The translations under genes and the position numbers were made by a program. This document shows positions 1 to 64,000 of a DNA stretch of 64,000 nt, piece after piece (within the stretch, counting starts at the first letter, position 1; every line of letters begins with the position of its first letter). This DNA is from Pseudoclavibacter chungangensis (lineage in GTDB: Bacteria; Actinomycetota; Actinomycetes; Actinomycetales; Microbacteriaceae), in NCBI RefSeq assembly GCF_013410545.1, contig NZ_JACCFV010000001.1:2790001-2854000 (forward strand). Reading direction: 5' to 3'. A model generated the notes under the pieces. It was given only the letters and a program-made list of their open reading frames with translations. It made no database searches and was not told the origin of the DNA.

Positions 1-1
1 G

Positions 2-256
2 CGTCGTCGCACGCCCGGTTCGGTCGAGACGGCGGGTGCGGGCACGGTGACCGCCCCCATGCAGGCGACGATCGTGAAGTTCGCCGTCGAGGAGGGGCAG
101 AAGGTCGTCAAGGGCGATCTGCTCGTCGTGCTCGAGGCGATGAAGATGGAGCAGCCGATCGCGTCACAGCGCGACGGCGTCGTGCGCAGCATCCACGGTG
201 CACCGGGTGAGACGGTTCCGAGCGGGACGCCGCTGCTCGAGATCGCCGACGAGTAG
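2..256 (+). CDS. Biotin carboxylase/BCCP subunit, C-terminal fragment (acyl-CoA carboxylase alpha chain)
   Basis: This is the 3' end of a gene that begins before the window. The visible residues form a biotinyl (lipoyl-like) domain: [14 protein letters not shown] followed by the biotin attachment motif EAMKMEQPI, in which the lysine between the two methionines carries the biotin. In actinomycetes such a domain at the C-terminus of a long protein usually belongs to the alpha subunit of acetyl-/propionyl-CoA carboxylase, where biotin carries CO2 from the carboxylase to the beta subunit for malonyl-CoA or methylmalonyl-CoA synthesis. The upstream carboxylase domain is not in view, so pyruvate carboxylase or another biotin enzyme cannot be fully excluded. 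A strong terminator follows 10 nt after the stop. Confidence 0.88.
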
Positions 257-265
257 ACCCGACCG

Positions 266-307
266 CACACGAGCGAGGCCCCTCCGCGGAGGGGCCTCGC
301 TCGTGTG
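266..307 (+). terminator. Strong intrinsic terminator-like hairpin after the biotin protein
   Basis: A perfect 20-bp inverted repeat (266-285 pairs with 288-307) with only GC between the arms; the ccgcgg centre extends the symmetry. It starts 10 nt after the stop codon. There is no clear T-run, which is common for actinomycete terminators. Confidence 0.8.
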
Positions 308-403
308 CGCCGCGTTCGCGCGCACCTCGTTCGGGCACGTGGCGTCGTCCGATCACGCCGCGTGCGCGCACACGCGATCATGCACACCCGAACACGCGCG
401 CCG

Positions 404-590
404 CGCGCCCCGTTCGTATGCGCCGCTCTCGCGAGTACCGTTCGCGCCCCAGCGCCCCGTTGGTACGCGCCGCCTCAACGTGCGCCCCGTTCGCGTGCGC
501 CACACGCCCCATTCGTACGCGCCGTTTTCGTGCGCGCCATTTTATGCGTCCGCGTTTCGTGCGCCCACGTTTCGTACGCGCCACGTTCGA
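404..590. repeat. Degenerate direct repeats (GCGCCCCGTTCGTACGCGCC-like units)
   Basis: The otherwise gene-free stretch 308-716 holds a run of imperfect units built on gcgcccCGTTCGTacgcgcc. Recognisable units lie near 404, 453, 482, 504 and 562, with irregular 20-50 bp spacing. No reading frame across it looks like a conserved protein. It could be decayed tandem duplication or a protein-binding array. Nothing else was recognised between 308 and 716. Confidence 0.5.
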
Positions 591-716
591 CCCACCGCGC
601 GGCGCGCCGGCCGATGGAGCAGGTGCGGCCGAGTCGAGCTCCCTGCCGATGACGCGCGAGCCGCACACCGGCAGACGGCGACGCGAGGTCACTCGACGCC
701 GACGCGACCCCGTGCG

Positions 717-980
717 TCAGTGCGCGCTGGTGGCGTCCGTCGCGGTTCGCGTCGCTGCCGGGTCGGGCGCGTCGTCCCACGGGACGGGCGTCGACGCGTA
801 GGCCGCGAACTCGGCCGGCTCGCGACCGATCCAGCTCGCCTGCCGCCCGCACCACGCGAGCGCCCTCGCGAGGTGCACGCCGATCGTGCGCTGCGGACGC
901 AGTTCGTGCCGGCGCGATCCGCCGACCCGCCGGGCGGACCAGGACACCGCGTTCTGTCGGGGTGACGCCTGTGCGGTCAT
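717..980 (-). CDS. Small hypothetical protein, 87 aa
   Basis: I do not recognise this protein. Reading from the ATG at 980, almost every third codon position is G or C, which is the local coding signature. The protein is basic in its N-terminal half (RRVGGSRRHELRPQRT) and has a Trp/Cys-containing centre (LAWCGRQASWIGREPAEFAAYA) and a disordered Asp/Pro/Ala/Thr tail. No signal peptide or membrane segment is visible. A TATCGT hexamer around 1012-1017 on the same strand could be its -10 element, which would leave a leader of about 30 nt containing a weak GGAAG. A longer frame reaches 1064, but its first 28 residues do not look conserved. It is transcribed in the same direction as the downstream-facing lpdA gene, from which a palindromic repeat separates it. 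Confidence 0.5.
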   Translation of the reverse strand: MTAQASPRQNAVSWSARRVGGSRRHELRPQRTIGVHLARALAWCGRQASWIGREPAEFAAYASTPVPWDDAPDPAATRTATDATSAH

Positions 981-1094
981 CGTTCGTCTCGCTTCCGTCG
1001 TGGTTGGCTCGACGATACGAAGCTCACCCGAGGACGAACAGACCCGATCGAAACACGTCGTCACAGAGTGACGTCACACGACGCGAACGCCCGC

Positions 1095-1151
1095 GTTCCG
1101 GGTGGTTTTCGGGCTTCCGGGTGCCCCGGAACCCCGAAAACCGCCCGGAAC
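1095..1151. repeat. Dispersed long palindrome, copy 1
   Basis: Imperfect 26-bp inverted repeat with arms of the type gttccgggtggttttcgg, sharing its core with the copies at 10020, 25138, 25932, 27564 and 29540. It lies just beyond the 3' end of the lpdA gene, where it could terminate transcription. Confidence 0.8.
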
Positions 1152-1180
1152 TCGCTCGCGTTCGCGAGCGCTCGGGGTGG

Positions 1181-2623
1181 TCAGTCGTTCGTGACGTCCG
1201 GGCGGTGCATCGCGCGCGCCGCGTCCGTGATCGAGCTCGACAGGCTCGGGTACACGGCCCACGCGCGCGCGAACTGATCGACCGTGAGTCGCTGCTCGAT
1301 CGCGATCGAGAGCGGCAGGATGAGCTCCGACGCCTTCGGCGACACGATGACGCCGCCGATGATGATGCCCTGGTCCTTGCCCGCGATGAGCTTCACGAAC
1401 CCGTCACGCACGTTCTGCATCTTCGCTCGCGGGTTCTGCGAGAGCGGCAGCTTGTGGATGCGCCCGTCGCGCTCGCCGTCCTCGATCGAGTGCGCCTGCC
1501 AGCCGACCGTCGCGATCTCGGGGTACGTGAAGATATTCGACGCGACGTTGCGCAGATTGATCGGCCGCACCTCGTCGCCGAGCGCGTGGAACACGGCCGT
1601 GCGCCCCTGCACCGACGCGACCGATGCGAGCGGCAGGAACGCCGTGCAGTCGCCCGCCGCATAGATGTTCGGTACCGAGGTGCGCGCGACCTTGTTCACG
1701 CGGATGTGCCCCGAATCGGTCAGCTCGACGCCGACGCTGTCGAGTCCGATGTTCTGCGTATTCGGGATCGAACCGACCGCGATGAGCACGTGCGAGCCAC
1801 GCACCTCGCGACCGTCCGAGAGCGTCACGACGACCTCGTCCCCCTCGCGCACGGCCGACTCGGCGCGCGATTTCGAGAGCACGGTCATGCCGTTGCGCTT
1901 GAACACCTTCTCGATCACGTCGGCCGCGTCCGCGTCCTCGCCGGGCAGCACGCGGTCGCGGCTCGAGACGAGCGTCACCTTCGTGCCGAGCGCCGTGTAG
2001 GCCGACGCGAACTCGGCACCCGTGACACCCGATCCGACGACGATGAGGTGGCTCGGCATCTCGGTCAGGTTGTAGAGCTGCGTCCACGTCAGGATGCGCT
2101 CGCCGTCGGGCTTCGCGGTCTCGAGCGTGCGCGGCCGCGCCCCGACCGCGACGACGGCGGTGTCGTACTCGACCCGGTCGAAGTCCTGCCCCTTCGGGCC
2201 CGTGCGCACACCGACCGCACCGGGACCGTCGAAGTAGCCCTCGCCCTGCACGACCTTGACGCCCGCGTCGACGAGCGCGTTGCGCATGTCGTCGGACTGG
2301 TTGCCCGCGAGCCGCAGCAGACGCTGGTTGAGCTTCGTGAGGTTGACGGCGACCTCGGGCCGCAGCGCCTTGCCGTCCTTGCCGCGGGCGAAGAACTGCA
2401 CGCCGAGTTCGCCGGACTCGCGGATGGCGGTCGCGGCCTCGGCGGTCGCGATGAGGGTCTTGGAGGGGACGACGTCGGTGAGGACGGCGGCCCCACCGAC
2501 ACCCGTGCGCTCGATGAGCGTGACGTCGGCGCCGAGCTGCGCACCGGCGAGGGCGGACTCGTATCCGCCCGGACCGCCGCCCAGGACGACGATGCGGTGC
2601 TTTCGATCGAAGGTGGTGACCAT
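1181..2623 (-). CDS. lpdA: NAD(P)H-quinone dehydrogenase, LpdA type (class I pyridine nucleotide-disulphide oxidoreductase fold)
   Basis: A 480-aa flavoprotein with an N-terminal FAD-binding GGGPGGYESA (residues 15-24), a central NAD(P)-binding GSGVTGAEFA and a C-terminal FAD motif YAAGDCTAFLPLASVA, followed by the dimerisation domain. The redox-active CxxxxC of true lipoamide dehydrogenases is absent: the segment reads GVGGAAVLTDVVPSKT (41-56). This matches mycobacterial LpdA (Rv3303c), which reduces quinones with NAD(P)H instead of acting in 2-oxoacid dehydrogenase complexes. The expected role is cytosolic NAD(P)H:quinone reduction and protection from oxidative stress. Length fits the family (about 490 aa). 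It is divergent from the PNP gene, with about 107 bp between them, and its 3' end is followed by palindrome copy 1. The assignment as non-lipoamide reductase rests on the missing cysteines. Confidence 0.88.
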   Translation of the reverse strand: MVTTFDRKHRIVVLGGGPGGYESALAGAQLGADVTLIERTGVGGAAVLTDVVPSKTLIATAEAATAIRESGELGVQFFARGKDGKALRPEVAVNLTKLNQRLLRLAGNQSDDMRNALVDAGVKVVQGEGYFDGPGAVGVRTGPKGQDFDRVEYDTAVVAVGARPRTLETAKPDGERILTWTQLYNLTEMPSHLIVVGSGVTGAEFASAYTALGTKVTLVSSRDRVLPGEDADAADVIEKVFKRNGMTVLSKSRAESAVREGDEVVVTLSDGREVRGSHVLIAVGSIPNTQNIGLDSVGVELTDSGHIRVNKVARTSVPNIYAAGDCTAFLPLASVASVQGRTAVFHALGDEVRPINLRNVASNIFTYPEIATVGWQAHSIEDGERDGRIHKLPLSQNPRAKMQNVRDGFVKLIAGKDQGIIIGGVIVSPKASELILPLSIAIEQRLTVDQFARAWAVYPSLSSSITDAARAMHRPDVTND

Positions 2624-2718
2624 GGCGAACAGTTTGCCAGCCTCGGGCGACCGGTTCGTGCGGCCCCGCCCACGCGGGATCAGACCGGGGCGTGAAGCGC
2701 CCGGGATGCCCGCTCGCC

Positions 2719-2724
2719 TACAGT
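2719..2724 (+). promoter_or_regulatory. -10 element of punA, leaderless arrangement
   Basis: TACAGT ends 7 nt before the ATG at 2731, so transcription is predicted to begin at or next to the start codon. There is no ribosome-binding site. Confidence 0.6.
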
Positions 2725-2730
2725 GGCCAC

Positions 2731-3564
2731 ATGACCACGAAGTCCATCAATCCACTGGACGACCCGGGGATCGACCCGGTCGCCGTCGCCCGCGAAGCAG
2801 CGGATGCGATCGCCACCGCGACGGGCGTCGAGCGCCACGACATCGCGCTCACGCTCGGCTCCGGCTGGGGCCGGGCAGCCGATCTGATCGGCGAGACCGT
2901 CGCGACGGTCCCCGCGAGCGACATCCCCGGATTCTCGAAGCCCGCGCTCGCCGGGCACACGGGCACGATCCGCTCGATCCGCCTGCCGAGCGGTGCGCAC
3001 GCGCTCGTCATCGGCGCCCGTACCCACTACTACGAGGGGCACGGCGTGCGCCGCGTCGTGCACTCCGTCCGTACGGCCGCGGCGACGGGCGCGACGACGA
3101 TGATCCTCACGAACGGGGCGGGCGGCGTGCGCCCCGAGTGGGCTCCGGGCACGCCCGTGCTCATCTCGGACCACATCAACCTGACGGCCGACTCCCCGCT
3201 CGAGGGCGCGACGTTCATCGATCTCACCGATCTGTACTCGGCGCGGCTCCGCGGCATCGCGCGCGAGGTGCGCGAGCTCGACGAGGGCGTGTACGTGCAG
3301 TTCCGCGGCCCGAACTACGAGACGCCCGCCGAGGTGCGCATGGCGCGGACGATCGGCGGCGACATCGTCGGCATGTCGACCGCGCTCGAGGCGATCGCCG
3401 CCCGCGAGGCGGGCATGGAGGTGCTCGGCCTCTCGCTCATCACGAACGCTGCGGCCGGCGTCTCGGACCAGCCGCTCAGCCACGAAGAGGTCATCGAGGC
3501 GGGTCGGGCGGCCGAGGCCGAACTCGGCGCGCTCCTCGGTGAGATCGTGACGAGGATCCGATGA
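2731..3564 (+). CDS. punA: Purine-nucleoside phosphorylase (trimeric family)
   Basis: A 277-aa enzyme that phosphorolyses inosine, guanosine and their deoxy forms to the base and (deoxy)ribose-1-phosphate. It shows the phosphate-binding LGSGWG (42-47) and GHTGTIRS around His76, the RTHYYEGH segment (97-104), TNGAGG (128-133), the base-side GMSTALE (214-220) and ITNAAAG with the purine-contacting Asn. Length matches the trimeric (PNP/MTAP class 2) family. The ATG at 2731 is chosen because a TACAGT -10 element sits 7 nt upstream; a start 39 nt earlier would lie inside that promoter. Its stop overlaps the start of the phosphohexomutase gene (ATGA), so the two are translationally coupled and the released sugar phosphate may be handled by the partner enzyme. 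Confidence 0.95.
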   Translation: MTTKSINPLDDPGIDPVAVAREAADAIATATGVERHDIALTLGSGWGRAADLIGETVATVPASDIPGFSKPALAGHTGTIRSIRLPSGAHALVIGARTHYYEGHGVRRVVHSVRTAAATGATTMILTNGAGGVRPEWAPGTPVLISDHINLTADSPLEGATFIDLTDLYSARLRGIAREVRELDEGVYVQFRGPNYETPAEVRMARTIGGDIVGMSTALEAIAAREAGMEVLGLSLITNAAAGVSDQPLSHEEVIEAGRAAEAELGALLGEIVTRIR

Positions 3565-5300
3565 GCGGCGAGGAGCGCATCACGCGACCTCTGCAGATCG
3601 CGCTGCGCTACGGGGCCGAATCGTGGATGGACCAGGACCCGGACGCCGCGACGCGCGCCGAGATGGGCGACCTCCTCCGCCGTGCCGGTGAGCTGTGCGA
3701 GGCGAGCGAGTGGATCGGCACCGAGGACACGAGCGACCGGGCGGACGCGTGGCGGGCCCTCGAGGACCGCTTCCGCGCCCGACTCGCGTTCGGAACGGCG
3801 GGCCTGCGGGGCGAGCTCGGCGCGGGACCGAACCGCATGAACCGGGTCCTCGTCGCACAGGCGGCGCGCGGCTTCGCCGACTACCTGCTCGCACGCGAGG
3901 CCGAGCCGACGATCGTCGTCGGCTACGACGCACGCATCAACTCGGACGTGTTCGCGCGCGACACGGCCGAGATCATGCAGGCGGCGGGCGTGCGCGCGAC
4001 GCTCCTGCCTCGACGGCTCCCCACGCCCGTCCTCGCGTTCGCGGTCCGACACCTCGGCGCGTCGGCCGGCGTCATGGTCACCGCATCCCACAACCCGAAG
4101 CGCGACAACGGGTACAAGGTGTATCTCGGGGGCGAGGACGGCGGCTCGCAGATCGTCGCGCCCGCCGATGCCGAGATCGCGCAGGCGATCCTCGACGTCG
4201 CGAACGGGCGCAAACTCCACGACATCCCCCGTGCCCAGGACTACGAGATCGGTGACGAGTCGATCGTCGACGCCTACGTCGACGCGACGGCCGCCGCGTT
4301 CCGGGGACGCCCCGGCCCGCTGAACTGGGTGTACACGCCCATGCACGGCGTCGGCCTCGAGACCTTCGAGCGCGTCCTCGATCGCATCGGGGTACCGAAG
4401 CCAGCGGTCGTCCGTGCACAGGCCGACCCCGACGGAGCGTTCCCGACGCTCGACTTCCCGAACCCGGAGGAGCCCGGCGCGCTCGACCTCGCGTTCGCGG
4501 CCGCCGACACCGCGTCGGCCGAACTGATCATCGCGCACGACCCCGACGCAGACCGGCTCGCGGTCGCGATCCCGACGGCCGGCGGCTGGCGCGCGTTCGG
4601 CGGCAACGACATCGGCAAGCTCCTCGGCTGGCGCGCCGCGCAGCACGTGCAGGAGGCGGGGACGACGGGCACGCTCGCGACGTCGCTCGTGTCCTCCCCC
4701 GCGCTGGAGGCGGTCGCGACGGCGTACGGCCTCGACTACGCCGAGACCCCGACGGGGTTCAAGTGGATCTCGCGTGCGCCGGGCATCGTGTTCGGCTACG
4801 AGGAGGCGCTCGGCTATCTCGTCGACCCCGACAAGGTGCACGACAAGGACGGCCTGTCGGCGGCCGTCGCGATCCTCGAACTCGCGATCGGACTCGCCGC
4901 AGAGAACCGCACGCTCGCCGACCTCGACGCCGATTTCGCGGACCGCTTCGGGACGTTCGCCTCGCGTCAGGTGTCGAACCGCTTCGCGGAGGTGAGCGAG
5001 ATCCCCCGCATCATGGCCGCGCTGCGCGCCGCGCTCCCGACCGAGATCGGCGGGGTCCGGGTCGCGGGTGTCGACGACTTCGCGGACGGCTTCGGGGACA
5101 TCCCGCCGAGCGACATCCTGCGGCTGCGACTCGAGGACGGGACGCGCATCATGGTGCGCCCGAGCGGCACGGAGCCGAAGATCAAGGTCTACATCGACGC
5201 GCAGGCCGGCGGCGACGACGCGGCCGCACGCGAGCGAACGGCGAACCGGGCGGCGGACGGCGCGGCGGACGCGATGCGGGAGCTGCTCGCCGGCATCTGA
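3561..5300 (+). CDS. Phospho-sugar mutase (phosphomannomutase/phosphoglucomutase/phosphopentomutase-like)
   Basis: A 579-aa alpha-D-phosphohexomutase. Domain markers in order: FGTAGLRG (78-85), the active-site TASHNP with phospho-Ser176, the metal-binding HDPDADRLA near residue 325, the sugar-specificity loop GYEEALGY near 411, and the C-terminal phosphate-binding RPSGTEPKIK. The length and the GYEEALGY loop resemble the long PGM2/PMM group, which in other organisms interconverts hexose- or pentose-1-phosphates and 5/6-phosphates. Because it overlaps the PNP stop by ATGA, phosphopentomutase activity (ribose-1-P to ribose-5-P) is a plausible job, and no DeoB-type phosphopentomutase is seen in this nucleoside block. 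That specificity is inferred from context. Confidence 0.88.
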   Translation: MSGEERITRPLQIALRYGAESWMDQDPDAATRAEMGDLLRRAGELCEASEWIGTEDTSDRADAWRALEDRFRARLAFGTAGLRGELGAGPNRMNRVLVAQAARGFADYLLAREAEPTIVVGYDARINSDVFARDTAEIMQAAGVRATLLPRRLPTPVLAFAVRHLGASAGVMVTASHNPKRDNGYKVYLGGEDGGSQIVAPADAEIAQAILDVANGRKLHDIPRAQDYEIGDESIVDAYVDATAAAFRGRPGPLNWVYTPMHGVGLETFERVLDRIGVPKPAVVRAQADPDGAFPTLDFPNPEEPGALDLAFAAADTASAELIIAHDPDADRLAVAIPTAGGWRAFGGNDIGKLLGWRAAQHVQEAGTTGTLATSLVSSPALEAVATAYGLDYAETPTGFKWISRAPGIVFGYEEALGYLVDPDKVHDKDGLSAAVAILELAIGLAAENRTLADLDADFADRFGTFASRQVSNRFAEVSEIPRIMAALRAALPTEIGGVRVAGVDDFADGFGDIPPSDILRLRLEDGTRIMVRPSGTEPKIKVYIDAQAGGDDAAARERTANRAADGAADAMRELLAGI

Positions 5301-5313
5301 GCCGGGCGCGCGT

Positions 5314-5350
5314 CGACGGGCGGTGTGCCGATCGGGCACGCCGCCCGTCG
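5314..5350. terminator. Terminator-like inverted repeat between convergent genes
   Basis: Arms CGACGGGCGGtGTGCC and its near-complement enclose a short gatc loop. It lies 14 nt after the mutase stop and could also serve the PTS/adenosine deaminase operon coming from the other side. The rest of the 310-bp gap (to 5610) shows nothing else. Confidence 0.65.
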
Positions 5351-5610
5351 CACGTCGCGCGTCGCGGGGGCGCGCACGCGCACGCGCGCACCGGACGATG
5401 CACGACACGTCCGAGGCATCGGTCCCGTGCACGCGTGTGCACACGTCGGCCAGGCATCGCGCGGATGATCGTTCGCACCCGCGCGCCTCGGTCCCCGCCC
5501 CAGGATCCGGATCCGGGTCGAGCCTCCAGCGGTCCGCGTCGTCGGTCGCACCGGTCCCGCCCGGCCGCGCGCACCGCACCGCCCGCGAGGCGGACGCGCG
5601 TCCGCGCGAG

Positions 5611-6117
5611 CTACGCGGTGTGGGGCGCGTCGGGTGCGTCGACGGCGATGCCCGCCTCGGCGAGCCGCTCGGCGACACCGCGCGCGAGCGCGTCCGCGTC
5701 CGTCGCCGACAGCAGGGCGTCGATCGTGCCGTCGCTGTCGAGCAGGCGCGCGATCGCCGCGATGATCGTCACGTGCTCGTCGGGACGGCGCACCGCGATG
5801 CCGACGACCGCGCGCACGGGGTCGAAGCGCCGGTGACCGAAGTCGACGCCGTCCGGGAACGTCAGGATGACGGCACCGTTGTGACGGACGTCGGAGCCCG
5901 GCTTCGCGTGCACGAGCGCCACGCCGGGCGCGACGACCATGTACGGCCCGTACGTCTCGATGACCTCGAGCATGCGGCGCGTGTACCCCGCCGTCGTCGC
6001 CCCGCGTGAGACGAGCAGCGCGCCCGCCTGATCGACCGCGTCGCGCCAGCTCCGCGCCTCGAGCCCGAGACGGACGTCCCCCGGCCCGAACGCGAGTTCG
6101 ACCGACGACGCGTTCAT
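5611..6117 (-). CDS. PTS EIIA domain protein (mannitol/fructose type), stand-alone
   Basis: A 168-aa single-domain EIIA of the mannitol/fructose/ascorbate type. The phosphorylatable histidine is His70 in GVALVHAKPGSDV, and the C-terminal segment has the usual AAIARLLDSDGTIDALLSA helix. EIIA proteins take phosphate from HPr and normally pass it to EIIB; no EIIB or EIIC is present here. The ATG at 6117 overlaps the adenosine deaminase stop (ATGA), so it is coupled to that gene and not to a sugar permease. This suggests either a regulatory role linking PTS phosphorylation state to nucleoside use, or service to a distant permease. An upstream extension to 6447 is rejected because it would run through the deaminase gene. 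Confidence 0.87.
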   Translation of the reverse strand: MNASSVELAFGPGDVRLGLEARSWRDAVDQAGALLVSRGATTAGYTRRMLEVIETYGPYMVVAPGVALVHAKPGSDVRHNGAVILTFPDGVDFGHRRFDPVRAVVGIAVRRPDEHVTIIAAIARLLDSDGTIDALLSATDADALARGVAERLAEAGIAVDAPDAPHTA

Positions 6118-7247
6118 CGACCCGCCTCGTCGAACCCGTCGATGACGAGGTCGGTCAGCTCCTCTCGATCCTCGACCGGGAGGAACGCGGCCTCGGCCGC
6201 GTTCAACTGGAAGGTCTCGAGGTCCTCGAGGTCGTAGTCGAACGCGTCGGCGAGGCGTGCGAGTTCGCGCGTGATGGTCGTCGCGCTCATGAGCCGATTG
6301 TCCGTGTTGACCGTGACCGTGAACCCGAGCTGGTAGAGCAGGTCGAAGGGGTGGTCCTCGATCTCGTCGCCCCACGCCTCGATCGCACCGGTCTGCAGGT
6401 TCGACGACGGACTCAGCTCGAGCGCGATCCGGCGGTCCTTCACCCACTGCGCGAGCGCGCCGAGCACGACCTCGGTGCCGTCCTCACCGCGCTCACCGAT
6501 CTCGATGTCCTCGGCGATACGCACGCCGTGCCCGAGACGGAGCGCCCGTGCGTCGAGCAGCGCGCCTCGGATCGAGTCGAGGCCGTCCGCCTCGCCCGCG
6601 TGCACGGTCGCGGGGAACCACGCACCGGCGAGCAGATCGAACGCCGGCTGCAGGAGCGACGGCGGGAATCCCGCCTCGGGGCCCGCGATGTCGAAGCCCA
6701 CGACGCCACGGTCGCGGTGCCGGAGCGCGAGCTCGGCGATCTCGCGCCCGTCGCCGGCGTGACGCATCGCGCTCACGAGCTGTCCGACGCGGACGGGGCG
6801 ACGGCCCGCGTGACGCACGTCGTCGATGCCCTGCTCGATGCCCTCCTGCACGGCCTCGACGGCCTCGTCGAGCGAGAGCCCGCGCGCGAGGTGCTGCTCG
6901 GGCGCCCAGCGCACCTCGCCGTACACGACGCCGTCAGCGCCGAGATCGTTGACGAAGTCCCGCGCGACGCGACGCAGGCCCTGCCTCGTCTGCATGACGG
7001 CGGTCGTCACGTCGAAGGTCTTGAGGTACTCGACGAGCGAGCCCGAGTCGGACTGGTCCGCGAACCAGGCCGCGAGTTCGGGCGCGTCGGTGCTCGGCAG
7101 TTCGATGCCGATCTCGTCGGCGAGTTCGATGATCGTCTGGGGGCGCAGGCCGCCGTCCAGGTGGTCGTGCAACGACACCTTGGGCAGCGACGCGATGTCG
7201 GTGCCGTCGGGCAGGACGTGCTCGTCCCCGACATCGTGGTTGGACAT
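6114..7247 (-). CDS. add: Adenosine deaminase
   Basis: A 377-aa zinc amidohydrolase that converts (deoxy)adenosine to (deoxy)inosine, which the PNP in this window can then cleave. Metal and catalytic motifs are all visible: SLHDHLDGGLRP (His27 and His29), the VHAGEADG histidine and catalytic Glu, RLGHGVR, ELSPSSN and the C-terminal VNTDNRLMS aspartate. Length fits the family. A GAGGGAG ribosome-binding site precedes the ATG. A TACGCT hexamer at 7307-7302 (minus strand) could be its -10, giving a leader of about 50 nt that contains a GGCGCCGC/GCGGCGCC hairpin (7276-7294). It forms an operon with the downstream EIIA gene. The 318-bp gap to 7565 otherwise shows no gene. Confidence 0.95.
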   Translation of the reverse strand: MSNHDVGDEHVLPDGTDIASLPKVSLHDHLDGGLRPQTIIELADEIGIELPSTDAPELAAWFADQSDSGSLVEYLKTFDVTTAVMQTRQGLRRVARDFVNDLGADGVVYGEVRWAPEQHLARGLSLDEAVEAVQEGIEQGIDDVRHAGRRPVRVGQLVSAMRHAGDGREIAELALRHRDRGVVGFDIAGPEAGFPPSLLQPAFDLLAGAWFPATVHAGEADGLDSIRGALLDARALRLGHGVRIAEDIEIGERGEDGTEVVLGALAQWVKDRRIALELSPSSNLQTGAIEAWGDEIEDHPFDLLYQLGFTVTVNTDNRLMSATTITRELARLADAFDYDLEDLETFQLNAAEAAFLPVEDREELTDLVIDGFDEAGR

Positions 7248-7565
7248 GCATACTCCCTCGGACGCTCACGGACACGGCGCCGCCGCGCGGCGCCGTCGAC
7301 AAGCGTAGCGAATCCCCGTCACACGAGCCCGGGCCACACCGCCCCGCCCGGCGATGCATCGGCGCCAGGTCGTGGCGAGGGCTGCGGGGTCCGGGCTGCG
7401 AGCTGCGGATGCGGGGACAGCTCGCGCACGAGCGCCGCGCGTTCCGTCGTGGCCGGCCGGCGCTGTCGCTCGGCCGGGGGGCGCCCGCGAGGCGCGCGAC
7501 GATCGGTCGCCACGTCCGGACGCACGGTCGTGTTCCCTGAACGGCCGCGGATCATGCTGTGGAGC

Positions 7566-8837
7566 ATGTCCTCGAAAACCGATTCCGTGCCCGTCGTCCA
7601 CGCCGCATCGCACGACGCACCGACCGCTCGCTCGCACCGCGCGGGCGGCCTCGCCTGGCCGGGCCTCATCGTCATGATGGCGACGAGCTTCGCGCTCGTG
7701 ACCGCCGAATTCCTCCCGAGCGGCATCCTCACCCCCATGGCCGAGAGTCTCGGCGTCACCCCGGGTCAGGCCGGGCAGACGGTGACGGTCACCGCGATCG
7801 TCGGGTTCGTCGTCGCCCCGACGATCGCGTCGCTCGTGCCGCGCCTCGACCGACGGACCCTGCTCGTGTGGCTCGCCGTGATCGCGGCGATCTCGAACCT
7901 CGGCGTCGCGCTCGCCCCGAACCTCCCCGTCATGCTCGCCTCGCGGGTCCTGCTCGGGGCCGCGCTGAGCGGCTTCTGGGCGATGACCCTCACGATCGCC
8001 GCGACCCTGGCGTCGCCCGAGCGGCTCGGTCGTGCCATGTCGATCGTGACCCTCGGGACGTCGGTCGCGACCGTCGCGGGCGTCCCGATCGCCGTCGTGA
8101 TCTCGACGTTCGCCGATTGGCGCGTCGTGTTCTTCGGCGCGGCCGCCGTCACGCTCGTCGTCGCGGTCGCCCTCCGATTCGTGCTCCCGCCGGTGCCCGC
8201 CGCGGCGGGCACCGGCATGCGGCAACTGTTCGAGACGCTCCGCCGACCGGGCATCGGTCTCGGGCTGACGGGGCACGTCCTCACGGTGCTCGGGCAGCTC
8301 GCCGCGTACACGTTCCTCCGCGTCGCCCTCGAGCGCGTCGACGGGCTCGACGCCGCGGGGGTGGCCGTCCTCCTCGTCGTATACGGCGTCGGCGGGTTCG
8401 CGGGGAACCTCCTCATCGGGGCGCTCGTCGACCGGCACCTGCGGGTCCTGGCGTTCGGCGTCCCGGCGGCCCTCGCGCTCGCCATCCTCGCGGTCGGGCT
8501 GCTCGCCGGGACGCTCCCGGCCGTCATCGCGGGCGTGCTCGTGTGGGGCATGGGCTTCGGCGGCTGGCTCGTCGTCGTGAACACGTGGCTCGGCCACGTC
8601 GTGCCGGATCGCCTGGAAGCGGGCGGCGGGCTCGTCGTCGCGGGGTTCCAGCTCGCGATCACGCTCGGCGCGGCGGTCGGCGGCATCCTCATCGACATCG
8701 CCGGCGTGCCGGTGACGTTCACGATCGCGGCGATCGTGCTCGCGCTCGGCTCGGTGCTGTTCGGACTCGCGAATCGTCGGGTCGGCCTCACGGACGACGC
8801 GAAGCCCCTCGACGCCCCCGGGACGCGCGCGGCCTGA
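7566..8837 (+). CDS. NepI-like purine nucleoside efflux transporter (MFS, DHA1)
   Basis: A 423-aa, 12-segment major facilitator protein in the inner membrane. The first helices (ALVTAEFLPSGILTPMAESL, then GQAGQTVTVTAIVGF) and the GFWAM segment closely resemble E. coli NepI (YicM), a proton-driven exporter of inosine, guanosine and purine analogues. The conserved cytoplasmic loop reads DRRTLLV. An exporter beside deaminase and phosphorylase genes would act as an overflow valve, but drug or arabinose-type DHA1 substrates cannot be excluded. Two in-frame ATGs exist (7554 and 7566). I take 7566 because the upstream one lacks a ribosome-binding site, though the choice is weak. It is convergent with the AraC gene; 8838-9062 holds no recognisable gene. 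Confidence 0.8.
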   Translation: MSSKTDSVPVVHAASHDAPTARSHRAGGLAWPGLIVMMATSFALVTAEFLPSGILTPMAESLGVTPGQAGQTVTVTAIVGFVVAPTIASLVPRLDRRTLLVWLAVIAAISNLGVALAPNLPVMLASRVLLGAALSGFWAMTLTIAATLASPERLGRAMSIVTLGTSVATVAGVPIAVVISTFADWRVVFFGAAAVTLVVAVALRFVLPPVPAAAGTGMRQLFETLRRPGIGLGLTGHVLTVLGQLAAYTFLRVALERVDGLDAAGVAVLLVVYGVGGFAGNLLIGALVDRHLRVLAFGVPAALALAILAVGLLAGTLPAVIAGVLVWGMGFGGWLVVVNTWLGHVVPDRLEAGGGLVVAGFQLAITLGAAVGGILIDIAGVPVTFTIAAIVLALGSVLFGLANRRVGLTDDAKPLDAPGTRAA

Positions 8838-9062
8838 CGGGGACTCCGGGGATCGGGGCGGGAATACGGCGCGGCGGCGCTCGCGTCCCCGCCCTCGTCC
8901 TCGTCCGGACGGTCCCCCACGCCGCCCGACTGCGACGAGCGACTCGACCTCGCATCGACCGACCGCCCGACGGGCGAGCCGGCAACGGAAGCCGACGGAC
9001 GGGCGCCCCGGGGCACGCAGGCGGGCACCGCGCGCTCCGGCACGACGCCGTCGACGGTCGGA

Positions 9063-9932
9063 TCAGACGGACGCCACGGTCGTGCGCTCACGCCGCCATG
9101 CGGAGGGCGCTAAGCCGACGTGTCGCCGGAAGGCGCGGCTGAACCCGGCCTCGGACTCGTAGCCGAGCAGTGCCGCGGTCTCCGCGACGCTCAGTTCGCC
9201 GCGTTCGAGGTGTCCCATGGCGGCCGCCATGCGCACCTCGGCGAGGTAGTTCGCGGGTGATCGACCGACGGTGGCGCGGAATCGCTCGGCGAACACGGAG
9301 CGGGACATCGTCGCGACCGTGGCGAGCGCCCCGACCGTCCAGGCGCGGCCTGGTTCGTCGTGGATCGCGTCGAGCGCGAGTGCCACGTACGGATCGTGTG
9401 TGCGGACGAGCCAGTCGTCGGGCGCGCAGCCGCGCTGCACCCAGGCGCGCAGTGCCACCGCGACGATCGTCGTCGCGATGTGCGCGCAGACGCTCGAGTC
9501 CCCGACGCGAGCGCGGCCCGATCCGTCCTCGACCGCGCCCATCGACGCGGCGAGCCCGGCGATCGCGGGTTCCTCGCTCGCGAAGTCGCGCAGGACGAGC
9601 AGGTCGGGGAACGTGCGCACGTGCGGTTCCGCGCCGGGCGTCGGCGTGAGCGAGGTCACGATGACCTCCGCCGGCCCGTCACCGATCGCGCGCAGCGCGC
9701 CGAGGCGGCAACTGCTCGCGACCGCGAGGTCGCCCGCATCGAGTCGCTCGCTGCACGTCGTGCCCGAGAGCGACGTCCCGATGCTCCCCGCGGCGACGTA
9801 CACGACGAGCGTCTCACCCACGCGGAGGAGCAGCCGCCGTCCGGCGTCGAGGCGGTGACGGGTCGAGGTCTCGACGCGCCAGTCGAGCGAGCCGAGCAGT
9901 CGCTCGAGCGCAGCGCGATCGTTCGCTTCCAT
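9063..9932 (-). CDS. AraC-family transcriptional regulator with cupin sensor domain
   Basis: A 289-aa regulator. The N-terminal ~170 residues look like the AraC_binding_6/cupin type (LDAGRRLLLRVGETLVVYVAAG, then LTPTPGAEPHVRTFPDLLVL). The C-terminal ~100 residues carry two helix-turn-helix units: WTVGALATVATMSRSVFAER and LSVAETAALLGYESEAGFSR, ending in the family signature FRRHVGLAPSAWRR. It lies downstream of deoA on the same strand, separated by palindrome copy 2, and converges with the nepI-like gene, which is a common arrangement for a local exporter regulator. The regulated genes and the effector are not shown by the sequence. The start at 9932 is the best ATG; longer frames upstream run into the repeat. 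Confidence 0.85.
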   Translation of the reverse strand: MEANDRAALERLLGSLDWRVETSTRHRLDAGRRLLLRVGETLVVYVAAGSIGTSLSGTTCSERLDAGDLAVASSCRLGALRAIGDGPAEVIVTSLTPTPGAEPHVRTFPDLLVLRDFASEEPAIAGLAASMGAVEDGSGRARVGDSSVCAHIATTIVAVALRAWVQRGCAPDDWLVRTHDPYVALALDAIHDEPGRAWTVGALATVATMSRSVFAERFRATVGRSPANYLAEVRMAAAMGHLERGELSVAETAALLGYESEAGFSRAFRRHVGLAPSAWRRERTTVASV

Positions 9933-10019
9933 GTGGAACACAACCGAGGAACACGGCCACACATTCCACCGCCGCCCGGTCGCCGCGCGCCGACCCACGC
10001 CGGCGCCCGGGCGGCCCCC

Positions 10020-10080
10020 GAGTTCCGGGCGAAAATCGGGGTTCCGGGGCACCCGGAACCCCGAAAACCACCCGGAACTC
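10020..10080. repeat. Dispersed long palindrome, copy 2
   Basis: 61-bp inverted repeat bounded by gagttccggg and cccggaactc. The left arm (gggcgaaaatcgggg) and the right arm (from the ggttttcgggg type) differ at several central positions, so this copy looks like a hybrid of the copy-4 and copy-1 subtypes. It lies between the deoA stop and the araC start on the minus strand. Confidence 0.8.
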
Positions 10081-10123
10081 GTCTGGAGTGAGACGCGGCG
10101 CGGGGCGGGGGCGGGGCTGGGCG

Positions 10124-11431
10124 TCAGGGGTTGACGGTGCCTGCGATGAGGGGACCGCCCGTTCGGGGCTCGGTGCCCGCGTCGGCGATCTCGTACGCGC
10201 CGTCGAGCGCGTCGAGAGCGCGCGCGAAGCGCGCCGCGTCCTCGGCGTGCAGCGTGAACAGCGGCTGCCCGGCACGCACCGCGTCGCCCGGCTTCGCGTG
10301 CAGGTCGATCCCCGCCGAGTGGATCACGGGATCCTGCTTGCGCGCACGACCCGCGCCGAGTCGCCACGCCGCGACGCCGAACGGCAGCGCACGCTGCTCG
10401 ACGAGCACCCCGTCGCGCTCGGCCGTCACCGTGTGCGTCTCGGGTGCGACGGGCAGCGGCGCGTCGGGGTCACCACCCTGCGCGCGGATCGCGGCACGCC
10501 ACGTGTCCATGGCCCGGCCCGAGGCGAGCGCGCCCTCGACGTCGGCGTCCGGCTGACCCGCGAGGCGCAGCATCTCGCGCGCCAGCTCGACCGTCAGCTC
10601 GACGACGTCGGCCGGGCCACCGCCCGCGAGCACCTCGACCGACTCGCGAACCTCGTTCGCATTGCCGATCGTGAAGCCGAGCGGCACGTTCATGTTCGTG
10701 AGCAGCGCGCTCGTCCGCACCCCGGCGTCCTCGCCGAGCCGCACCATCGTCTCGGCCAGTGCGCGGGATCGATCGATGTCGCCCATGAACGAACCGTCGC
10801 CGAACTTCACGTCGAGCACGAGCGAGTCGGTCCCCTCCGCGATCTTCTTCGACATGATGCTCGACGCGATGAGCGGGATGCACTCGACCGTGCCCGTCAC
10901 GTCACGCAGCGCGTAGAGCTTCTTGTCGGCGGGCGCGAGCTCGGCACCCGCGGCGCACACGACGCCGCCGACCGTGCGCAACTGCTCGCGCAGCTCCGCG
11001 TTCGTCAGCTCCGCACGCCAACCGGGGATCGACTCGAGCTTGTCGAGCGTGCCGCCGGTGTGCCCGAGGCCACGCCCCGAGAGCTGCGGAACGGCGACGC
11101 CGAACGACGCGACGAGCGGCATGAGCGGGAGTGTGATCTTGTCGCCCACGCCACCCGTCGAATGCTTGTCGACCGTGGGCTTGCCGAGCCCCTCGAACGA
11201 CATGCGCTCCCCCGACGCGATCATCGCGAGCGTCAGATCGGCGATCTCGCGCGGCGCCATACCGTTGAGGAAGATCGCCATCGCGAGTGCGGCCATCTGT
11301 TCGTCGCCGACGAAGCCCGTCGCGTAGCGCGACACGAGCCAGTCGATCTCGGGTGTCGAGAGCTCACCGCCGTCGCGCTTGGTTCGGATGAGGTCGACGA
11401 CGTCGAACGCCTCGGGTGCGGTGTCGGTCAT
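10124..11431 (-). CDS. deoA: Thymidine phosphorylase
   Basis: A 435-aa enzyme that converts thymidine (and often uridine or deoxyuridine) plus phosphate to the base and (deoxy)ribose-1-phosphate. The family signature SGRGLGHTGGTLDKLE is complete, as are the phosphate/pyrimidine-binding KPTVDKHSTGGVGDK, SSIMSKK and VLDVKFGDGSFM segments. Length fits. The ATG at 11431 is preceded by AAAGGA. It is the fifth gene after the nupP-type permease in one direction (transport, cytidine deaminase, phosphorylase). About 146 bp separate it from cdd, so it may be cotranscribed or have its own promoter. In Actinobacteria deoA next to cdd and BmpA transporters is a usual pyrimidine-salvage cluster. Confidence 0.96.
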   Translation of the reverse strand: MTDTAPEAFDVVDLIRTKRDGGELSTPEIDWLVSRYATGFVGDEQMAALAMAIFLNGMAPREIADLTLAMIASGERMSFEGLGKPTVDKHSTGGVGDKITLPLMPLVASFGVAVPQLSGRGLGHTGGTLDKLESIPGWRAELTNAELREQLRTVGGVVCAAGAELAPADKKLYALRDVTGTVECIPLIASSIMSKKIAEGTDSLVLDVKFGDGSFMGDIDRSRALAETMVRLGEDAGVRTSALLTNMNVPLGFTIGNANEVRESVEVLAGGGPADVVELTVELAREMLRLAGQPDADVEGALASGRAMDTWRAAIRAQGGDPDAPLPVAPETHTVTAERDGVLVEQRALPFGVAAWRLGAGRARKQDPVIHSAGIDLHAKPGDAVRAGQPLFTLHAEDAARFARALDALDGAYEIADAGTEPRTGGPLIAGTVNP

Positions 11432-11577
11432 GTCGCGTCCTTTCGTGGCCGCGGACGGTTCGTGCGCCCGGGCCGGTCGGTTCGGCGGATGGTGGGAACG
11501 GGTGCGGTCGGCCGCGCGGCGTGCGGCGTGTCCCCGGCCGGTCCGGCCGGCCGACGTGCTCGCCGCGCGACCACGAT

Positions 11578-12036
11578 TCAGGATCCCGCGGCGGCGACGT
11601 GGTCGAGGTCGCGCGGCCCGAACGCGTCGGGCAGGACCTCGTCGATCGTGCGGATGCCGGAGACGGTCTCGAGGAGCATGCCGGGTGCCGACTGTTCGTA
11701 GAGCAATTGGCGACACCGCCCGCACGGCATGATCGTCTCGCCGAGCCCGTTGACGCACGTGAATGCGACGAGGCGTCCACCGCCCGACGCGTGGAGCGCC
11801 GACACGAGCCCGCACTCGGCGCACAGGCCGACCCCGTAGCTCGCGTTCTCGACGTTGCAGCCGACGACCGTGCGGCCGTCGTCGACGAGGGCCGCGGCGC
11901 CGACGCGGTAGCCCGAGTACGGCGCGTACGCCCGAGTGGCGACCTCGTCGGCGGCCGCGCGCAGCGCCGCCCAGTCCACGTCCTGCGCGAGCGAACGGCC
12001 CTGCACGGCGCCGTCGCCCGCTTCCTCGACCGTCAC
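11578..12036 (-). CDS. cdd: Cytidine deaminase
   Basis: A 152-aa small tetrameric-type cytidine deaminase, which turns cytidine and deoxycytidine into uridine and deoxyuridine. Visible motifs are NVENASYG (substrate binding), CAE (zinc Cys and catalytic Glu) and PCGRCRQ (the other two zinc cysteines). The start is a GTG at 12036 whose sequence overlaps the stop of the upstream permease gene (GTGA), so it is translationally coupled to the importer. The first ~20 residues are longer than in many homologues; an internal start is possible but no better ribosome-binding site was seen. The product feeds the thymidine phosphorylase encoded next. Confidence 0.96.
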   Translation of the reverse strand: MTVEEAGDGAVQGRSLAQDVDWAALRAAADEVATRAYAPYSGYRVGAAALVDDGRTVVGCNVENASYGVGLCAECGLVSALHASGGGRLVAFTCVNGLGETIMPCGRCRQLLYEQSAPGMLLETVSGIRTIDEVLPDAFGPRDLDHVAAAGS

Positions 12037-13334
12037 GACTTGAAGTACGGCTTGCCGCTCGCGGCGGGCGCGCGGGACTGCCCGACGAAGCCAGCGACCG
12101 CGAGGATCGTGACGACGTACGGGATCATGGCGAGCAGCTCCGGCGGGATCTGTGCCCCGACCTGCGACGCGAGCGTCTTGAGGTTCGAGGCGAATCCGAA
12201 CAGGAGCGCCGCGAGCGCCGCGTAGAGCGGGTGCCAGCGTCCGAAGATGAGCGCCGCGAGGGCGATGTAGCCCTGTCCGGAGGTCATCTCGCGGCCGAAC
12301 GCGCCGACCGCGCCGAGCGTGAAGAACGATCCGCCCGCGCCGGCGATCGCACCGGAGAGCAGCACGTTCCAGAAGCGCGTGGGATTGACCTTGATGCCGA
12401 CCGTGTCGGCGGCCTTCGGGTGCTCACCCACGGCGCGCAGCCTCAGGCCCCACTTCGTGTGGAACAGCGCGATGTAGAGCGCCGGCACGAGCAGGAACAT
12501 GAGGTAGATGATGAGCGTGTTCTGGAACAGCAGCGGCCCGATGATCGGGATGTCGTTCAGCAGCGGGATCGACCACACGGCGTACTTCGGCGGCGAGTTG
12601 AACGTCGCCGCATCGGGCACCATGACGGCCGAGTAGAGGAAGTTCGTGAGGCCGATGACGAGCATGTTGATGACGACACCGACGACGACCTGCTCGACCC
12701 AGTAGACGATCGAGAACACCGCGAGGATCACCGACACGAGCACGCCCGCGACGATCGCCCCGAGGAGCCCGACGAACGGGCTGCCGGTCGCGCTCGCGAT
12801 GAGTGCCGACGCGAACGCACCCGCGAGCAACTGCCCCTCGATCGCGATGTTGACGACGCCGACGCGCTCGGAGACGAGGCCCGCCATGGAACCGAAGATG
12901 AGCGGTGTCGACAGTGCGAGCGTCCCCGTGAGGAGCCACGTGAGCGGCACGTTCGCGCCCGCGCCGACGAACACGATGAGCGCGAACACCCACAGTGCGC
13001 CGAACACGACGACGAGCCAGATCGGCGTCGTGGCGCCGCGGGCGGCGAGCCGGAACGACCAGCCCGCGATCGCGAGCAGGAGCACGCCGATCACGATGTT
13101 CGTGAGCATCGCGGGCAGCTCGAGCGGCGGGATGCTGAACGGTACCGTCGGATCGTTCAGGTCGATCCGGCTCGTCTTGTCGGGCGCCGCGAGGAAGCCG
13201 AACACGACGAGGACGACGAGCGCGAAGAACGTGAACGCGATCGGCGACTTCCAACTGCGCGTCGTCCGCACCTCGGCCTTCGTCGAGGCCTCCGGCAGCT
13301 CGACCGGATCGCTCGATGGGATGGTCGTGGTCAT
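12033..13334 (-). CDS. Nucleoside ABC transporter permease 2 (BMP-type importer)
   Basis: A 433-aa integral membrane permease of the BPD_transp_2 (LivM/RbsC-like) family, equivalent to the NupQ/YufQ subunit of nucleoside importers. About ten hydrophobic segments are visible. The family core is GLVSERVGVVNIAIEGQLL, with the coupling region GLRLRAVGEHPKAADTVGI, matching permeases that pair with NupO-type ATPases. The N-terminal region carries three additional hydrophobic stretches before the core. The ATG at 13334 overlaps the stop of the preceding permease gene (ATGA), and its own stop overlaps the cdd start. It forms the heteromeric channel with the other permease and works with the two BmpA lipoproteins encoded upstream. 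Confidence 0.92.
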   Translation of the reverse strand: MTTTIPSSDPVELPEASTKAEVRTTRSWKSPIAFTFFALVVLVVFGFLAAPDKTSRIDLNDPTVPFSIPPLELPAMLTNIVIGVLLLAIAGWSFRLAARGATTPIWLVVVFGALWVFALIVFVGAGANVPLTWLLTGTLALSTPLIFGSMAGLVSERVGVVNIAIEGQLLAGAFASALIASATGSPFVGLLGAIVAGVLVSVILAVFSIVYWVEQVVVGVVINMLVIGLTNFLYSAVMVPDAATFNSPPKYAVWSIPLLNDIPIIGPLLFQNTLIIYLMFLLVPALYIALFHTKWGLRLRAVGEHPKAADTVGIKVNPTRFWNVLLSGAIAGAGGSFFTLGAVGAFGREMTSGQGYIALAALIFGRWHPLYAALAALLFGFASNLKTLASQVGAQIPPELLAMIPYVVTILAVAGFVGQSRAPAASGKPYFKS

Positions 13335-14668
13335 GCCTTCACCTCCGGCGTCGACTCGCCGCGTTTCCCGTCGAGCGCGCGCTGTGCGCGGACGCGGTCG
13401 AGCAGCGAGATGCCGGACGGCTTCGGGAGGAAGAAGATCCGGCGGATGAGCGGCGGCGCCGCGATGAACAGCACGATGAGGCCCTGGATGACGCTCACGA
13501 TGTCGATCGGGATGCCCTCGACGATCTGCATGGGGAACGACCCGGCCTTGAGTGCGCCGAACAGGAGCCCGGCGAGCACGATGCCGACGGGATGGTTCGC
13601 ACCGAGGAGCGCGACCGTGATCGCGTCGAAGCCGATGCCGGCGTCGACGCCCGGGTCGTAGCCGCTCGTCGCCCGACCGAGCACCTGGGTCGCGCCAGCG
13701 AGCCCCATGAACGCGCCCGAGAGGGCCATCGTGAGGAACGTGATGCCCTCGACGTTGATGCCCGCCGTCCGTGCGGCGTGCGGGTTCTGACCGACGGCGC
13801 GGATCTTGAAGCCGATCGTCGAGCGGTCCATGATCCACCAGTAGACGACGGCGGCGAGGATGGCGAGCACGAACCCGAGATCCATGCTGCCGACGAGGTC
13901 GGGGAGCTGCGCGGATTCGAGGATCGGCTTCGCCTTCGGGTTGCCGCTCGCCCCGTCCGCCTGGAAGGGCTGGATCTTCAGGAGGTAGGTGACGAGATTG
14001 AGCGCCACGTAGTTGAGCATGATCGTGACGATCACCTCGTGCGCGCCCGTGCGCGCCTTGAGGAACCCGGCGATGCCGGCCCAGATGGAGCCGCCGACGA
14101 GGCCCGCGAAGACGGCGACGAGGAGGTGCACGACGACCGGCATCGGCGTCGACGCGCCGATGAACCCGACGAACAGGGCGGCGATGAGGATCTGCCCGCG
14201 GCCACCGATGTTGAACAGGCCGGCGCGGAAGCCGATCGCGACGCCGAGACCGGCCGAGATGAGGGGGGTGGCCCACATGAGCGTCGAGGTGAGCGGCGCG
14301 AAGCCCGTGCGCGGGCTGTAGACCGCGCCCTCCCACACGGCGCGGAACGCACCGCCGACGACCGCGCCGATCGCGGCGAACGTGTCGCCGGGCCGCGCGA
14401 AGAAGTAGCCGGAGGCCTCGCGCACGTCCTCGCTCGTGAGGACGACGAGGAGCGAGCCGATGAACAGGGCGAGCACGATCGCGACGAACGAGCGAAGCGG
14501 GCCGCCGCCGAGGATGTCGCGCCACACGCCCGACCACGGGTGGTCGGCGGGGGCGCGGCCGAGGAGGCTGGGATTCGGTGGCGGCGGCGGGGTGCCGCCA
14601 CCCGTCTTCGCGGGCGAGGCGGCGTTCGTGGGTGCCGCGTCGCCGGAGGTGCCGTTCGTGTCGGTCAT
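13331..14668 (-). CDS. Nucleoside ABC transporter permease 1 (BMP-type importer)
   Basis: A 445-aa membrane permease equivalent to NupP/YufP. A 45-residue cytoplasmic N-terminus is rich in Pro/Gly/Thr (including five prolines in a row). The hydrophobic core contains GVAIGFRAGLFNIGGRGQIL and the coupling segment GFKIRAVGQNPHAARTAGI, both typical of this family. It is coupled by ATGA overlaps to the ATPase gene before it and the second permease after it, so the three membrane-complex genes are probably made in fixed ratio. The predicted role is inner-membrane translocation of purine and pyrimidine nucleosides. Confidence 0.92.
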   Translation of the reverse strand: MTDTNGTSGDAAPTNAASPAKTGGGTPPPPPNPSLLGRAPADHPWSGVWRDILGGGPLRSFVAIVLALFIGSLLVVLTSEDVREASGYFFARPGDTFAAIGAVVGGAFRAVWEGAVYSPRTGFAPLTSTLMWATPLISAGLGVAIGFRAGLFNIGGRGQILIAALFVGFIGASTPMPVVVHLLVAVFAGLVGGSIWAGIAGFLKARTGAHEVIVTIMLNYVALNLVTYLLKIQPFQADGASGNPKAKPILESAQLPDLVGSMDLGFVLAILAAVVYWWIMDRSTIGFKIRAVGQNPHAARTAGINVEGITFLTMALSGAFMGLAGATQVLGRATSGYDPGVDAGIGFDAITVALLGANHPVGIVLAGLLFGALKAGSFPMQIVEGIPIDIVSVIQGLIVLFIAAPPLIRRIFFLPKPSGISLLDRVRAQRALDGKRGESTPEVKA

Positions 14669-16164
14669 GCCGGGATCCCCGCCATCATCTGTCCAAGTGC
14701 CTCTCGTGACGTGGTCGGATCGACGATGCCGACGCTGCGGCCCTGGTACATCACCATGATGCGGTCGGCGAGCTCGACGACCTCGTCGAGCTCGGTCGAC
14801 ACGATGATGACCGGGATGCCCGTGTCGCGGACGCGCACGATCTGCTCGTGCACGAACTCGATCGAGCCGACGTCGAGCCCTCGGGTCGGTTGCGACGCGA
14901 TGAACATGCGCAGCTCGCGGCCGAGCTCGCGCGCGAGCACGACCTTCTGCTGGTTACCGCCCGAAAGACGCCCGGCGGGCGTGTCGATCGAGGGCGTGCG
15001 CACGTCGTAGTCCTCGATGCCCTTCAGCGCGAAGTCGCGCATCGCCCCGAGGTCGAGGGCGATGCCCTTCGCGAACGGCGGCCGGTCGGCACGGTCGAGC
15101 ACCATGTTCTCGGTGATCGTGAACTCCGCGACGATGCCGTCGACCGTGCGGTCCTCGGGCACGAAGCCGAGGCCCGCGTCGAGGGTCTTCTTGACGGAGC
15201 GGCCGAGGAGTTCCTCGCCGTCGAGCGTGATCGAGCCGAGCGCCTTCTTCTGCAGGCCGAGGATCGCCTCCGTGAGCTCGGTCTGCCCGTTGCCCTGCAC
15301 GCCCGCGATGACGAGGATCTCGCCCTCGGCGACCTCGAAGCTCAGGTCGTCGACCTGCTTGTGCCCCGTCTCGTCGAACACGGTGAGGTTCGCGACGCGG
15401 AACGTCGTCTCGCCGAGCGTCGGCGGGTCCTTCTCGACCGAGAGGTCGACCGCGCGGCCGACCATCTTCGCCGCGAGTTCCTCGTTCGACTCGCTCGGGA
15501 GCGCCGTGCCGACGACCTTCCCACGGCGGATGACGGTGATGCGGTCGGCGACCTTGCGCACCTCGCGGAGCTTGTGGCTGATGAAGACGATGGACTTCCC
15601 GCTGGCGCGGAGCTGGTCCATGATCTCCATGAGCTCGTCCGTCTCCTGCGGCGTGAGCACGGCCGTGGGTTCGTCGAGGACGAGCACCTCGGCGTTGAGC
15701 GCGAGGGCCTTGATGATCTCGACCCGCTGCTGCGCGCCCACGGGGAGGTGCTCGACGAGTGCATCGGGATCGACGTTGAAGCCGAAGCGCTCGGAGATCT
15801 CGCGCACGCGCGAGCGGGCCGTGTCGAGGTCGAGGAGGACGCCGCCGCGCGTGGGTTCGTGCCCGAGCATGACGTTCTCGGCGACCGTGAAGACGGGGAT
15901 GAGCATGAAGTGCTGGTGGACCATGCCGATACCGGCGGCCATGGCGTCGCCGGGGCCGGCGAAGTGCTGTTCGACGTCGTCGAGGAGGATCGTGCCCTCG
16001 TCGGCCTGATAGAGGCCGTAGAGCACGTTCATGAGGGTCGACTTGCCGGCGCCGTTCTCGCCGAGGAGCGCATGGATCTCGCCCGGTTCGACGACGAGGT
16101 CGATGTGATCGTTGGCCGTGAACGATCCGAATCGCTTGGTGATGCCCCTGAGTTCGAGTTTCAC
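14665..16164 (-). CDS. Nucleoside ABC transporter ATP-binding protein (duplicated ATPase)
   Basis: A 499-aa protein with two nucleotide-binding domains, like RbsA/MglA and NupO/YufO. The first domain has Walker A GENGAGKST and Walker B VLVLDEPTAVL; its signature region reads LPVGAQQRVEI, which is a normal variant of this family. The second domain has a degenerate Walker A (GVQGNGQTE) and the signature LSGGNQQK, as in RbsA-type proteins where one site is inactive. The start is the GTG at 16164, preceded by AAGGA; a longer frame to 16227 has no ribosome-binding site and an arginine-rich extension. It energises the two permeases encoded next. Confidence 0.93.
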   Translation of the reverse strand: MKLELRGITKRFGSFTANDHIDLVVEPGEIHALLGENGAGKSTLMNVLYGLYQADEGTILLDDVEQHFAGPGDAMAAGIGMVHQHFMLIPVFTVAENVMLGHEPTRGGVLLDLDTARSRVREISERFGFNVDPDALVEHLPVGAQQRVEIIKALALNAEVLVLDEPTAVLTPQETDELMEIMDQLRASGKSIVFISHKLREVRKVADRITVIRRGKVVGTALPSESNEELAAKMVGRAVDLSVEKDPPTLGETTFRVANLTVFDETGHKQVDDLSFEVAEGEILVIAGVQGNGQTELTEAILGLQKKALGSITLDGEELLGRSVKKTLDAGLGFVPEDRTVDGIVAEFTITENMVLDRADRPPFAKGIALDLGAMRDFALKGIEDYDVRTPSIDTPAGRLSGGNQQKVVLARELGRELRMFIASQPTRGLDVGSIEFVHEQIVRVRDTGIPVIIVSTELDEVVELADRIMVMYQGRSVGIVDPTTSREALGQMMAGIPA

Positions 16165-16222
16165 TGCGTCCTTGCCTGTCCGTCGGCGGCCGTGCGGACG
16201 CGCGGCCGGGAGTCGGGGTGAC

Positions 16223-16263
16223 GACACGGGGCGGGGGTGGTGCGAACCGCCCCCGCCCGTGTC
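16223..16263 (-). terminator. Hairpin between bmpA1 and the ATPase gene
   Basis: Inverted repeat gacacggggcgggggtggt / accgcccccgcccgtgtc around a gcga loop, located directly after the first lipoprotein stop. This is the usual place for a partial terminator that makes binding-protein mRNA more abundant than transporter mRNA. Confidence 0.6.
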
Positions 16264-16275
16264 ACCGGTGCCGGG

Positions 16276-17367
16276 TCAGTCCTGCTGGACCTTGGGCGAG
16301 AACTGCGAGATGTCGGGGTACGTGCCCGCGATGATGTCGGCCTTGAGCGTGTCGAGCTCGCCGGTCATGCCCTCGGGGAGCTTGTCCTCGAACGCGCCGA
16401 AGCCCGACAGGCCGACGCCCTCGTTCTCGAGCGTGCCCGTGTAGGTACCCGCCGTGAACGTGCCGTCGACGCCCTGCTTGATCGCGTCGAACACGGTCGT
16501 GTCGAGGCCCTTCATGATCGACACGAGGATGATGTCGGCGTACTGCTCGTCGGCCTTGGCGAGGTCGGAGTCGACACCGAGGATGACGGCGTCCGAGCCA
16601 CCGGCCTTGATGGCCTCGGCGGCGCCCTGGTAGAGCGGGCCGCCGACGGGGAGGATCACGTCGGCGCCCTGGCTCAGGAAGCCCTGCGTGATCTGGTTCG
16701 CGCGGACGTTGTCGGTGAAGTTCCCGACGAACTCACCCGTCGCCGACGCGGGGTCCCAGCCGAGCACCTTGACCTGCGTGCCCTTGGCCTCGTTGTAGTG
16801 CTCGACACCCTTCGCGAAGCCGTCCATGAAGATCTGGACGGACGGGATCGCGCTGCCGCCGTAGGTCGCGACGGTGCCCGACTTCGAGTAGCCCGCGGCG
16901 GCGTAGCCCGCGAGGAACGCGGCCTGCGCCGTGTCGTAGTTGAGGCCGAGGATGTTGTCGCCCTGGAGGTAGTCGACGTCGACTATCGCGAAGTCCACGT
17001 TCGCGTTCGCGTCGGCGGCGGCCTGCGTCGCGTCGGCGAGCTTGAAGCCGACGGGGATGATGAGGTTGCAGCCCTGGTTGATCATCTCGGTGAGGGCCGG
17101 CTCGTAGTCGTCGGCGCTCTGCGACTCGGACTCGAGCGTCTTCACGCCGAGCTCCTCGGCGGCCTTCGTGAGGCCGTTGTGGGCGAGTTCGTTGAACGAC
17201 TTGTCGTCGAAGCCGCCCTCGTCCGACACCATGCAGGCCGTGTAATCGGTGGCGCCGTTGCCACCGTTCGCGGGCTCTTCGGGTGCCTGGCCGCAGGCCG
17301 TGAGTGCGAGGGAAGCGACGCCGAGGGCGGCGATCGCTGCCGTGCGGGTTCTGTTGGAGAGTGCCAC
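16276..17367 (-). CDS. BMP-family nucleoside-binding lipoprotein 1
   Basis: A 363-aa basic membrane protein (BmpA/PnrA/Med) homologue. A GTG start at 17367 with GAAGGA upstream gives a signal peptide ending in the lipobox LTAC, so the mature protein is anchored by a diacylglyceryl cysteine outside the membrane. The family hallmark GGFDDKSFNELAHNGL follows near residue 45, and DVDYLQGDNILGLNYDTAQAAFLAGYAA and GVDSDLAKAD-like segments match the nucleoside-binding fold of PnrA. It delivers nucleosides to the ABC importer encoded downstream. It is separated from the ATPase gene by a hairpin, consistent with higher expression of the binding protein. Confidence 0.93.
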   Translation of the reverse strand: MALSNRTRTAAIAALGVASLALTACGQAPEEPANGGNGATDYTACMVSDEGGFDDKSFNELAHNGLTKAAEELGVKTLESESQSADDYEPALTEMINQGCNLIIPVGFKLADATQAAADANANVDFAIVDVDYLQGDNILGLNYDTAQAAFLAGYAAAGYSKSGTVATYGGSAIPSVQIFMDGFAKGVEHYNEAKGTQVKVLGWDPASATGEFVGNFTDNVRANQITQGFLSQGADVILPVGGPLYQGAAEAIKAGGSDAVILGVDSDLAKADEQYADIILVSIMKGLDTTVFDAIKQGVDGTFTAGTYTGTLENEGVGLSGFGAFEDKLPEGMTGELDTLKADIIAGTYPDISQFSPKVQQD

Positions 17368-17414
17368 GGAAATTCCTTCGATCAGGTGTTGACCGTCACG
17401 CGTCACGCGCGACG

Positions 17415-17435
17415 GTGGCTATAGACCCTAGCCAC
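17415..17435. promoter_or_regulatory. Palindrome upstream of bmpA1 (possible operator)
   Basis: GTGGCTA and TAGCCAC flank a 7-bp centre, 48 nt upstream of the bmpA1 GTG. On the minus strand the centre contains TAGGGT, a possible -10 element, so a protein bound here would block transcription. The remaining sequence to 17713 shows no gene. Confidence 0.45.
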
Positions 17436-17713
17436 GAGTGGGCCCGGTGCCCGGTCGCGCCTCGCAATCGAAACGCGACCGTTGCATTGCCGCTTCGGCG
17501 CGACGGGCGGGTCGACGGCGTCGGGGGTCACCGCTGCACACAAGCCTGCCATGCCCGTCGGACGTCCGCGCGTCGTTTGTCGCTCTCCGCCAGCGCACCC
17601 GCGGCGGTGCGGTGCGCCCGCTGGTGTGCGCGCACAGCACCGCCGCGTGTCGCCGCCCCGTCGTGCGATGCCGGGGAACCCGTCGCCCACCGCGGCTCGG
17701 AGCGGCGGCGGGC

Positions 17714-18784
17714 TCACTCGGTCGGCGAGGAGGGCGACTCGACGACGAGTTCGCCGGACTCGATCCGCTGCGTGATCGCGTCGAGTTCGGCCTGCATCTC
17801 GGGCGTCACGCGATCTGCCCAGTCGTGGTAGTCGGCGAGTCCGACGCCGTCGTTCGCGAGCGTCCCGACGTAGTTGCCCGCCTGGAACGTGCCGTCGAGG
17901 TCGGAGCCGATGACCTCGAGGATCGCACCCTGCATGTGCTTCTCGACGGTCGTGACGAGCAGCGGCTTGTAGGCGTCGCCGAGCACCTCGTAGCCGTCGG
18001 AGTCGACCCACACGATGCCGACACCGCCGCCCGCCTCGAGCGAGGCCGCCGCAGCGCCCTCCCCGGCCTGCGCGGCAACCGGCATGATGATGTCGGCCCC
18101 CTGCGCGATGAGGCCCGCCGCGACGGTCTTGGCCGTGTTCGAGTTCGTGAAGTCGTCGGTGAACGAGCCCTGTTGCGCCTGTCGGTCCCAGCCGACGACG
18201 CGCACCTCGGCGCTCTTCTGTTCATTGAAGTACGCGACCCCGTCGGCGAACCCGTCCATGAACACGGTGACGGGCGGCTGGTTGCCACCACCGAAGGTGC
18301 CGACGACGCCCGTCTTCGACAGCCCGGCGGAGAGGTAGCCGGCGAGGAACGACGCCTGCGCCGTGTCGTGCACGATCGAGCGCACGTTGTCGCCCTCGAC
18401 CTGCTCGTCGACGATGGAGTAGGTGATGTCGGTGTTCGCCGCGGCGGACGCGGCCGTCGCCTCCGCGAGCTCCCATCCGACGGTCACGATGTAGTCGCAT
18501 CCCTCGGTGACCATCGCCGCGAGATTCGTCTCGTAGTCGGCGCTCGACTGCGAGACCGTCTCGCGCGTGTCGATGCCGTACTCGGCCTTCGCGGCCTGGA
18601 GCGACTCGTAGACCGCCTGGTTGAAGGAGCGGTCCTGGATGTTGCCGCTGTTCGCGACCATGCACGCGAGGTAGTCGCTCGCCGCCGCGTCGGTCGGGGC
18701 CGGGTCGGGCGCGGACTGGCAGCCGGCGAGCAGGAGGACGGTGGTGGACACGGCGGCCACCGCGGCGGTGCGGGTACGGATCAT
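17714..18784 (-). CDS. BMP-family nucleoside-binding lipoprotein 2
   Basis: A 356-aa BmpA homologue with a lipobox LLAGC after a short signal peptide. It shares the plan of its neighbour: SGNIQDRSFNQAVYESLQ replaces the GGFDDKSFN hallmark, and IVDEQVEGDNVRSIVHDTAQASFLAGYLSAG aligns with the corresponding part of BMP 1 (shorter parts quoted are GDNVRSIVHDTAQASFLAGY). The two are diverged paralogues, so they probably bind different nucleosides or serve different conditions. A TACGCT -10 element lies 7 nt before the ATG, so the mRNA is probably leaderless. A 343-bp gap with its own palindrome separates it from bmpA1, and no strong terminator is obvious between them. Confidence 0.9.
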   Translation of the reverse strand: MIRTRTAAVAAVSTTVLLLAGCQSAPDPAPTDAAASDYLACMVANSGNIQDRSFNQAVYESLQAAKAEYGIDTRETVSQSSADYETNLAAMVTEGCDYIVTVGWELAEATAASAAANTDITYSIVDEQVEGDNVRSIVHDTAQASFLAGYLSAGLSKTGVVGTFGGGNQPPVTVFMDGFADGVAYFNEQKSAEVRVVGWDRQAQQGSFTDDFTNSNTAKTVAAGLIAQGADIIMPVAAQAGEGAAAASLEAGGGVGIVWVDSDGYEVLGDAYKPLLVTTVEKHMQGAILEVIGSDLDGTFQAGNYVGTLANDGVGLADYHDWADRVTPEMQAELDAITQRIESGELVVESPSSPTE

Positions 18785-18790
18785 TCGCTC

Positions 18791-18838
18791 AGCGTAGGGT
18801 CGCGCCTCACGCCCGATCCATACTCGTCAATGTGACGA
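18791..18838 (-). promoter_or_regulatory. bmpA2 promoter (leaderless) and upstream operator-like palindrome
   Basis: On the minus strand TACGCT (18796-18791) ends 7 nt before the ATG. Further upstream TCGTCA-cat-TGACGA (18838-18824) is a perfect 6-bp inverted repeat with a 3-bp centre, symmetric for several more bases. It is a candidate site for a nucleoside-responsive regulator. Confidence 0.5.
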
Positions 18839-18921
18839 TATGAGATCGTGATCCGCGGTGCCAGCCGACCCGACACCACGCGCTCGCGGCCGCGCGAGCG
18901 CCGCCGTGACGCGTCGCGGGG

Positions 18922-20040
18922 TCAGAGGACGTCGACGAGCCCCTGGGCGCGCAGTTCCTCCACGATCTGCTTGACCTCCTGCGCCTTCGCGCGCGTCGTC
19001 ACGAGCAGCGCATCGGGCGTGTCGACCACGACGACGTCGTCGAGGCCGGCGACCGCCACGACGCGCCCCCCACCCGTGATGACGAGGCCCCGCGCGTCGA
19101 CACTCACGACCCTGGACGCATCACCGGAGACGACGACGTCGGTCCCCGCCTCCGCCTCCGCCTGTCGCAGGCGCGAGACCGACGCGAAGTCACCCACGTC
19201 GTCCCACTGGAAGTAGCCGGGGATGACCGCGAGCACGCCGCGCTTCGCGGCCGGTTCGGCGACCGTGTAGTCGATCGCGATCTTCTCGAGGCCGGGCCAC
19301 ACCCGGGCGCACACCTCGTCGCGCGCATCCGTCGTCCACGCGTCGGCGATCTCGCCGAGGCCGCGAGCGAGCTCCGGTCGGTTCGCGGCGATCTCCTCGA
19401 GCAGACGATCGGCGCGGGCGATGAACATGCCCGCGTTCCAGAGGTACTCGCCCGAGGCGAGATACCGGCGCGCCCGCGCGAGGCTCGGCTTCTCGACGAA
19501 CGCGTCGACGGCGCGCGCGCTCGGCGCACCGGCGATCACGAGCGGTGCCCCCGCGCGGATGTAGCCGAACCCCGTCGCGGGTTCGTAGGGCTGGATGCCG
19601 ATCGTGACGATCTGCCCCGTGTCGGCGACCGCGACGGCCTCCCGCACCGCCGCGAGGAATCGCTCGTCGGAGCCGATGAGGTGATCCGCCGCGAACGATC
19701 CCACGATCGCATCGGGGTCCCGCCGCACGAGGATCGCGGCGGCCAGGCCGATCGCGGCCGTCGACTCACGCCCCTCCGACTCGAGGACGATGTTGTCGCA
19801 GCGCAGCTCCGGCAGCTGCTCCCGCACCTCGGCCTCGTGCGCGCGCCCCGTGACGACGAGCGTGCGCTCGACGCCCGAGAGCGGCACGAGCCGCTCCCAC
19901 GTCCCCCGCAGGAGCGTCACCCCGGATCCCGTGACGTCGTGCAGGAACTTCGGGGCCGCCGCGCGCGAGAGCGGCCACAGCCTCGAGCCGACACCTCCGG
20001 CGGGGATCACACTGTGGAAGCGGTCGAGCGCGCTGAGCAT
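18922..20040 (-). CDS. manC: Mannose-1-phosphate guanylyltransferase
   Basis: A 372-aa nucleotidyltransferase that makes GDP-mannose from GTP and mannose-1-phosphate. The catalytic signature AGGVGSRLWPLSR (14-26) and PKFL are at the N-terminus. GSFAADHLI, GFGYI, the sugar-binding FVEKPS, LWNAGMFIA and the C-terminal QWDDVGDF complete the nucleotidyl transferase domain. There is no phosphomannose isomerase domain, so it is the monofunctional type. GDP-mannose is the donor for the divergent mannosyltransferase gene (20226) and for the polyprenol-phosphate mannose synthase at 59243. The intergenic stretch to the BMP gene (18785-18921) holds the bmpA2 promoter. Confidence 0.94.
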   Translation of the reverse strand: MLSALDRFHSVIPAGGVGSRLWPLSRAAAPKFLHDVTGSGVTLLRGTWERLVPLSGVERTLVVTGRAHEAEVREQLPELRCDNIVLESEGRESTAAIGLAAAILVRRDPDAIVGSFAADHLIGSDERFLAAVREAVAVADTGQIVTIGIQPYEPATGFGYIRAGAPLVIAGAPSARAVDAFVEKPSLARARRYLASGEYLWNAGMFIARADRLLEEIAANRPELARGLGEIADAWTTDARDEVCARVWPGLEKIAIDYTVAEPAAKRGVLAVIPGYFQWDDVGDFASVSRLRQAEAEAGTDVVVSGDASRVVSVDARGLVITGGGRVVAVAGLDDVVVVDTPDALLVTTRAKAQEVKQIVEELRAQGLVDVL

Positions 20041-20213
20041 GCGGGCCAGCCTACGTGCGATCGGCCGCTGCGGGATCGGCCACGCGACCGGTCCTCGCGG
20101 CCGGACACACCGCCCCGCTCCCCCGGGCGGCGACGAACGTCATCCCACCGAGGGACACCGCGGGACGGACGGCGCGTTCACCCGCACGCCACCGGCCGGT
20201 CGCACGCCCGGCC

Positions 20214-20219
20214 TACGCT
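20214..20219 (+). promoter_or_regulatory. -10 element of the mannosyltransferase gene, leaderless arrangement
   Basis: TACGCT ends 7 nt before the ATG at 20226, with no ribosome-binding site between. Confidence 0.55.
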
Positions 20220-20225
20220 GCCCGC

Positions 20226-21368
20226 ATGCGCGTCGCCGTGGTCACCGAGAGTTTCCTTCCCACCACCAACGGGGTCACGAACAGCGTGTGCAAGGTGCTC
20301 GATCACCTCGCCGCGCAGGGCCACCACGCGATGGTGATCGCCCCGGACGCGGGGGCGCCGCCGTCCTACGCGGGCTTCCCCGTCAAGCGGGTTCCCGCCA
20401 TCGCGTACCGGCAGTTCCCCGTCGGCCTCCCGAACCGCCAGGTGCAGCGGCTCCTCGACGACTTCGCACCCGACGTGGTCCACGCGGCGAGCCCGTTCCT
20501 GCTCGGCGCACAGGCACTGCAGGCCGCCAGACGCAGCGGCGTGCCGTCGGTCGCGGTGTTCCAGACCGACATCGCGGGCTACACGCGCCGCAACCACCTG
20601 TCCGCGATGGAGTCCTTCGCCTGGTGGGCGATCCGTCGCATCCACCTCGCCGCCGACCTCACGCTCGTCCCCTCGGACGCGTCCATGGCCGACCTCACGG
20701 CCGCACGCATCGGCCCGCTCGCGCGCTGGGGGCGCGGCGTCGACATCGAGACCTACCACCCGCGCAACCGGCAGGACCCCGTGACGGCGAAACTCGCCGA
20801 GCGGCTGCGCTCGGGCGGACGCGTCGTCGTCGGCTACGTGGGGCGTGTGGCACCGGAGAAGCAGGTCGAGCGACTCGCGGCGCTCCGCGGCCTCGACCGC
20901 ATGCGCCTCGTCGTCGTCGGCGACGGCCCCTCGATGCCGAGCCTGCGACGTGCACTGCGCGGCATGCCCGTCGAGTACGCGGGACGCCTCTCCGGCACGG
21001 CGCTCGCGCGCGCCTACGCGAGCTTCGACGTCTTCGTGCACGCGGGCACCGAGGAGACGTTCGGGCAGACGGTGCAGGAGGCGCACGCGAGCGGACTCCC
21101 CGTCGTCGCCCCCCGCGCGGGCGGCCCCATCGACCTCATCGACGACGGCGTCGACGGCTTCCTCTTCGATCCCGACTCGCCCGGCGACGCGTCGATGCGG
21201 GGCGCCGTCGCGCGCCTCGTGGCCGATCCCGAACTCCGCTCGCGCTTCGGCGAGGCGGGCCGCCGACGCGTGCTCACGCGCACCTGGTCGTCGATCTGCG
21301 ACGAACTCCTCGAGCACTACGAGGCCGCCGCAGAGCGCCGTGCCGCCCGAGCGGCCACCTCGCGCTGA
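20226..21368 (+). CDS. GT4 glycosyltransferase, MgtA-like GDP-mannose-dependent alpha-mannosyltransferase
   Basis: A 380-aa GT-B glycosyltransferase. The N-terminal domain opens with VTESFLPTTNGVTNSVCKVL, characteristic of the MgtA/PimB group that mannosylates glycolipids in actinomycetes. The C-terminal donor-binding domain contains VGYVGRVAPEKQVERL and the EX7E-type motif ETFGQTVQEAHASGLPVVAP. It acts at the inner face of the membrane on a lipid acceptor, and the divergent manC gene supplies its donor. The family also includes GDP-mannose:diacylglucuronate transferases, so the acceptor is uncertain. The start is set by the -10 element 7 nt upstream. The 250-bp region after it carries the sdh control elements. 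Confidence 0.85.
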   Translation: MRVAVVTESFLPTTNGVTNSVCKVLDHLAAQGHHAMVIAPDAGAPPSYAGFPVKRVPAIAYRQFPVGLPNRQVQRLLDDFAPDVVHAASPFLLGAQALQAARRSGVPSVAVFQTDIAGYTRRNHLSAMESFAWWAIRRIHLAADLTLVPSDASMADLTAARIGPLARWGRGVDIETYHPRNRQDPVTAKLAERLRSGGRVVVGYVGRVAPEKQVERLAALRGLDRMRLVVVGDGPSMPSLRRALRGMPVEYAGRLSGTALARAYASFDVFVHAGTEETFGQTVQEAHASGLPVVAPRAGGPIDLIDDGVDGFLFDPDSPGDASMRGAVARLVADPELRSRFGEAGRRRVLTRTWSSICDELLEHYEAAAERRAARAATSR

Positions 21369-21444
21369 TCGAGTGCCGCACGACGCCCCGCCCGACGATG
21401 CCGGGCGGGCCACTCGCGTGCAGCCGCGCGCGGGCGACGCCAAC

Positions 21445-21463
21445 ATAGGTTAGGCACGCCTAA
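21445..21463. promoter_or_regulatory. DtxR/IdeR-type iron box upstream of sdhCDAB
   Basis: ATAGGTTAGGCACGCCTAA matches the DtxR/IdeR consensus (TTAGGTTAGSCTAACCTAA) at 15 of 19 positions by eye, and contains the perfect dyad GTTAGGC-AC-GCCTAAC. It lies about 65 bp upstream of a TACCCT hexamer (21510-21515) that is the best -10 candidate for sdhC, a distance more typical of activation than of repression. Confidence 0.6.
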
Positions 21464-21509
21464 CTACACCATCCGGGCCGAGTGGTCAAGCATCCTTCAA
21501 AAATGGGAC

Positions 21510-21557
21510 TACCCTGGGAGCGTGCAGCCCTGCCCCTCCCTCGCACGAGGTGGGCAG
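21510..21557 (+). promoter_or_regulatory. Putative sdh promoter and 5'-leader hairpin
   Basis: TACCCT (21510-21515) could be the -10 element. The predicted ~95-nt leader contains a hairpin in which CTGCCC (21530-21535) pairs with GGGCAG (21552-21557) and an inner CCTCG pairs with CGAGG. No known riboswitch class is recognised. Confidence 0.4.
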
Positions 21558-21618
21558 CGTGAGGACCCGGCCGCCGACGCACGGGTCGAACTCCGACGAA
21601 CCGACGTGAGGGGAAATC

Positions 21619-22050
21619 GTGTCAGCTGTTGAGGCCAGGCAAGGGGCTCCGGGCACTCCCGGCAACCCTGCGAAGAAGGACCGCTTCGGCGGCACCCTCT
21701 ACCGCGGCACCGAAGGCATGTGGTCCTGGGTGCTGCACCGCATCACGGGCATCTCCATCTTCTTCTTCCTGCTCGTGCACGTGCTCGACACGGCCCTCGT
21801 CCGCGTCAGCCCCGAGGCCTACAACGCGGCCATGCACGCCTACAAGACGCCCATCATGGGCCTCGGCGAGGTCGTCCTCGTGGGCGCGATCGCGTACCAC
21901 GCGTTCAACGGCCTGCGCATCATCCTCATCGACTTCCTGCCCGGTGGCGCGAAGCACCAGCGCCTCATGTTCTGGATCGTCATGGCGATCTGGTTCGTGA
22001 CCATGGCCGGCTTCGCGCCCCGCCACCTCATGAACGTCTTCAGCCACTAG
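21619..22050 (+). CDS. sdhC: Succinate dehydrogenase cytochrome b556 subunit
   Basis: A 143-aa membrane anchor of complex II. The start is a GTG with GAGGGGA 7 nt upstream. After a hydrophilic N-terminus of about 30 residues, SWVLHRITGI gives the conserved Ser/Arg quinone-site region, and three membrane segments follow. The AYHAFNGLR histidine at the end of the second segment is the expected axial heme b ligand. The protein forms the quinone-reducing membrane part with SdhD and anchors SdhA/SdhB at the cytoplasmic face. It is the first gene of the sdhCDAB operon, which lies 15 to 40 bp apart throughout. Confidence 0.95.
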   Translation: MSAVEARQGAPGTPGNPAKKDRFGGTLYRGTEGMWSWVLHRITGISIFFFLLVHVLDTALVRVSPEAYNAAMHAYKTPIMGLGEVVLVGAIAYHAFNGLRIILIDFLPGGAKHQRLMFWIVMAIWFVTMAGFAPRHLMNVFSH

Positions 22051-22065
22051 GAACGGGGAATCGAC

Positions 22066-22512
22066 ATGACCATCGAATCGATCGAATACCCCCGCACCCC
22101 GTTCGCGGAGCGACGCCGGGGCATCAACTGGGAACGCGCGGGCTGGGTCTACATGCGCGCGTCGGGCGTCGTCCTCGTCGTCCTCATCTTCGGCCACCTC
22201 TTCGCCAACCTCATGGTCGGCGACGGCATCAAGGCCATCGACTTCGCGTTCGTCGGCGGCAAGCTCTCGAACCCGTTCTGGCAGGTCTGGGACGGCCTCA
22301 TGCTCGTGCTCGGCCTCGTGCACGGCGCGAACGGCATGCGCACCGTCATCAACGACTACGTCGCCCGCGAGACCACCCGCAAGGCACTCGTGTGGATCGT
22401 CGGCCTCGCGTCGTTCGCCCTCATCGTGCTCGGCCTGCTCGTCATCATCACGTTCGACCCGTGTCCCGCGGGCTCGCCGGCCGACCTCCTCCCGAGCTTC
22501 TGCGCCGCCTGA
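22066..22512 (+). CDS. sdhD: Succinate dehydrogenase membrane anchor subunit
   Basis: A 148-aa protein with three membrane segments. [20 protein letters not shown] starts the first segment, and [16 protein letters not shown] at the end of the second contains the histidine expected to be the second heme b ligand and the Asp-Tyr pair near the quinone site. The sequence begins 15 nt after the sdhC stop with GGGGAA as ribosome-binding site. It ends in a short cysteine- and proline-containing tail ([19 protein letters not shown]). With SdhC it transfers electrons from the iron-sulphur subunit to menaquinone. Confidence 0.94.
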
Positions 22513-22552
22513 GTCGTCGCCACACGGAACGTTAGAGAGAACACCACCTCAC

Positions 22553-24355
22553 ATGGCAGAGAACCCCGCTCCCGTCCGCACCATCGACGGTGTCCACTAC
22601 CACCAGCACGAGATCGTGATCATCGGTGCCGGTGGCGCCGGCATGCGCGCCGCGATCGAGGCCGCGCAGGGAGCCGACACGGCCGTCATCACGAAGCTCT
22701 ACCCCACTCGCTCGCACACGGGCGCGGCGCAGGGCGGCATGGCCGCGGCGCTCGCGAACGTCGAGGAGGACAACTGGGAGTGGCACACGTACGACACCGT
22801 CAAGGGCGGTGACTACATCGTCGACCAGGACTCGGCCGAGATCCTCGCGAAGGAAGCCATCGACGCGGTCCTCGACCTCGAGAACATGGGCCTCCCCTTC
22901 AACCGCACGCCCGAGGGTCGCATCGACCAGCGCCGCTTCGGTGGGCACACGCGCGACCACGGCAAGAGCCCCGTGCGCCGCGCCTGCTACGCGGCCGACC
23001 GCACGGGCCACATGATCCTCCAGACGCTGTACCAGAACTGCGTCAAGCACGACGTGAAGTTCTTCAACGAGTTCTACGCGCTCGACATGGTCATGACCGA
23101 GGTCGACGGCGTCCGCCGTCCCTCCGCGATCGTCGCGCTCGAGCTCAAGACGGGCGAGCTGCACGTCTTCCAGGGCAAGGCGTTCATCTACGCGACGGGC
23201 GGCTTCGGCAAGGTCTTCAAGACCACCTCGAACGCCCACACGCTCACGGGCGACGGCATGGGCATCGTGTGGCGCCAGGGCCTGCCGCTCGAGGACATGG
23301 AGTTCTTCCAGTTCCACCCGACGGGCCTCGCGGGCCTCGGCATCCTCCTCACCGAGGGCGCGCGCGGTGAGGGCGCGATCCTCCGCAACGCATCCGGCGA
23401 GCGCTTCATGGAGCGCTACGCGCCGACGATCAAGGACCTCGCCCCCCGCGACATCGTCGCTCGCTCGATGGTGCAGGAGGTGCTCGACGGACGCGGTGCC
23501 GGTCCGCACAAGGACTACGTCTACCTCGACTGCACCCACCTCGGTGCCGAGGTGCTCGAGACGAAGCTCCCCGACATCACCGAGTTCGCGCGCACGTACC
23601 TCGGCGTCGACCCCGTCACCGAGCCCGTGCCCGTCTACCCCACCGCGCACTACGCGATGGGCGGCATCCCCACGAACAACGACGCCGAGGTCCTCTCCGA
23701 CAACGACACCGTCGTCCCCGGCCTCTACGCCGCGGGCGAGTGCGCGTGCGTCTCCGTGCACGGCTCGAACCGCCTCGGCACGAACTCGCTGCTCGACATC
23801 AACGTGTTCGGCAAGCGCTCGGGCCGCAGGGCGGTCGAGTACGTGAAGACCGCCGACTACGTTCCCCTGCCCGACGACCCGGCCGCGGGCGTGCGCGGCA
23901 TGGTCGACCTCCTGCAGCAGGCCACCGGCACCGAGTCGGTCGCCGGCATCCGCCGCGAGCTGCAGGAGACGATGGACGTCAACGCGCAGGTGTTCCGCAC
24001 GGCGGACACACTCAACGAGGCCTCGCGCGTCATCCACTCGCTGCGCGAGCGCTACCGCAACATCTCGGTGCACGACAAGGGCAAGCGCTTCAACACCGAG
24101 CTGCTCGAGGGCATCGAGCTCGGATTCCTGCTCGACCTCGCCGAGGTGCTCGTGTACTGCGCGCTCACCCGCGAGGAATCGCGCGGCGGGCACATGCGCG
24201 ACGACTTCCCCAAGCGCGACGACGTGAACTGGATGCACCACACCATGGCGTACCTGACGGGCGACCGGAAGTCGGCCGACCCGTCCGACCACATCCGCCT
24301 CGACAAGAAGCCCGTGCGCGTGACGCGCTACGAGCCGACCGAGCGCAAGTACTGA
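22553..24355 (+). CDS. sdhA: Succinate dehydrogenase flavoprotein subunit
   Basis: A 600-aa catalytic subunit that oxidises succinate to fumarate. FAD binding is shown by [18 protein letters not shown] (21-38), and His55 in [10 protein letters not shown] is the covalent FAD attachment residue. The substrate-site HPTGL and ARGEGAIL segments are present, as is the catalytic Arg region [21 protein letters not shown] near the end of the FAD domain is the classical signature. Length fits type-1 enzymes of aerobic actinomycetes. It sits 40 nt after sdhD with a weak ribosome-binding site (AGAGAG) and 11 nt before sdhB. Confidence 0.97.
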
Positions 24356-24366
24356 GGAGGATCGAC

Positions 24367-25110
24367 GTGTCAGAGACCGCAGAGCAGCCCATTGAGGCCC
24401 CCAAGCCCTTCGTCGTCACGCTCAACATCCGTCGCTACGACCCCGAGCGCGACCAGGAGCCGTACTGGGAGGCGTTCGACGTCGAGATGTACTCGACCGA
24501 CCGCATCCTCGACGCACTGCACCGCATCAAGTGGGACCAGGACGGCTCGCTGACGTTCCGCCGCTCGTGCGCGCACGGCGTCTGCGGATCCGACGCGATG
24601 CGCATCAACGGCCGCAACCGGCTCGCGTGCAAGACCCTCGTCAAGGACCTCGACATCTCGAAGCCCGTCTACGTGGAGGCCATCAAGGGCCTGCCGCTGG
24701 AGAAGGACCTCGTCGTCGACATGGAGCCCTTCTTCGAGGCGTACAAGGAGGTCAAGCCCTTCCTCGTCGCGACCGACAAGCCCGAGAAGGAGCGCATCCA
24801 GTCGATCGCGCAGCGCGAGCGCTTCGACGACACGACCAAGTGCATCCTGTGCGCGGCGTGCACGACCTCGTGCCCCGTGTTCTGGACCGACGGCCAGTAC
24901 TTCGGCCCCGCCGCGATCGTGAACGCGCACCGCTTCATCTTCGACTCGCGCGACGAGGACGCGAAGGTCCGCCTCGACATCCTCAACGACAAGGAGGGCG
25001 TGTGGCGCTGCCGCACGACCTTCAACTGCACCGAGGCGTGCCCCCGCGGTATCCAGATCACGCAGGCGATCGCCGAGGTCAAGCAGGCCGCGCTCCGCGG
25101 CCGCCCCTGA
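24367..25110 (+). CDS. sdhB: Succinate dehydrogenase iron-sulphur subunit
   Basis: A 247-aa protein. The ferredoxin-like N-terminal domain binds a [2Fe-2S] cluster through SCAHGVCGSDAM and the CKTL cysteine. The C-terminal domain has KCILCAACTTSCP and FNCTEACPRGI for the [4Fe-4S] and [3Fe-4S] clusters. The GTG start follows a good GAGGAGG site. The three clusters carry electrons from SdhA to the membrane quinone site. They make this operon a large iron sink, which gives meaning to the iron box upstream of sdhC. Palindrome copy 3 follows 27 nt after the stop. Confidence 0.97.
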   Translation: MSETAEQPIEAPKPFVVTLNIRRYDPERDQEPYWEAFDVEMYSTDRILDALHRIKWDQDGSLTFRRSCAHGVCGSDAMRINGRNRLACKTLVKDLDISKPVYVEAIKGLPLEKDLVVDMEPFFEAYKEVKPFLVATDKPEKERIQSIAQRERFDDTTKCILCAACTTSCPVFWTDGQYFGPAAIVNAHRFIFDSRDEDAKVRLDILNDKEGVWRCRTTFNCTEACPRGIQITQAIAEVKQAALRGRP

Positions 25111-25137
25111 CGAGCACCGCCCAACGCCACACCGGTG

Positions 25138-25192
25138 AACCGGGTGGTTTTCGGGGTTCCGGGTCACCCCGAACCCCGAAAACCACCCGGTT
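25138..25192. repeat. Dispersed long palindrome, copy 3 (probable sdh terminator)
   Basis: A perfect 22-bp inverted repeat, 25138-25159 against 25171-25192, with core ggttttcggggttc. The 11-nt loop is partly self-complementary. It lies 27 nt after sdhB. Confidence 0.85.
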
Positions 25193-25223
25193 TCCTGCAT
25201 GGTCGTGCCGCCGTGACGATCGC

Positions 25224-25229
25224 TAGCAT
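25224..25229 (+). promoter_or_regulatory. -10 element of the hydrolase gene, leaderless arrangement
   Basis: TAGCAT ends 7 nt before the ATG at 25236. Confidence 0.55.
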
Positions 25230-25235
25230 TCGGCC

Positions 25236-25889
25236 ATGACGCCCCGACCCCAGACCGTCCTGTTCCTGCACGGCCTCGGTGCCAGGCCGTCGTCGTGGTC
25301 GCACCAGATCGCGAACCTGCTCGAGGGATTCACCGGCGTCGCGCCGACGATCGCCGGGCTCGCACCGGGCGGTGACGACACCCCGACGTTCACGCTCGAG
25401 GCGGCGAGCGACGCCGTCCGGGACGAACTCGATCGGCTCGGCGTCGAGCGGGCGCACGTGTGCGGGCTCTCGCTCGGCGCGATGGTCGCGACACGATTCG
25501 CGATCGACCACCCGGCACGCGTCGCCTCGCTCGTCCTCTCGGCGGGACAGGTCCACCCGAACCGGGCCCTCATGCGCGTCCAGCGCCTCGTCATGGGCGT
25601 CCTCCCCGAGCGGGTCGTCGCGCAGCCGGGCCTCGATCGAGCACGGGTCCTCGCCGTCGTGGATGCGGCCGCCGCCGCCGACTTCCGCACCGAACTCGGC
25701 GACATCACCGCGCGCACGCTCGTCGTGTGCGGCGAACGCGATCGACCCAACCTGCCCGCGGCGCGCGAACTCGCGGCGGGCATCGCGAACGCATCGCTCG
25801 AGATCCTGTCGGGCGGACGACACGAACTCAACACGGCGTCGCCGACCGAGTTCTCGAACCTTCTCAACCGGTTCCTCCTCGGCCACTGA
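25236..25889 (+). CDS. Alpha/beta-fold hydrolase
   Basis: A 217-aa serine hydrolase of the alpha/beta type. The oxyanion-hole segment FLHGLGARPSSW is at residues 10-21, the nucleophile elbow is GLSLGAM, the acid is the Asp in GERDRPN, and the catalytic His is in GGRHELN. The cap between the elbow and the acid is short. The substrate is not identifiable; pimeloyl-ester and 3-oxoadipate enol-lactone hydrolases share this overall shape. The gene is monocistronic, with its own leaderless promoter, and converges with the sugar-porter gene. Palindrome copy 4 lies between the two stops. Confidence 0.85.
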   Translation: MTPRPQTVLFLHGLGARPSSWSHQIANLLEGFTGVAPTIAGLAPGGDDTPTFTLEAASDAVRDELDRLGVERAHVCGLSLGAMVATRFAIDHPARVASLVLSAGQVHPNRALMRVQRLVMGVLPERVVAQPGLDRARVLAVVDAAAAADFRTELGDITARTLVVCGERDRPNLPAARELAAGIANASLEILSGGRHELNTASPTEFSNLLNRFLLGH

Positions 25890-25931
25890 GCTGCGTGCCG
25901 GACCACGGGCGCACCCAGGGCGCCCCCACGC

Positions 25932-25994
25932 CGTGTTCCGGGCGAAAACCGGGGTTCGGGGCCAGCCGGAAGCCCGGTTCTCGCCCGGAACACG
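25932..25994. repeat. Dispersed long palindrome, copy 4 (between convergent genes)
   Basis: 63-bp inverted repeat, outer arms cgtgttccgggcga and tcgcccggaacacg, with a few internal mismatches. It lies between two convergent stops, so it could terminate transcription in both directions. Confidence 0.8.
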
Positions 25995-26026
25995 CCGGAG
26001 CTACCCCGTCGCGGCCCGCGGACCCG

Positions 26027-27439
26027 TCAATCGTCCATGTCCTCCAGCGCCTTGCCCTTCGTCTCGGTGATGAACCGCCACACGAACAGCACCGCGACGA
26101 ACGCGAAGAGCGTGTAGACGCCGTAGGCGACCCCGAGTCCGATCGACGAGAGCACGGGGAACGTCGTCGAGATGACGAAGTTCGCGATCCACTGCGCCGC
26201 CGCCGCGACGGAGAGCGCGATCGCTCGGATGCGGTTGCTGAACATCTCCCCCAGCAGCACCCACACGACGGGCCCCCACGAGCATCCGAAGAACACGACG
26301 AACAGATTCGCCGCGACGAGGGCGATCGGCCCCGCCGCCCCCTCGAGCATCGGCTGACCGCCGACGATCGGTGCCGTCGCGAACACGACCGCGAGCGTCC
26401 CGAGACTCACGAACTGCCCGATCGCCCCGACGAAAAGGAGCGGCTTGCGCCCGACCCGGTCGACGAGCATGATCGCGACGATCGTCGTCACGATGTTCGT
26501 GACCGACGTGATGACGGTGATGACGAGCGAGTCCTGCTCGCTGAAACCGACCGCCTGCCACAGCACCGACGAGTAGTAGAAGATCACGTTGATGCCCGTG
26601 AACTGCTGCAGGATCGACAGCGCGATCCCGATCCACACGATCGGCAGCAGCCCGCCCGACGGGGCACGCAGCACGTCGAGCTTCGGGCGCTCGAGCTGCC
26701 CACGGTAGGTGACCTGGATCGACGCGGTCGTGACCTCGATGTCACCACCGACGAATCGGCGCAGCACCTCCTTCGCCTCGTCGGTCCGTCCCTTCGACAC
26801 GAGGAAGCGCGGGGATTCGGGGATCGTGAGCGCGAGCACGCCGTACAGCACGGCCGGCACGACCTCGGACACGAACATCCACCGCCAGGCCTCGAGGCCG
26901 AGGAGCCACGGCGCCGACGCGCTGCCCGCGAGCGCGACGATGCCGAAGTCGACGAGCAGCGCGACGAAGATGCCCGACACGATCGCGAGCTGCTGCAGCG
27001 ACCCGAGGCGACCGCGCAGGTGCGGTGGCGACACCTCGGCGATGTAGGCCGGGGCGATGACGGATGCTGCGCCGACGCCGAGGCCCCCGACGATGCGCCA
27101 GACCGAGAGGTCCCAGACGGAGAACGCGAGCCCGCAGCCGATGGAGCTGACGACGAACAGGACGGCAGCGATGAGCATGACGCGGATGCGCCCGTACCGG
27201 TCGGCGACCCGCCCCGCGTACCAGGCGCCGACGGCGCAGCCGAGCAGGGCGGACGCCACCGTGAATCCGAGCACGACGCCATCGACGCCGAACCGGCTGC
27301 CGATGGCGCCCACGGCTCCGTTGATGACGGCCGTGTCGTAGCCGAACAGGAAGCCGCCGAGCGCGGCCGTCGCGGCGACGAGGACGATGCGGCCCGTCGG
27401 GACGTCCGAGGTCGGCGCGGGTGTTGCGTGCAAGTTCAT
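26027..27439 (-). CDS. Sugar-porter family MFS transporter
   Basis: A 470-aa, 12-segment transporter of the SP family (GLUT/XylE/AraE relatives). Motifs in order: GGFLFGYDTAVINGA in helix 1, the loop DRYGRIRVM, PESPRFLVSKGR after helix 6, QQFTGINVIFYYSS in helix 7, VDRVGRKPL, and ETKGKALE at the end. These mark a proton-coupled hexose, pentose or polyol importer; the actual sugar is not evident. The ATG at 27439 has AAGGAG at the right distance, so I prefer it over the frame's earlier ATG at 27463. No sugar kinase or isomerase is adjacent, so its substrate pathway is elsewhere. Confidence 0.9.
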   Translation of the reverse strand: MNLHATPAPTSDVPTGRIVLVAATAALGGFLFGYDTAVINGAVGAIGSRFGVDGVVLGFTVASALLGCAVGAWYAGRVADRYGRIRVMLIAAVLFVVSSIGCGLAFSVWDLSVWRIVGGLGVGAASVIAPAYIAEVSPPHLRGRLGSLQQLAIVSGIFVALLVDFGIVALAGSASAPWLLGLEAWRWMFVSEVVPAVLYGVLALTIPESPRFLVSKGRTDEAKEVLRRFVGGDIEVTTASIQVTYRGQLERPKLDVLRAPSGGLLPIVWIGIALSILQQFTGINVIFYYSSVLWQAVGFSEQDSLVITVITSVTNIVTTIVAIMLVDRVGRKPLLFVGAIGQFVSLGTLAVVFATAPIVGGQPMLEGAAGPIALVAANLFVVFFGCSWGPVVWVLLGEMFSNRIRAIALSVAAAAQWIANFVISTTFPVLSSIGLGVAYGVYTLFAFVAVLFVWRFITETKGKALEDMDD

Positions 27440-27563
27440 GGGGTCTCCTTCGCCCTCATTCACCGGGCATCACGCGGTCCGACATTATGGGCCGCCCGCA
27501 CACCGCGAAGCAACGGCGAGCGCGTCGACCCGACGACTTCTCAGGCACTCCCCCGCACGAATA

Positions 27564-27614
27564 CCGGGTGCTTCTCGGGGTTCCGGGTGCCCCGGAACCC
27601 CGAGAACCACCCGG
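27564..27614. repeat. Dispersed long palindrome, copy 5 (between divergent genes)
   Basis: Two 23-bp arms, ccgggtgcttctcggggttc and its complement with one mismatch, separated by 5 nt. Unlike the other copies it lies between divergent genes, upstream of both, so it cannot be a simple terminator for either. Confidence 0.8.
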
Positions 27615-27702
27615 AACTCCGCCTGCGTCCGGGGCGACGGGTGGGGGTGGGTGCCGCGGGCGGCGGGGCTTGGGGGCTTGTGGGCGGCTCGACCGTCGCG
27701 GT

Positions 27703-27721
27703 TATAATGCAAGTGCATTAT
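27703..27721. promoter_or_regulatory. Promoter and palindromic operator of the tetR-acyltransferase operon
   Basis: TATAAT (27703-27708), a consensus -10 element rare in this G+C-rich DNA, is embedded in the perfect palindrome ATAATGCA-AG-TGCATTAT (27704-27721). The downstream GTG start at 27739 has AAGGACGG as ribosome-binding site. A repressor at this dyad would cover the -10 and start site, so autoregulation by the TetR protein is likely. Confidence 0.75.
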
Positions 27722-27738
27722 TAAGGACGGAGCGCATC

Positions 27739-28350
27739 GTGCCGAAGGTCATCGATCACGAACAACGCAAACGGGAGCTCGCCCACGCGGTCGTCGCCGT
27801 CGCGAGCGAGCACGGCCTCCATGCCGCGACGCTGCGGGCGGTGGCGGAGCGGAGCGGGCACTCGATGGGCAGCGTCCAGCACTCCTTCCCCACCCGTGAC
27901 GACATGCTGCATTTCGTGCTGCGCTACGTGCAGGAGCGTCGCGGGGAGCGCATCCGCGACGCCGTCTCCGCCCTGCGGAACCCGACGCCGTTCCGGGTGA
28001 TCGAGGAGATCGTCGACGCCGTCATGAGCGACGATGCCACCAACCTCAGGTTCGAACGCGTCCGCGGGATGTTTCTCGCCGCGGCCCTGCACGACCCGGC
28101 CACTGCCGAACTCCTCCGCGGCGGCCCGGGGCTCGTCGTCTCGATGCTGACCGGCCTCCTCGACGGGGCGCGCGCCCAGGGCGTCGTTCGGCCGGACGTT
28201 GACCCGCGGATCGCGGCCGAGACCCTGTGGACGCTGCTCGACGCCGTGCCGAGCACGGTGCTCCTGGGGCAGCGCACACACGCCGATGCCCGTCGCCTGC
28301 TGGCCGGGGCGCTCGATGCCCTTCGAGTGGACGGGACGACGCCCGCATGA
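27739..28350 (+). CDS. TetR-family transcriptional repressor
   Basis: A 203-aa regulator. The N-terminal helix-turn-helix runs over about residues 8-55, with HGLHAATLRAVAERSGHSMG as its core and VQHSFPTRDDML as the recognition-helix end, close to the BetI/TetR pattern. The C-terminal ligand domain contains VVSMLTGLLDGARAQGVVRP and matches the TetR_C_6/BetI-like type. The GTG start follows AAGGACGG by 8 nt. Its stop overlaps the start of the acyltransferase gene (ATGA), so it is the first gene of a two-gene operon and probably controls that operon through the palindrome over its own -10 element. The ligand is unknown. Confidence 0.9.
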   Translation: MPKVIDHEQRKRELAHAVVAVASEHGLHAATLRAVAERSGHSMGSVQHSFPTRDDMLHFVLRYVQERRGERIRDAVSALRNPTPFRVIEEIVDAVMSDDATNLRFERVRGMFLAAALHDPATAELLRGGPGLVVSMLTGLLDGARAQGVVRPDVDPRIAAETLWTLLDAVPSTVLLGQRTHADARRLLAGALDALRVDGTTPA

Positions 28351-29543
28351 GCGAACACCCGGTCCCTCCCGGGGCGACCGCGCCGAGCACGGTCCGAACG
28401 TCGCGGATCCACGGACTCGACGCCGTGCGCGCTGGAGCGCTGCTCCTCGGTATCCTGCTGCACGCCCTCATGCCGTTCACGATCGGCATGCCCTGGCTCG
28501 TCTCCGACACGACGCAGGCGACGTGGCCGCTCGCCGTGATCTCGATCATCCACCTGTTCCGCATGTCGCTGTTCCTCGTCATCGCGGGCTACTTCGCGAA
28601 CCGCTCGCGTGCCAGGCACGGGACCCGTGCCTTCCTGCGCGATCGCGGGCTCCGTGTGACGCTGCCGCCGTTCGTGTTCTGGCCGGTCGCCGTGCTCCCG
28701 CTCGGGCTCATCGCACAGGCGCACGCGGATGCGACCGGGGCGTCACTCGTCCGGCCCGCGCACGACGGCGGGCTCCTCGCGGCCTTCGACCTCGGCCATC
28801 TCTGGTTCCTGTGGGTGTTGACGCAGTGCATCCTCGTCGCCGTCGTCGCGCGCGCGATCCTCGTGCGCGTCGCTCCGCGGTGGAGCGCACGCGCCGCGGC
28901 ACGGTGTACTCGAGTGCTGACGTCACCCTGGGGTGTGCTCGTCGCCGCGCTCCCGTCCGTCGCGACGCTGCTCGTCCAGGGGGATCCCTCGGGCGTCGTC
29001 GCCCCGTCGACGCTCGTTCCCGATCCGGTGGCGCTGTGCAGCTACCTCGGCGCGTTCGTGGTCGGCTGGCTGCTCGCGAGTGACGGCCGTGCGCTGGAAC
29101 GGCTCGCGACGTACACATGGCAGAACGTCGCCGTGGCCCTCGTCGCACTGCCCACGGCGCTCGTCGTGACGGGTGTCGTCGGTGACGTCGGAGTCCTGCC
29201 CGTGTACGTCTGGGCCCCGGTCTGCGCGATCGCGGCATGGGCGACGGTGTACGCGCTCATCGGTGGCGCCGTCCGGTTCCTGCGACGCGAGCGTCGGTGG
29301 ATCCGTCTGCTCGCGGACGCGTCCTACTGGATGTACCTCATGCACCTCGTCGTGCTCGTCGGTCTCGAGGCGTTCGTCGCCGATCTGCCGCTCCCCCTCG
29401 GCGTGAAGCTGCTCGGCACGCTCACCGTCACGACGGTCGTGCTCCTCGCGACGTACCGGTGGCTCGTCCGCCCGACGTGGATCGGCCGATGGCTGAACGG
29501 AACGGGCGCCCGGTCACGACATCGCGACCGAGCGCACAGATGA
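28347..29543 (+). CDS. Acyltransferase-3 family membrane protein
   Basis: A 398-aa integral membrane protein with about ten hydrophobic segments. It begins with RIHGLDAVRAGALLLGILLH, the usual RxxxLDxxRxxAx4V-like first helix of acyltransferase family 3 (OafA, OpgC/MdoC), in which an Asp/Arg/His cluster transfers acyl groups to sugars, peptidoglycan or antibiotics. FRMSLFLVIAGYFANRS and LGHLWFLWVLTQ are further family blocks. The closest general type is the glucan-biosynthesis protein C (MdoC/OpgC) group. The substrate is unknown. Coupling to a TetR gene suggests induction by a small molecule, perhaps an envelope-active compound. Its stop codon lies inside the left arm of palindrome copy 6. 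Confidence 0.85.
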   Translation: MSEHPVPPGATAPSTVRTSRIHGLDAVRAGALLLGILLHALMPFTIGMPWLVSDTTQATWPLAVISIIHLFRMSLFLVIAGYFANRSRARHGTRAFLRDRGLRVTLPPFVFWPVAVLPLGLIAQAHADATGASLVRPAHDGGLLAAFDLGHLWFLWVLTQCILVAVVARAILVRVAPRWSARAAARCTRVLTSPWGVLVAALPSVATLLVQGDPSGVVAPSTLVPDPVALCSYLGAFVVGWLLASDGRALERLATYTWQNVAVALVALPTALVVTGVVGDVGVLPVYVWAPVCAIAAWATVYALIGGAVRFLRRERRWIRLLADASYWMYLMHLVVLVGLEAFVADLPLPLGVKLLGTLTVTTVVLLATYRWLVRPTWIGRWLNGTGARSRHRDRAHR

Positions 29544-29604
29544 ATACCGGGTGGTTTTCGGGGTTCCGGGGCAACCGGAACCCCGAAAACCACCCGGTAT
29601 TCAT
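29540..29604. repeat. Dispersed long palindrome, copy 6 (30-bp perfect arms)
   Basis: The longest member: 29540-29569 pairs perfectly with 29575-29604 around ggcaa. The left arm begins at the acyltransferase stop codon, and the right arm ends 28 bp before the SBP stop, so it can terminate both convergent genes. Confidence 0.88.
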
Positions 29605-29632
29605 GGGCTGATTCGGGAGAGGTGAGGCGCGC

Positions 29633-31243
29633 TCAGCCCTTCTTCACGTTCACGAGCAGGTCGAGGCGCGAGTCGGCACCGAGCTGGATGCCCGTCACGC
29701 CCGAGCCGACGCCCACGACGGTCGTGAGCTCGTGCACCGGCACGAAGTGGTGCCCCGCGATGAGCTCCTCCTGGATCGTCTTCAGCTCGGCCGTGCGCGC
29801 GGCCGGGTCACCGATCGTGGCCTGGTCGATGAGCTGTTGGTTGAGGGCGGGGTCGCTCACGGGCCAGTTCGTCGTGCCGACGTCACTGAAGTCGAGACGG
29901 AGCACATCGGCGTCGACCGAGGAGAGGTTGCGCCACGCGATCTCGTACTCGCCCGAGGTGATCGACTCCTGGAACTCCGGCACCGTGCCGCTGATCTGCT
30001 CCGAACCGATGCCGACGGCCTGGAGCTGCTGCTGGAGCAGCGCGATGCTGTCGGCGTTCGGGCCAAAGTTGTTGATGTACGTGATGCGGAAGGTGAGCTT
30101 CTGCCCGTCCTTCTCGCGGATCCCGTCCGCGCCCTTCGTCCAGCCCGCGGCGTCGAGGAGCGACTCGGCCTTGGCGGTGTCGGTCTTCGGGAGCGTCGCG
30201 CTCAGGTCGGCGTAGTCGGAGGTCGACTGCGAGAGCACGCCCGTGGCGACCGCGAAGTGGTCGTTGAGCGCACCGTCGCGGATCTGCTGCGGGTCGACCG
30301 CGTACGCGACGGCCTCGCGCACGGCCTCGTCCGCGATGATCGGGTTCTTCTCGTTGAAGTAGACGCCGAACACGGTGCCGGGGTTCGGCCGCTCGACGAT
30401 CTCGGCGCTCGCCTGCACGGTCTCGATGTCGTTCGGGGCGATGCCGCCGGCGACGTCGATCTGTCCGCTCGTGAGCCCACCCGTGCGGTTGCCCGCCTCG
30501 GGGATCACGTTGAACTCGACGGCGTCGAGCGATGCGGCCCCCGTGTTGCCGAACGCGGCGGGCGCCCAGGCGTACTCGGCGCGCTTCGTGAGCTTCGTCG
30601 ACTGGTCCTTCGTGTACGACTCGAGCACGAACGGGCCGGAGCCCGAGATGTTCGTGCCGCCGCTGCGCTCGCCGAACGGCACCTCGATCGAGGCGTCGGA
30701 GACGAGCCCGAGCGTCGCGGTCGAGGCCTGCGCGAGGAATGCCGCGTTGGGCGTGGAGAACGTGACGACGGCCGTCCGGTCGTCCCTCACCTCGGTGCCC
30801 TCGTAGGTGGCGAGGTAGGCGACCGCCGACGACTCGGCACCGGCCGCCTTGATGTCGTCGAAGTTCAGCTTGACGGTGTTGGCGGTGAGCTTGGTGCCGT
30901 CCGAGAAGGTGACGTCGTCGCGGAGCGTGAACGTGTACTGCGTCGCGTCCTCGTTCACCTCGAACGACTCGGCGAGCCAGGGCTCGGCCTCCTTCGTCTC
31001 GGGGTTGTAGTAGACGAGGGAGTCGTAGAGCTGGCGCGTCACGTACCACGTGTCGTTGCCGTTGCCGCCCTTCGCGCTCGGGCTGAAGTTGAGGGGGTCG
31101 TTGCCGATCGCGAACGTCAGCGTGCCGCCCCCCGCACCCTCACCGCCGGCGTCGCCGCCGCTCGCGCAGCCCGTGAGGGCGAGCACGAGGGCGAGGGCGC
31201 CCGCCGCGAGGGCGGCGCCGCGGGATCGATGTACTCGAGCCAT
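29633..31243 (-). CDS. ABC transporter substrate-binding lipoprotein (family 5, peptide/nickel type), module 1
   Basis: A 536-aa extracellular solute-binding protein of family 5 (OppA/DppA/NikA). The signal peptide ends with lipobox LTGC, so it is lipid-anchored. The family region WYVTRQLYDSLVYYNPETKE, then ESFEVNEDATQYTFTLRDDV and FSDGTKLTANTVKLNFDD, gives the standard fold. It captures the substrate for the DppB-DppC-ATPase complex encoded upstream on the same strand. Family 5 binders handle peptides, nickel or metal chelates, opines and other small organics. The five flavin monooxygenase genes nearby argue against simple peptides. It is the last gene of the module, 97 nt after the ATPase gene, and is followed by palindrome copy 6. 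Confidence 0.92.
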   Translation of the reverse strand: MARVHRSRGAALAAGALALVLALTGCASGGDAGGEGAGGGTLTFAIGNDPLNFSPSAKGGNGNDTWYVTRQLYDSLVYYNPETKEAEPWLAESFEVNEDATQYTFTLRDDVTFSDGTKLTANTVKLNFDDIKAAGAESSAVAYLATYEGTEVRDDRTAVVTFSTPNAAFLAQASTATLGLVSDASIEVPFGERSGGTNISGSGPFVLESYTKDQSTKLTKRAEYAWAPAAFGNTGAASLDAVEFNVIPEAGNRTGGLTSGQIDVAGGIAPNDIETVQASAEIVERPNPGTVFGVYFNEKNPIIADEAVREAVAYAVDPQQIRDGALNDHFAVATGVLSQSTSDYADLSATLPKTDTAKAESLLDAAGWTKGADGIREKDGQKLTFRITYINNFGPNADSIALLQQQLQAVGIGSEQISGTVPEFQESITSGEYEIAWRNLSSVDADVLRLDFSDVGTTNWPVSDPALNQQLIDQATIGDPAARTAELKTIQEELIAGHHFVPVHELTTVVGVGSGVTGIQLGADSRLDLLVNVKKG

Positions 31244-31340
31244 CGGTGTCTCATTTCTCTTGTTGCTTGGATGCGACCGCGGCGCGAGCCGGGTGCCGGG
31301 GCGAGTGGATGTGGTCGGGGAGGGGATGACGACCGGGTGG

Positions 31341-32993
31341 TCAGCCGACGGCCTCGCGCTCCCGCCCGCCGCCGGGAATGGCGTCGAGCAGTTCGCGCGT
31401 GTACGCGGCGCTCGGGTGTTCGAAGAGCGCCTCGGTCGGCCCCTGCTCGACGACGCGACCGTTCCGCATGACGGTCACCTCGTGGGCGAGGTCGCGGACG
31501 ACGGCCAGGTCGTGGGAGATGAAGAGGTAGCTGATGCCCGTCTCGTGCTGGAGTTCGATGAGCAGGTCGAGGATCTGCGCCTGCACCGTCACGTCGAGTG
31601 CCGAGACGGGCTCGTCGAGGAGCAGGAACTCGGGTTCGAGCGACAGGGCGCGTGCGATCGCGACGCGCTGTCGCTGTCCGCCGCTCAGCTCGCCGGGCGA
31701 TCGGCGCAGGACCGTGGCCGGGAGCGCGACGCGGTCGATGAGCTCGGCGGCCTTCCGGGCGCGTCGGCGTCGGTCGTCGAGACCGAACGACGCGAGCGGC
31801 TCGGCGACGATCTGCGCGATCGACATGCGCGGGTTGAGCGCCGCATAGGGGTTCTGTTGGACGATCTGCACGCGGCGGCGCAGGTGCCGGAGTCGTTCGC
31901 CGCGCCACTCGGTGATGTCCTCGCCGCCGAGCAGCACACGGCCGGCGGTCGCCGCCTCAAGCCGCAGCGCGATGCGGCCCGTCGTGGTCTTCCCCGACCC
32001 GCTCTCCCCCACGAGCCCGGTCGTGTGCCCGCGGCGGACGGTGAGCGAGAGGTCGTCGACCGCCCGGAACGCGCCGCCGCCCGCACCGCGCGGGAGCGGG
32101 AACTCCTTCACGATGCCCTCGAGACGGAGCACCTCCGGCGCCTCGTCGACCTTCTCGAGTTCGACACCGTCGCGCGGTGCCGTGTGGGTCCGCCGAACGG
32201 CGTGGAGGCTCGGCGCGTCGTCGACGAGCTGCTGCGTGTAGGGGTGCTTCGGGGCACCGAGGACCTCGTCGGGGGTGCCCTGTTCGACGAGTTCGCCGTG
32301 CCGCAGCACGAGGATCCGGTCGGTGCGATCGGCGGCGACGCCGAGGTCGTGCGTGATGAACAGTTGCGCGAGGCCACCGGCCGCGACCTGCTCGTCGAGT
32401 CGGTCGAGGATGCGCTTCTGCACCGTCACGTCGAGCGCGCTCGTGGGCTCGTCGGCGATGAGCAGCGCGGGTGACGCGATGAGTGCGATCGCGATGAGCA
32501 CGCGCTGGCGCAGCCCGCCGGACAGCTCGTGCGGGTACTGCCCCGCGCGGAGCTCGGGGTCGTCGATGCCCGCATCGCGCAGCGCCTCGAGCACGCAGTC
32601 GTGGACGAGCCGCCGGTGCTCGAGACGGTGGAGCAGGAGGACCTCCGCGACCTGCTCACCGATGCGCTTGACAGGATTGAGCGACACGGTCGGGTCCTGC
32701 GGCACGTAGCCGATCTCGCGGCCGCGGACGTGTCGCAGCGCACGTGGCTTCGCGTCGAGGAGTTCGCGCCCCTGGAAGCGGATGCTGCCCGCGGTCGTCT
32801 CGAGCGAGCGGGCCTGGAGCCCGATGATGCGCGACGCGATCGTCGACTTGCCGGAGCCGGACTCGCCGACGAGCGCGACCCGCTCGCCCGGCGCGATCTG
32901 GAACGCGACGCCGCGTACGGCCTCGACGGTGCCGGAGCGTCCGCGGTAGGCGAGGCGGAGGTCCTCGACCTCGAGCAGCGGTGTCGTGGTCAT
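31341..32993 (-). CDS. Fused double ATPase of peptide-type ABC transporter (DppD-DppF fusion), module 1
   Basis: A 550-aa protein with two complete nucleotide-binding domains. Domain 1 has Walker A GESGSGKST, signature LSGGLRQR and Walker B LLIADEPTSALD. Domain 2 has GESGSGKTT, LSGGQRQR and FLLLDEPVSALD. Both are intact, so both sites can hydrolyse ATP. Each domain carries the Opp/Dpp-type C-terminal extension (HPYTQQLVDDAP; SAAYTRELLDAIPG), which is typical of the Opp/Dpp/Nik group. Fusion of DppD and DppF is common in actinomycetes. The ATG at 32993 overlaps the DppC stop (ATGA). Confidence 0.94.
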   Translation of the reverse strand: MTTTPLLEVEDLRLAYRGRSGTVEAVRGVAFQIAPGERVALVGESGSGKSTIASRIIGLQARSLETTAGSIRFQGRELLDAKPRALRHVRGREIGYVPQDPTVSLNPVKRIGEQVAEVLLLHRLEHRRLVHDCVLEALRDAGIDDPELRAGQYPHELSGGLRQRVLIAIALIASPALLIADEPTSALDVTVQKRILDRLDEQVAAGGLAQLFITHDLGVAADRTDRILVLRHGELVEQGTPDEVLGAPKHPYTQQLVDDAPSLHAVRRTHTAPRDGVELEKVDEAPEVLRLEGIVKEFPLPRGAGGGAFRAVDDLSLTVRRGHTTGLVGESGSGKTTTGRIALRLEAATAGRVLLGGEDITEWRGERLRHLRRRVQIVQQNPYAALNPRMSIAQIVAEPLASFGLDDRRRRARKAAELIDRVALPATVLRRSPGELSGGQRQRVAIARALSLEPEFLLLDEPVSALDVTVQAQILDLLIELQHETGISYLFISHDLAVVRDLAHEVTVMRNGRVVEQGPTEALFEHPSAAYTRELLDAIPGGGREREAVG

Positions 32994-33916
32994 CGCTCGC
33001 TCCGATCGTCGAGGGCGTTCGCGATGCGGTTCGCGGAGAGGACGGAGGCGGCGACGACGAGGCCCGGGAGGGTCGCGATCCAGCCCTGTCCGGCGAGGAA
33101 GTCGCGCCCCTGGGCGACGAGCGCGCCCCACTCGGGGGCCGGCGGCGTCGCGCCGTAGCCGAGGAAGCTGAGGGCGGAGATCGCGAGGATCGCGGAGCCG
33201 AACTCGAGCACGCCGAGCACGATGACGGGGCCGAGCGAGTTCGGGAGCACGTGACGGAACAGGATCCGTCCCGTGCGCGCGCCACCCGCGCGGGCCGCCT
33301 CGATGTAGGGCGATTGCTTGACCTTGAGCACCTCGGCGCGCATGACGCGCGAGATCGACGCGACGCTCGTGATCCCGACCGCGACGGCGACGTTGAGCGT
33401 CCCGAAGCCGAGCGCGACGATGACGGCGAGCGAGAGCAGCAGGGTCGGGATCGCGAGGAGGATGTCGGCGATGCGCATGAGCACGGCGTCGACGACACCG
33501 CCCGCGAAGCCAGACACGAGGCCGAGCACGGAGCCGACCGTGAGCCCGAGCGCGAGTGCGACGAGCACGGCCTGCACGGTGAGGCCCGCGCCGTAGACGG
33601 TGCGCGTGTAGATGTCGCGACCGAGCTGATCGGTGCCGAACCAGTGGTCGCCGCTCGGCGGCAGGAGCTTCTGCGCGATGTCCCCCGCGAGCGGGTCGCC
33701 CGCGGTGAGGAGGAACGGCGCGACGGCCGCGACGAGCACGAGCGCGAGCCAGAGCACGGCGAGTGCGACCGTGGGCGTGCCGAGCCACGAGGTGCGGAAC
33801 CGGCGCCACGGCCCGATCCGCTGCTCGCCCTCGCCCGTGGGGCCCGTCGAGTGCGTCCCCCGGTCGTCGGTGGGGGTCTCGGTGACCGTTTCCGCCGCGG
33901 CGTCGATGACCGTCAT
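32990..33916 (-). CDS. ABC transporter permease, DppC type, module 1
   Basis: A 308-aa inner-membrane permease of the BPD_transp_1 family. A hydrophilic N-terminus (~40 residues) precedes the first segment. HWFGTDQLGRDIYTRTVYGA is the typical OppC_N/DppC region, and the EAA coupling loop is EAARAGGARTGRILFRHVLP. Six membrane segments are expected. Overlaps (ATGA) with both neighbours show tight coupling with DppB and the ATPase. It forms the translocation channel with DppB. Confidence 0.93.
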   Translation of the reverse strand: MTVIDAAAETVTETPTDDRGTHSTGPTGEGEQRIGPWRRFRTSWLGTPTVALAVLWLALVLVAAVAPFLLTAGDPLAGDIAQKLLPPSGDHWFGTDQLGRDIYTRTVYGAGLTVQAVLVALALGLTVGSVLGLVSGFAGGVVDAVLMRIADILLAIPTLLLSLAVIVALGFGTLNVAVAVGITSVASISRVMRAEVLKVKQSPYIEAARAGGARTGRILFRHVLPNSLGPVIVLGVLEFGSAILAISALSFLGYGATPPAPEWGALVAQGRDFLAGQGWIATLPGLVVAASVLSANRIANALDDRSER

Positions 33917-35025
33917 CGCAGCGCCTCCTTCGTCTCGGACGTCGTCTCGGTGCGTTCGTCGGTCGCGGGGTCGGCCTCACCGTCGGTGGCCTCGTCGTCG
34001 ACGCCGGTGAGCGCCGCGGCCGTCGCCTCACCCGCCGGGAACGGTGCCTCGGGGGCCGTCGCCGCGCGGCGCCCGTTCCGTCCGTCGCCGCGGGCGATCG
34101 AGGCGCGCAGGCGCGGGTCGATGAGGGGGTAGACGAGGTCGACGACGAGGTTCGCGATCGTGTAGAGCGCGGCACCGATGATGACGGCGCCGAGCACGAC
34201 GGGGATGTCCTGGCTCGTGACGGAGGTCGCGATGACGCGCCCGAGCCCCGGCCTGGAGAACACCGTCTCGGTGACGACGGTCCCGCTGAACAGCTGACCG
34301 ACGACGAGGCCCGTGATCGTGAGGACGGGGAAGAGCGCGTTGCGCGTGACGTGGCGGAACAGGACGTGGCCGGGGCCCGCCCCCTTCGCCCACGCGGTCG
34401 TCACGAACGCCTGCCGCTGGGTCGTGATGAGGCTGCGCGCGAACACCTGCGCGATCATCGCGCCCGTGGGCAGCGCGAGCGTGATGGCGGGCAGGACGAG
34501 CCCCCACAGGCCCTCCGCGTTGAAGGCGGGGAACAGGCGCCACTTGAACGAGAACAGCTGGATGAGCACGAGTCCGAACCAGAACGCGGGGATCGAGACG
34601 CCGAGGCTCGGGAGCCCGAGGAGCACCTGCGACCACCAGCGGTCGCGCCCGGCGGCGGCCGCGAGGCCGATGCCGAGACCGAACACGAGCGCGACGAGGA
34701 ACCCGAGCGAGGCGAGCTGCAGGGTCGGTGGGATCGCCGCGGCGAGGATCTCGGTGACGGGGCGGCTCTGCTGGAAGGAGTAGCCGAGGTCGCCCGTGAA
34801 CAGCGCCCCGAGCCGGCCGAGGTACTGCACGATGACGGGCTGGTCGAAGCCGTACTGGCGGGCGAGCTGCGCGCGCTGCTCCTCGGTCACGCCCGCCGCA
34901 TCGGTGCCGAGCATGAGCGAGACGGGGTCGCTCGGCAGCACGTAGAGGAGGAAGAACGCGATCGTGTAGGCGGCGAAGACGACGAGCAGCGCCTGCCCGA
35001 GTCTGGTGAGGATGTAGCGGGTCAT
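33913..35025 (-). CDS. ABC transporter permease, DppB type, module 1
   Basis: A 370-aa permease. It starts with the classical RYILTRLGQALLVVFAAYTI and has the DppB-type FLLYVLPSDPVSLMLG, the TGDLGYSFQQSRPV periplasmic region, and the EAA loop TTAWAKGAGPGHVLFRHVTR (here with TAW instead of EAA). The last ~60 residues form an unusually long hydrophilic, Thr/Glu/Ala-rich cytoplasmic tail (AAALTGVDDEATDGEADPAT) not present in the module 2 counterpart (307 aa). Its ATG overlaps the stop of the LLM monooxygenase gene before it, so the monooxygenase and the transporter are one translational unit. Confidence 0.92.
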   Translation of the reverse strand: MTRYILTRLGQALLVVFAAYTIAFFLLYVLPSDPVSLMLGTDAAGVTEEQRAQLARQYGFDQPVIVQYLGRLGALFTGDLGYSFQQSRPVTEILAAAIPPTLQLASLGFLVALVFGLGIGLAAAAGRDRWWSQVLLGLPSLGVSIPAFWFGLVLIQLFSFKWRLFPAFNAEGLWGLVLPAITLALPTGAMIAQVFARSLITTQRQAFVTTAWAKGAGPGHVLFRHVTRNALFPVLTITGLVVGQLFSGTVVTETVFSRPGLGRVIATSVTSQDIPVVLGAVIIGAALYTIANLVVDLVYPLIDPRLRASIARGDGRNGRRAATAPEAPFPAGEATAAALTGVDDEATDGEADPATDERTETTSETKEALR

Positions 35026-36041
35026 GCGGCCTCCCAGCCGAGGGCGGGCAGGACGTGCTCGCGCACGTCGCGGAGGATCTGCTCGTACTCCGTGCGTGCG
35101 AAGCCGTACGGCAGGGCGACGCGCAGCTCGACGCGGCCGTCGAACACGGGGTCGGCCGTGAGCGCCTCCGCGATCCGTGCACCGGGACCGACGAGGTCGG
35201 GCGCGATGACCGTGCGACGCGTGCCGTGCGTCTGGAACGTCCGTGCGGTGCGCGCCTCGACGTACGCGGCGTAGTGCTCGCGCGTCGCGTCGTCGGCACC
35301 GTCGGTCGGGAGCAGGACGCGTTCGACCGCGACGCGTCCCTCGCCGTGGGGTGCGAGTCGGTCGCGGTAGCGCTGCACGCGCAGGCGCTGCGACTCGGCG
35401 AATCCCGCGTCGCCCTCGGCGTCCGTCAGGTTGCCGAGCAGGAGGTTGAGGCCGCGCTGCGCGGCCCAGTCGACCGAGCGGTTCGAGCCGCCGCCGAGCC
35501 AGACGGTGCGCAGGGCGTCCGGGATGCGCGGCTGGAGGCGCGGGACGGGCTCGGGCCCGTACGGCGTGTGGAGGGGCTCGTCGGCGAGCGGCTCGCTGCG
35601 GAGGGCATCGAGGAAGCGGGCCATGAGCTCGTACGGGTCGGTGCGCGGATCGGTGTCGGGGCGGCCGAGCGGTGCGAGCAGCTCGGCGTGCGGCGCGGAG
35701 GAGCTGATGCCGACGTGGACCCGGCCCCTCGCGAGCGCCCACACGGTCGCGAAGTCCTCGGCGAGCCGGAACGGGTTCTCGAACCCGAGCGGCACGACGT
35801 TCGTCTCGAGCGTGATGCGCTCGGTGCGCTGCGAGGCGGCGGCGAGCACCGTGAGGGCCGACGAGACGCCGCGCTCGAGGTGCCGCTGGCGCACGCCGAC
35901 GGTGTCGTACCCGAGGCGCTCGGCGAGGACGAGCAGCTCGAGGCCCTCCTCGAGACCGCCCGCCGGATCGGCGTCGGGGTAGTTCCCCGCGTAGGTGAGC
36001 CCGGCACGCGGGATCACGACGGCCTGTCGCTCGGTGGTCAC
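35022..36041 (-). CDS. LLM-class flavin-dependent oxidoreductase 1 (luciferase-like monooxygenase)
   Basis: A 339-aa bacterial luciferase-like TIM-barrel enzyme that uses reduced FMN and O2. LLVLAERLGYDTVGVRQRH near residue 40, ALTVLAAASQRTERITLETN and VPLGFENPFRLAEDFATVWA are the usual strands and helices lining the flavin site; GGGSNRSVDWAAQRGLNLLL is the phosphate-binding part. GTG start at 36041 with AGGAG upstream. It overlaps the dppB gene of module 1 (ATGA), which ties the reaction to the imported substrate. It is distinct in type from the NtaA/SnaA-like paralogues at 37740 and 48419. The substrate is unknown, and no flavin reductase gene is visible in the window. Confidence 0.87.
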   Translation of the reverse strand: MTTERQAVVIPRAGLTYAGNYPDADPAGGLEEGLELLVLAERLGYDTVGVRQRHLERGVSSALTVLAAASQRTERITLETNVVPLGFENPFRLAEDFATVWALARGRVHVGISSSAPHAELLAPLGRPDTDPRTDPYELMARFLDALRSEPLADEPLHTPYGPEPVPRLQPRIPDALRTVWLGGGSNRSVDWAAQRGLNLLLGNLTDAEGDAGFAESQRLRVQRYRDRLAPHGEGRVAVERVLLPTDGADDATREHYAAYVEARTARTFQTHGTRRTVIAPDLVGPGARIAEALTADPVFDGRVELRVALPYGFARTEYEQILRDVREHVLPALGWEAA

Positions 36042-36151
36042 GTCGGCGCTCCTGTCGCTCGGCTCGGAACGGCCCTGGCGGGGGCCGCGGACGCCAAGAT
36101 AGGCGCGCCGATGCGCCCGCCTCGAACTCGCGTGAAGCCCGGCGTAACGGC

Positions 36152-36168
36152 GTGACGTATGACGTAAC
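36152..36168. promoter_or_regulatory. Palindrome GTGACGTATGACGTAAC in the LLM operon gap (possible operator)
   Basis: A near-perfect dyad inside a cluster of three GACGT words (36154, 36161, 36171) and two GTAACG words. A TATCTT hexamer at 36101-36096 on the minus strand could be a -10 element for the LLM 1 gene. The 370-bp gap 36042-36412 otherwise shows no convincing gene, only G+C-rich sequence with ggccg-type reiterations. Confidence 0.4.
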
Positions 36169-36412
36169 GCGACGTCCGGAGCGTGGCGATCCGGAGCTCG
36201 AGGTGGGTGTCAGCCCGCCGTCGCGGTCGATCCGGCGTCGACGTGCCGGTGTGCGTCGGTGCCGTGGCGGGTCCCGCCGCGGTCGAGCGCGACGACGCCC
36301 GCCGCCTGCGCGACGCGGCGGGCGGCCGCACCGCCCACGCCATCGGCCGCGCCGCCGACGCCGTCGGCCGCACCCGCGATACACGCGGCGCGACCGACGG
36401 CTCGTCGGGTCG

Positions 36413-37740
36413 TCAGGGCAGCTCGGGGTCGAGCCCGAGGTGTTCGAGCAGCGTCGTCCCCGCGTACTCGCTCGGGTACACGCCGCGGTTCTGCAGCTCG
36501 GGCACGAGCCGGTCGACGATGTCGTCGAGCCCCGTGGGCGTCAGGTACGGCGAGATGTTGAATCCGCCCACGTTGCCCGCGTCGGCGTAGCGCTCGAGCG
36601 TGTCGGCGACGGTCTGCACGCTGCCGACGAACCGTTGCCCTCGCCGCGGCTCGCGGCCTTGCGGATGACGAACTCGCGGATCGACCACCCGTTCTCCGCC
36701 GCCTGCGCGCGCCACTCGTCCGCCGTCCGCTTGGCGTCGGCGTTCTGGAAGCCCGCGCCGCGCGTGACGTCCGAGACGCGCACGACGGGATCGATGTCGG
36801 GCAGCGGCCCGTCGGGGTCGTAGGCGTCGAGCCGCGTGCCCCAGAACTGTTCGAGGTACGCGAGCGCGGTCTGCGGCGTCACCTGGGCGACCTGGATCTC
36901 GCGCCACTTCTCCTGCGCCTCCGCGTCGGTGTCGCCGATCACGAAGTTCGCGCCGGGGAACGGGAGGACCGAGCCGGGCCGACGGCCCGCGAGGAGCGCC
37001 CGCCGCTCGATGTCGGCGGCGAACTCGCTCGCTGCCTCGAATCCGGCGTGGCCCGTGAAGATGAGATCGGCGTGCTTCGCCCCGAAGTCGCGCCCCTCCC
37101 CCGAGTCGCCCGCCTGGATGAGCACGGGCCGACCGTCGGGGACGAGCGGCACGGTGCGCGCGACCTCGAGGTCGTAGACGTCGTCGCGGTAGCGCAGCGG
37201 CAGCTCGCTCGCGCGGGCGGGGTCGCCGGCCCGCCAGATCGCCTTGACCGCGCTCACGAACGCGTCGGCGTGACGGTAGCGGTCGGCGTCGGCGACGTAG
37301 CCGCCGCGACGGAAGTTCTCGCCCGTCCACGCGTTGTGCGTCGTGACGATGTTCCAGCCGTTGCGGCCCCCGCTCAGGCGGTTCAGGCTCGCGAGCCGGT
37401 ACGCGAGGTCGGCGGGGTCGTTGTAGGTCGTGTTCTGCGTCGCGACGAGCCCGAGCCGTTCGGTGATCGCGGCGACGGCGGCCTCCTGCGTCTGTGCGTC
37501 GGGCCGCCCGACGATGTCGAGGTCGTGGATCTCGCCGAGGTGCTCGCGCAGCCGGAGCCCCTCCCCGAGGAAGAGCGCGGCGAAGATGCCGCGTTCGGCG
37601 GTCTGCGCGATGCGGCGGAACGACTCGAACGCGATCTGGTCACCCGACTCCGGCCAGTGCCAGATGGTCGAGAAGTTGACACCCTGGAAGAAGACGCCGA
37701 AGTGGATCCGGTTCCTCGTTGCGGGAGCGGTCGTGGTCAC
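36413..37740 (-). pseudogene. NtaA/SnaA/DszA-type flavin monooxygenase, frameshifted near 36638-36640
   Basis: From the GTG at 37740 (ribosome-binding site GGAAGGAA) the reading frame encodes an NtaA/SnaA/DszA-family monooxygenase: HFGVFFQGVNFSTIWHWPES, IAQTAERGIFAALFLGEGLR, LSGGRNGWNIVTTHNAWTGE and VLIQAGDSGEGRDFGAKHAD. The family's C-terminus (FVGSVQTVADTLERYADAG through HLGLDPELP) continues in another frame and stops at 36413. Joining the frames needs one extra base near the GGG at 36638-36640, where GEG should be followed by QRFVGS. The sequence is otherwise undamaged, so this may be a recent mutation, a programmed event, or a sequencing error in a homopolymer. With the shift repaired the protein would be about 442 aa, normal for the family. 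Confidence 0.85.
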
Positions 37741-37742
37741 GG

Positions 37743-38825
37743 TCAGTTCCTTCCGGCGGCGGCGAACGCGTTCTCGGCGCGCGGCAGGCCGAGGGCGCCG
37801 CGCAGTGTGGGGTGGGGGTCGGTCGCGAGGAGTCCCGCGTCCGCGAGGGCGGGGAGGACCGCGAAGCGGAGCTCGTCGAGGTCCTGTGCGAGGCTCGCGG
37901 GCACGAGGCGGACGCCGTCGACGTGGGTGGCGAGCTCGTGGATCACGTCGACGAGTTCGGCGGCCGTTCCGACGAGGCGGCGCGTGGCACCGGGCTCCCA
38001 CGGCGCGAGCTCGTCGAGTCGGGCGGCTCGCGCGACGGCTCGCTCGCCTCGCCCGTCGAGCAGGATCTCGAGGTCGGCGACGACGACGGACGCGCCCGTC
38101 GCCCGCGCCGCCTCGGCGCGCTCGGCGAGGCCCTCGCCAGCGGGCACGAGGACGACGTCCACGTCGACGCCCGAGGCGGCGTCGGCGTGCGCGAACACGG
38201 GCACCTGGCCCTGCGGCGGACGCGGCGTGATGGCCGGCCCCTTGACCGTGAACTCGCGGCCAGTGAAGTCGACGTAGTGGAGCTTCGTCCGGTCGATGTA
38301 GCGTCCCGTCGGCAGGTCGCGGATGACCGCGTCGTCCTCCCACGAGTCGAGGAGGCGTCGGACGACGCGGACGACGTCGGCCGTCTCCTCCGCGAGCGCG
38401 GCCGCGTCCAGTGCCTCGCGCCCGTACTGACGTGCCGCCTCGGGCGAGTTCTCGGTCGAGACGAGCCACCCGGAGCGTCCAGTCGCGGCGTGGTCGACGC
38501 TCGCGAGCTGCGTGGCGGTGTGGAACGGCTCGACGTACGTCACGGGCACCTCGGGGACGAGTCCGAGGCGTCCCGTCGCGGGCCCGCCGAACGCGGCGAA
38601 CTGCACGGCGTCGATGCGCGCGGGCAGCCCCGGCGCGGTCGCGGGCGGGAGGTGGGAGCCGGCGAGCGTCGCGTACGCGAGGCCGGCCTGCTCGGTGCGC
38701 GCGAGCACGCTGCGGGCGTGCGCGGCGCCGAGGAACTGGAGCGGGTCACCGCCCGCGTCGCGCCAGGCCGCCGGATGCGATCCGGCGCCGTCGATGTGGA
38801 TGCCCACGGTGAACGGACGGCTCAT
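37743..38825 (-). CDS. LLM-class flavin monooxygenase 3
   Basis: A 360-aa luciferase-like protein. It begins FTVGIHIDGAGSHPAAWRD and contains FGGPATGRLGLVPEVPVTYV, TATQLASVDHAATGRSGWLV and PEAARQYGREALDAAALAEE, matching the N-terminal two-thirds of NtaA/SnaA/DszA enzymes, while the C-terminal half (VLVPAGEGLAERAEAARATG, ATHVDGVRLVPASLAQDLDE) is shorter. Ribosome-binding site GGAAGGAA. Its stop is 2 nt before the GTG of the frameshifted paralogue, so the two were made together, possibly as partners acting on one substrate. The 280 bp before it (38826-39107) contain its promoter region and no gene. Confidence 0.85.
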   Translation of the reverse strand: MSRPFTVGIHIDGAGSHPAAWRDAGGDPLQFLGAAHARSVLARTEQAGLAYATLAGSHLPPATAPGLPARIDAVQFAAFGGPATGRLGLVPEVPVTYVEPFHTATQLASVDHAATGRSGWLVSTENSPEAARQYGREALDAAALAEETADVVRVVRRLLDSWEDDAVIRDLPTGRYIDRTKLHYVDFTGREFTVKGPAITPRPPQGQVPVFAHADAASGVDVDVVLVPAGEGLAERAEAARATGASVVVADLEILLDGRGERAVARAARLDELAPWEPGATRRLVGTAAELVDVIHELATHVDGVRLVPASLAQDLDELRFAVLPALADAGLLATDPHPTLRGALGLPRAENAFAAAGRN

Positions 38826-39107
38826 GGGGTGATTCCTTCCTGCTGACGGTCACGGCGCCCGCCACGATCGGCGGACGGCGAGGTTCGGGCACGAGGTGTG
38901 CGGGTGATGTGCGCCGCGCCCCGGGAGGCGGGTGCGGCGGCCGCGCGCGGTCGGTCCGCGCCGCGGGCCGTGCCCGCCGGGAGCCCGGTGGGTGCGGCTC
39001 GTCGCCACGGTATCGACGGGGTCCGGGACGAGCGCCGTTTGTTACCCACGCTGACGGTCGAGGTGACGGCATGCTCGGCGCTCCGCCGGAGCGGCCCGGG
39101 GCCCCGG

Positions 39108-40418
39108 TCACGGGCGACGCTCGTCGGTCGCGAGTCGCTTCTCGAAGCAGTGCGAGCCCGGAATGCGTTCGTACGGTTCGTACACGGGGATCGGCGTGTA
39201 GCCGGCCCGCCGGTAGAGCGCGATCGCGTCCTGCTGCCGCTCGCCCGTCTGGAGCACGAGTCGCTCGGCACCGCGCGCGGTCGCGAGTCGTTCGAGCTCG
39301 GCGAGCAGGGCCCGACTCGCGCCGGTGCCGCGTGCGCGATCCCGCACGAACAGTCGCTTGACCTCGTCGTCGCGGGTGCCGTCGCGCCGGTGATCGCGCA
39401 GCGCGACGTGGCCGACGGCCTCGCCGTGCTCGTCGATCGCGAGCACGACGGCGACGATCGTGGCCGGGTCGATCGCGAGCGCGTCGGTGTTCGCGTGGGC
39501 GGCCCGCTCGGCGAACAGCGCGACGAGATCGGCGTAGCGGGCGCCGAGCTCCTCGTCCATCTCGGCCCGCAGGCCGACCGCGCGCGGGTCGTCCCACGTC
39601 GTCGCCTCGAGGTGCCACACGCCGGGTTCGCGCACCGCGACCGGCTCGCCGCCGGCCGGACCACCCGCCGACGTGCGGGCCCGGTCGGGCGCGACGTCGT
39701 AGCCGAACGCGAGCAGCTCGAGGATGCGGCCGGGCTCGACCTCGATGCGGCCCTCGCGCTCGGAGAGCCTGCGGAAGCCGAGCTTCGCGTAGAGCGCGTG
39801 CGCGCCGGTCATCTGCGGGCCGCTGTTCATGACCACGCGGTGCGAACCGCGCCTGCGCGCGAGCTCGATGACGTGTCGCGTGAGTGCGGCACGGACGCCA
39901 CGACCGCGCGCCGCGGAGGCGACGGCGAGCTGCCGGAAGTCGGTCTCGCCCGGCTGCGCGACCGCCGCGAGCGGCCGGTTCGCGCGTGCGACCCACACCG
40001 TGCCGAGGATGGTGCCGTCCGCGTCGGCGGCCACCCACACGTCGCCACCGCGCACGCGGCCGGCGACGTCGCGCAGGGACGCGGCGTACTCGTCGCGCAG
40101 CGGTCCGTAGCTCGTCTCGTACGCCTCCGCGGTCACCTCGCCGGCCCGCTCGTACTCCTCCGGCCGGACGAGCCGGATCGTGTACCCCGGATCGTCCGAC
40201 GTCGCCACGGGCGCGGGGTCGGGTGCCGCCGACGGCGCGGACGTGGTGCCGGCGGTGCCGCGTGCGGTCGTGGGCGCCGAGCCACGCGCGGCGGCGGCGT
40301 GGGCGAGGTCGTTCCGCTCGTCGGTGCCCGGCACGATGTCGTTCCGCTCGTCGGCGCTCGGCACGTCGGCGCTGGGCTCGGTCACCGACGTGTGGCCGGC
40401 CCCGTGCGTCGCGGTCAT
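39108..40418 (-). CDS. Tandem GNAT-family N-acetyltransferase
   Basis: A 436-aa protein. The first ~85 residues are low-complexity (Ala/Ser/Thr/Pro/Asp) with the repeated word ERND. Then come two GNAT domains: the first with acetyl-CoA loop LAVASAARGRGVRAALTRHV and ALYAKLGFRRLS, the second with LFVRDRARGTGASRALLAEL and ALYRRAGYTPIPVYEPYERI. It is coupled by an ATGA overlap to the LLM monooxygenase gene at 41620. In Bacillus the Sna/Yxe pathway pairs an acetyltransferase with an NtaA-like monooxygenase for S-modified cysteines (established for that system), so N-acetylation before oxidation is a reasonable idea here, but only an inference. Confidence 0.82.
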   Translation of the reverse strand: MTATHGAGHTSVTEPSADVPSADERNDIVPGTDERNDLAHAAAARGSAPTTARGTAGTTSAPSAAPDPAPVATSDDPGYTIRLVRPEEYERAGEVTAEAYETSYGPLRDEYAASLRDVAGRVRGGDVWVAADADGTILGTVWVARANRPLAAVAQPGETDFRQLAVASAARGRGVRAALTRHVIELARRRGSHRVVMNSGPQMTGAHALYAKLGFRRLSEREGRIEVEPGRILELLAFGYDVAPDRARTSAGGPAGGEPVAVREPGVWHLEATTWDDPRAVGLRAEMDEELGARYADLVALFAERAAHANTDALAIDPATIVAVVLAIDEHGEAVGHVALRDHRRDGTRDDEVKRLFVRDRARGTGASRALLAELERLATARGAERLVLQTGERQQDAIALYRRAGYTPIPVYEPYERIPGSHCFEKRLATDERRP

Positions 40419-41620
40419 GCGTGCACCGTCGCGCTCGCGCCCACGGTGTCGTTCGTTTCCGCGGCGTCCTTCGCGTCCCGGTCGCCGACGGCACCAGCCT
40501 CGAGTCCCCACGCCTCGGCGAGGAGCGCGAACGAGCGCAGCCGGTCGGCGGGGTCGTGCGTGATCGTCGTGACGAGCAGCTCGTCGGCGCCAGTCACGCG
40601 CTGGAGCGTCTCGAGCGAGTCGCGCACCGTCTCGGGCGAGCCCACGAAACGCGTGTCGAGCCGGTCGCGCACGAGCACCTCCTCCTCGGGCGTGAGCGGG
40701 TTCGCGAGCGCCTCCTCGGGCGTCGGGAACGGGATCGCGCCGCGTCCCGTCCGGATGCTGTGCACCCATGCGGCGTAGCCGGCACCGAGTCGCCGCGCCT
40801 CGGCGTCCGTCTCGGCCACGACGACGTCGACGGACACCGCGACGTACGGCCGCTCGAGATCCCCGGGCACGAACGACTCCCGGTAGCGGGCGACGGCATC
40901 GAGCACGGCGCTCGGCGCGACGTGGTAGTTCGCCCCGAACGGCAGCCCGAGTGCACCCGCGAGCGCCGCGCTCGGCCCGGCCGTGGACCCGTGGATCCAC
41001 ACCTGCACGTCCTGTCCCTCGGCCGGCGTCGCGTGGATCGGCGAGCCGTCGGGCAGTTCGAGCGTGCCCTCGAACGCGGCGATGATGTCGCGCACGTGCG
41101 CCTCGAAGCGATCGCCATCGTCGTCGGATCGGCGCAGCAGCTCGGCCTGCGCCCGGAACCGGGCCAGATCGAACGAGAACGGTGGCGGTGTCGGGATGAC
41201 GAGGCCGTCGACGACCCGCGTCGGTACCGGCTCCGTCGCCGTCCGTTTCTCGGCCCGCTCGGCCCGAGCCGCGAGCGAGGGGGTGCGGCCGATGCCGAGG
41301 TCGACGCGGCCGGGATTGAGCGCGGCGACGAGGCCGAGCTGCTCGGCGACCTGCAGCGGCGTCGAGTTGCCGAGGATCGTCGCGGCCGTCCCGACGCGCA
41401 GCCGCGACGTCGCCGCCGCGAGCAGCGGCAGCAGGACGTGCGGCGCCGAGCCCGAGATGCCCGGGTTGAGGTGGTGCTCCGCGAGCCAGAGACGGCGGTA
41501 GCCGAGCTGTTCGGCGCGGGCGGCGAGTTCGATCGTCGCGCGCAGGCCGTCGGCCGGCGTCTGGCCGCTGCCGAAGGCGGACAGCTCGAGGATCGAGAGG
41601 GGGACGCGCGGGGTGGACAT
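40415..41620 (-). CDS. LLM-class flavin-dependent oxidoreductase 4
   Basis: A 401-aa luciferase-like enzyme of the bacterial alkanal-monooxygenase-like group (LuxA/LuxB relatives without long insertions). The signature region YRRLWLAEHHLNPGISGSAP, then SRLRVGTAATILGNSTPLQV and PGRVDLGIGRTPS, is typical. The C-terminal part has FVGSPETVRDSLETLQRVTG and ELLVTTITHDPADRL. The ATG is preceded by GGGAG. It is the first gene of a two-gene unit with the tandem GNAT, and is separated from module 2's binding-protein gene by a strong terminator (41715-41756). Likely it acts on a substrate related to module 2's cargo. Confidence 0.87.
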   Translation of the reverse strand: MSTPRVPLSILELSAFGSGQTPADGLRATIELAARAEQLGYRRLWLAEHHLNPGISGSAPHVLLPLLAAATSRLRVGTAATILGNSTPLQVAEQLGLVAALNPGRVDLGIGRTPSLAARAERAEKRTATEPVPTRVVDGLVIPTPPPFSFDLARFRAQAELLRRSDDDGDRFEAHVRDIIAAFEGTLELPDGSPIHATPAEGQDVQVWIHGSTAGPSAALAGALGLPFGANYHVAPSAVLDAVARYRESFVPGDLERPYVAVSVDVVVAETDAEARRLGAGYAAWVHSIRTGRGAIPFPTPEEALANPLTPEEEVLVRDRLDTRFVGSPETVRDSLETLQRVTGADELLVTTITHDPADRLRSFALLAEAWGLEAGAVGDRDAKDAAETNDTVGASATVHA

Positions 41621-41714
41621 GCGGGGTGGCTCCCTGTGGATGGTCGGTCGGTTGATGGGTCGAGCTCGTGCGTGGCCGAGGACGCCCGCGTCGGCCGTGG
41701 GTGTGCCGCGCGGG

Positions 41715-41756
41715 CCGGTGCGCCGGGCGGGTTCGCGATCCCGCCCGGCGCACCGG
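41715..41756 (-). terminator. Strong hairpin after the module 2 binding-protein gene
   Basis: A perfect 17-bp stem (CCGGTGCGCCGGGCGGG and its complement) with an 8-nt loop, 47 nt beyond the SBP 2 stop. It probably separates module 2 from the LLM 4-GNAT unit. Confidence 0.75.
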
Positions 41757-41802
41757 GTTCAGCCGCGCGGGCCCGCGTCGGCGGACGACGCCGCGGGGCG
41801 GG

Positions 41803-43488
41803 TCACTGCTGCTTCCAGGCGTCGTAGAGCACGAGCTCGGAGAGCGAGTTGTTCCGCAGTCCGTGGACCTTGTCGCTCGATGCGAAGAAGCCGGACTCGC
41901 TGTTGATGTTCGTGAAGATCGGGATGCGGATCGCGTCCCCCACGATGATCGCCTGGGCCTCGGCGAGCAGCTCGTTTCGCGTGTCGAGGTCGGGCTCCGT
42001 GATCTGCTGTGTCACGATCTCGCTCAGCTTGCCGCTCTCGGTGAACGAGTCGAGCGTGCCCGGGAAGGTCACGTCCGTGATGAGGCTCGCGGCCTCGAAG
42101 TTCTCGTTCGTGTACTGCGAGTAGAGGGCGAGACCGCCGTCCGCGCGGGTGGCGTTGTTGAGGTGCAGATCGGCCTTGCCGCTCTGCCACGTGTCGCCGT
42201 TCGCGCCGATCTCCTCGATGATGTTGATCTCGATGCCGGCCTTCGCGGTCTGCTCCTTCAGGAGCTGGAGCGAGTCGCGGATCTCCTGCGGCTCCCACCA
42301 CAGCACGAGGTCGAGGCTGAGACGCTCGCCGTCCTTCGCGCGGATCCCGTCGGACCCGGCGACCCAGCCCGCCTCGTCGAGGAGGCGGTTGGACTTGTCG
42401 AGGTCGTACCCGAGGAGCGCCGACTGGTCGGCGAAGCCGCTCGTGCTCGGCGTGAGCACGCTCTGGGCGACGGGCTGGCGAGGGCCCGTGATGCCGTCGA
42501 CGATCGCCGTGCGGTCGATCGCCGAGCTCAGGGCGCGACGGACGTTGATGTCCTGCAGCGCGGGCGTCGTGAAGTTCAGCACGAGGCTGTACGGGATGCC
42601 CGACTGCGCGCGGTAGTTGAGGCCGTAGCCCTGTGCCTCGAGCTGGTCGGCGCCCTCGTTCGTGGGGTTCTGCGCGATGTCGGCCTCGCCGGATTGCAGC
42701 GCGCTCTCGCGCACGCTCTGCTCGTCGACGAACGTGATGTTGATGGTCTCGATGCTCGCGGCACCGCTGTGCGTCGCGACGCCCGAGGGCCAGTCGTAGT
42801 CGGCACGGCGCGTGAGCGTCACGCTCTCGTTGGGCGTGTAGTTCTCGAGCACGTACGGCCCCGAGCCGATGAAATCACCGTTCTTGCGCTCGTCGTAGCT
42901 CTTCTCGAAGCTCGCCGGCGCCTCGATCGCGAGCTGCACGGTCGCGAGCGTCGGGAGGAATGCGTGGTTCGGCTCCGAGAACGTCACGGTCGCCTCGTGC
43001 TCACCCGTCGCCTCGGTCCCGACGTAGTGGTCGAACAGGCCCTGGAAGTACCAGCCCTTGCCGTCGCCGATCTGCTTCGCGGACTCGTCGAGGTTCGTCT
43101 TCACGACCTCCCCCGTGAGCGGCGTCCCGTCGGAGAACGTGACCCCGTCGCGGAGCTGGAACGTGAACGTCGTCGCGTCGTCGCTCACCGTCCACGACTC
43201 CGCGAGCCAGGGCGTGAACTCGCCCGTGTCGGGGTCGACGTCGATGAGCGAGTCGGCGAGCGCGCGGCCCACGATGCCGTGGTTCTGGCGCGGATCGAGC
43301 GTCTTGATGTTGGCGTTGTAGATCGTGAGCTCGCCGCCGTCGACGCGGTCCTCCTCGCTCACGGCCGCGTCGGCGCCGCTCGTCGCGCAGCCCGTCAGCG
43401 CGAGGACGGCGCTGATCGCGAGGCCCGTCGCGGCGACGAACCCCTTCCGGAAGCCGCGCGTGCCCGCGCGGGCGGAGGTGTTGGTCAT
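41803..43488 (-). CDS. ABC transporter substrate-binding lipoprotein (family 5), module 2
   Basis: A 561-aa family 5 binding protein with signal peptide and lipobox LTGC. Conserved blocks include YNANIKTLDPRQNHGIVGRA, AESWTVSDDATTFTFQLRDG, TFSDGTPLTGEVVKTNLDES and IGSGPYVLENYTPNESVTL. It is a distant paralogue of the module 1 binder (same plan, low identity by eye), so the two importers probably have different cargo. Ribosome-binding site AAAGGAA. It lies 71 nt after the ATPase gene in the same order as in module 1, and a strong hairpin follows. Confidence 0.92.
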   Translation of the reverse strand: MTNTSARAGTRGFRKGFVAATGLAISAVLALTGCATSGADAAVSEEDRVDGGELTIYNANIKTLDPRQNHGIVGRALADSLIDVDPDTGEFTPWLAESWTVSDDATTFTFQLRDGVTFSDGTPLTGEVVKTNLDESAKQIGDGKGWYFQGLFDHYVGTEATGEHEATVTFSEPNHAFLPTLATVQLAIEAPASFEKSYDERKNGDFIGSGPYVLENYTPNESVTLTRRADYDWPSGVATHSGAASIETINITFVDEQSVRESALQSGEADIAQNPTNEGADQLEAQGYGLNYRAQSGIPYSLVLNFTTPALQDINVRRALSSAIDRTAIVDGITGPRQPVAQSVLTPSTSGFADQSALLGYDLDKSNRLLDEAGWVAGSDGIRAKDGERLSLDLVLWWEPQEIRDSLQLLKEQTAKAGIEINIIEEIGANGDTWQSGKADLHLNNATRADGGLALYSQYTNENFEAASLITDVTFPGTLDSFTESGKLSEIVTQQITEPDLDTRNELLAEAQAIIVGDAIRIPIFTNINSESGFFASSDKVHGLRNNSLSELVLYDAWKQQ

Positions 43489-43559
43489 GGGTGTTCCTTT
43501 CGAGTGGTCCGCCCGGGTGCGGGAGTCCGGAGGTGTCGTGGAGGTCGGTTCGGCCGGGG

Positions 43560-45242
43560 TCAGGCCGGCAGCGGATCCGGGATGGAGTCGAGCAGCGTGC
43601 GCGTGTACTCGCTCGTGGGGTTGCCGAGCACGTCGGCCGCGCTCCCCTCGTCGACGAGTTCGCCCGCGTGGAGCACGCCGATGCGGTCGGACAGTTCGCT
43701 CACGACGGCGAGATCGTGCGAGATGAAGAGGTAGCTCGTGCCGAACTCGTGCTGCAGGTCGATGAGCAGTTGCAGGATCTGCGCCTGCACCGACACGTCG
43801 AGGGCCGAGACGGGCTCGTCGAGCACGAGCAGCTCCGGGCGGGTGACGATGCCGCGCGCGATCGCGACGCGCTGGCGCTGCCCGCCCGACAGCTCGGTGG
43901 GTCGCCGGCCGACCGTGTCGGCCGGCAGCCCGACGGCGTCGACGACCTCACGGATCCGCGCATCCGCGGTCGCGCCGCGCACCGGTTCCCCGCGGCCCTC
44001 GATCGGTTCGGCGATGATCTCGCGGATCGTCTGTCGCGGATCGAGCGAGCCGTAGGGGTTCTGGAACACGTACTGCACGCGCCTGGCCACCGTCCGGCGC
44101 TCGGACCGCCGACCCGCCGTGAGCGACCCGCCGCTGATCGTGACGGCGCCCGCATCGGGCCGGTCGATGCCCGCGACGATGCGCGCGATCGTCGACTTGC
44201 CCGAGCCCGATTCGCCGACGAGCCCGTAGGTCGTGCCGCGGTCGATCGTGAGGCTCACACCGCGCGTCGCGTGCGTCACGGTCTTGCCGCGGCGGCCGTC
44301 GCGCGTCACGTACGTCTTGTGCAGGTCGTCGACCACCACGAGCGGCGAACCGTCGTCGCGGGCGACCGTCGCGGCCGGCAGTCCGGGCGTCGGCGCGAGC
44401 TTCTCGGTGCGCAGGACGGGCACGGAGTCGAGCAGCCGGCGCGTGTACGCCGCCTCGGGTGCCGTGACGATCTCGTCCGACGGCCCCTGTTCGACGATGC
44501 GACCGCCCTCGAGCACGAGGATCCGGTCCGAGCGGCCGGCGGCGACCGCGAGGTCGTGCGTGATGAGGACGATCGCGACGCGTGAACGCTCGACGATCTC
44601 GTCCAGCAGATCGAGGACGCGCTTCTGCACGGCCACGTCGAGCCCGCTCGTGGGCTCGTCGGCGACGATCACCTCAGGGTCGCCGACGAGCGCGATCGCG
44701 ATGAGCACGCGCTGACGCTGCCCGCCGCTCACCTGGTGCGGGTACGCGCGGGCGACGCGGTCGACATCGTCGATCCCGACCGCATCGAGCAGTTCGGCGG
44801 CACGGGCCGCGCGAGCGAGCGTCTCGACGTGCGGCTCGTTCCAGCGGATCGCCTCCTCGATCTGGGCGCCGATGCGCACGACGGGATCGAGGGCGACGTT
44901 CGGGTCCTGCGGCACGTAGGCGATCCGACCGCGGCGCAGCTCGTTCCACTGCCGTTCCGTGAGATCCCCGAAGATCCCGACGCCGTCGAGTTCGCCGCCG
45001 TCGGCGCGCAGCACGGCATTGTTCGGTAGGACGCCGAGGAGCGCCTGCGTGATCGTCGACTTGCCCGAACCGGACTCGCCGATGATCGCGAGTCGTTCGC
45101 CGCGGCCGAGCTCGAAGCTCACGTCGTCGACGGCGTGGATCTGCGTGCCGCCCTTCAGGTACGTGACCGAGAGGCCCTGGACCGAGAGGATCGGATCCGT
45201 CCCGGACGCGCGCTCGGCGCCCGCGCGATCGAGTGCGGTCAC
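43560..45242 (-). CDS. Fused double ATPase of peptide-type ABC transporter (DppD-DppF fusion), module 2
   Basis: A 560-aa double ATPase. Domain 1 has GESGSGKST, VSGGQRQR and VIVADEPTSGLD. Domain 2 has GESGSGKST, LSGGQRQR and LLVLDEPVSALD. Both sites look complete. The Opp/Dpp extensions AAYTRRLLDSVP and SEYTRTLLDSIPDP follow each domain. The start is a GTG at 45242 overlapping the DppC stop (GTGA). Architecture and position equal those of module 1. Confidence 0.94.
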   Translation of the reverse strand: MTALDRAGAERASGTDPILSVQGLSVTYLKGGTQIHAVDDVSFELGRGERLAIIGESGSGKSTITQALLGVLPNNAVLRADGGELDGVGIFGDLTERQWNELRRGRIAYVPQDPNVALDPVVRIGAQIEEAIRWNEPHVETLARAARAAELLDAVGIDDVDRVARAYPHQVSGGQRQRVLIAIALVGDPEVIVADEPTSGLDVAVQKRVLDLLDEIVERSRVAIVLITHDLAVAAGRSDRILVLEGGRIVEQGPSDEIVTAPEAAYTRRLLDSVPVLRTEKLAPTPGLPAATVARDDGSPLVVVDDLHKTYVTRDGRRGKTVTHATRGVSLTIDRGTTYGLVGESGSGKSTIARIVAGIDRPDAGAVTISGGSLTAGRRSERRTVARRVQYVFQNPYGSLDPRQTIREIIAEPIEGRGEPVRGATADARIREVVDAVGLPADTVGRRPTELSGGQRQRVAIARGIVTRPELLVLDEPVSALDVSVQAQILQLLIDLQHEFGTSYLFISHDLAVVSELSDRIGVLHAGELVDEGSAADVLGNPTSEYTRTLLDSIPDPLPA

Positions 45243-46201
45243 GGCCGGATCACCCGCTCGACGTAGGTGCTCACGCGGTTCGCGGAGAGCACGACGAGTG
45301 CGATGACGAGACCGGGCACGATCGCGAGCCACCAGGCGGTCGACAGGTACGTGCGGCCGTCGGAGACGAGCACGCCCCACTCCGGCTCGGGCGGTTGCAC
45401 GCCGAAGCCGAGGAAGCTGAGCGAGGAGATGAGCAGCACCGCGATCCCGAACTGGAGCGGGATGAGCGCGATGATCGGGCCGATCGCGTGCGGGAAGACG
45501 TGGCGCGTGAGGATCTTGTACCAGGGCAGGCCGTTGACGCGCGCCGCCGTGACGTAGTCGCTCTCGCGCACCCGGAACACCTCGCCGCGCAGGATGCGCG
45601 TGAACGTCGCGATCGAGCCGACGCCGACCGCGATCGCGATCTCGACCGTCCCGAAGCCGAGCGACGTGACGATGAGGAGCGACACGAGCAGCGACGGGAC
45701 CGCGAGGAACACGTCGACGAAGCGCGAGACGCCCTCGTCGATCCAGCCGCGGAAGTAGCCGGCGAGGACGCCGAGCACGGAGCTGACGACGAAGCCGATG
45801 AGCACGGCGATGAGCGACGCGACGAGCGTGTTCGCGGTGCCGAACACGAAGCGCGTGAACTGGTCGCGGCCGAGGCTGTCGGTGCCCCACCAGTGCTCGA
45901 GCGAGGGCGCCGCGAACTTGTTCACGACGTTCGTCACGTACGGGTCGAACGGCGTGAACAGGGACGGCGCGAACGAGGCCGTCACGACGGCGACGAGCAG
46001 CAGCACGCTCGCGATGAACGTCGGTTGCACGGCCTCGCGCAGGGCGGGCCGGTGACGCCACGAGATCTTCGGGGGCCGCGCGGCGGCGCGGGCAGCACCG
46101 GTGGCGTTCGCCGCGGCGGCGCCTGCGGCGGGAGCGTCCGTGGCCGGGAGTCCGGTCGCCGGGACGGCGACGGGTCTCGTGAGGAGCGACTTGAGCGTCA
46201 T
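45239..46201 (-). CDS. ABC transporter permease, DppC type, module 2
   Basis: A 320-aa permease with a hydrophilic, Ala/Pro-rich N-terminus of about 50 residues. The OppC/DppC core HWWGTDSLGRDQFTRFVFGT and the coupling loop TAARVNGLPWYKILTRHVFP (with TAA for EAA) are clear. It starts 4 nt after the dppB stop and overlaps the ATPase gene. It forms the channel with the module 2 DppB. Confidence 0.92.
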   Translation of the reverse strand: MTLKSLLTRPVAVPATGLPATDAPAAGAAAANATGAARAAARPPKISWRHRPALREAVQPTFIASVLLLVAVVTASFAPSLFTPFDPYVTNVVNKFAAPSLEHWWGTDSLGRDQFTRFVFGTANTLVASLIAVLIGFVVSSVLGVLAGYFRGWIDEGVSRFVDVFLAVPSLLVSLLIVTSLGFGTVEIAIAVGVGSIATFTRILRGEVFRVRESDYVTAARVNGLPWYKILTRHVFPHAIGPIIALIPLQFGIAVLLISSLSFLGFGVQPPEPEWGVLVSDGRTYLSTAWWLAIVPGLVIALVVLSANRVSTYVERVIRP

Positions 46202-46205
46202 GGTG

Positions 46206-47129
46206 CTAGGCCTTCCTGATGCGCGGGTCGAGCCAGGGGTAGACGAGGTCGACGACGAGGTTGCTGATGACGAACAGCACGGCGGAGAAGAGGACGACGC
46301 CCATCACGACGGGGATGTCCTGGCTGAGGACGCCCGCTTGGAGGACGCGGCCGAGCCCCTGCCGCGAGAAGACGGTCTCGGTGATGACCGCTCCCGCGAG
46401 GATGCCGCCGAACTCCATGCCGAGGATCGTCACGGCGGGGATGATCGCGTTGCGCAGGGCGTGGCCGACGAGGATGCGGCCCGGGCCGAGGCCGCGCGCC
46501 CGGAGGTAGGCGGCCTGCGGCGAGCGCAGGTACTCGGAGAGCGCCTTGGACGTGACCTGCGCGACCGCCGCGCTCGCGGGGACACCGGCCGTCACGGCCG
46601 GCAGCACGATGCTCGCGAGGCCCTCGTTGCCGACGGCGGGCAGCAGGTGCAGTTGGAACGCGAAGATCTGGATGAGCAGGAGGCCCGTGAGGAAGATCGG
46701 GAACGAGAGGAACGCCGGCGGGAGCGTGAACAGGACGTTCCGCAGCCACGGCGAGCGGACGGTGTTCGCGAGGATCGCGATCGAGAAGCCGACGACGACC
46801 GTCACGACGAGCGCGGCGAGGCCCAGCAGGACCGTGTGCGGGAGGGCCCCGAAGAGCACGTCGACGACGGGGCGGCCGTACTGGATCGACGTACCGAAGT
46901 CGCCCGTGACGAGGCTGAACAGAAGCGTGAAGTACTGCAGGATCGGCGGCTTGTCGAGGCCGTACTCCGCCTCGAGGGCGGCGCGCGTCTCGGGGGTCGT
47001 GTCGTTCGAGGCCGCGAGCATGATGCCGATCGGGTCGCCCGGGAGCGCGTAGAGCAGCAGCCACGTGATCGTGTACGCCGCCCAGATGACGAAGACGGCG
47101 TACAGCAGCCGTCGTCCTATGTATCTCAC
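46206..47129 (-). CDS. ABC transporter permease, DppB type, module 2
   Basis: A 307-aa permease: YIGRRLLYAVFVIWAAYTIT, LLYALPGDPIGIMLA, TGDFGTSIQYGRPVVDVLFG and the loop YLRARGLGPGRILVGHALRN. The start is a GTG at 47129 and no strong ribosome-binding site is visible. It is the first gene of module 2. About 60-100 bp upstream lie a TACGAT hexamer (possible -10, minus strand) and a leader hairpin in which CCGCCAC pairs with GTGGCGG (47191-47229). It lacks the long C-terminal tail of the module 1 paralogue. Confidence 0.92.
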   Translation of the reverse strand: MRYIGRRLLYAVFVIWAAYTITWLLLYALPGDPIGIMLAASNDTTPETRAALEAEYGLDKPPILQYFTLLFSLVTGDFGTSIQYGRPVVDVLFGALPHTVLLGLAALVVTVVVGFSIAILANTVRSPWLRNVLFTLPPAFLSFPIFLTGLLLIQIFAFQLHLLPAVGNEGLASIVLPAVTAGVPASAAVAQVTSKALSEYLRSPQAAYLRARGLGPGRILVGHALRNAIIPAVTILGMEFGGILAGAVITETVFSRQGLGRVLQAGVLSQDIPVVMGVVLFSAVLFVISNLVVDLVYPWLDPRIRKA

Positions 47130-47352
47130 TGGTCCGCTCGCTTCCCGTTCGGCCGCGGGCCGCGGGCGGCTCGGGTCGGTGATCGTGGTCCGCCACCCGC
47201 CGTCGGGGTTCCGTCGGCGTGGTGGCGGATCCCGATCGTAGGAAGGGTCGGGCCGCGGCCGCGCGGGCGCCCGTCACCCGGCGCACGGGAAGGTCTTCCG
47301 AGGTCCGCTCACGAAACACGCCGACGCGCCCCGCAACGCGACGTCACACACT

Positions 47353-47406
47353 GCTCCGCCCCGCTCCGCCCCGCTCCGCCCCGCTCCGCCCCGCTACGCC
47401 CCGCTA
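47353..47406. repeat. 10-bp tandem repeat (ccgctccgcc)
   Basis: About five copies of ccgctccgcc, the last ones varied (ccgctacgcc, ccgctaacgg), followed by three cccggacgg-type units. It lies in the 400-bp gap between module 2's dppB and the CitE-like gene, which holds no gene. The rest of the gap shows ggctgg(a/t) reiterations near 47495-47530. Confidence 0.75.
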
Positions 47407-47448
47407 ACGGCCCGGACGGCCCGGACGGCGTCGCGCAACACGGCAAAA

Positions 47449-47497
47449 AGCCGGGTTGTTGCTACCGGGCCCGCGGCCCGGTAGCAACAACCCGGCT
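47449..47497 (-). terminator. Intrinsic terminator of the CitE-like gene (twin of 51178)
   Basis: Stem agccgggttgttgctaccgggc (22 bp, perfect) with a 5-nt loop. On the minus strand it is followed by a run of five T (complement of aaaaa at 47445-47449), giving a classic rho-independent terminator 36 nt after the stop at 47534. Confidence 0.88.
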
Positions 47498-47533
47498 GGA
47501 ACGGCTGGATCGGCTGCTGGATCGGCTGCCGGG

Positions 47534-48352
47534 TCAGGCGGGGACGGGCAGGCCGTAGGCCGTTGCTCGCGCGAGCAGCGTGCGTGCGCGCTCGAGCCGG
47601 GGCAGTGCGTCGCCGTCCGCGAGCTCGTCCGGTGCTGCTGCCACTGCGCGCACGAGCTCGGACGCCGCCGCGATCTGCGCCTCGTCCGGCGCGAATGCCG
47701 CGTTGAGCGGCGCGAGCTGGCTGTCGAGCAGGGCGAACTTCCCCGTGAAGCCGACATCGAGCGCGACCTCCGCCTGCGCCCGCAACGAGTCGGCCGCGAC
47801 GCCCTGCGCGCCGCCGTCGATCGGGCCGGCGAGCCCCGCCGCGGTCGACGCGACCGCGATGCGCCCCCGCGGATACGCGAGCGCGACGGCACTCGCGCCG
47901 ACGCCCGTGTCGCGCCGGAAGTCACCGATCCCGAAGCCGATGCGGAGCACACCCGGGACCGCCGCGATCTCGTCGACGCGCTGGAGGCCGCGCGCCGATT
48001 CGACGAGCCGTACGACCGGTAGGCCCGCGAGCTCGCCCGCCGTCGCCGACACGTCGGCCGCCGATTCCGTCTTCGCGAGGACCACGCCGCGCAGTCCGCG
48101 CACACCGCGCAGCGCGTCGACGGCACCCGCCCAGTGCCGCGAACCGAACGCGTCGATCCGCACCCACGCGGCACCGCCCGCCCCCAGCCAGTCGCGGAGC
48201 TCGCCGAGCGCGGCCCGCTTCTCGCCACCGGGAACCGCGTCCTCGACATCGATCACGAACGCGTCCGCGTCGTGCGGCACGGCCCACTCCTCGCGGCGCG
48301 AGGGCCGGCCGGACCGCATGAGCCAGGTGCGCGCGAACGCCGGATCGATCAT
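47534..48352 (-). CDS. CitE-like/HpcH-HpaI aldolase-citrate lyase family protein
   Basis: A 272-aa TIM-barrel lyase. FVIDVEDAVPGGEKRAAL contains the acidic Mg-binding region, AWVRIDAFGSRHWAGAVDAL and GVVLAKTESAADV follow, and the catalytic VVRLVESARGLQRVDEIAA and IGFGIGDFRRDTGV blocks complete the site. CitE-like proteins cleave or make C-C bonds in citramalyl-, malyl- or related CoA thioesters. No CitD/CitF genes are adjacent, so it is not a citrate lyase complex. It diverges from the NtaA-type monooxygenase gene across only 66 bp containing an iron-box-like dyad, so the two are probably coregulated. Confidence 0.87.
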   Translation of the reverse strand: MIDPAFARTWLMRSGRPSRREEWAVPHDADAFVIDVEDAVPGGEKRAALGELRDWLGAGGAAWVRIDAFGSRHWAGAVDALRGVRGLRGVVLAKTESAADVSATAGELAGLPVVRLVESARGLQRVDEIAAVPGVLRIGFGIGDFRRDTGVGASAVALAYPRGRIAVASTAAGLAGPIDGGAQGVAADSLRAQAEVALDVGFTGKFALLDSQLAPLNAAFAPDEAQIAAASELVRAVAAAPDELADGDALPRLERARTLLARATAYGLPVPA

Positions 48353-48386
48353 GACTGCTGCCTTCCGAGCGATCGGGGACTACGTT

Positions 48387-48403
48387 GTTTAGGTAAACCT
48401 TAC
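48387..48403. promoter_or_regulatory. Iron-box-like dyad between the CitE-like and monooxygenase genes
   Basis: GTTTAGGTAAACCTTAC contains TTAGG-N4-CCTTA and the palindrome GTTTA-GG-TAAAC. About 13 of 19 positions fit the DtxR/IdeR consensus, clearly weaker than the site at 21445. A TACTTT hexamer (48401-48406) overlaps it and could be the -10 element for the plus-strand gene. Confidence 0.4.
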
Positions 48404-48418
48404 TTTCCCGGAGACCCG

Positions 48419-49738
48419 ATGCCCAGCGCCGCACGCCAGATCCACCTCGCCCTGTTCGCCCTGCCCCACGGCCAGCTCGCGTCCTCGTGGAGACTCCCCG
48501 AGATCCCCGAGCACAGCACGAACGACTTCGACGAGTACCGACAGGCCGCCGACATCATCGAGCGCGCGAAGTTCGACGCGTTCTTCATCGCCGACAAGCT
48601 CACGATCGGCTCGGAGGACAGCTGGCGCTACGGACCGCCCGTCGACGCGTTCGAGCCGTTCACACTCGGCGGCGCGCTCGCGGCGGTCACCGAGCGGCTC
48701 GGTGTCGTCGCGACGGCGTCGACGACGTTCCAGCACCCGTACCTCATCGCCCGCAGCATGCTCGCACTCGACCACCTCTCGCGCGGCCGCGCCGGGTGGA
48801 ACATCGTCACGAGCTACTCGCCCGACACGGTCCGGAACTTCGGGCTGGACGAGCACCTCCCCCACGACGAGCGCTACGAGATCGCCGAGGAGGCCGTCGA
48901 CGTCGTGCGGCGACTGTGGTGCAGCTGGGACGAGGACGCGGTCGTCTGGGACCGTGAGGCCGGGCTCTACACGCGCCCCGGCTCGGTGCACGCGATCGAT
49001 CACGTGGGCGCGCACTTCCGCGTCTCGGGGCCCGGCGAGTTCCGCCGCTCGGTGCAGGGCGAACCGGTCCGCGTGCAGGCCGGCTCCTCGGGTCGCGGTA
49101 TGACGTTCGCCGCGACGCGCGCGGAAATGGTGTTCACGGCGCAGACGACGCTCGAATCCGGTGTCGCGTTCGCCGAAGAGCTGCGTGAACGGGCCCGACA
49201 GGTGGGTCGTCGCGACGACGAACTCGTCATCATGCCGGGCTTCTCGTACGCCGTCGGTTCGAGCGACGATGAGGCGCGCCGCATCGCGGACGAACTGGTC
49301 GAGACGGTTCAGCCGGAACACATCCTGGGCAGTATCCGGGACGTCGTACAGCTCGACCTGCGGGAGTACCCGCTCGACGGCCCCGTGCCCGAGCTGCCGG
49401 ATCCGGCGACCGTGCAGGGGCACCGCTCGCGCCTCGAGGTCTACAAGCGCATCGCCGAGACGGAGTCCCTCACGCTGCGCGACTTCGCCCGCCGCGTCGC
49501 AGCGCAACGCGGGCATCACCAGATCGTCGGCTCGCCGGAGCGCATCGCCGACGATCTGCAGCGCTGGTTCGAGTCGGGGGCAGCCGACGGGTTCAACGTC
49601 ATGCCGCACACGATTCCCGGACAGTTGCGCGCATTCGCGGAGCATGTCGTCCCGATCCTGCAGGAGCGCGGCCTGTTCCGTCGCGAGTACGAGGGGACGA
49701 CGCTGCGCGAGCACCTCGGGGTTCCCTATCGGGGCTGA
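48419..49738 (+). CDS. NtaA/SnaA/DszA-type flavin monooxygenase 5
   Basis: A 439-aa flavin-dependent monooxygenase of the NtaA/SnaA/DszA/EmoA group. Typical blocks: QAADIIERAKFDAFFIADKL, PFTLGGALAAVTERLGVVAT, LSRGRAGWNIVTSYSPDTVR, VQAGSSGRGMTFAATRAEM and the C-terminal GFNVMPHTIPGQLRAFAEHV with the family's final EYEGTTLREHLG. These enzymes oxidise nitrilotriacetate, EDTA, dibenzothiophene sulphone, pristinamycin or N-acetyl-S-alkylcysteines with FMNH2 supplied by a separate reductase. GGAG precedes the ATG at 48419. It is divergent from the CitE-like gene and is the only plus-strand member of the five flavin enzymes. Confidence 0.9.
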   Translation: MPSAARQIHLALFALPHGQLASSWRLPEIPEHSTNDFDEYRQAADIIERAKFDAFFIADKLTIGSEDSWRYGPPVDAFEPFTLGGALAAVTERLGVVATASTTFQHPYLIARSMLALDHLSRGRAGWNIVTSYSPDTVRNFGLDEHLPHDERYEIAEEAVDVVRRLWCSWDEDAVVWDREAGLYTRPGSVHAIDHVGAHFRVSGPGEFRRSVQGEPVRVQAGSSGRGMTFAATRAEMVFTAQTTLESGVAFAEELRERARQVGRRDDELVIMPGFSYAVGSSDDEARRIADELVETVQPEHILGSIRDVVQLDLREYPLDGPVPELPDPATVQGHRSRLEVYKRIAETESLTLRDFARRVAAQRGHHQIVGSPERIADDLQRWFESGAADGFNVMPHTIPGQLRAFAEHVVPILQERGLFRREYEGTTLREHLGVPYRG

Positions 49739-49974
49739 TCGAGCCACGATTCCCCGATCCGCGGCACGGCCGTCCAGATGGTGCGACCATGACCCTCGGA
49801 GCGCTAGATTGGCCCTTCGAGGGCGGTGGTTCCAGGCCGCCCGGGGATCGGGGGAACAGGCATGATCGGGGAGCATGCGAGGGGCCGGGAACGCGTACCG
49901 GGCGCGGCCGGGCATCGAGCCGGAACGCCGACGGGCGTGACGCCACGACACTGCGGGCGCGGGCGCGGGCGCGC

Positions 49975-50871
49975 ATGACCGGCCAGGCGGATCCCGTCGA
50001 GGAGGCGCTCGCCGCGCTCGCCCGCTCGGAGCGGGAGCTCGGTCCGGACCACCCAGCGACGCTCGACGCCCTGGAGGACCTCGCGGACGCCTCGGGAGAC
50101 TCGGGCGACCTCGACGCGGTCGTGCAGATCACGCGGCAACTGCTCGCGGAGCGCGAACGCGTCCTCGGCGCGACCGATCACGCGACGCTCCGCACGGGTG
50201 AGGACCTCGCGCGCGCCCTGCTGGATCTCGGCAACATCGACGACGCCGTCGAGGTGCTCGAGACGACGCTCGCACGCCTCGAGGGCATGGCGGACACGGG
50301 CCCGGAGGACACGCTCGAGGCACGGTTCATCCTCGCCGACGCGGCGGCGCGCTCGGGCGAGGCGGCCGCGGCGATCGAGCTCCACCGCAGCGTGCTCGCG
50401 GATCGGGATCACCTGCTCGGCCCGGACGACGGCGACACGATCCGTTCGCGGGACGCGCTCGCGGCGGCGTACACGACGACGGGTGAGACGGAGCGGGCGC
50501 TCTCGCTGCTCGGCCAGAACGTCGCGAGCCTCGAACGCGCGCTCGGCGACGACCACCCCGAGACGATCGCCGCGCGCGACGTGCTCGCGCGGGCGAGCGA
50601 GCGATCCGGGAACGCCGACTACGCGGCGGCGCTCCGGCGGCGCACCCACGAGTCGCTCGCGCAGGTGCTCGATCCGACCGACCCCGAAGTGCTCGACGCG
50701 CTCACGGAGCTCGCACTGGTCGCGGCCCGCGCGGGTCGGTTCGACGACGCCACGGGGTACGTCGCGAAGACCCTCCAGATCCGCTGGCGCACGCTGGGCC
50801 CCGATCACCCCGCGACGATCGCGACGCAGGACCAGTTGGCCGCGATCCGGGAGGCCGCCGAGGGCCGCTGA
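49975..50871 (+). CDS. Tetratricopeptide-repeat protein
   Basis: A 298-aa acidic protein composed of successive TPR units of the long (about 42-residue) type: RSERELGPDHPATLDALEDL, RERVLGATDHATLRTGEDLA, RDHLLGPDDGDTIRSRDALA, LERALGDDHPETIAARDVLA and IRWRTLGPDHPATIATQDQL. The recurring LGPDHPxT is the TPR_10/TPR_12 (kinesin-light-chain-like) pattern. There is no catalytic domain, signal peptide or membrane segment, so it is a scaffold or partner protein of unknown function. The start at 49975 begins the repeat architecture; the frame is open back to 49789, but that part is Arg/Gly-rich and does not look conserved. A TAGATT hexamer near 49805 could be its promoter. The 485 bp after it hold only the terminator at 51178. 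Confidence 0.8.
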   Translation: MTGQADPVEEALAALARSERELGPDHPATLDALEDLADASGDSGDLDAVVQITRQLLAERERVLGATDHATLRTGEDLARALLDLGNIDDAVEVLETTLARLEGMADTGPEDTLEARFILADAAARSGEAAAAIELHRSVLADRDHLLGPDDGDTIRSRDALAAAYTTTGETERALSLLGQNVASLERALGDDHPETIAARDVLARASERSGNADYAAALRRRTHESLAQVLDPTDPEVLDALTELALVAARAGRFDDATGYVAKTLQIRWRTLGPDHPATIATQDQLAAIREAAEGR

Positions 50872-51177
50872 GCGACGCGTCGACCGGGCTGGTCGGCGGG
50901 CGCGGAACCGAGCGCGCGGGCCCGATCTGCCGAGCCGGGCCGAGGAATCGCGGCAGCGCTCCCCCGGGAGGTGCGTTGCCGCTCAGGCCGACACGACGAT
51001 GGGCGGCTGGCCGGGCGCGACAGACGGGTGCCGGATGCGATGAGCATCAGGTCCGCCGAGCGCCGTCTCCGGCGAGGCCGGGTGCGCTGAGGTCCGGGTG
51101 CGCCGAGTGACGGACGAGCCGGTCGGCACGTCGCTGAACACGCTGCAGGGGAACCTCGAGCTGCTCGCGGCACGCAG

Positions 51178-51233
51178 AAAGCCGGGTTGTTGCTACCGGG
51201 CCGCGGGCCCGGTAGCAACAACCCGGCTTTTTT
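51178..51233 (+). terminator. Intrinsic terminator (twin of 47449)
   Basis: A perfect 25-bp stem, aaagccgggttgttgctacc... against its complement, with a gcg loop, ending in six T (51228-51233). It shares its 20+ bp arm sequence with the terminator at 47449 and stops transcription from the TPR gene about 300 nt upstream. 50872-51177 contains short ccgggtgcgc reiterations but no gene. Confidence 0.85.
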
Positions 51234-51330
51234 CGGCGGGGTTCGCCGCAGCGCGCGACCGCGGTGCTCGCGCACGCCGTCCACACACCGCCCACACGCC
51301 ATCGGGTGGCGTCCGCGCCTTCCGCCAGTA

Positions 51331-51349
51331 ACCATACGTTTGGTACAGT
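51331..51349 (+). promoter_or_regulatory. Promoter and operator-like dyad of the drug exporter gene
   Basis: ACCATACGTTTGGT (51331-51344) is a 14-bp dyad symmetric at 12 positions. It abuts TACAGT (51344-51349), the -10 element, which ends 8 nt before the ATG at 51357. A repressor here would block transcription; the TetR protein encoded at 52930 is the obvious candidate. Confidence 0.6.
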
Positions 51350-51356
51350 AATCCCC

Positions 51357-52889
51357 ATGTCGACCCGATCCATCGCCGTTCCGCGCTCTCCGCTCTCGGC
51401 CGGACGACGCTGGGCCCTGCTCGCGACCGTCGGCTCCGGCCTCCTGCTGATCGCGCTCGACAACTCGATCCTCTACACGGCCCTCCCCACGCTGACGGCC
51501 GAGCTGCACGCGACCGGTTCGACCGCACTGTGGATCATCAACGCGTACCCCGTCGTCATGGCCGGGCTCCTGCTCGGCTCGGGCACGCTCGGCGACCGGA
51601 TCGGGCACCGCCGCATGTTCCTCGTCGGGCTCGGCCTGTTCGGTGTCGCATCGCTCGGGGCGGCGTTCTCGCCGACCGCCGAGGTGCTCATCGCCGCCCG
51701 CGCCCTGCTCGCCGTCGGGGCCGCCGCCATGATGCCCGCGACGCTCGCGCTCATCCGCGTCACGTTCGAGATCGAGCGCGAACGCAATCTCGCGATCGCC
51801 GTCTGGGGCAGCATCGCGGTCGTCGGGGCGGCGCTCGGCCCGATCGTCGGCGGCGTGCTCATCGAACGGTTCCACTGGGGCTCGGTGTTCCTCATCAACG
51901 TCCCCGTCGTGCTCGTCGCGATCGTCGCGACGCTGTGCATCGCACCGAGTGACGCACCGGATCGCTCGAAGCACTGGGACGCGATCTCGTCGGCGCAGGC
52001 CATGCTCGCGCTCGTCGGGGCCGTGTTCTTCATCAAGGAGCTCGCCCACACGCCACCGAACTGGCCGCTCGTCGCGGTCGCGGCACTCGCCTCGGTCGTC
52101 GGCGGCGTCCTGTTCGTCCGCCGCCAGCGTCGCCTCGACGACCCGCTGCTCGACTTCGTCGTGTTCCGCAACGCGGCCTTCGCGTCGGGGGTCGTCGCCG
52201 CCGCGGCGACGATGTTCGCGATCGGTGGCGCGCAGCTCGTGACGACGCAGCGCTACCAGCTCGTCGCGGGCTTCACCCCGCTCGAGGCGGGCCTGCTCGT
52301 GTCGACCGTCGCGATCGGCTCGCTGCCGACGGCGCTCCTCGGCGGGGCCCTGCTGCACCGGATCGGCCTGCGCGTCCTCATCGCGGGCGGTCTCGCGCTC
52401 GCCGCCGTCGGGGTGCTCCTCGTGCTCGTCGCGATGCCTGCCGACGGACTGTGGCTGCTCGTCGGCGCGCTGCTCGTCATGGGCGCGGGCCTCGGTGCGA
52501 CGATGTCGGTCGCCTCCACGGCGATCGTCACGAACGTGAGCGCGAAGCGCGCCGGCATGGCCTCCTCGGTCGAGGAGGTCTCGTACGAGTTCGGCTCGCT
52601 CACCGCCGTCACGCTGCTCGGCAGCCTGTTGACGCTCGTGTACGCGATGACGGTGCGGCTGCCCGACGGCGCACCCGACGCGGCGCGCGAGGGCCTGCCG
52701 GACGCGATCGCCGCGGCCGCCGGCGATCCGGGGATCCTGGCGGCGGCGGGCAGTGCGTACGATACGGCGTTCACCGTCTCGATGGTCGTGCTCGCGGTCG
52801 TCCTCGTCGCGGGGGCCGCGATCACCGGGCGGGCGTTGCGCGACTACGGTCCCGGCATCGCGACCTCGAACGAGCACCGAGCGGGATGA
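51357..52889 (+). CDS. DHA2-family MFS drug exporter (14 membrane segments)
   Basis: A 510-aa proton-driven exporter of the QacA/LfrA/SmvA/EmrB type. Helix 1 contains ALDNSILYTALPTLTAEL with the DHA2-type LDxTIVNVALP-like motif, the A-loop is GDRIGHRRMFLVGL, and motif C reads GAALGPIVGGVLIERFHWGS, which marks antiporters. The expected role is efflux of cationic dyes, quaternary ammonium compounds or antibiotics. It has its own leaderless promoter with a dyad and is followed by a TetR gene 40 nt downstream. Confidence 0.92.
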   Translation: MSTRSIAVPRSPLSAGRRWALLATVGSGLLLIALDNSILYTALPTLTAELHATGSTALWIINAYPVVMAGLLLGSGTLGDRIGHRRMFLVGLGLFGVASLGAAFSPTAEVLIAARALLAVGAAAMMPATLALIRVTFEIERERNLAIAVWGSIAVVGAALGPIVGGVLIERFHWGSVFLINVPVVLVAIVATLCIAPSDAPDRSKHWDAISSAQAMLALVGAVFFIKELAHTPPNWPLVAVAALASVVGGVLFVRRQRRLDDPLLDFVVFRNAAFASGVVAAAATMFAIGGAQLVTTQRYQLVAGFTPLEAGLLVSTVAIGSLPTALLGGALLHRIGLRVLIAGGLALAAVGVLLVLVAMPADGLWLLVGALLVMGAGLGATMSVASTAIVTNVSAKRAGMASSVEEVSYEFGSLTAVTLLGSLLTLVYAMTVRLPDGAPDAAREGLPDAIAAAAGDPGILAAAGSAYDTAFTVSMVVLAVVLVAGAAITGRALRDYGPGIATSNEHRAG

Positions 52890-52929
52890 GCGGAACGAGC
52901 GACATGAGCGCGGACGAAAGGCGGAGGCG

Positions 52930-53631
52930 ATGAGACCGAGCAAGCGCAGCGAGATCCTCGACGCGGCACTCGAGGTCGTCGAGACGGGCGGCGTGACGGC
53001 CGTCACGTTCGAGTCGGTCGCGGCCGCGGCCGGTGTCACGAAGGGCGGCCTGCTCTACCACTTCCCCTCGCGGGACGCGCTCGTCCACGCGATGCACGTG
53101 CACCTCGCCGAACGGTGGGAGGCGCAGCTCGAGGCCGCGGCGGGCACGCCGTGGGAGTCGACGGACGCCGACGACCGCTGCCGCGCGTACACGACCGTCG
53201 CGATCGAGAGCGCGACGCGGGCCGAGCTGTTGCTCATGCTCGACGCGAGCGCGGACGCACACGCCGACGCCGATGCCGTGTGCAGCGGCGTGATCCGCCG
53301 GTGGGCGGCACCGGCACCCGACGGTTCGGCGCCGGCACCGGAGGCCCTCGACCGCTTCGTCGCGAGGCTCGCGGCCGACGGTCTGTGGTTGCACGACGCA
53401 CTGGGCGGTCCGCCGCTCGACCCCGAGGTGCGACGGCTCGTGGCGGCGCGGCTCGCGGACCCGAGGGTCGCGCCCGAGACCGGGACACCCCCGGCGGGTG
53501 CGACGGGCACGATCGAAGCCGAACCCGCCACCGCGACCGTGACCGTGACCGAGTCGAAAACAGAAACCGGGACCGAGACCGGGACCTCGGACACGACGGA
53601 CGAGCTCAGCGCGGGCGCCGAGACACCCTGA
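52930..53631 (+). CDS. TetR-family regulator with Thr/Glu-rich C-terminal tail
   Basis: A 233-aa TetR protein. The DNA-binding domain is at residues 1-50: RSEILDAALEVVETGGVTAV, then FESVAAAAGVTKGGLLYHFP, with the recognition helix ending in KGGLLYHFPSRDAL. The ligand domain covers residues 55-180 and matches the TetR_C_37-like type (RFVARLAADGLWLHDALGG). The last ~50 residues (GTIEAEPATATVTVTESKTE, then more Thr/Glu/Gly) are low complexity and encoded by gaccgt/gaccga reiterations, not a normal part of TetR proteins. Ribosome-binding site GGAGG. Its position makes it the likely repressor of the exporter gene. It converges with ptsI; CCTCCGG/CCGGAGG (53685-53716) between them may form a weak terminator. 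Confidence 0.88.
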   Translation: MRPSKRSEILDAALEVVETGGVTAVTFESVAAAAGVTKGGLLYHFPSRDALVHAMHVHLAERWEAQLEAAAGTPWESTDADDRCRAYTTVAIESATRAELLLMLDASADAHADADAVCSGVIRRWAAPAPDGSAPAPEALDRFVARLAADGLWLHDALGGPPLDPEVRRLVAARLADPRVAPETGTPPAGATGTIEAEPATATVTVTESKTETGTETGTSDTTDELSAGAETP

Positions 53632-53727
53632 GCGCCTCGGCCGCAGCCGTCCCCTCGGCCTCGCTCGGCGCCCCGAACCACCTCCGGCACGCGCGCACGC
53701 GGCCCGCGCACCGGAGGCGGTGACGGA

Positions 53728-55371
53728 TCAGGCGTTCGCGGCGGCCTCGCGTGCCTCGTGCGCGCTCGATGCCGCGACGGCGGCCTTCGCCTTCGCGCGG
53801 GCCTGTTCGAGCGTCACGCCCTTGAGTGCGGCGCGCACCTCGGCGAACGCGGGCGGCGCCATCGAGAGCGAGTGCATGCCGAGCCCCACGAGCACGACCG
53901 CGAGCGCCGGGTCGGCGGCGGCCTCACCGCACACGCCGACGCGCTTGCCGGTCGCGGCGCCCGCCGCGCCGACCGATTGCACGAGCCGCAGCACGGCGGG
54001 GTGCCACGGGTCCTGGAACGCGGCGACCGAGCCGAGCAGGCGGTCGGCGGCCATCGTGTACTGCGTGAGGTCGTTCGTGCCGATCGACACGAAGTCGCTC
54101 GTCTCGAGGATCTGCTCGCACAGGATCGCGGCCGACGGGACCTCGACCATCGAACCCGCGACCCTGACGCCGAGCTCGCGCGCGAGTGCCGTGAAGTACG
54201 CGCTCTCCCCCGCGTCCGAGACCATGGGCGCCATGACCCAGACCTCGGCGCCCGACGCCTCACCGGCGGCGACGAGCGCCTGCAACTGGTCACGCAGGAT
54301 CTGCTCGTTCTCGCGCAGGACGCGCAGGCCCCGCAGGCCGAGGGCCGGGTTCGGCTCGTGGACGTCGGTGAGGAACGCGAGCGGCTTGTCGGCGCCCGCG
54401 TCGAGCACGCGTGCGACGACCTTCTTGCCGGCGAAGTGGGTGAACAGCTCGGTGTAGACCTTCGTCTGTTCCTCGACGGACGGGGCCGTGTCGGTGTCGA
54501 GGAAGAGGAACTCGGTGCGGAACAGCCCGACGCCCTCGGCGCCGAGCTCGATCGCGCGCTCGCCGTCGGCGGGCTTGCCGACGTTCGCGAGGATCTGCAC
54601 GGGTGTGCCGTCCGCGAGCGCGCCCGGCTCGAGCGGCGCGGCGGCGATCGCGGCGGCGCGCTCGATCTCGGCCCGGGCCTCTGCGACCTGCTCGTGGCTC
54701 GGGTCGGCGACGACGACGCCGCGTCCCGCGTCGACGATCACGCGCTGTCCGTCGTGCAGCTCGTCGGCGCCCTTGACGGCGACGACCGCGGGCAGGCCCT
54801 TCTCGGCGGCGAGGATGCCCGTGTGCGCCTTCGGGCTGCCGTCGCGCGTGACGAGCGCGAGGATCTTGGAGAGGTCGAGCTTCGCCGTGTCGGCGGGGGC
54901 GAGGTCGTGGGCGACGAGCACGAACGGCTCGTCGCGGACGGGCACCTCGGGCGTCGGCACGCCGAGCAGGCGGGCGATGACGCGCTGCGAGACGTCGCTG
55001 AGGTCGGTCGCGCGCTCGGCCATGTAGCCGCCCATGCCGCGCAGCGTCTCCGCGAACGCGTCGAGGGCCTCGTACACGGCGCGCTCGGCGGTCTTGCCCT
55101 GCGCGGTGCGCTCCGAGACGGCGTCGGCGAGGCTCGGGTCGCCCGCCATCATGGCCGCCGCCTCGACGACCTCTCGCGCCGAGCCCTCGAGGTCGCCCGC
55201 TCGCACCTGCAGGTCGCGTGCGGTCGCGGACAGCGCCGCGAGCGCGCGCTCGCGCTCCGCGTCGGCGTCGCCCTTCGCCCGCTCGTCGGCCGGTACCGGC
55301 AGCGGATCGGGCATGCGCACGACCTCACCGACGGCGACCCTCGTGCCGACCCCGAATCCCTGCAGCTCCAT
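53728..55371 (-). CDS. ptsI: Phosphoenolpyruvate-protein phosphotransferase (PTS enzyme I)
   Basis: A 547-aa enzyme I that takes phosphate from PEP and gives it to HPr. The swivelling domain has the phospho-histidine in SPKAHTGILAA; the surrounding residues depart from the usual GGxTSHTAI pattern. The PEP-binding C-terminal domain is normal: GVGLFRTEFLF, the FVSIGTNDLTQYTMAADR signature and GVCGEAAADPA with the active-site Cys. AGGAGA precedes the ATG at 55371. No ptsH gene is in view. In this window EI would serve the lone EIIA at 6117. The gene is divergent from the YihY gene. Confidence 0.93.
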   Translation of the reverse strand: MELQGFGVGTRVAVGEVVRMPDPLPVPADERAKGDADAERERALAALSATARDLQVRAGDLEGSAREVVEAAAMMAGDPSLADAVSERTAQGKTAERAVYEALDAFAETLRGMGGYMAERATDLSDVSQRVIARLLGVPTPEVPVRDEPFVLVAHDLAPADTAKLDLSKILALVTRDGSPKAHTGILAAEKGLPAVVAVKGADELHDGQRVIVDAGRGVVVADPSHEQVAEARAEIERAAAIAAAPLEPGALADGTPVQILANVGKPADGERAIELGAEGVGLFRTEFLFLDTDTAPSVEEQTKVYTELFTHFAGKKVVARVLDAGADKPLAFLTDVHEPNPALGLRGLRVLRENEQILRDQLQALVAAGEASGAEVWVMAPMVSDAGESAYFTALARELGVRVAGSMVEVPSAAILCEQILETSDFVSIGTNDLTQYTMAADRLLGSVAAFQDPWHPAVLRLVQSVGAAGAATGKRVGVCGEAAADPALAVVLVGLGMHSLSMAPPAFAEVRAALKGVTLEQARAKAKAAVAASSAHEAREAAANA

Positions 55372-55450
55372 GTGCGCTCTCCTCTTCGACGACGCATGTT
55401 CGTGTTCCGGACACACGACGTCGTTGCCGACCCCGTGTGCCCGGTCGTCT

Positions 55451-55456
55451 TAGGGT
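55451..55456 (+). promoter_or_regulatory. -10 element of the YihY gene, leaderless arrangement
   Basis: TAGGGT ends 7 nt before the GTG start at 55463. Confidence 0.6.
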
Positions 55457-55462
55457 AGTCGC

Positions 55463-56698
55463 GTGAAGCGACCGAACGACAGGACAGGCAGGGGCCGCGG
55501 CGCCCCGCACTCGTTCGTGCCGCCGTACCCGAAGCGCAACGGGGACGAGCCGGTCACGAAGCGCGCGATGACGCTCGCCCAGTGGATCCAGGGCACGCGG
55601 CCGGTGCGCGTCATGATGCACTTCACCGAGCGCGGCGGTTCGGTCATGGCGGGCGGCATGGCGTACTCGGCGCTCTTCTCCGGGTTCGCGGCCCTCTGGG
55701 TGTTCTTCTCGGTCGTCGCGCTCGTGTTCGCGAACTCGCCCGAGCTCATGGACTCGGTCATCGAGGCCCTCGACGTCGTCCCGGGCCTCATCGGCGACGA
55801 CGGGGTCATCAAGCCGGACCAGCTCACCCAGCTCACCGTCTTCGGCTGGACCGGTGCGATCGCCCTCGTCGGTGCGCTGTGGACCGCCATCGGCTGGATC
55901 GGCGGCACGCGCACCGCGATCCGCAACATCTTCGACGTGCCGACCGCGACGAGCCGTTCGTTCGTGCTCGACAAGCTCCTCGACCTCGTGTTCGTCCTCG
56001 CGATCGCGGTCGGGCTCGTCGTGTCGGTGACGGTGTCCGTCGCCTCCACGAGCCTCCTGCGGTGGCTGCTCTCGCTCATCGAGGTCGACAGTTCGGTCGT
56101 CTCGTTCTTCCTCGGCCTCGCGGGTCTCGTGCTGTCGTTCCTCGTGAACCTCGTGATCGTCGCGTGCATCCTCACGCTCCTGAGCGGCCTGCGCATCCCC
56201 CGGCGGATCCTCCTCGGGGGTGCGGGGCTCGGCGCGCTCGGGATCCTCGTCATCACGCAGCTCGGTTCGTTGCTCATCGGCGGCGCGTCGCGCAACCCGT
56301 TCCTCGCCTCGTTCGCCGTCCTCATCGGTGTGCTCATCTTCGCGAACCTCGTCTGCACGATCATCCTCATCAGCGCGTCGTGGGTGAAGGTGTGGATGGA
56401 CGACGCGGGCGCCTCGCCGCGGCTCCTGACGGCCGCACAGGCCGAGAAGGAGGCGACGACGGCCGAGCTGCGCGCGCGCCGCGACCGGCTCGCCGCCGAC
56501 CGGATCGAGCTGCGCGACCAGCTCAATCGCACGCCCCGCTTCCGTCGTTCCCGCATCCGACGTCGGCTCGAGGAGGTCGATCGCGAGCAGCGACGGCTCG
56601 AGCGCGAGGACCTCGCGCGACGCATCGGTCTCGACGACGAGGGCGGCGATCCGCGCGCCGACGCGTCGGGCACGAGGTCGCGGGAGTCCGGTGCCTAG
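55463..56698 (+). CDS. YihY/BrkB-family inner membrane protein
   Basis: A 411-aa membrane protein with about six hydrophobic segments and long hydrophilic ends. FTERGGSVMAGGMAYSALFS is the typical family block near the first segment, followed by TGAIALVGALWTAIGWIGGT and SLLIGGASRNPFLASFAVLI. The cytoplasmic C-terminus (about residues 325-390) is a charged, coiled-coil-like helix (TTAELRARRDRLAADRIELR, RRLEEVDREQRRLEREDL). The family was once labelled ribonuclease BN by mistake; its real function is unknown and may be transport. The GTG start is supported by the -10 element. It is followed closely by xthA, whose promoter overlaps its 3' end. Confidence 0.88.
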   Translation: MKRPNDRTGRGRGAPHSFVPPYPKRNGDEPVTKRAMTLAQWIQGTRPVRVMMHFTERGGSVMAGGMAYSALFSGFAALWVFFSVVALVFANSPELMDSVIEALDVVPGLIGDDGVIKPDQLTQLTVFGWTGAIALVGALWTAIGWIGGTRTAIRNIFDVPTATSRSFVLDKLLDLVFVLAIAVGLVVSVTVSVASTSLLRWLLSLIEVDSSVVSFFLGLAGLVLSFLVNLVIVACILTLLSGLRIPRRILLGGAGLGALGILVITQLGSLLIGGASRNPFLASFAVLIGVLIFANLVCTIILISASWVKVWMDDAGASPRLLTAAQAEKEATTAELRARRDRLAADRIELRDQLNRTPRFRRSRIRRRLEEVDREQRRLEREDLARRIGLDDEGGDPRADASGTRSRESGA

Positions 56699-56701
56699 AC
56701 T
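56696..56701 (+). promoter_or_regulatory. -10 element of xthA
   Basis: TAGACT, covering the YihY stop codon, ends 8 nt before the ATG at 56709. A GGAGG follows immediately but is too close to the ATG to act as a normal ribosome-binding site. Confidence 0.5.
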
Positions 56702-56708
56702 GGAGGCC

Positions 56709-57554
56709 ATGGCCCGAACGATCCGCATCGCTTCCGTCAACGTCAACGGCGTCCGCGCCGCGTACCGGAAGGGTATGGGCGATTGGCTCGACGGCCGAGG
56801 CGTCGACGTGCTCGCCCTGCAGGAGGTGCGCGCGGCGCGCAGCGACCTCGAACCCCTGCTCGGTGACGAGTGGCACCTCGTCAACGACGAGGCGAACGCG
56901 AAGGGCCGCGCGGGCGTCGCGATCGCCTCGCGCCTTCGCCTCGGCGAGACGCGCACGGCCCTCGGCCCCGACGACTTCGACTCCTCGGGCCGCTGGATCG
57001 AGCAGGACCTCGACGTCGACGGCACGCCGTTCACGCTCGTGAGCGTCTACACGAACTCCGGCGAGGCCGAGACGCCGAAGCAGGAGGAGAAGTGGCGCTT
57101 CCTCGACGCCATGACCGAGCGCCTGGCGGAGCTCCGCGCGGCGAGCGAACGCGTCCTCCTCGTCGGCGACTTCAACGTCGGCCACACGACGCTCGACATC
57201 AAGAACTGGAAGGGCAACGTCAAGCGGGCCGGGTTCCTGCCCCGCGAGCGCGCCTACTTCGACCGGTTCTTCGGCGAGCGCGGCGCGCAGGTCGACTGTG
57301 CCGACGGGACGACGGGCGAGGGCCAGGGCTGGGTCGACGTCGGTCGCATGCTCTCGGGGCCCGTCGAGGGCCCGTACACGTGGTGGTCGCAGCGCGGCAA
57401 GGCGTTCGACAACGACACGGGCTGGCGCATCGACTACCACATGGCCTCCCCCGCACTCGCGGCGGTCGCGAGCGGCTACACGGTCGACCGCGCGAGCGCC
57501 TACGACACGCGCTGGTCCGACCACGCACCCGTCGTCGTCGACTACGCCCTCTAG
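56709..57554 (+). CDS. xthA: Exodeoxyribonuclease III / AP endonuclease
   Basis: A 281-aa Mg-dependent exonuclease III-family protein for base excision repair. Visible catalytic segments are SVNVNGVRAAYRKG (Asn), LALQEVRA (metal-binding Glu), the DFNVGHTTLDIKNWKGN block (Asp-Asn-Val), TWWSQRG, GWRIDYHMASPAL (Asp) and the final SDHAPVVVDY with the catalytic Asp-His pair. Length fits. It cuts 5' of abasic sites and removes 3' blocking groups. A GGGTCAC/GTGACCC hairpin (57572-57599) follows the stop and separates it from trpS. Confidence 0.94.
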   Translation: MARTIRIASVNVNGVRAAYRKGMGDWLDGRGVDVLALQEVRAARSDLEPLLGDEWHLVNDEANAKGRAGVAIASRLRLGETRTALGPDDFDSSGRWIEQDLDVDGTPFTLVSVYTNSGEAETPKQEEKWRFLDAMTERLAELRAASERVLLVGDFNVGHTTLDIKNWKGNVKRAGFLPRERAYFDRFFGERGAQVDCADGTTGEGQGWVDVGRMLSGPVEGPYTWWSQRGKAFDNDTGWRIDYHMASPALAAVASGYTVDRASAYDTRWSDHAPVVVDYAL

Positions 57555-57646
57555 TCCCCCATCACTTCCGCGGGTCACCCGGGGCATGGCCCGTGACCCC
57601 GTCCGTCGCGCGGGCGCGATCCCGCCGCCATCGAATCGAGCAGCAC

Positions 57647-58654
57647 ATGACCAAGCCCATCCTCTTCTCCGGCATGCAGCCGTCCGCGGACTCGCTGCAC
57701 CTCGGCAACTACGTCGGCGCGCTGACCAACTGGGTCGCGATGCAGGACGACTTCGACCCGATCTACTGCGTCGTCAACCAGCACGCGATCACGGTGCCCT
57801 ACGACCCCGCGGAGCTCCTCACGCGCACGCGCACGACGGCGGCCCAGTTCCTCGCGGCGGGCATCGACGTCGAGCGCTCGGCGCTGTTCGTGCAGTCCGA
57901 CGTCGCCGCTCACGCGGAGCTCAACTGGGTCCTCGGCTCCATCACGGGCTACGGCGAGGCGGCGCGCATGACGCAGTTCAAGGACAAGTCGCAGCGCCAC
58001 GGCACCGAGGCGACGAACGTCGGCCTGTTCACCTACCCGATCCTCATGGCCGCCGACATCCTGCTCTACCGCACACAGGTCGTTCCCGTCGGCGAGGACC
58101 AGCGGCAGCACATCGAGCTCGCCCGGACGCTCGCCGAGCGGTTCAACTCCCGGTTCGGTGAGACGTTCGTCGTGCCCGAGGCGCACATCGTGGCCGAGTC
58201 GGCGAAGGTCTACGACCTGCAGAACCCCGGTGCGAAGATGTCGAAGTCGGCCGAGTCCGATGCCGGCCTGCTCAGGGTGCTCGACGATCCGAAGGTGACC
58301 GCGAAGAAGATCATGCGCGCCGTGACCGACGCCGACGGTGAGATCCGCTTCGACCGGGCCGCGAAGCCCGGTGTCTCGAACCTCCTCACGATCTACTCGG
58401 TCCTCGCGAACCGGCCGATCGCCGACCTCGAGGCGGAGTACGCGGGACGCGGCTACGGCGAGCTCAAGAAGGGCCTCGCGGAGGTCGTGACCGAGGTGTT
58501 CACGCCCATCCGCGAGCGCACGAACGAACTGCTCGGCGACCCGGCCGAGCTCGATCGCCTGCTCGCGCGCGGCGCCGACCGGGCGCGGGAGCGGGCCGAG
58601 CCGACGATCACGGCGGTGTACGAGCGCGTCGGTTTCCCCTGTCCCGCTCGATGA
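57647..58654 (+). CDS. trpS: Tryptophanyl-tRNA synthetase
   Basis: A 335-aa class I aminoacyl-tRNA synthetase. The HIGH-type motif appears as PSADSLHLGNYVGAL (residues 11-25), the adenylate region as VPVGEDQRQHIELAR, and the KMSKS loop as GAKMSKSAESD. This is the normal length for the short bacterial type. It charges tRNA-Trp in the cytosol. No convincing T-box or leader peptide was seen in the 92 nt before it. Its stop overlaps the start of the GNAT gene (ATGA). Confidence 0.96.
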   Translation: MTKPILFSGMQPSADSLHLGNYVGALTNWVAMQDDFDPIYCVVNQHAITVPYDPAELLTRTRTTAAQFLAAGIDVERSALFVQSDVAAHAELNWVLGSITGYGEAARMTQFKDKSQRHGTEATNVGLFTYPILMAADILLYRTQVVPVGEDQRQHIELARTLAERFNSRFGETFVVPEAHIVAESAKVYDLQNPGAKMSKSAESDAGLLRVLDDPKVTAKKIMRAVTDADGEIRFDRAAKPGVSNLLTIYSVLANRPIADLEAEYAGRGYGELKKGLAEVVTEVFTPIRERTNELLGDPAELDRLLARGADRARERAEPTITAVYERVGFPCPAR

Positions 58655-59238
58655 CCGCGGGCGGGGCCCCGGGCGCGCGGACGCTCGTCGACGGGAGCGA
58701 GGGTGTCGTGCTCGACGCGCTCGGGGACCGCGACGTGGACGCGCTGACGGCGCTCTGGCGCGACCCGGACGCGGTCCGGTTCCTGAACGTCGCCCAGCCG
58801 GCGAGCCGTGCCGATGCCGAGCGGTCCGTCGAGCGCGCGCGGGCCGGTGACGGGGGCGTCACGTTCGCCGTCCGCAGCCGAACCGGCGGGCCACTGCTCG
58901 GCACCGTCGCGCTCCACGGTCCGGCACCCCGTGGTTCGTTGAGCGTCGCCACCGCACCGGCCGCGCGTGGGCGCGGTCTCACGACCGCGGCCGTCCGGCT
59001 CCTCCTCGATCGGGCCGGCCGGCTCGGTTACCGGGTGCTCGACTGGGAGTGCCTGACGGACAACGTGGCGTCGATCGCGCTCGCCGAGCGCCTCGGTTTC
59101 GAGTTCGAGCGCAGCGGCCCGTCCACGTCCGTGCTGCACCACCGGGGCAAACCCGCCCGGTTCGCCACGCTCGACCTGTCGCGCGACGCGGACCGCGCCC
59201 CCGTACACCCGTGCGCCCCGACCCCGGAAGTAGGATGA
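58651..59238 (+). CDS. GNAT-family N-acetyltransferase (RimJ/RimL-like)
   Basis: A 195-aa acetyltransferase of the RimJ/RimL-type. VVLDALGDRDVDALTALWRD begins the fold, the acetyl-CoA-binding loop is SVATAPAARGRGLTTAAVRL, and the substrate-side strand reads VLDWECLTDNVASIALAERL, typical of ribosomal-protein acetyltransferase relatives. Substrate unknown. It is coupled to trpS by an ATGA overlap, so it is made together with the synthetase; whether this is functional is not clear. Confidence 0.87.
   Translation: MTAGGAPGARTLVDGSEGVVLDALGDRDVDALTALWRDPDAVRFLNVAQPASRADAERSVERARAGDGGVTFAVRSRTGGPLLGTVALHGPAPRGSLSVATAPAARGRGLTTAAVRLLLDRAGRLGYRVLDWECLTDNVASIALAERLGFEFERSGPSTSVLHHRGKPARFATLDLSRDADRAPVHPCAPTPEVG
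59231..59236 (+). promoter_or_regulatory. -10 element of the mannose synthase gene, leaderless arrangement
   Basis: TAGGAT, overlapping the GNAT stop codon, ends 7 nt before the ATG at 59243. Confidence 0.55.
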
Positions 59239-59242
59239 TCCG

Positions 59243-59986
59243 ATGTCCCGAGCCCTCGTCATCGTGCCGACGTACAACGAGCGCGAGAACGTCGAGTCGA
59301 TCGTGCACCGCGTCCTCGACGCCGACCGTCGCGTCGACGTGCTCGTCGTCGACGACGGATCACCCGACGGGACCGGAGCGATCGCGGACCGCATCGCGTC
59401 GAGCGATCCCCGCGTGCGGGTGCTCCATCGCGAGGGGAAGCTCGGGCTGGGATCGGCGTACGTCGCGGGATTCCGCGACGCGATCACGGGTGGCTACGAC
59501 TGGGCGTTCGAGTTCGACGCCGACGGGTCGCACCCGCCCGAGCGGCTGCCCGAAATGCTCGATGCCCTCGAGGGTGGCGCCGCGCTCGTCATCGGGACGC
59601 GCTGGATGCCGGGCGGTCGCACCGAGAACTGGCCGCTCAGGCGTCGGATCCTGAGCCGCGGCGCCTCGATCTACGCGCGCACCCTGCTGCGCAGCCGGCT
59701 CCGCGACATCACCGCCGGCTACCGCGGCTATCGCGTCGCGCTGCTCGAATCGGTCGACCTCGACGCGATCCGCTCGAACGGCTACTGCTTCCAGATCGAG
59801 ACCGCGTGGCTCGTCGAGCGACTCGGCCACCGCATCGTCGAGGTGCCCATTACGTTCGTCGAGCGAGCGGAGGGTGCGTCGAAGATGTCGATCGGTATCG
59901 TGGTCGAGGCGATCTGGCGCGTCCTCGCATGGGGTATCGGCTCCCGACTGCGCGACCTGCACCGCCCACCCGCCGCGACGCACTGA
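59243..59986 (+). CDS. Polyprenol monophosphomannose synthase (GT2)
   Basis: A 247-aa GT-A glycosyltransferase that transfers mannose from GDP-mannose to polyprenyl phosphate. IVPTYNERENVESIVHRVLD opens the fold, VLVVDDGSPDGTGAIAD and FDADGSHPPERLPEML hold the donor- and metal-binding Asp residues, and DITAGYRGYR plus the C-terminal EVPITFVERAEGASKMS are diagnostic of DPM1/Ppm1-type enzymes. There is no membrane anchor domain, so it must associate with the membrane by itself or through a partner. Its product is used for mannosylation outside the membrane. It depends on the ManC at 20040 for GDP-mannose. Confidence 0.92.
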   Translation: MSRALVIVPTYNERENVESIVHRVLDADRRVDVLVVDDGSPDGTGAIADRIASSDPRVRVLHREGKLGLGSAYVAGFRDAITGGYDWAFEFDADGSHPPERLPEMLDALEGGAALVIGTRWMPGGRTENWPLRRRILSRGASIYARTLLRSRLRDITAGYRGYRVALLESVDLDAIRSNGYCFQIETAWLVERLGHRIVEVPITFVERAEGASKMSIGIVVEAIWRVLAWGIGSRLRDLHRPPAATH

Positions 59987-60019
59987 CCGCGGCCCCACGA
60001 ACCCCCGAGGAACGCACGC

Positions 60020-60658
60020 ATGAACGATCGGATCCGATTCGAGGTCGAGACGACGATCCCGACCGTCCACGGATCCCTCCGGTTCCGCGCCTACACCGAC
60101 CTCGTGACGGGTGATCTGCACCTCGCGATCATCTCCGGCAAGCCCGCCGACGGCACGCTCGTGCGCGTCCACTCGGAGTGCCTCACGGGCGAGACGTTCG
60201 GCTCGCTCAAGTGCGAGTGCGGGCCACAGCTCGACGCGGCGCTCGACACGATCGTGCGCGAGAACGGCATCGTGCTGTACCTGCGCGGACACGAGGGGCG
60301 CGGGATCGGGCTCCTCAACAAGCTGCGCGCGTACGCGCTGCAGGAGGAGGGGCTCGACACGGTCGACGCCAACACGGCGCTCGGACTGCCCGCCGACGCG
60401 CGCGACTACACGGCCGCGGCGGCGATGCTCGACGAGCTCGGCGTGCACAGCGTCCGGCTCCTGACGAACAACCCCGCGAAGCAGCAGGCACTCATCGCGC
60501 ACGGCATCGACGTCACGGAGCGCGTGCCGCTCGAGGTCGGCCGGACGGCCGAGAACGCCGCCTACCTCGACACGAAGGCCGCCCGCATGGGGCACCTCCT
60601 GCACGTCCCGTCGCCTCGCGCGGACGATGCGGGCGACCGCGCCCCGTCGTCCGACTGA
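60020..60658 (+). CDS. ribA: GTP cyclohydrolase II
   Basis: A 212-aa stand-alone RibA. It opens the GTP ring in the first step of riboflavin synthesis. The zinc-binding motif is [20 protein letters not shown], the GTP-binding region includes [20 protein letters not shown], and [10 protein letters not shown] holds the conserved Asn-Asn near the end. No DHBP synthase (RibB) domain is fused, unlike many actinobacterial RibBA proteins. The neighbours are not riboflavin genes and no FMN riboswitch was seen in the 33-bp gap before it, so this may be a second copy. The flavin product is needed by the five flavin monooxygenases, but that link is only metabolic. Confidence 0.93.
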
Positions 60659-60889
60659 TCGCGCTCGCGCCGATCGTGACCGCCCCTCCCGCGCGGCGCG
60701 TCGCGGGTGTACGCTTTCTGTGCCGATCGGAACGATCCTCTGTCCGTCGGCCGCGGTCCCGCCCACCCGGCGCTCGCACCGCCTCGCCACCGTCGCTCCG
60801 CGACGGTCCGCGCACCGGATCCTCCGGCGTCGTCGACGCCCGCCAACCGCAGAGTCCCGCGCGCGTCCACCCGTGATCATGGAGCCACA

Positions 60890-62293
60890 GTGACGTCCAC
60901 CCCACCGAAGACCGGCGCGAACGCGCCGGTCGAGCACTTCGAGAACCCGAACGCGCGCTGGCGCGTCATCACCGCGAGCCTCGCGGGCACCTCGATCGAG
61001 TTCTACGACTTCTACATCTACGCGACCGCCGCGAGCCTCGTGTTCCCGCACCTCTTCTTCCCCTCGGACGACCCGACGACCGCGCTGCTCGCCTCGTTCG
61101 CGGTCTTCGGCGTCGCGTTCATCGCGCGCCCCGTGGGCTCGGTCCTGTTCGGCCACTTCGGTGACCGCATCGGCCGCAAGGGAACGCTCGTCGCGACGCT
61201 CCTCACGATGGGTATCGCGACGTTCCTCGTGGGCCTCCTCCCGACCGCGACGACACCGGGGTGGGAGTTCTGGGCACCGTTCCTGCTCGTCGTCATGCGC
61301 TTCTGCCAGGGCCTCGGCCTCGGCGGCGAGTGGTCGGGCGCCGCGCTCCTCGCGACGGAGAACGCGCCCGCGAACAAGCGCGCGATCTACGGCACGTTCC
61401 CGCAGCTCGGTGCCCCCATCGGCTTCATCCTCGGTAACACCCTGTTCGTCGTGCTCTCGGCGACGATGTCGGACGAGACGTTCATGGCGTGGGGCTGGCG
61501 GATCCCGTTCCTCATCTCGGCCGTGCTCGTGATCCTCGGCCTGTGGGTGCGGTTCAGCCTGCTCGAGACGCCCGCGTTCCAGAAGGTGATGGACGAGAAG
61601 AAGGTCGTCACCGTCCCCCTCGTCCAGGTGTTCAAGACGAACTGGCTCGAGATCATCCTCGGCACCTTCATCATGCTCGCGACGTACGTGCTGTTCTACC
61701 TCATGACGGCCTTCACGCTCACGTTCGGGACGAAGCAGACGACGGAGCAGGCGGCCGCTGCGGGGAAGCTCGGTGACGACCCAGCGGCGTACGTGCCGGG
61801 GCTCGGCTACCACCGCGAGGAGTTCCTCATCATGCTCATCGTCGCGGTCGTGTTCTTCGGCATCTTCACGCTCGTCTCCGGTCCGCTCGCGGAACGCTTC
61901 GGACGACGCAAGATGCTCCTGTGGACGACGGGCGCGATCCTCGTGTTCGGCTTCGTCATGACGCCGCTGCTCGGTGCCGGGTTCATCGGCGTGCAGTCGA
62001 TGCTCATCCTCGGCATGTCGCTCATGGGCCTCACCTTCGGCCCGATGGCCGTCATCCTGCCGGAGCTGTTCCCCGCGAACGTGCGCTACACGGGGTCGGC
62101 GATCGCCTACAACCTGTCGAGTGTGCTCGGCGCCGCGATCGCACCGAGCATCTTCATCGCCCTGTGGGCGATGGCCGACGGCAGCCCGATCTACGTGGGG
62201 CTCTACCTCGCTGGCTCGGCCGTGCTGACGTTCGTCGCGCTCCTGTTCACGCGCGAGACCCGGGACGACACGTACGTCACGAACGTGTCCTGA
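60890..62293 (+). CDS. MHS-family MFS transporter (metabolite:H+ symporter)
   Basis: A 467-aa, 12-segment transporter. The start is the GTG at 60890 with GGAG nearby; the frame is open further upstream, but that part is unlike a protein. ASLAGTSIEFYDFYIYATAA and ARPVGSVLFGHFGDRIGRKG are hallmarks of the MHS family (ShiA, ProP, KgtP, CitA-like). GLGLGGEWSGAALLATENAP is the third marker. The family imports dicarboxylates, shikimate, betaine or proline; the substrate here is unknown. A TACGCT hexamer near 60711 could be its promoter; 60659-60889 holds nothing else. It converges with the TetR gene across a 15-bp perfect hairpin. Confidence 0.9.
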   Translation: MTSTPPKTGANAPVEHFENPNARWRVITASLAGTSIEFYDFYIYATAASLVFPHLFFPSDDPTTALLASFAVFGVAFIARPVGSVLFGHFGDRIGRKGTLVATLLTMGIATFLVGLLPTATTPGWEFWAPFLLVVMRFCQGLGLGGEWSGAALLATENAPANKRAIYGTFPQLGAPIGFILGNTLFVVLSATMSDETFMAWGWRIPFLISAVLVILGLWVRFSLLETPAFQKVMDEKKVVTVPLVQVFKTNWLEIILGTFIMLATYVLFYLMTAFTLTFGTKQTTEQAAAAGKLGDDPAAYVPGLGYHREEFLIMLIVAVVFFGIFTLVSGPLAERFGRRKMLLWTTGAILVFGFVMTPLLGAGFIGVQSMLILGMSLMGLTFGPMAVILPELFPANVRYTGSAIAYNLSSVLGAAIAPSIFIALWAMADGSPIYVGLYLAGSAVLTFVALLFTRETRDDTYVTNVS

Positions 62294-62321
62294 CCGGGCG
62301 CGGATGCGTCCGCTGCATGCC

Positions 62322-62354
62322 ACGAGGGGCGGTGCCGATGGCACCGCCCCTCGT
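62322..62354. terminator. Bidirectional terminator between MHS transporter and tetR
   Basis: A perfect 15-bp stem, ACGAGGGGCGGTGCC with its complement around gat, between the two convergent stops. Confidence 0.85.
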
Positions 62355-62382
62355 CATTCCCCCCGGAATGTCCGCTCCGCGC

Positions 62383-63057
62383 TCAGGACGCGGGAGCGGA
62401 GGTCGTCGTCCGAATGTTGCTCATGTACTCGGACAGATCGATGTCCGGCCGCACCCACCCGCGCAGGATCGCGCCCTGGTGCAGCCGGTAGATCTCCTCA
62501 CGGGCCTCCGCCAATTCCGGCAGACCCGACCACGGCGCGATCTCGAGGCTCACGAGACCGTGCACGTTCCCCCAGACCGACGCGACGATGACGGGCACCG
62601 GGACGGGGAGGAGCAGCCCTTCCTCGCTCGCCCGTGTGAGCAGCTCGATGAGCGGACCCTGGCTGCCGTCCGGCGTCTCGCTCGAGACCCCATCGCGATG
62701 CTCGTCGGCGACGTTCTCGTAGTCGATGCTGCCGAACATGACCGTGTAGAGGGCACGATTCTCGATCGCCCACCGTCGGTACGCGAGGCCGAGCTCGAAG
62801 AGGTCGACCACGACGTCGTCGCCCTTCAACGCAGCCGCCTGTGTGCGACCGAAGCTCTGCGCGGCCTTCTGGACGACCGTGCGGATGAGTTCGGTCTTGC
62901 CCCCGAACATCGCGTAGATCGCGTTGGTCGACGTCCCGTGCTCGGCGGCGAGCGTGCGGAGGCTCAGACCGTCGAGTCCGCGCGCCGCGACGATCTCCGC
63001 CGCCCCGTCGATGAGGGCGTTGCGGAGTTCCTCGGTGTACGTCTTCGGCCGGACCAC
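62383..63057 (-). CDS. TetR-family regulator with WHG-type C-terminal domain
   Basis: A 224-aa regulator. The HTH covers residues 8-52: RNALIDGAAEIVAARGLDGL, then SLRTLAAEHGTSTNAIYAMF with GGKTEL following. The C-terminal domain has FELGLAYRRWAIENRALYTV, MFGSIDYE and WGNVHGLVSLEI, which fit the TetR_C_33 (WHG) domain. The start is the GTG at 63057. A TAGGAT -10 element ends 7 nt upstream, so the transcript is leaderless, and an AACAA/TTGTT dyad abuts the -10, pointing to autoregulation. It is divergent from the ABC exporter gene (150 bp apart), which is a natural target. Confidence 0.9.
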   Translation of the reverse strand: MVRPKTYTEELRNALIDGAAEIVAARGLDGLSLRTLAAEHGTSTNAIYAMFGGKTELIRTVVQKAAQSFGRTQAAALKGDDVVVDLFELGLAYRRWAIENRALYTVMFGSIDYENVADEHRDGVSSETPDGSQGPLIELLTRASEEGLLLPVPVPVIVASVWGNVHGLVSLEIAPWSGLPELAEAREEIYRLHQGAILRGWVRPDIDLSEYMSNIRTTTSAPAS

Positions 63058-63063
63058 TCACAC

Positions 63064-63082
63064 ATCCTAACAAAACGTTGTT
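63064..63082 (-). promoter_or_regulatory. Leaderless promoter and operator dyad of the tetR gene
   Basis: On the minus strand TAGGAT (63069-63064) lies 7 nt before the GTG. Directly upstream AACAA-aacg-TTGTT (63069-63082 in plus-strand order) is an inverted repeat that overlaps the hexamer by one base. Confidence 0.6.
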
Positions 63083-63140
63083 CTGGAACCCTCTGGGAAC
63101 CGCTCCCGATTCCGGGAGCCGCCCCGACGCGCGCTACCCT

Positions 63141-63189
63141 GGTGGGCGTCGGTCGGCCGCACCCCGCCGTGCCGTGACCGACGCCCACC
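63141..63189 (+). promoter_or_regulatory. Leader hairpin of the ABC exporter gene
   Basis: GGTGGGCGTCGGTC (63141-63154) pairs perfectly with GACCGACGCCCACC (63176-63189) around a 21-nt G+C-rich loop. It ends 6 nt before the GGAAG ribosome-binding site (63195-63199) of the gene at 63207. A TACCCT hexamer at 63136-63141 overlaps the left arm and could be a -10 element. Confidence 0.5.
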
Positions 63190-63206
63190 CTACCGGAAGC
63201 GATCGG

Positions 63207-64000
63207 ATGCCAACCTCCAACCGCAAGCGCGCGGCGTCGCGCGAGCGACCCGACGCGGAGCCGCGCGCGACCTTCGCCCAATTGCTGCCGCACCTGTTCG
63301 CAGACGTGCCGCGCATGATCGGCATCATCGTGGTCTCGATCGTGGCCGCGGCATTCTCGCTCGCGCAGCCCGCCATCGTGAGCGTGCTCATCACCCGCGT
63401 GCAGTCCGGCGAGGCGCTCTCGTGGCTGCTCTGGTCGCTCGTCGCGGTCGTCGTCGTCGGGGCCGTGCTCCAGGGGTACCAGCACTTCCTGTTGCAGCTC
63501 ACGGGCGAGTCGATCGTGCTCAACACGCGCCGCCTGCTGATCGCGAAGCTCCTCCGTCTCCCCGTCGCCGAGTTCGACGCGCGGCGGACGGGGGACCTCG
63601 TCTCGCGGGTCGGGAGCGATACGACGCTGTTGCGCGCCGTGCTCACGCAGGGCCTCATCGAGGCGGTCGGGGGCACGCTCACGTTCGTCGGCGCGGTCGT
63701 CGCGATGATCATCATCGATCCCGTGCTGTTCGCCGTGACGATGAGCGTCGTCGTGTTCGCGGGCGTCGCCGTCGCGCTGCTCGGTCCGCGAATCCGCCGG
63801 GCGAGCGCCGCGGCCCAGGAGCGGGTCGGGGATCTGACGTCCGCCGTGGAGCGGGCCGTGACGGCCGTGCGCACCGTCCGGGCGACCGGTTCCACGGAAC
63901 GTGAAGAGGCGCTCGTCGATGCCGAGGCGGTCGGCGCGTACCGCCGCGGGGTCGACGTCGCCCGCGTGTCGGCCCTCGTCGTGCCCGTGTCCGGATTCGC
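63207..64000 (+). CDS. ABC exporter, transmembrane (type-1 fold) part; 3' end outside the window
   Basis: The first 264 residues of an ABC transporter of the exporter class. After about 22 charged residues a hydrophobic segment begins at MIGIIVVSIVAAAFSLAQPA. VLNTRRLLIAKLLRLPVAEF, then FDARRTGDLVSRVGSDTTLL is the characteristic ABC_membrane coupling region between segments 2 and 3. VQSGEALSWLLWSLVAVVVV and further helices follow. The ATPase domain lies beyond position 64000. Such half-transporters export lipids, drugs or peptides as dimers. GGAAG precedes the ATG. It is divergent from the TetR gene, its probable regulator. Confidence 0.88.
   Translation, partial: MPTSNRKRAASRERPDAEPRATFAQLLPHLFADVPRMIGIIVVSIVAAAFSLAQPAIVSVLITRVQSGEALSWLLWSLVAVVVVGAVLQGYQHFLLQLTGESIVLNTRRLLIAKLLRLPVAEFDARRTGDLVSRVGSDTTLLRAVLTQGLIEAVGGTLTFVGAVVAMIIIDPVLFAVTMSVVVFAGVAVALLGPRIRRASAAAQERVGDLTSAVERAVTAVRTVRATGSTEREEALVDAEAVGAYRRGVDVARVSALVVPVSGF

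Follow-up and report, generated by a model that had tools for sequence, protein, structure and literature searches.

The locus described here raises the question of what two importers of the peptide/nickel type do beside several luciferase-like flavin monooxygenases (LLM) in Pseudoclavibacter chungangensis, and whether these flavin enzymes work one by one. The window, which is the whole stretch of 64,000 nucleotides analysed, contains a minus-strand run of 13 genes, from 47129 to 29633, comprising two importer modules, the genes of LLM1 to LLM4 and a gene encoding a tandem GNAT N-acetyltransferase. According to gene models and profiles, both modules show the order given in the original prediction: DppB, DppC, a fused double ATPase and a family-5 lipoprotein. 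Module 2 opens the run with the permeases DppB2 (46206..47129, GTG start; 255 bits with NF045470, Opp2B, not reaching the cut-off of 350) and DppC2 (45239..46201; 244 bits with NF045474, Opp2C, not reaching 300), followed by an ATPase with two ABC ATPase stretches (43560..45242; 445 bits with NF008453, cut-off 408), whose start overlaps the end of dppC2 by 4 nt, and by the binding lipoprotein SBP2 (41803..43488, lipobox LTGC; PF00496, 254 bits). The gap between SBP2 and LLM4 shows a strong predicted RNA stem-loop without a T run (41670..41800, fold z-score -4.8). Downstream are LLM4 (40415..41620), the tandem GNAT (39108..40418, a gene model with two Acetyltransf_1 stretches that overlaps LLM4 by 4 nt), LLM3 (37743..38825), LLM2 (36413..37740) and LLM1 (35022..36041), the last overlapping dppB1 by 4 nt, as had been claimed. 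Module 1 closes the run with DppB1 (33913..35025; NF045470, 282 bits, cut-off of 350 not reached), DppC1 (32990..33916; NF045474, 247 bits, cut-off of 300 not reached), the fused ATPase (31341..32993; NF008453, 451 bits, cut-off 408) and SBP1 (29633..31243, lipobox LTGC; PF00496, 244 bits).

Upstream of the run, a terminator-like element lies between the CitE-like gene and dppB2 (47449..47497, minus strand), a perfect 23-bp hairpin followed by a T run. Beyond it, a gene encoding an HpcH/HpaI (CitE-like) lyase (47534..48352, minus strand; PF03328, 52 bits) and LLM5 (48419..49738, plus strand) form a divergent pair, 66 bp apart. The original prediction had joined all of these genes in one island: the importer run stands, and the divergent pair falls outside it. 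All the LLM genes proposed are present, and the tandem GNAT and the CitE-like protein were also found; position 49738, which had been read as the start of LLM5, is its 3' end. The CitE-like lyase was rejected as a pathway member: a relative is found in 122 of 299 genomes, and at 11 automatically fetched loci of other genomes no match above 70 bits to an LLM of the window lies within 1.5 kb. A compositional island was also discarded, with a GC content of 72.3% against 70.8% and 71.2% in the flanks. No sigma-70-type promoter was found within 35000-49000. Among 65 candidate short frames for cysteine-rich leaders in the window, of which four lie at the gaps examined, none was convincing; Streptomyces loci carry genes annotated as "putative leader peptide".

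LLM3 and LLM2 very probably form a single FMN monooxygenase of two subunits. In Microbacteriaceae, the next co-directional gene after LLM3 is LLM2 in 53 of 53 LLM3 genes, from 41 genomes and 20 genera, and the gene caller shows a 4-nt overlap between them in 31 of these pairs. The 53 pairs were drawn from 64 loci, leaving out L066 and L106, in both of which a six-frame profile search shows LLM3 and then LLM2, as well as the pair of the window itself; LLM3 matches of about 130 bits and below are outside this count, and the profile seeds, six LLM2 and seven LLM3, come from those loci in all cases but one, as do most neighbour profiles. The flavin-site residues, in NtfO2 numbering, are kept in LLM2 (F56 in 51/53, T101 in 53/53, T133 in 52/53, Y155 in 53/53 and Q203 in 53/53, all five jointly in 50/53) and mostly lost from LLM3 (0/53, 32/53, 3/53, 0/53 and 0/53, respectively, and all five in 0/53). 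The segment corresponding to LLM2 293-360 has 66-73 residues in 52 of 53 LLM2 proteins, the remaining one being clipped by the end of its locus, and at most 14 in 53/53 LLM3; this segment may be the lid. H151, which is needed in NtfO2, is present in just 23/53 LLM2, and the LLM2 of the window has D. The LLM2 and LLM3 distance matrices correlate with r 0.87, a value in which shared species history remains, against a best of 0.17 in 999 permutations. Gene order together with the loss of residues and of the segment points to a probable heterodimer, and what the original prediction had counted as five independent monooxygenases looks like fewer, with LLM3 and LLM2 forming one enzyme.

The association extends beyond the family. 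LLM2 accompanies LLM3 at 24 of 26 loci outside Microbacteriaceae, hand-picked from the LLM3 match list and including the exceptions L144 and L158, and is absent from the fetched stretch at L182 and L207; in L183, L189 and L190, LLM4 sits between LLM3 and LLM2. At automatically fetched loci, LLM2 is at most 1.5 kb from LLM3 in 28 of 30 (not in L144 and L158), a set that includes the window and G142. Of 394 genomes sampled across the class, 93, counting that of the window, have an LLM3 match with E <= 1e-60. If the pair is one enzyme, many luciferase-like genes now annotated as enzymes in their own right would each encode half of one, and studies expressing a single gene would fail.

In this assembly the LLM2 frame changes near 36640, in agreement with the frameshift already seen in the gene at 37740: the first frame stops at 36541, and the conserved C-terminal part continues in another frame down to 36413. 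Since LLM2 is frameshifted, the LLM3-LLM2 pair in the window may no longer work, although the strain has a second pair, L070, with open frames. A real frameshift would fit an island decaying in this lineage, which is compatible with sulfur salvage in intact relatives; in favour of decay, no LLM1 or SBP2 relative above 41% identity turned up in the five other sampled genomes of the genus. Decay is nevertheless considered rather unlikely: apart from LLM2, all genes of the run, twelve in number, have uninterrupted reading frames and coding-type codon scores, and conservation persists beyond the shift, as expected of a very recent change or an assembly error.

The neighbours of the 53 pairs, compared with 20 random regions, include an importer in 21 against 1, an M20 hydrolase in 17 against 0, a GNAT in 19 against 1, LLM4 in 12 against 0, a CE1758-type LLM in 14 against 0 and a DUF1684 protein in 19 against 1; LLM1 is present at 7/53 against 1/20. 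An importer was counted where a binding protein had DppB or DppC at a distance of up to about 10 kb; importer genes past the fetched 20 kb are therefore missed, and the random regions, 20 in Microbacteriaceae and 10 beyond, were placed by hand at round coordinates. The M20 and GNAT profiles, seeded from Microbacteriaceae, gave no match in the 26 loci beyond that family. The DUF1684 proteins show a CX7C cysteine motif in 25/25 scored entries; one of these comes from a random region, so the motif is not special to LLM-linked members. Beyond Microbacteriaceae, LLM1 (49%), LLM3 and LLM4 are found at both L182 and L183, along with importer genes that share 52-60% identity with module 1, and L183 also contains LLM2. 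The original prediction was to fall if its gene order were conserved nowhere else; further genera and other families of the class share the gene set, and this outcome was avoided.

The flavin enzymes were compared with characterised ones by bit scores. LLM5 (TIGR03860, 517 bits, curated cut-off 279.7) belongs to the NtaA/DmoA family and scores best on YtnJ, presumably CmoJ, with 318 bits, ahead of the nitrilotriacetate (NTA) monooxygenase 3sdo (285) and the EDTA monooxygenase 5dqp (219). LLM4 (TIGR03558, 296.5 bits, cut-off 166.95) belongs to the MsnO8 family, and its best PDB relative is 4us5, presumably a natural-product tailoring enzyme. With TIGR03860, LLM2 reaches 222.7 bits, a score lowered by the frameshift that cuts the sequence, and LLM3 148.9, both below the cut-off. 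Among PDB chains LLM2 is closest to 7e36_B and gives 176 bits with NtfO2, 153 with YtnJ, 140 with 3sdo and 88 with 5dqp, while the LLM3 profile has its top score, 213 bits, on 3sdo. This last match would favour catabolism of aminopolycarboxylates (NTA or EDTA-like) for carbon and nitrogen, in which a chelate would be imported and NtaA/EmoA-like enzymes would strip its carboxymethyl groups, and EDTA degraders reportedly use an Opp-like importer. This explanation is unlikely: LLM5 and LLM2 both score lower on 3sdo and 5dqp than on YtnJ, and LLM2 also than on NtfO2, and the association with GNAT and M20 and the Streptomyces sulfur genes described below would be left unexplained. NTA and EDTA monooxygenase systems have a flavin reductase partner in the cluster, and none is present here. 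The absence of a reductase had been proposed originally and holds, with no match to PF01613 or PF03358 in the window; elsewhere in the genome, PF01613 is matched near 1.84 and 2.08 Mb and PF03358 at four places. Similarly, the genome has 12 PF01546 (M20) matches, none of them in the window.

The importers bear on a different possibility, metal acquisition, in which family-5 proteins would bind metal-ligand complexes of the nickel/opine type and the flavin enzymes would degrade the ligand and free the metal. The top three PDB sequences of SBP1, at 107 bits, are annotated nickel binding proteins (5yh8 and its kin, presumably CntA), followed by peptide binders and NikA, and the best nickel models give 174 bits with SBP1 and 179 with SBP2, below their cut-offs. 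The best NCBIfam model of both proteins is TIGR04028, and neither NikA nor CntA, at 294.6 bits for SBP1 and 291.9 for SBP2, below the curated 468.5 (a relative in L034 reaches 352.6). LLM1 is nearest to TIGR04027 (KPN_01858), with 78.9 bits against a curated 412.9 (119.4 for its relative in L034), and its relatives are found at importer loci. KPN_01858 is listed as increased under iron limitation, which would suit a role in metal uptake, and TauC is in the same list, in the part of the source considered (PMC7194016). No metallophore synthesis enzyme or metal regulator was named among the subset of window proteins searched, and metal acquisition appears quite improbable. The two modules share 39% identity in SBP, 47% in ATPase, 47% in DppC and 46% in DppB, so a recent duplication was discarded and they are old paralogues. 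The genome encodes 11 family-5 binding proteins and 21 PF00296 matches; five of the binding proteins lie within 10 kb of a PF00296 match, spread over four islands (L071, L072, L179 and that of the window), which, by these counts, appears to be more than chance.

The Streptomyces loci point in two directions. L132 shows, in this order, an importer, a GNAT, LLM3, NtaA, two LLMs, a homoserine O-acetyltransferase, a sulfhydrylase and ssuE, the LLM types being assigned by profiles built here. In L163, one of four annotated Streptomyces loci, the pair is beside two P450 genes, and the locus shows no GNAT, importer or sulfur genes. The P450 context, together with the best PDB matches of LLM2 (7e36_B) and LLM4 (4us5), would suit enzymes of the NtfO1-NtfO2 and MsnO8 kind that oxidise imported natural products of foreign origin or have a biosynthetic role so far unrecognised; the part of PMC8027225 considered describes 7e36_B as a tailoring enzyme. 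This is very improbable, as the importer, GNAT and M20 genes beside the pair in many genomes suit salvage, and no PKS or NRPS gene appeared among the subset of window proteins searched.

The reading favoured here, by analogy, is sulfur salvage from S-substituted cysteine-like compounds: the island probably takes up sulfur-containing small molecules, which the flavin enzymes would split. As a whole, the reading of the locus as an organosulfur scavenging island is evenly balanced. The original prediction of uptake and oxidative cleavage of S- or N-substituted molecules is partly supported, as regards uptake and cleavage by NtaA-type enzymes acting with an acetyltransferase; sulfur is better supported than nitrogen, because LLM5 is best on YtnJ, M20 and GNAT cluster with the pair, and Streptomyces shows sulfur genes. 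In B. subtilis, clusters of an acetyltransferase, a monooxygenase and an M20 deacetylase are linked to cysteine recovery in the portions of two reports considered (PMC12757645, PMC9706529). In the mechanism proposed, S-substituted small molecules would enter through the two lipoprotein-dependent importers, the likeliest cargo being cysteine conjugates or short peptides containing them; the tandem GNAT would N-acetylate the amino group of the substrate, LLM4 would oxygenate the sulfur, and flavin-binding LLM2 with its flavin-less partner LLM3 would cleave the C-S bond. LLM1 may serve a related step or substrate. A reductase encoded elsewhere in the genome would supply FMNH2, and an M20 hydrolase encoded elsewhere would carry out deacetylation. 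Several observations were counted against sulfur salvage: the island without M20 or flavin reductase genes, the LLM2 frameshift, the low frequency of LLM1 at pair loci, the M20 and GNAT profiles empty at the 26 outside loci, LLM3 without LLM2 in L182 and L207, the P450 context of L163, the lack of a convincing leader, the nickel-binder relatives of SBP1 and the scarcity of H151. More broadly, and only tentatively, actinomycetes may widely carry a dedicated two-subunit C-S monooxygenase, in which an NtaA-like subunit bears the flavin and its partner has neither flavin nor lid. This enzyme would be central to a salvage pathway for N-acetyl-cysteine conjugates supplied by peptide-type importers; MsnO8-type enzymes would oxygenate the sulfur, and DUF1684 CX7C proteins would reduce the sulfenic acid product. 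If so, peptide/nickel-type importers adjoining such LLM genes would gain a testable function, and DUF1684 a hint of one.

Three known systems resemble parts of this one, and SnaA/SnaB of pristinamycin is a further precedent for a heterodimer. The titles and abstracts found on heterodimeric LLMs, LLM-importer-GNAT clusters, Cmo and seu contain no such pair in a catabolic setting, and none turned up on SnaA/SnaB. The closest precedent for the pair is the heterodimeric LLM hydroxylase NtfO1-NtfO2/StmO1-StmO2 (PDB 7C2R, 7E36), whose structure was solved and for which either gene alone gave no product in vivo, as far as the part of the report considered goes (PMC8027225). As there, two adjoining LLM genes are kept together (in all 53 pairs and at 24/26 loci beyond the family) and the full set of five FMN-site residues is confined to one NtaA-type subunit (50/53 LLM2, 0/53 LLM3), beside a shorter partner. 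In NtfO1-NtfO2 the NtaA-type subunit also carries a lid that the shorter one lacks, and the segment missing from LLM3 may be its counterpart. Unlike NtfO/StmO, described as antibiotic tailoring enzymes, LLM3-LLM2 is found with importers, GNAT and M20. Common descent of LLM3 and NtfO1 is unsupported, because the LLM3 profile gives 143 bits on NtfO1 against 213 on 3sdo. The models TIGR04027 and TIGR04028 (the KPN_01858 LLM and the KPN_01854 binding protein) are the best NCBIfam models of LLM1 and of both binding proteins, but scores are far under the cut-offs (79 against 413; 295 and 292 against 468.5) and the models are silent on the LLM2/LLM3 pair. With the B. subtilis salvage systems for S-alkylcysteine (Cmo) and S-(2-succino)cysteine (Scm, formerly yxe), the island and its relatives share an acetyltransferase (here the predicted GNAT, 39108-40418), an NtaA-type monooxygenase, a second flavin enzyme (there CmoO), an importer and, in relatives of the island (17/53 pairs), an M20 deacetylase. 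The differences are a peptide/nickel-type importer instead of YxeMNO, the two-subunit monooxygenase proposed and an island without an M20 gene, and the system is best regarded, by this analogy, as a probable analogue of Bacillus Cmo/Scm built from other parts.

The island shows a minus-strand run from 47129 down to 29633 with the order dppB2-dppC2-ATPase2-SBP2-LLM4-GNAT/GNAT-LLM3-LLM2-LLM1-dppB1-dppC1-ATPase1-SBP1, according to gene models based on the ORF listing, codon statistics and family searches. LLM genes encode luciferase-like (PF00296) flavin enzymes, LLM4 being of the MsnO8 type, and SBP1 and SBP2 are family-5 binding proteins, both with a lipobox. These models bear out the original prediction of two importer modules of the same order on the minus strand, of a frameshifted LLM at 37740 (LLM2, in this assembly) and of a 4-nt overlap between LLM1 and dppB1; overlaps of this length occur at five junctions, the others being dppC2/ATPase2, LLM4/GNAT, dppB1/dppC1 and dppC1/ATPase1. 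Since there are gaps of 182 nt before LLM4, 282 nt before LLM3 and 371 nt before LLM1, and a strong stem-loop lacking a T run is predicted in the first, it is not certain that the whole run is a single transcript. LLM5 and the CitE-like gene, previously placed in the island, are a separate divergent pair; the stretch from the CitE-like gene to dppB2 holds a terminator-like hairpin. The 66-bp gap between these two genes (48353-48418) shows an AT-rich stretch with a AGGTAAACCT-like palindrome, a possible operator, in a window of 71% GC. The terminator-like hairpin, at 47449-47497, is perfect, its 23-bp arms enclosing a 3-nt loop, and recurs at 51180-51228. Its arm is dispersed in the genome (71 forward and 74 reverse matches with up to two mismatches; none for the reversed control). 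Of 197 loci, only L167, which is the window's own copy, contains an exact match to its 20-base core, and the viral contigs searched have none.

Modules 1 and 2 share 39-47% identity. The best model for both binding proteins is TIGR04028 and for LLM1 TIGR04027, all well below cut-off; these models carry the names of Klebsiella KPN_01854 and KPN_01858, respectively. Five of the 11 family-5 binding proteins of the genome have a PF00296 match within 10 kb: two of these are SBP1 and SBP2 of the window, and the other three belong to L071, L072 and L179, further islands of this genome with SBP, DppB, DppC and ATPase genes beside LLM genes. Among the best 20 SBP2 matches outside this genome, five (G052, G268, G255, G233 and G142) are within about 10 kb of a listed LLM3 gene and 15 are not. 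No relative of LLM1 or SBP2 exceeding 41% identity was found in the five other genus genomes sampled, which suggests that the island is accessory in the genus. When the nine other genus genomes were searched, nothing matched the adjoining MdoC-like acyltransferase (28425-29543) at E <= 1e-30.

In Microbacteriaceae, where conservation of the gene order had been proposed as a check, 64 loci were fetched around LLM3 and LLM1 matches, and 53 LLM3 genes were recognised in 41 genomes of 20 genera. In every case LLM2 is the next gene and runs in the same direction, and in 31 cases the two genes overlap by 4 nt. Open LLM2 relatives exist, and this genome contains a second, open pair (L070). In a tree rooted on LLM5, LLM3 and LLM2 each group as a single clade, with support of 1.0 and 0.95, respectively; they are about 26% identical, and their distance matrices correlate with r 0.87.

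Around the 53 family pairs, compared with 20 placed control regions, several genes are enriched: importer (21/53 versus 1/20), GNAT (19/53 versus 1/20), DUF1684 (19/53 versus 1/20), M20 (17/53 versus 0/20), CE1758-type LLM (14/53 versus 0/20), MsnO8-type LLM4 (12/53 versus 0/20) and, more weakly, LLM1 (7/53 versus 1/20). DUF1684 proteins encoded beside LLM genes show two cysteines as CX7C in 20/20 high-scoring entries (19 distinct genes), a motif that PMC9426492 interprets, in an archaeal relative, as a thiol relay; the two cysteines suggest a thiol-redox role for the proteins encoded near LLM2 genes. All five low-scoring entries have CX7C too, including one from a control region, and the motif therefore seems general in the DUF1684 family. 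One DUF1684 gene is near LLM2 at L070 (13884-14717), and members away from the pair also show CX7C.

Across the class, 93 of the 394 genomes sampled matched the LLM3 alignment (E <= 1e-60), this genome included. The 26 wider loci picked from these, all outside the family, contain LLM2 (24; not found at L182 and L207), LLM4-type (16), DppC (10), SBP (6) and DppB (6) genes, versus one LLM4-type gene and no LLM2, DppC, SBP or DppB in 10 placed control regions; the family-derived M20 and GNAT profiles had no match in the 26 loci. Locus L183, DppC-ATPase-LLM1-LLM2-LLM4-LLM3, matches the window in its set of enzymes; identities over the best stretches are 60% (DppC), 55% (ATPase), 49% (LLM1) and 51% (LLM4). 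Gene order is variable: LLM4 is between LLM3 and LLM2 in L183, L189 and L190, while in L194 and L195 LLM2 comes ahead of LLM3. Of four annotated Streptomyces plasmid loci, three (L132, L164 and L165) show GNAT genes near the pair and L163 shows P450 genes and no GNAT; in L132 the pair is flanked by an amino-acid importer with GNAT and by homoserine O-acetyltransferase, sulfhydrylase and ssuE genes. Short genes annotated as "putative leader peptide", with a common DLLRV, are also near the pair in L132, L164 and L165.

From these gene associations, we infer that the island may act on sulfur compounds. FMNH2 must be supplied by reductases encoded outside the island, as originally predicted. The closest relative of LLM5 is YtnJ, which we take to be CmoJ. 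In PMC12757645 and PMC9706529, B. subtilis gene clusters that combine an acetyltransferase, a monooxygenase and an M20 deacetylase are linked to the recovery of cysteine from its adducts, and PMC10863075 describes CmoO and CmoJ oxidising and splitting N-acetyl-S-alkylcysteine. Unlike these cysteine-recovery clusters, the island shows no M20 gene.

The best solved match of LLM2 is 7E36 chain B, and LLM3 matches 3sdo first and 7E36 chain A second. By position count on the alignment, chain B has all NtfO2 residues named in the available part of PMC8027225, and on this basis we treat 7E36 as the NtfO1-NtfO2 heterodimer. According to that paper, FMN was docked in NtfO2, NtfO1 has no lid, and neither gene singly gave product in vivo. 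The NtfO2 residues F56, T101, T133, Y155 and Q203 are all together in 50/53 LLM2 and in 0/53 LLM3, where T101 occurs in 32/53 and T133 in 3/53. H151, needed in NtfO2, is not constant in the LLM2 family, since only 23/53 have H and the window LLM2 has D. A segment of 66-73 residues, which we take to be a lid, is present in 52/53 LLM2, and the corresponding stretch has at most 14 residues in 53/53 LLM3. In the five flavin-site residues, which occur together in most LLM2 and in no LLM3, the pair resembles NtfO1-NtfO2; the segment that LLM3 lacks may correspond to the lid missing from NtfO1.
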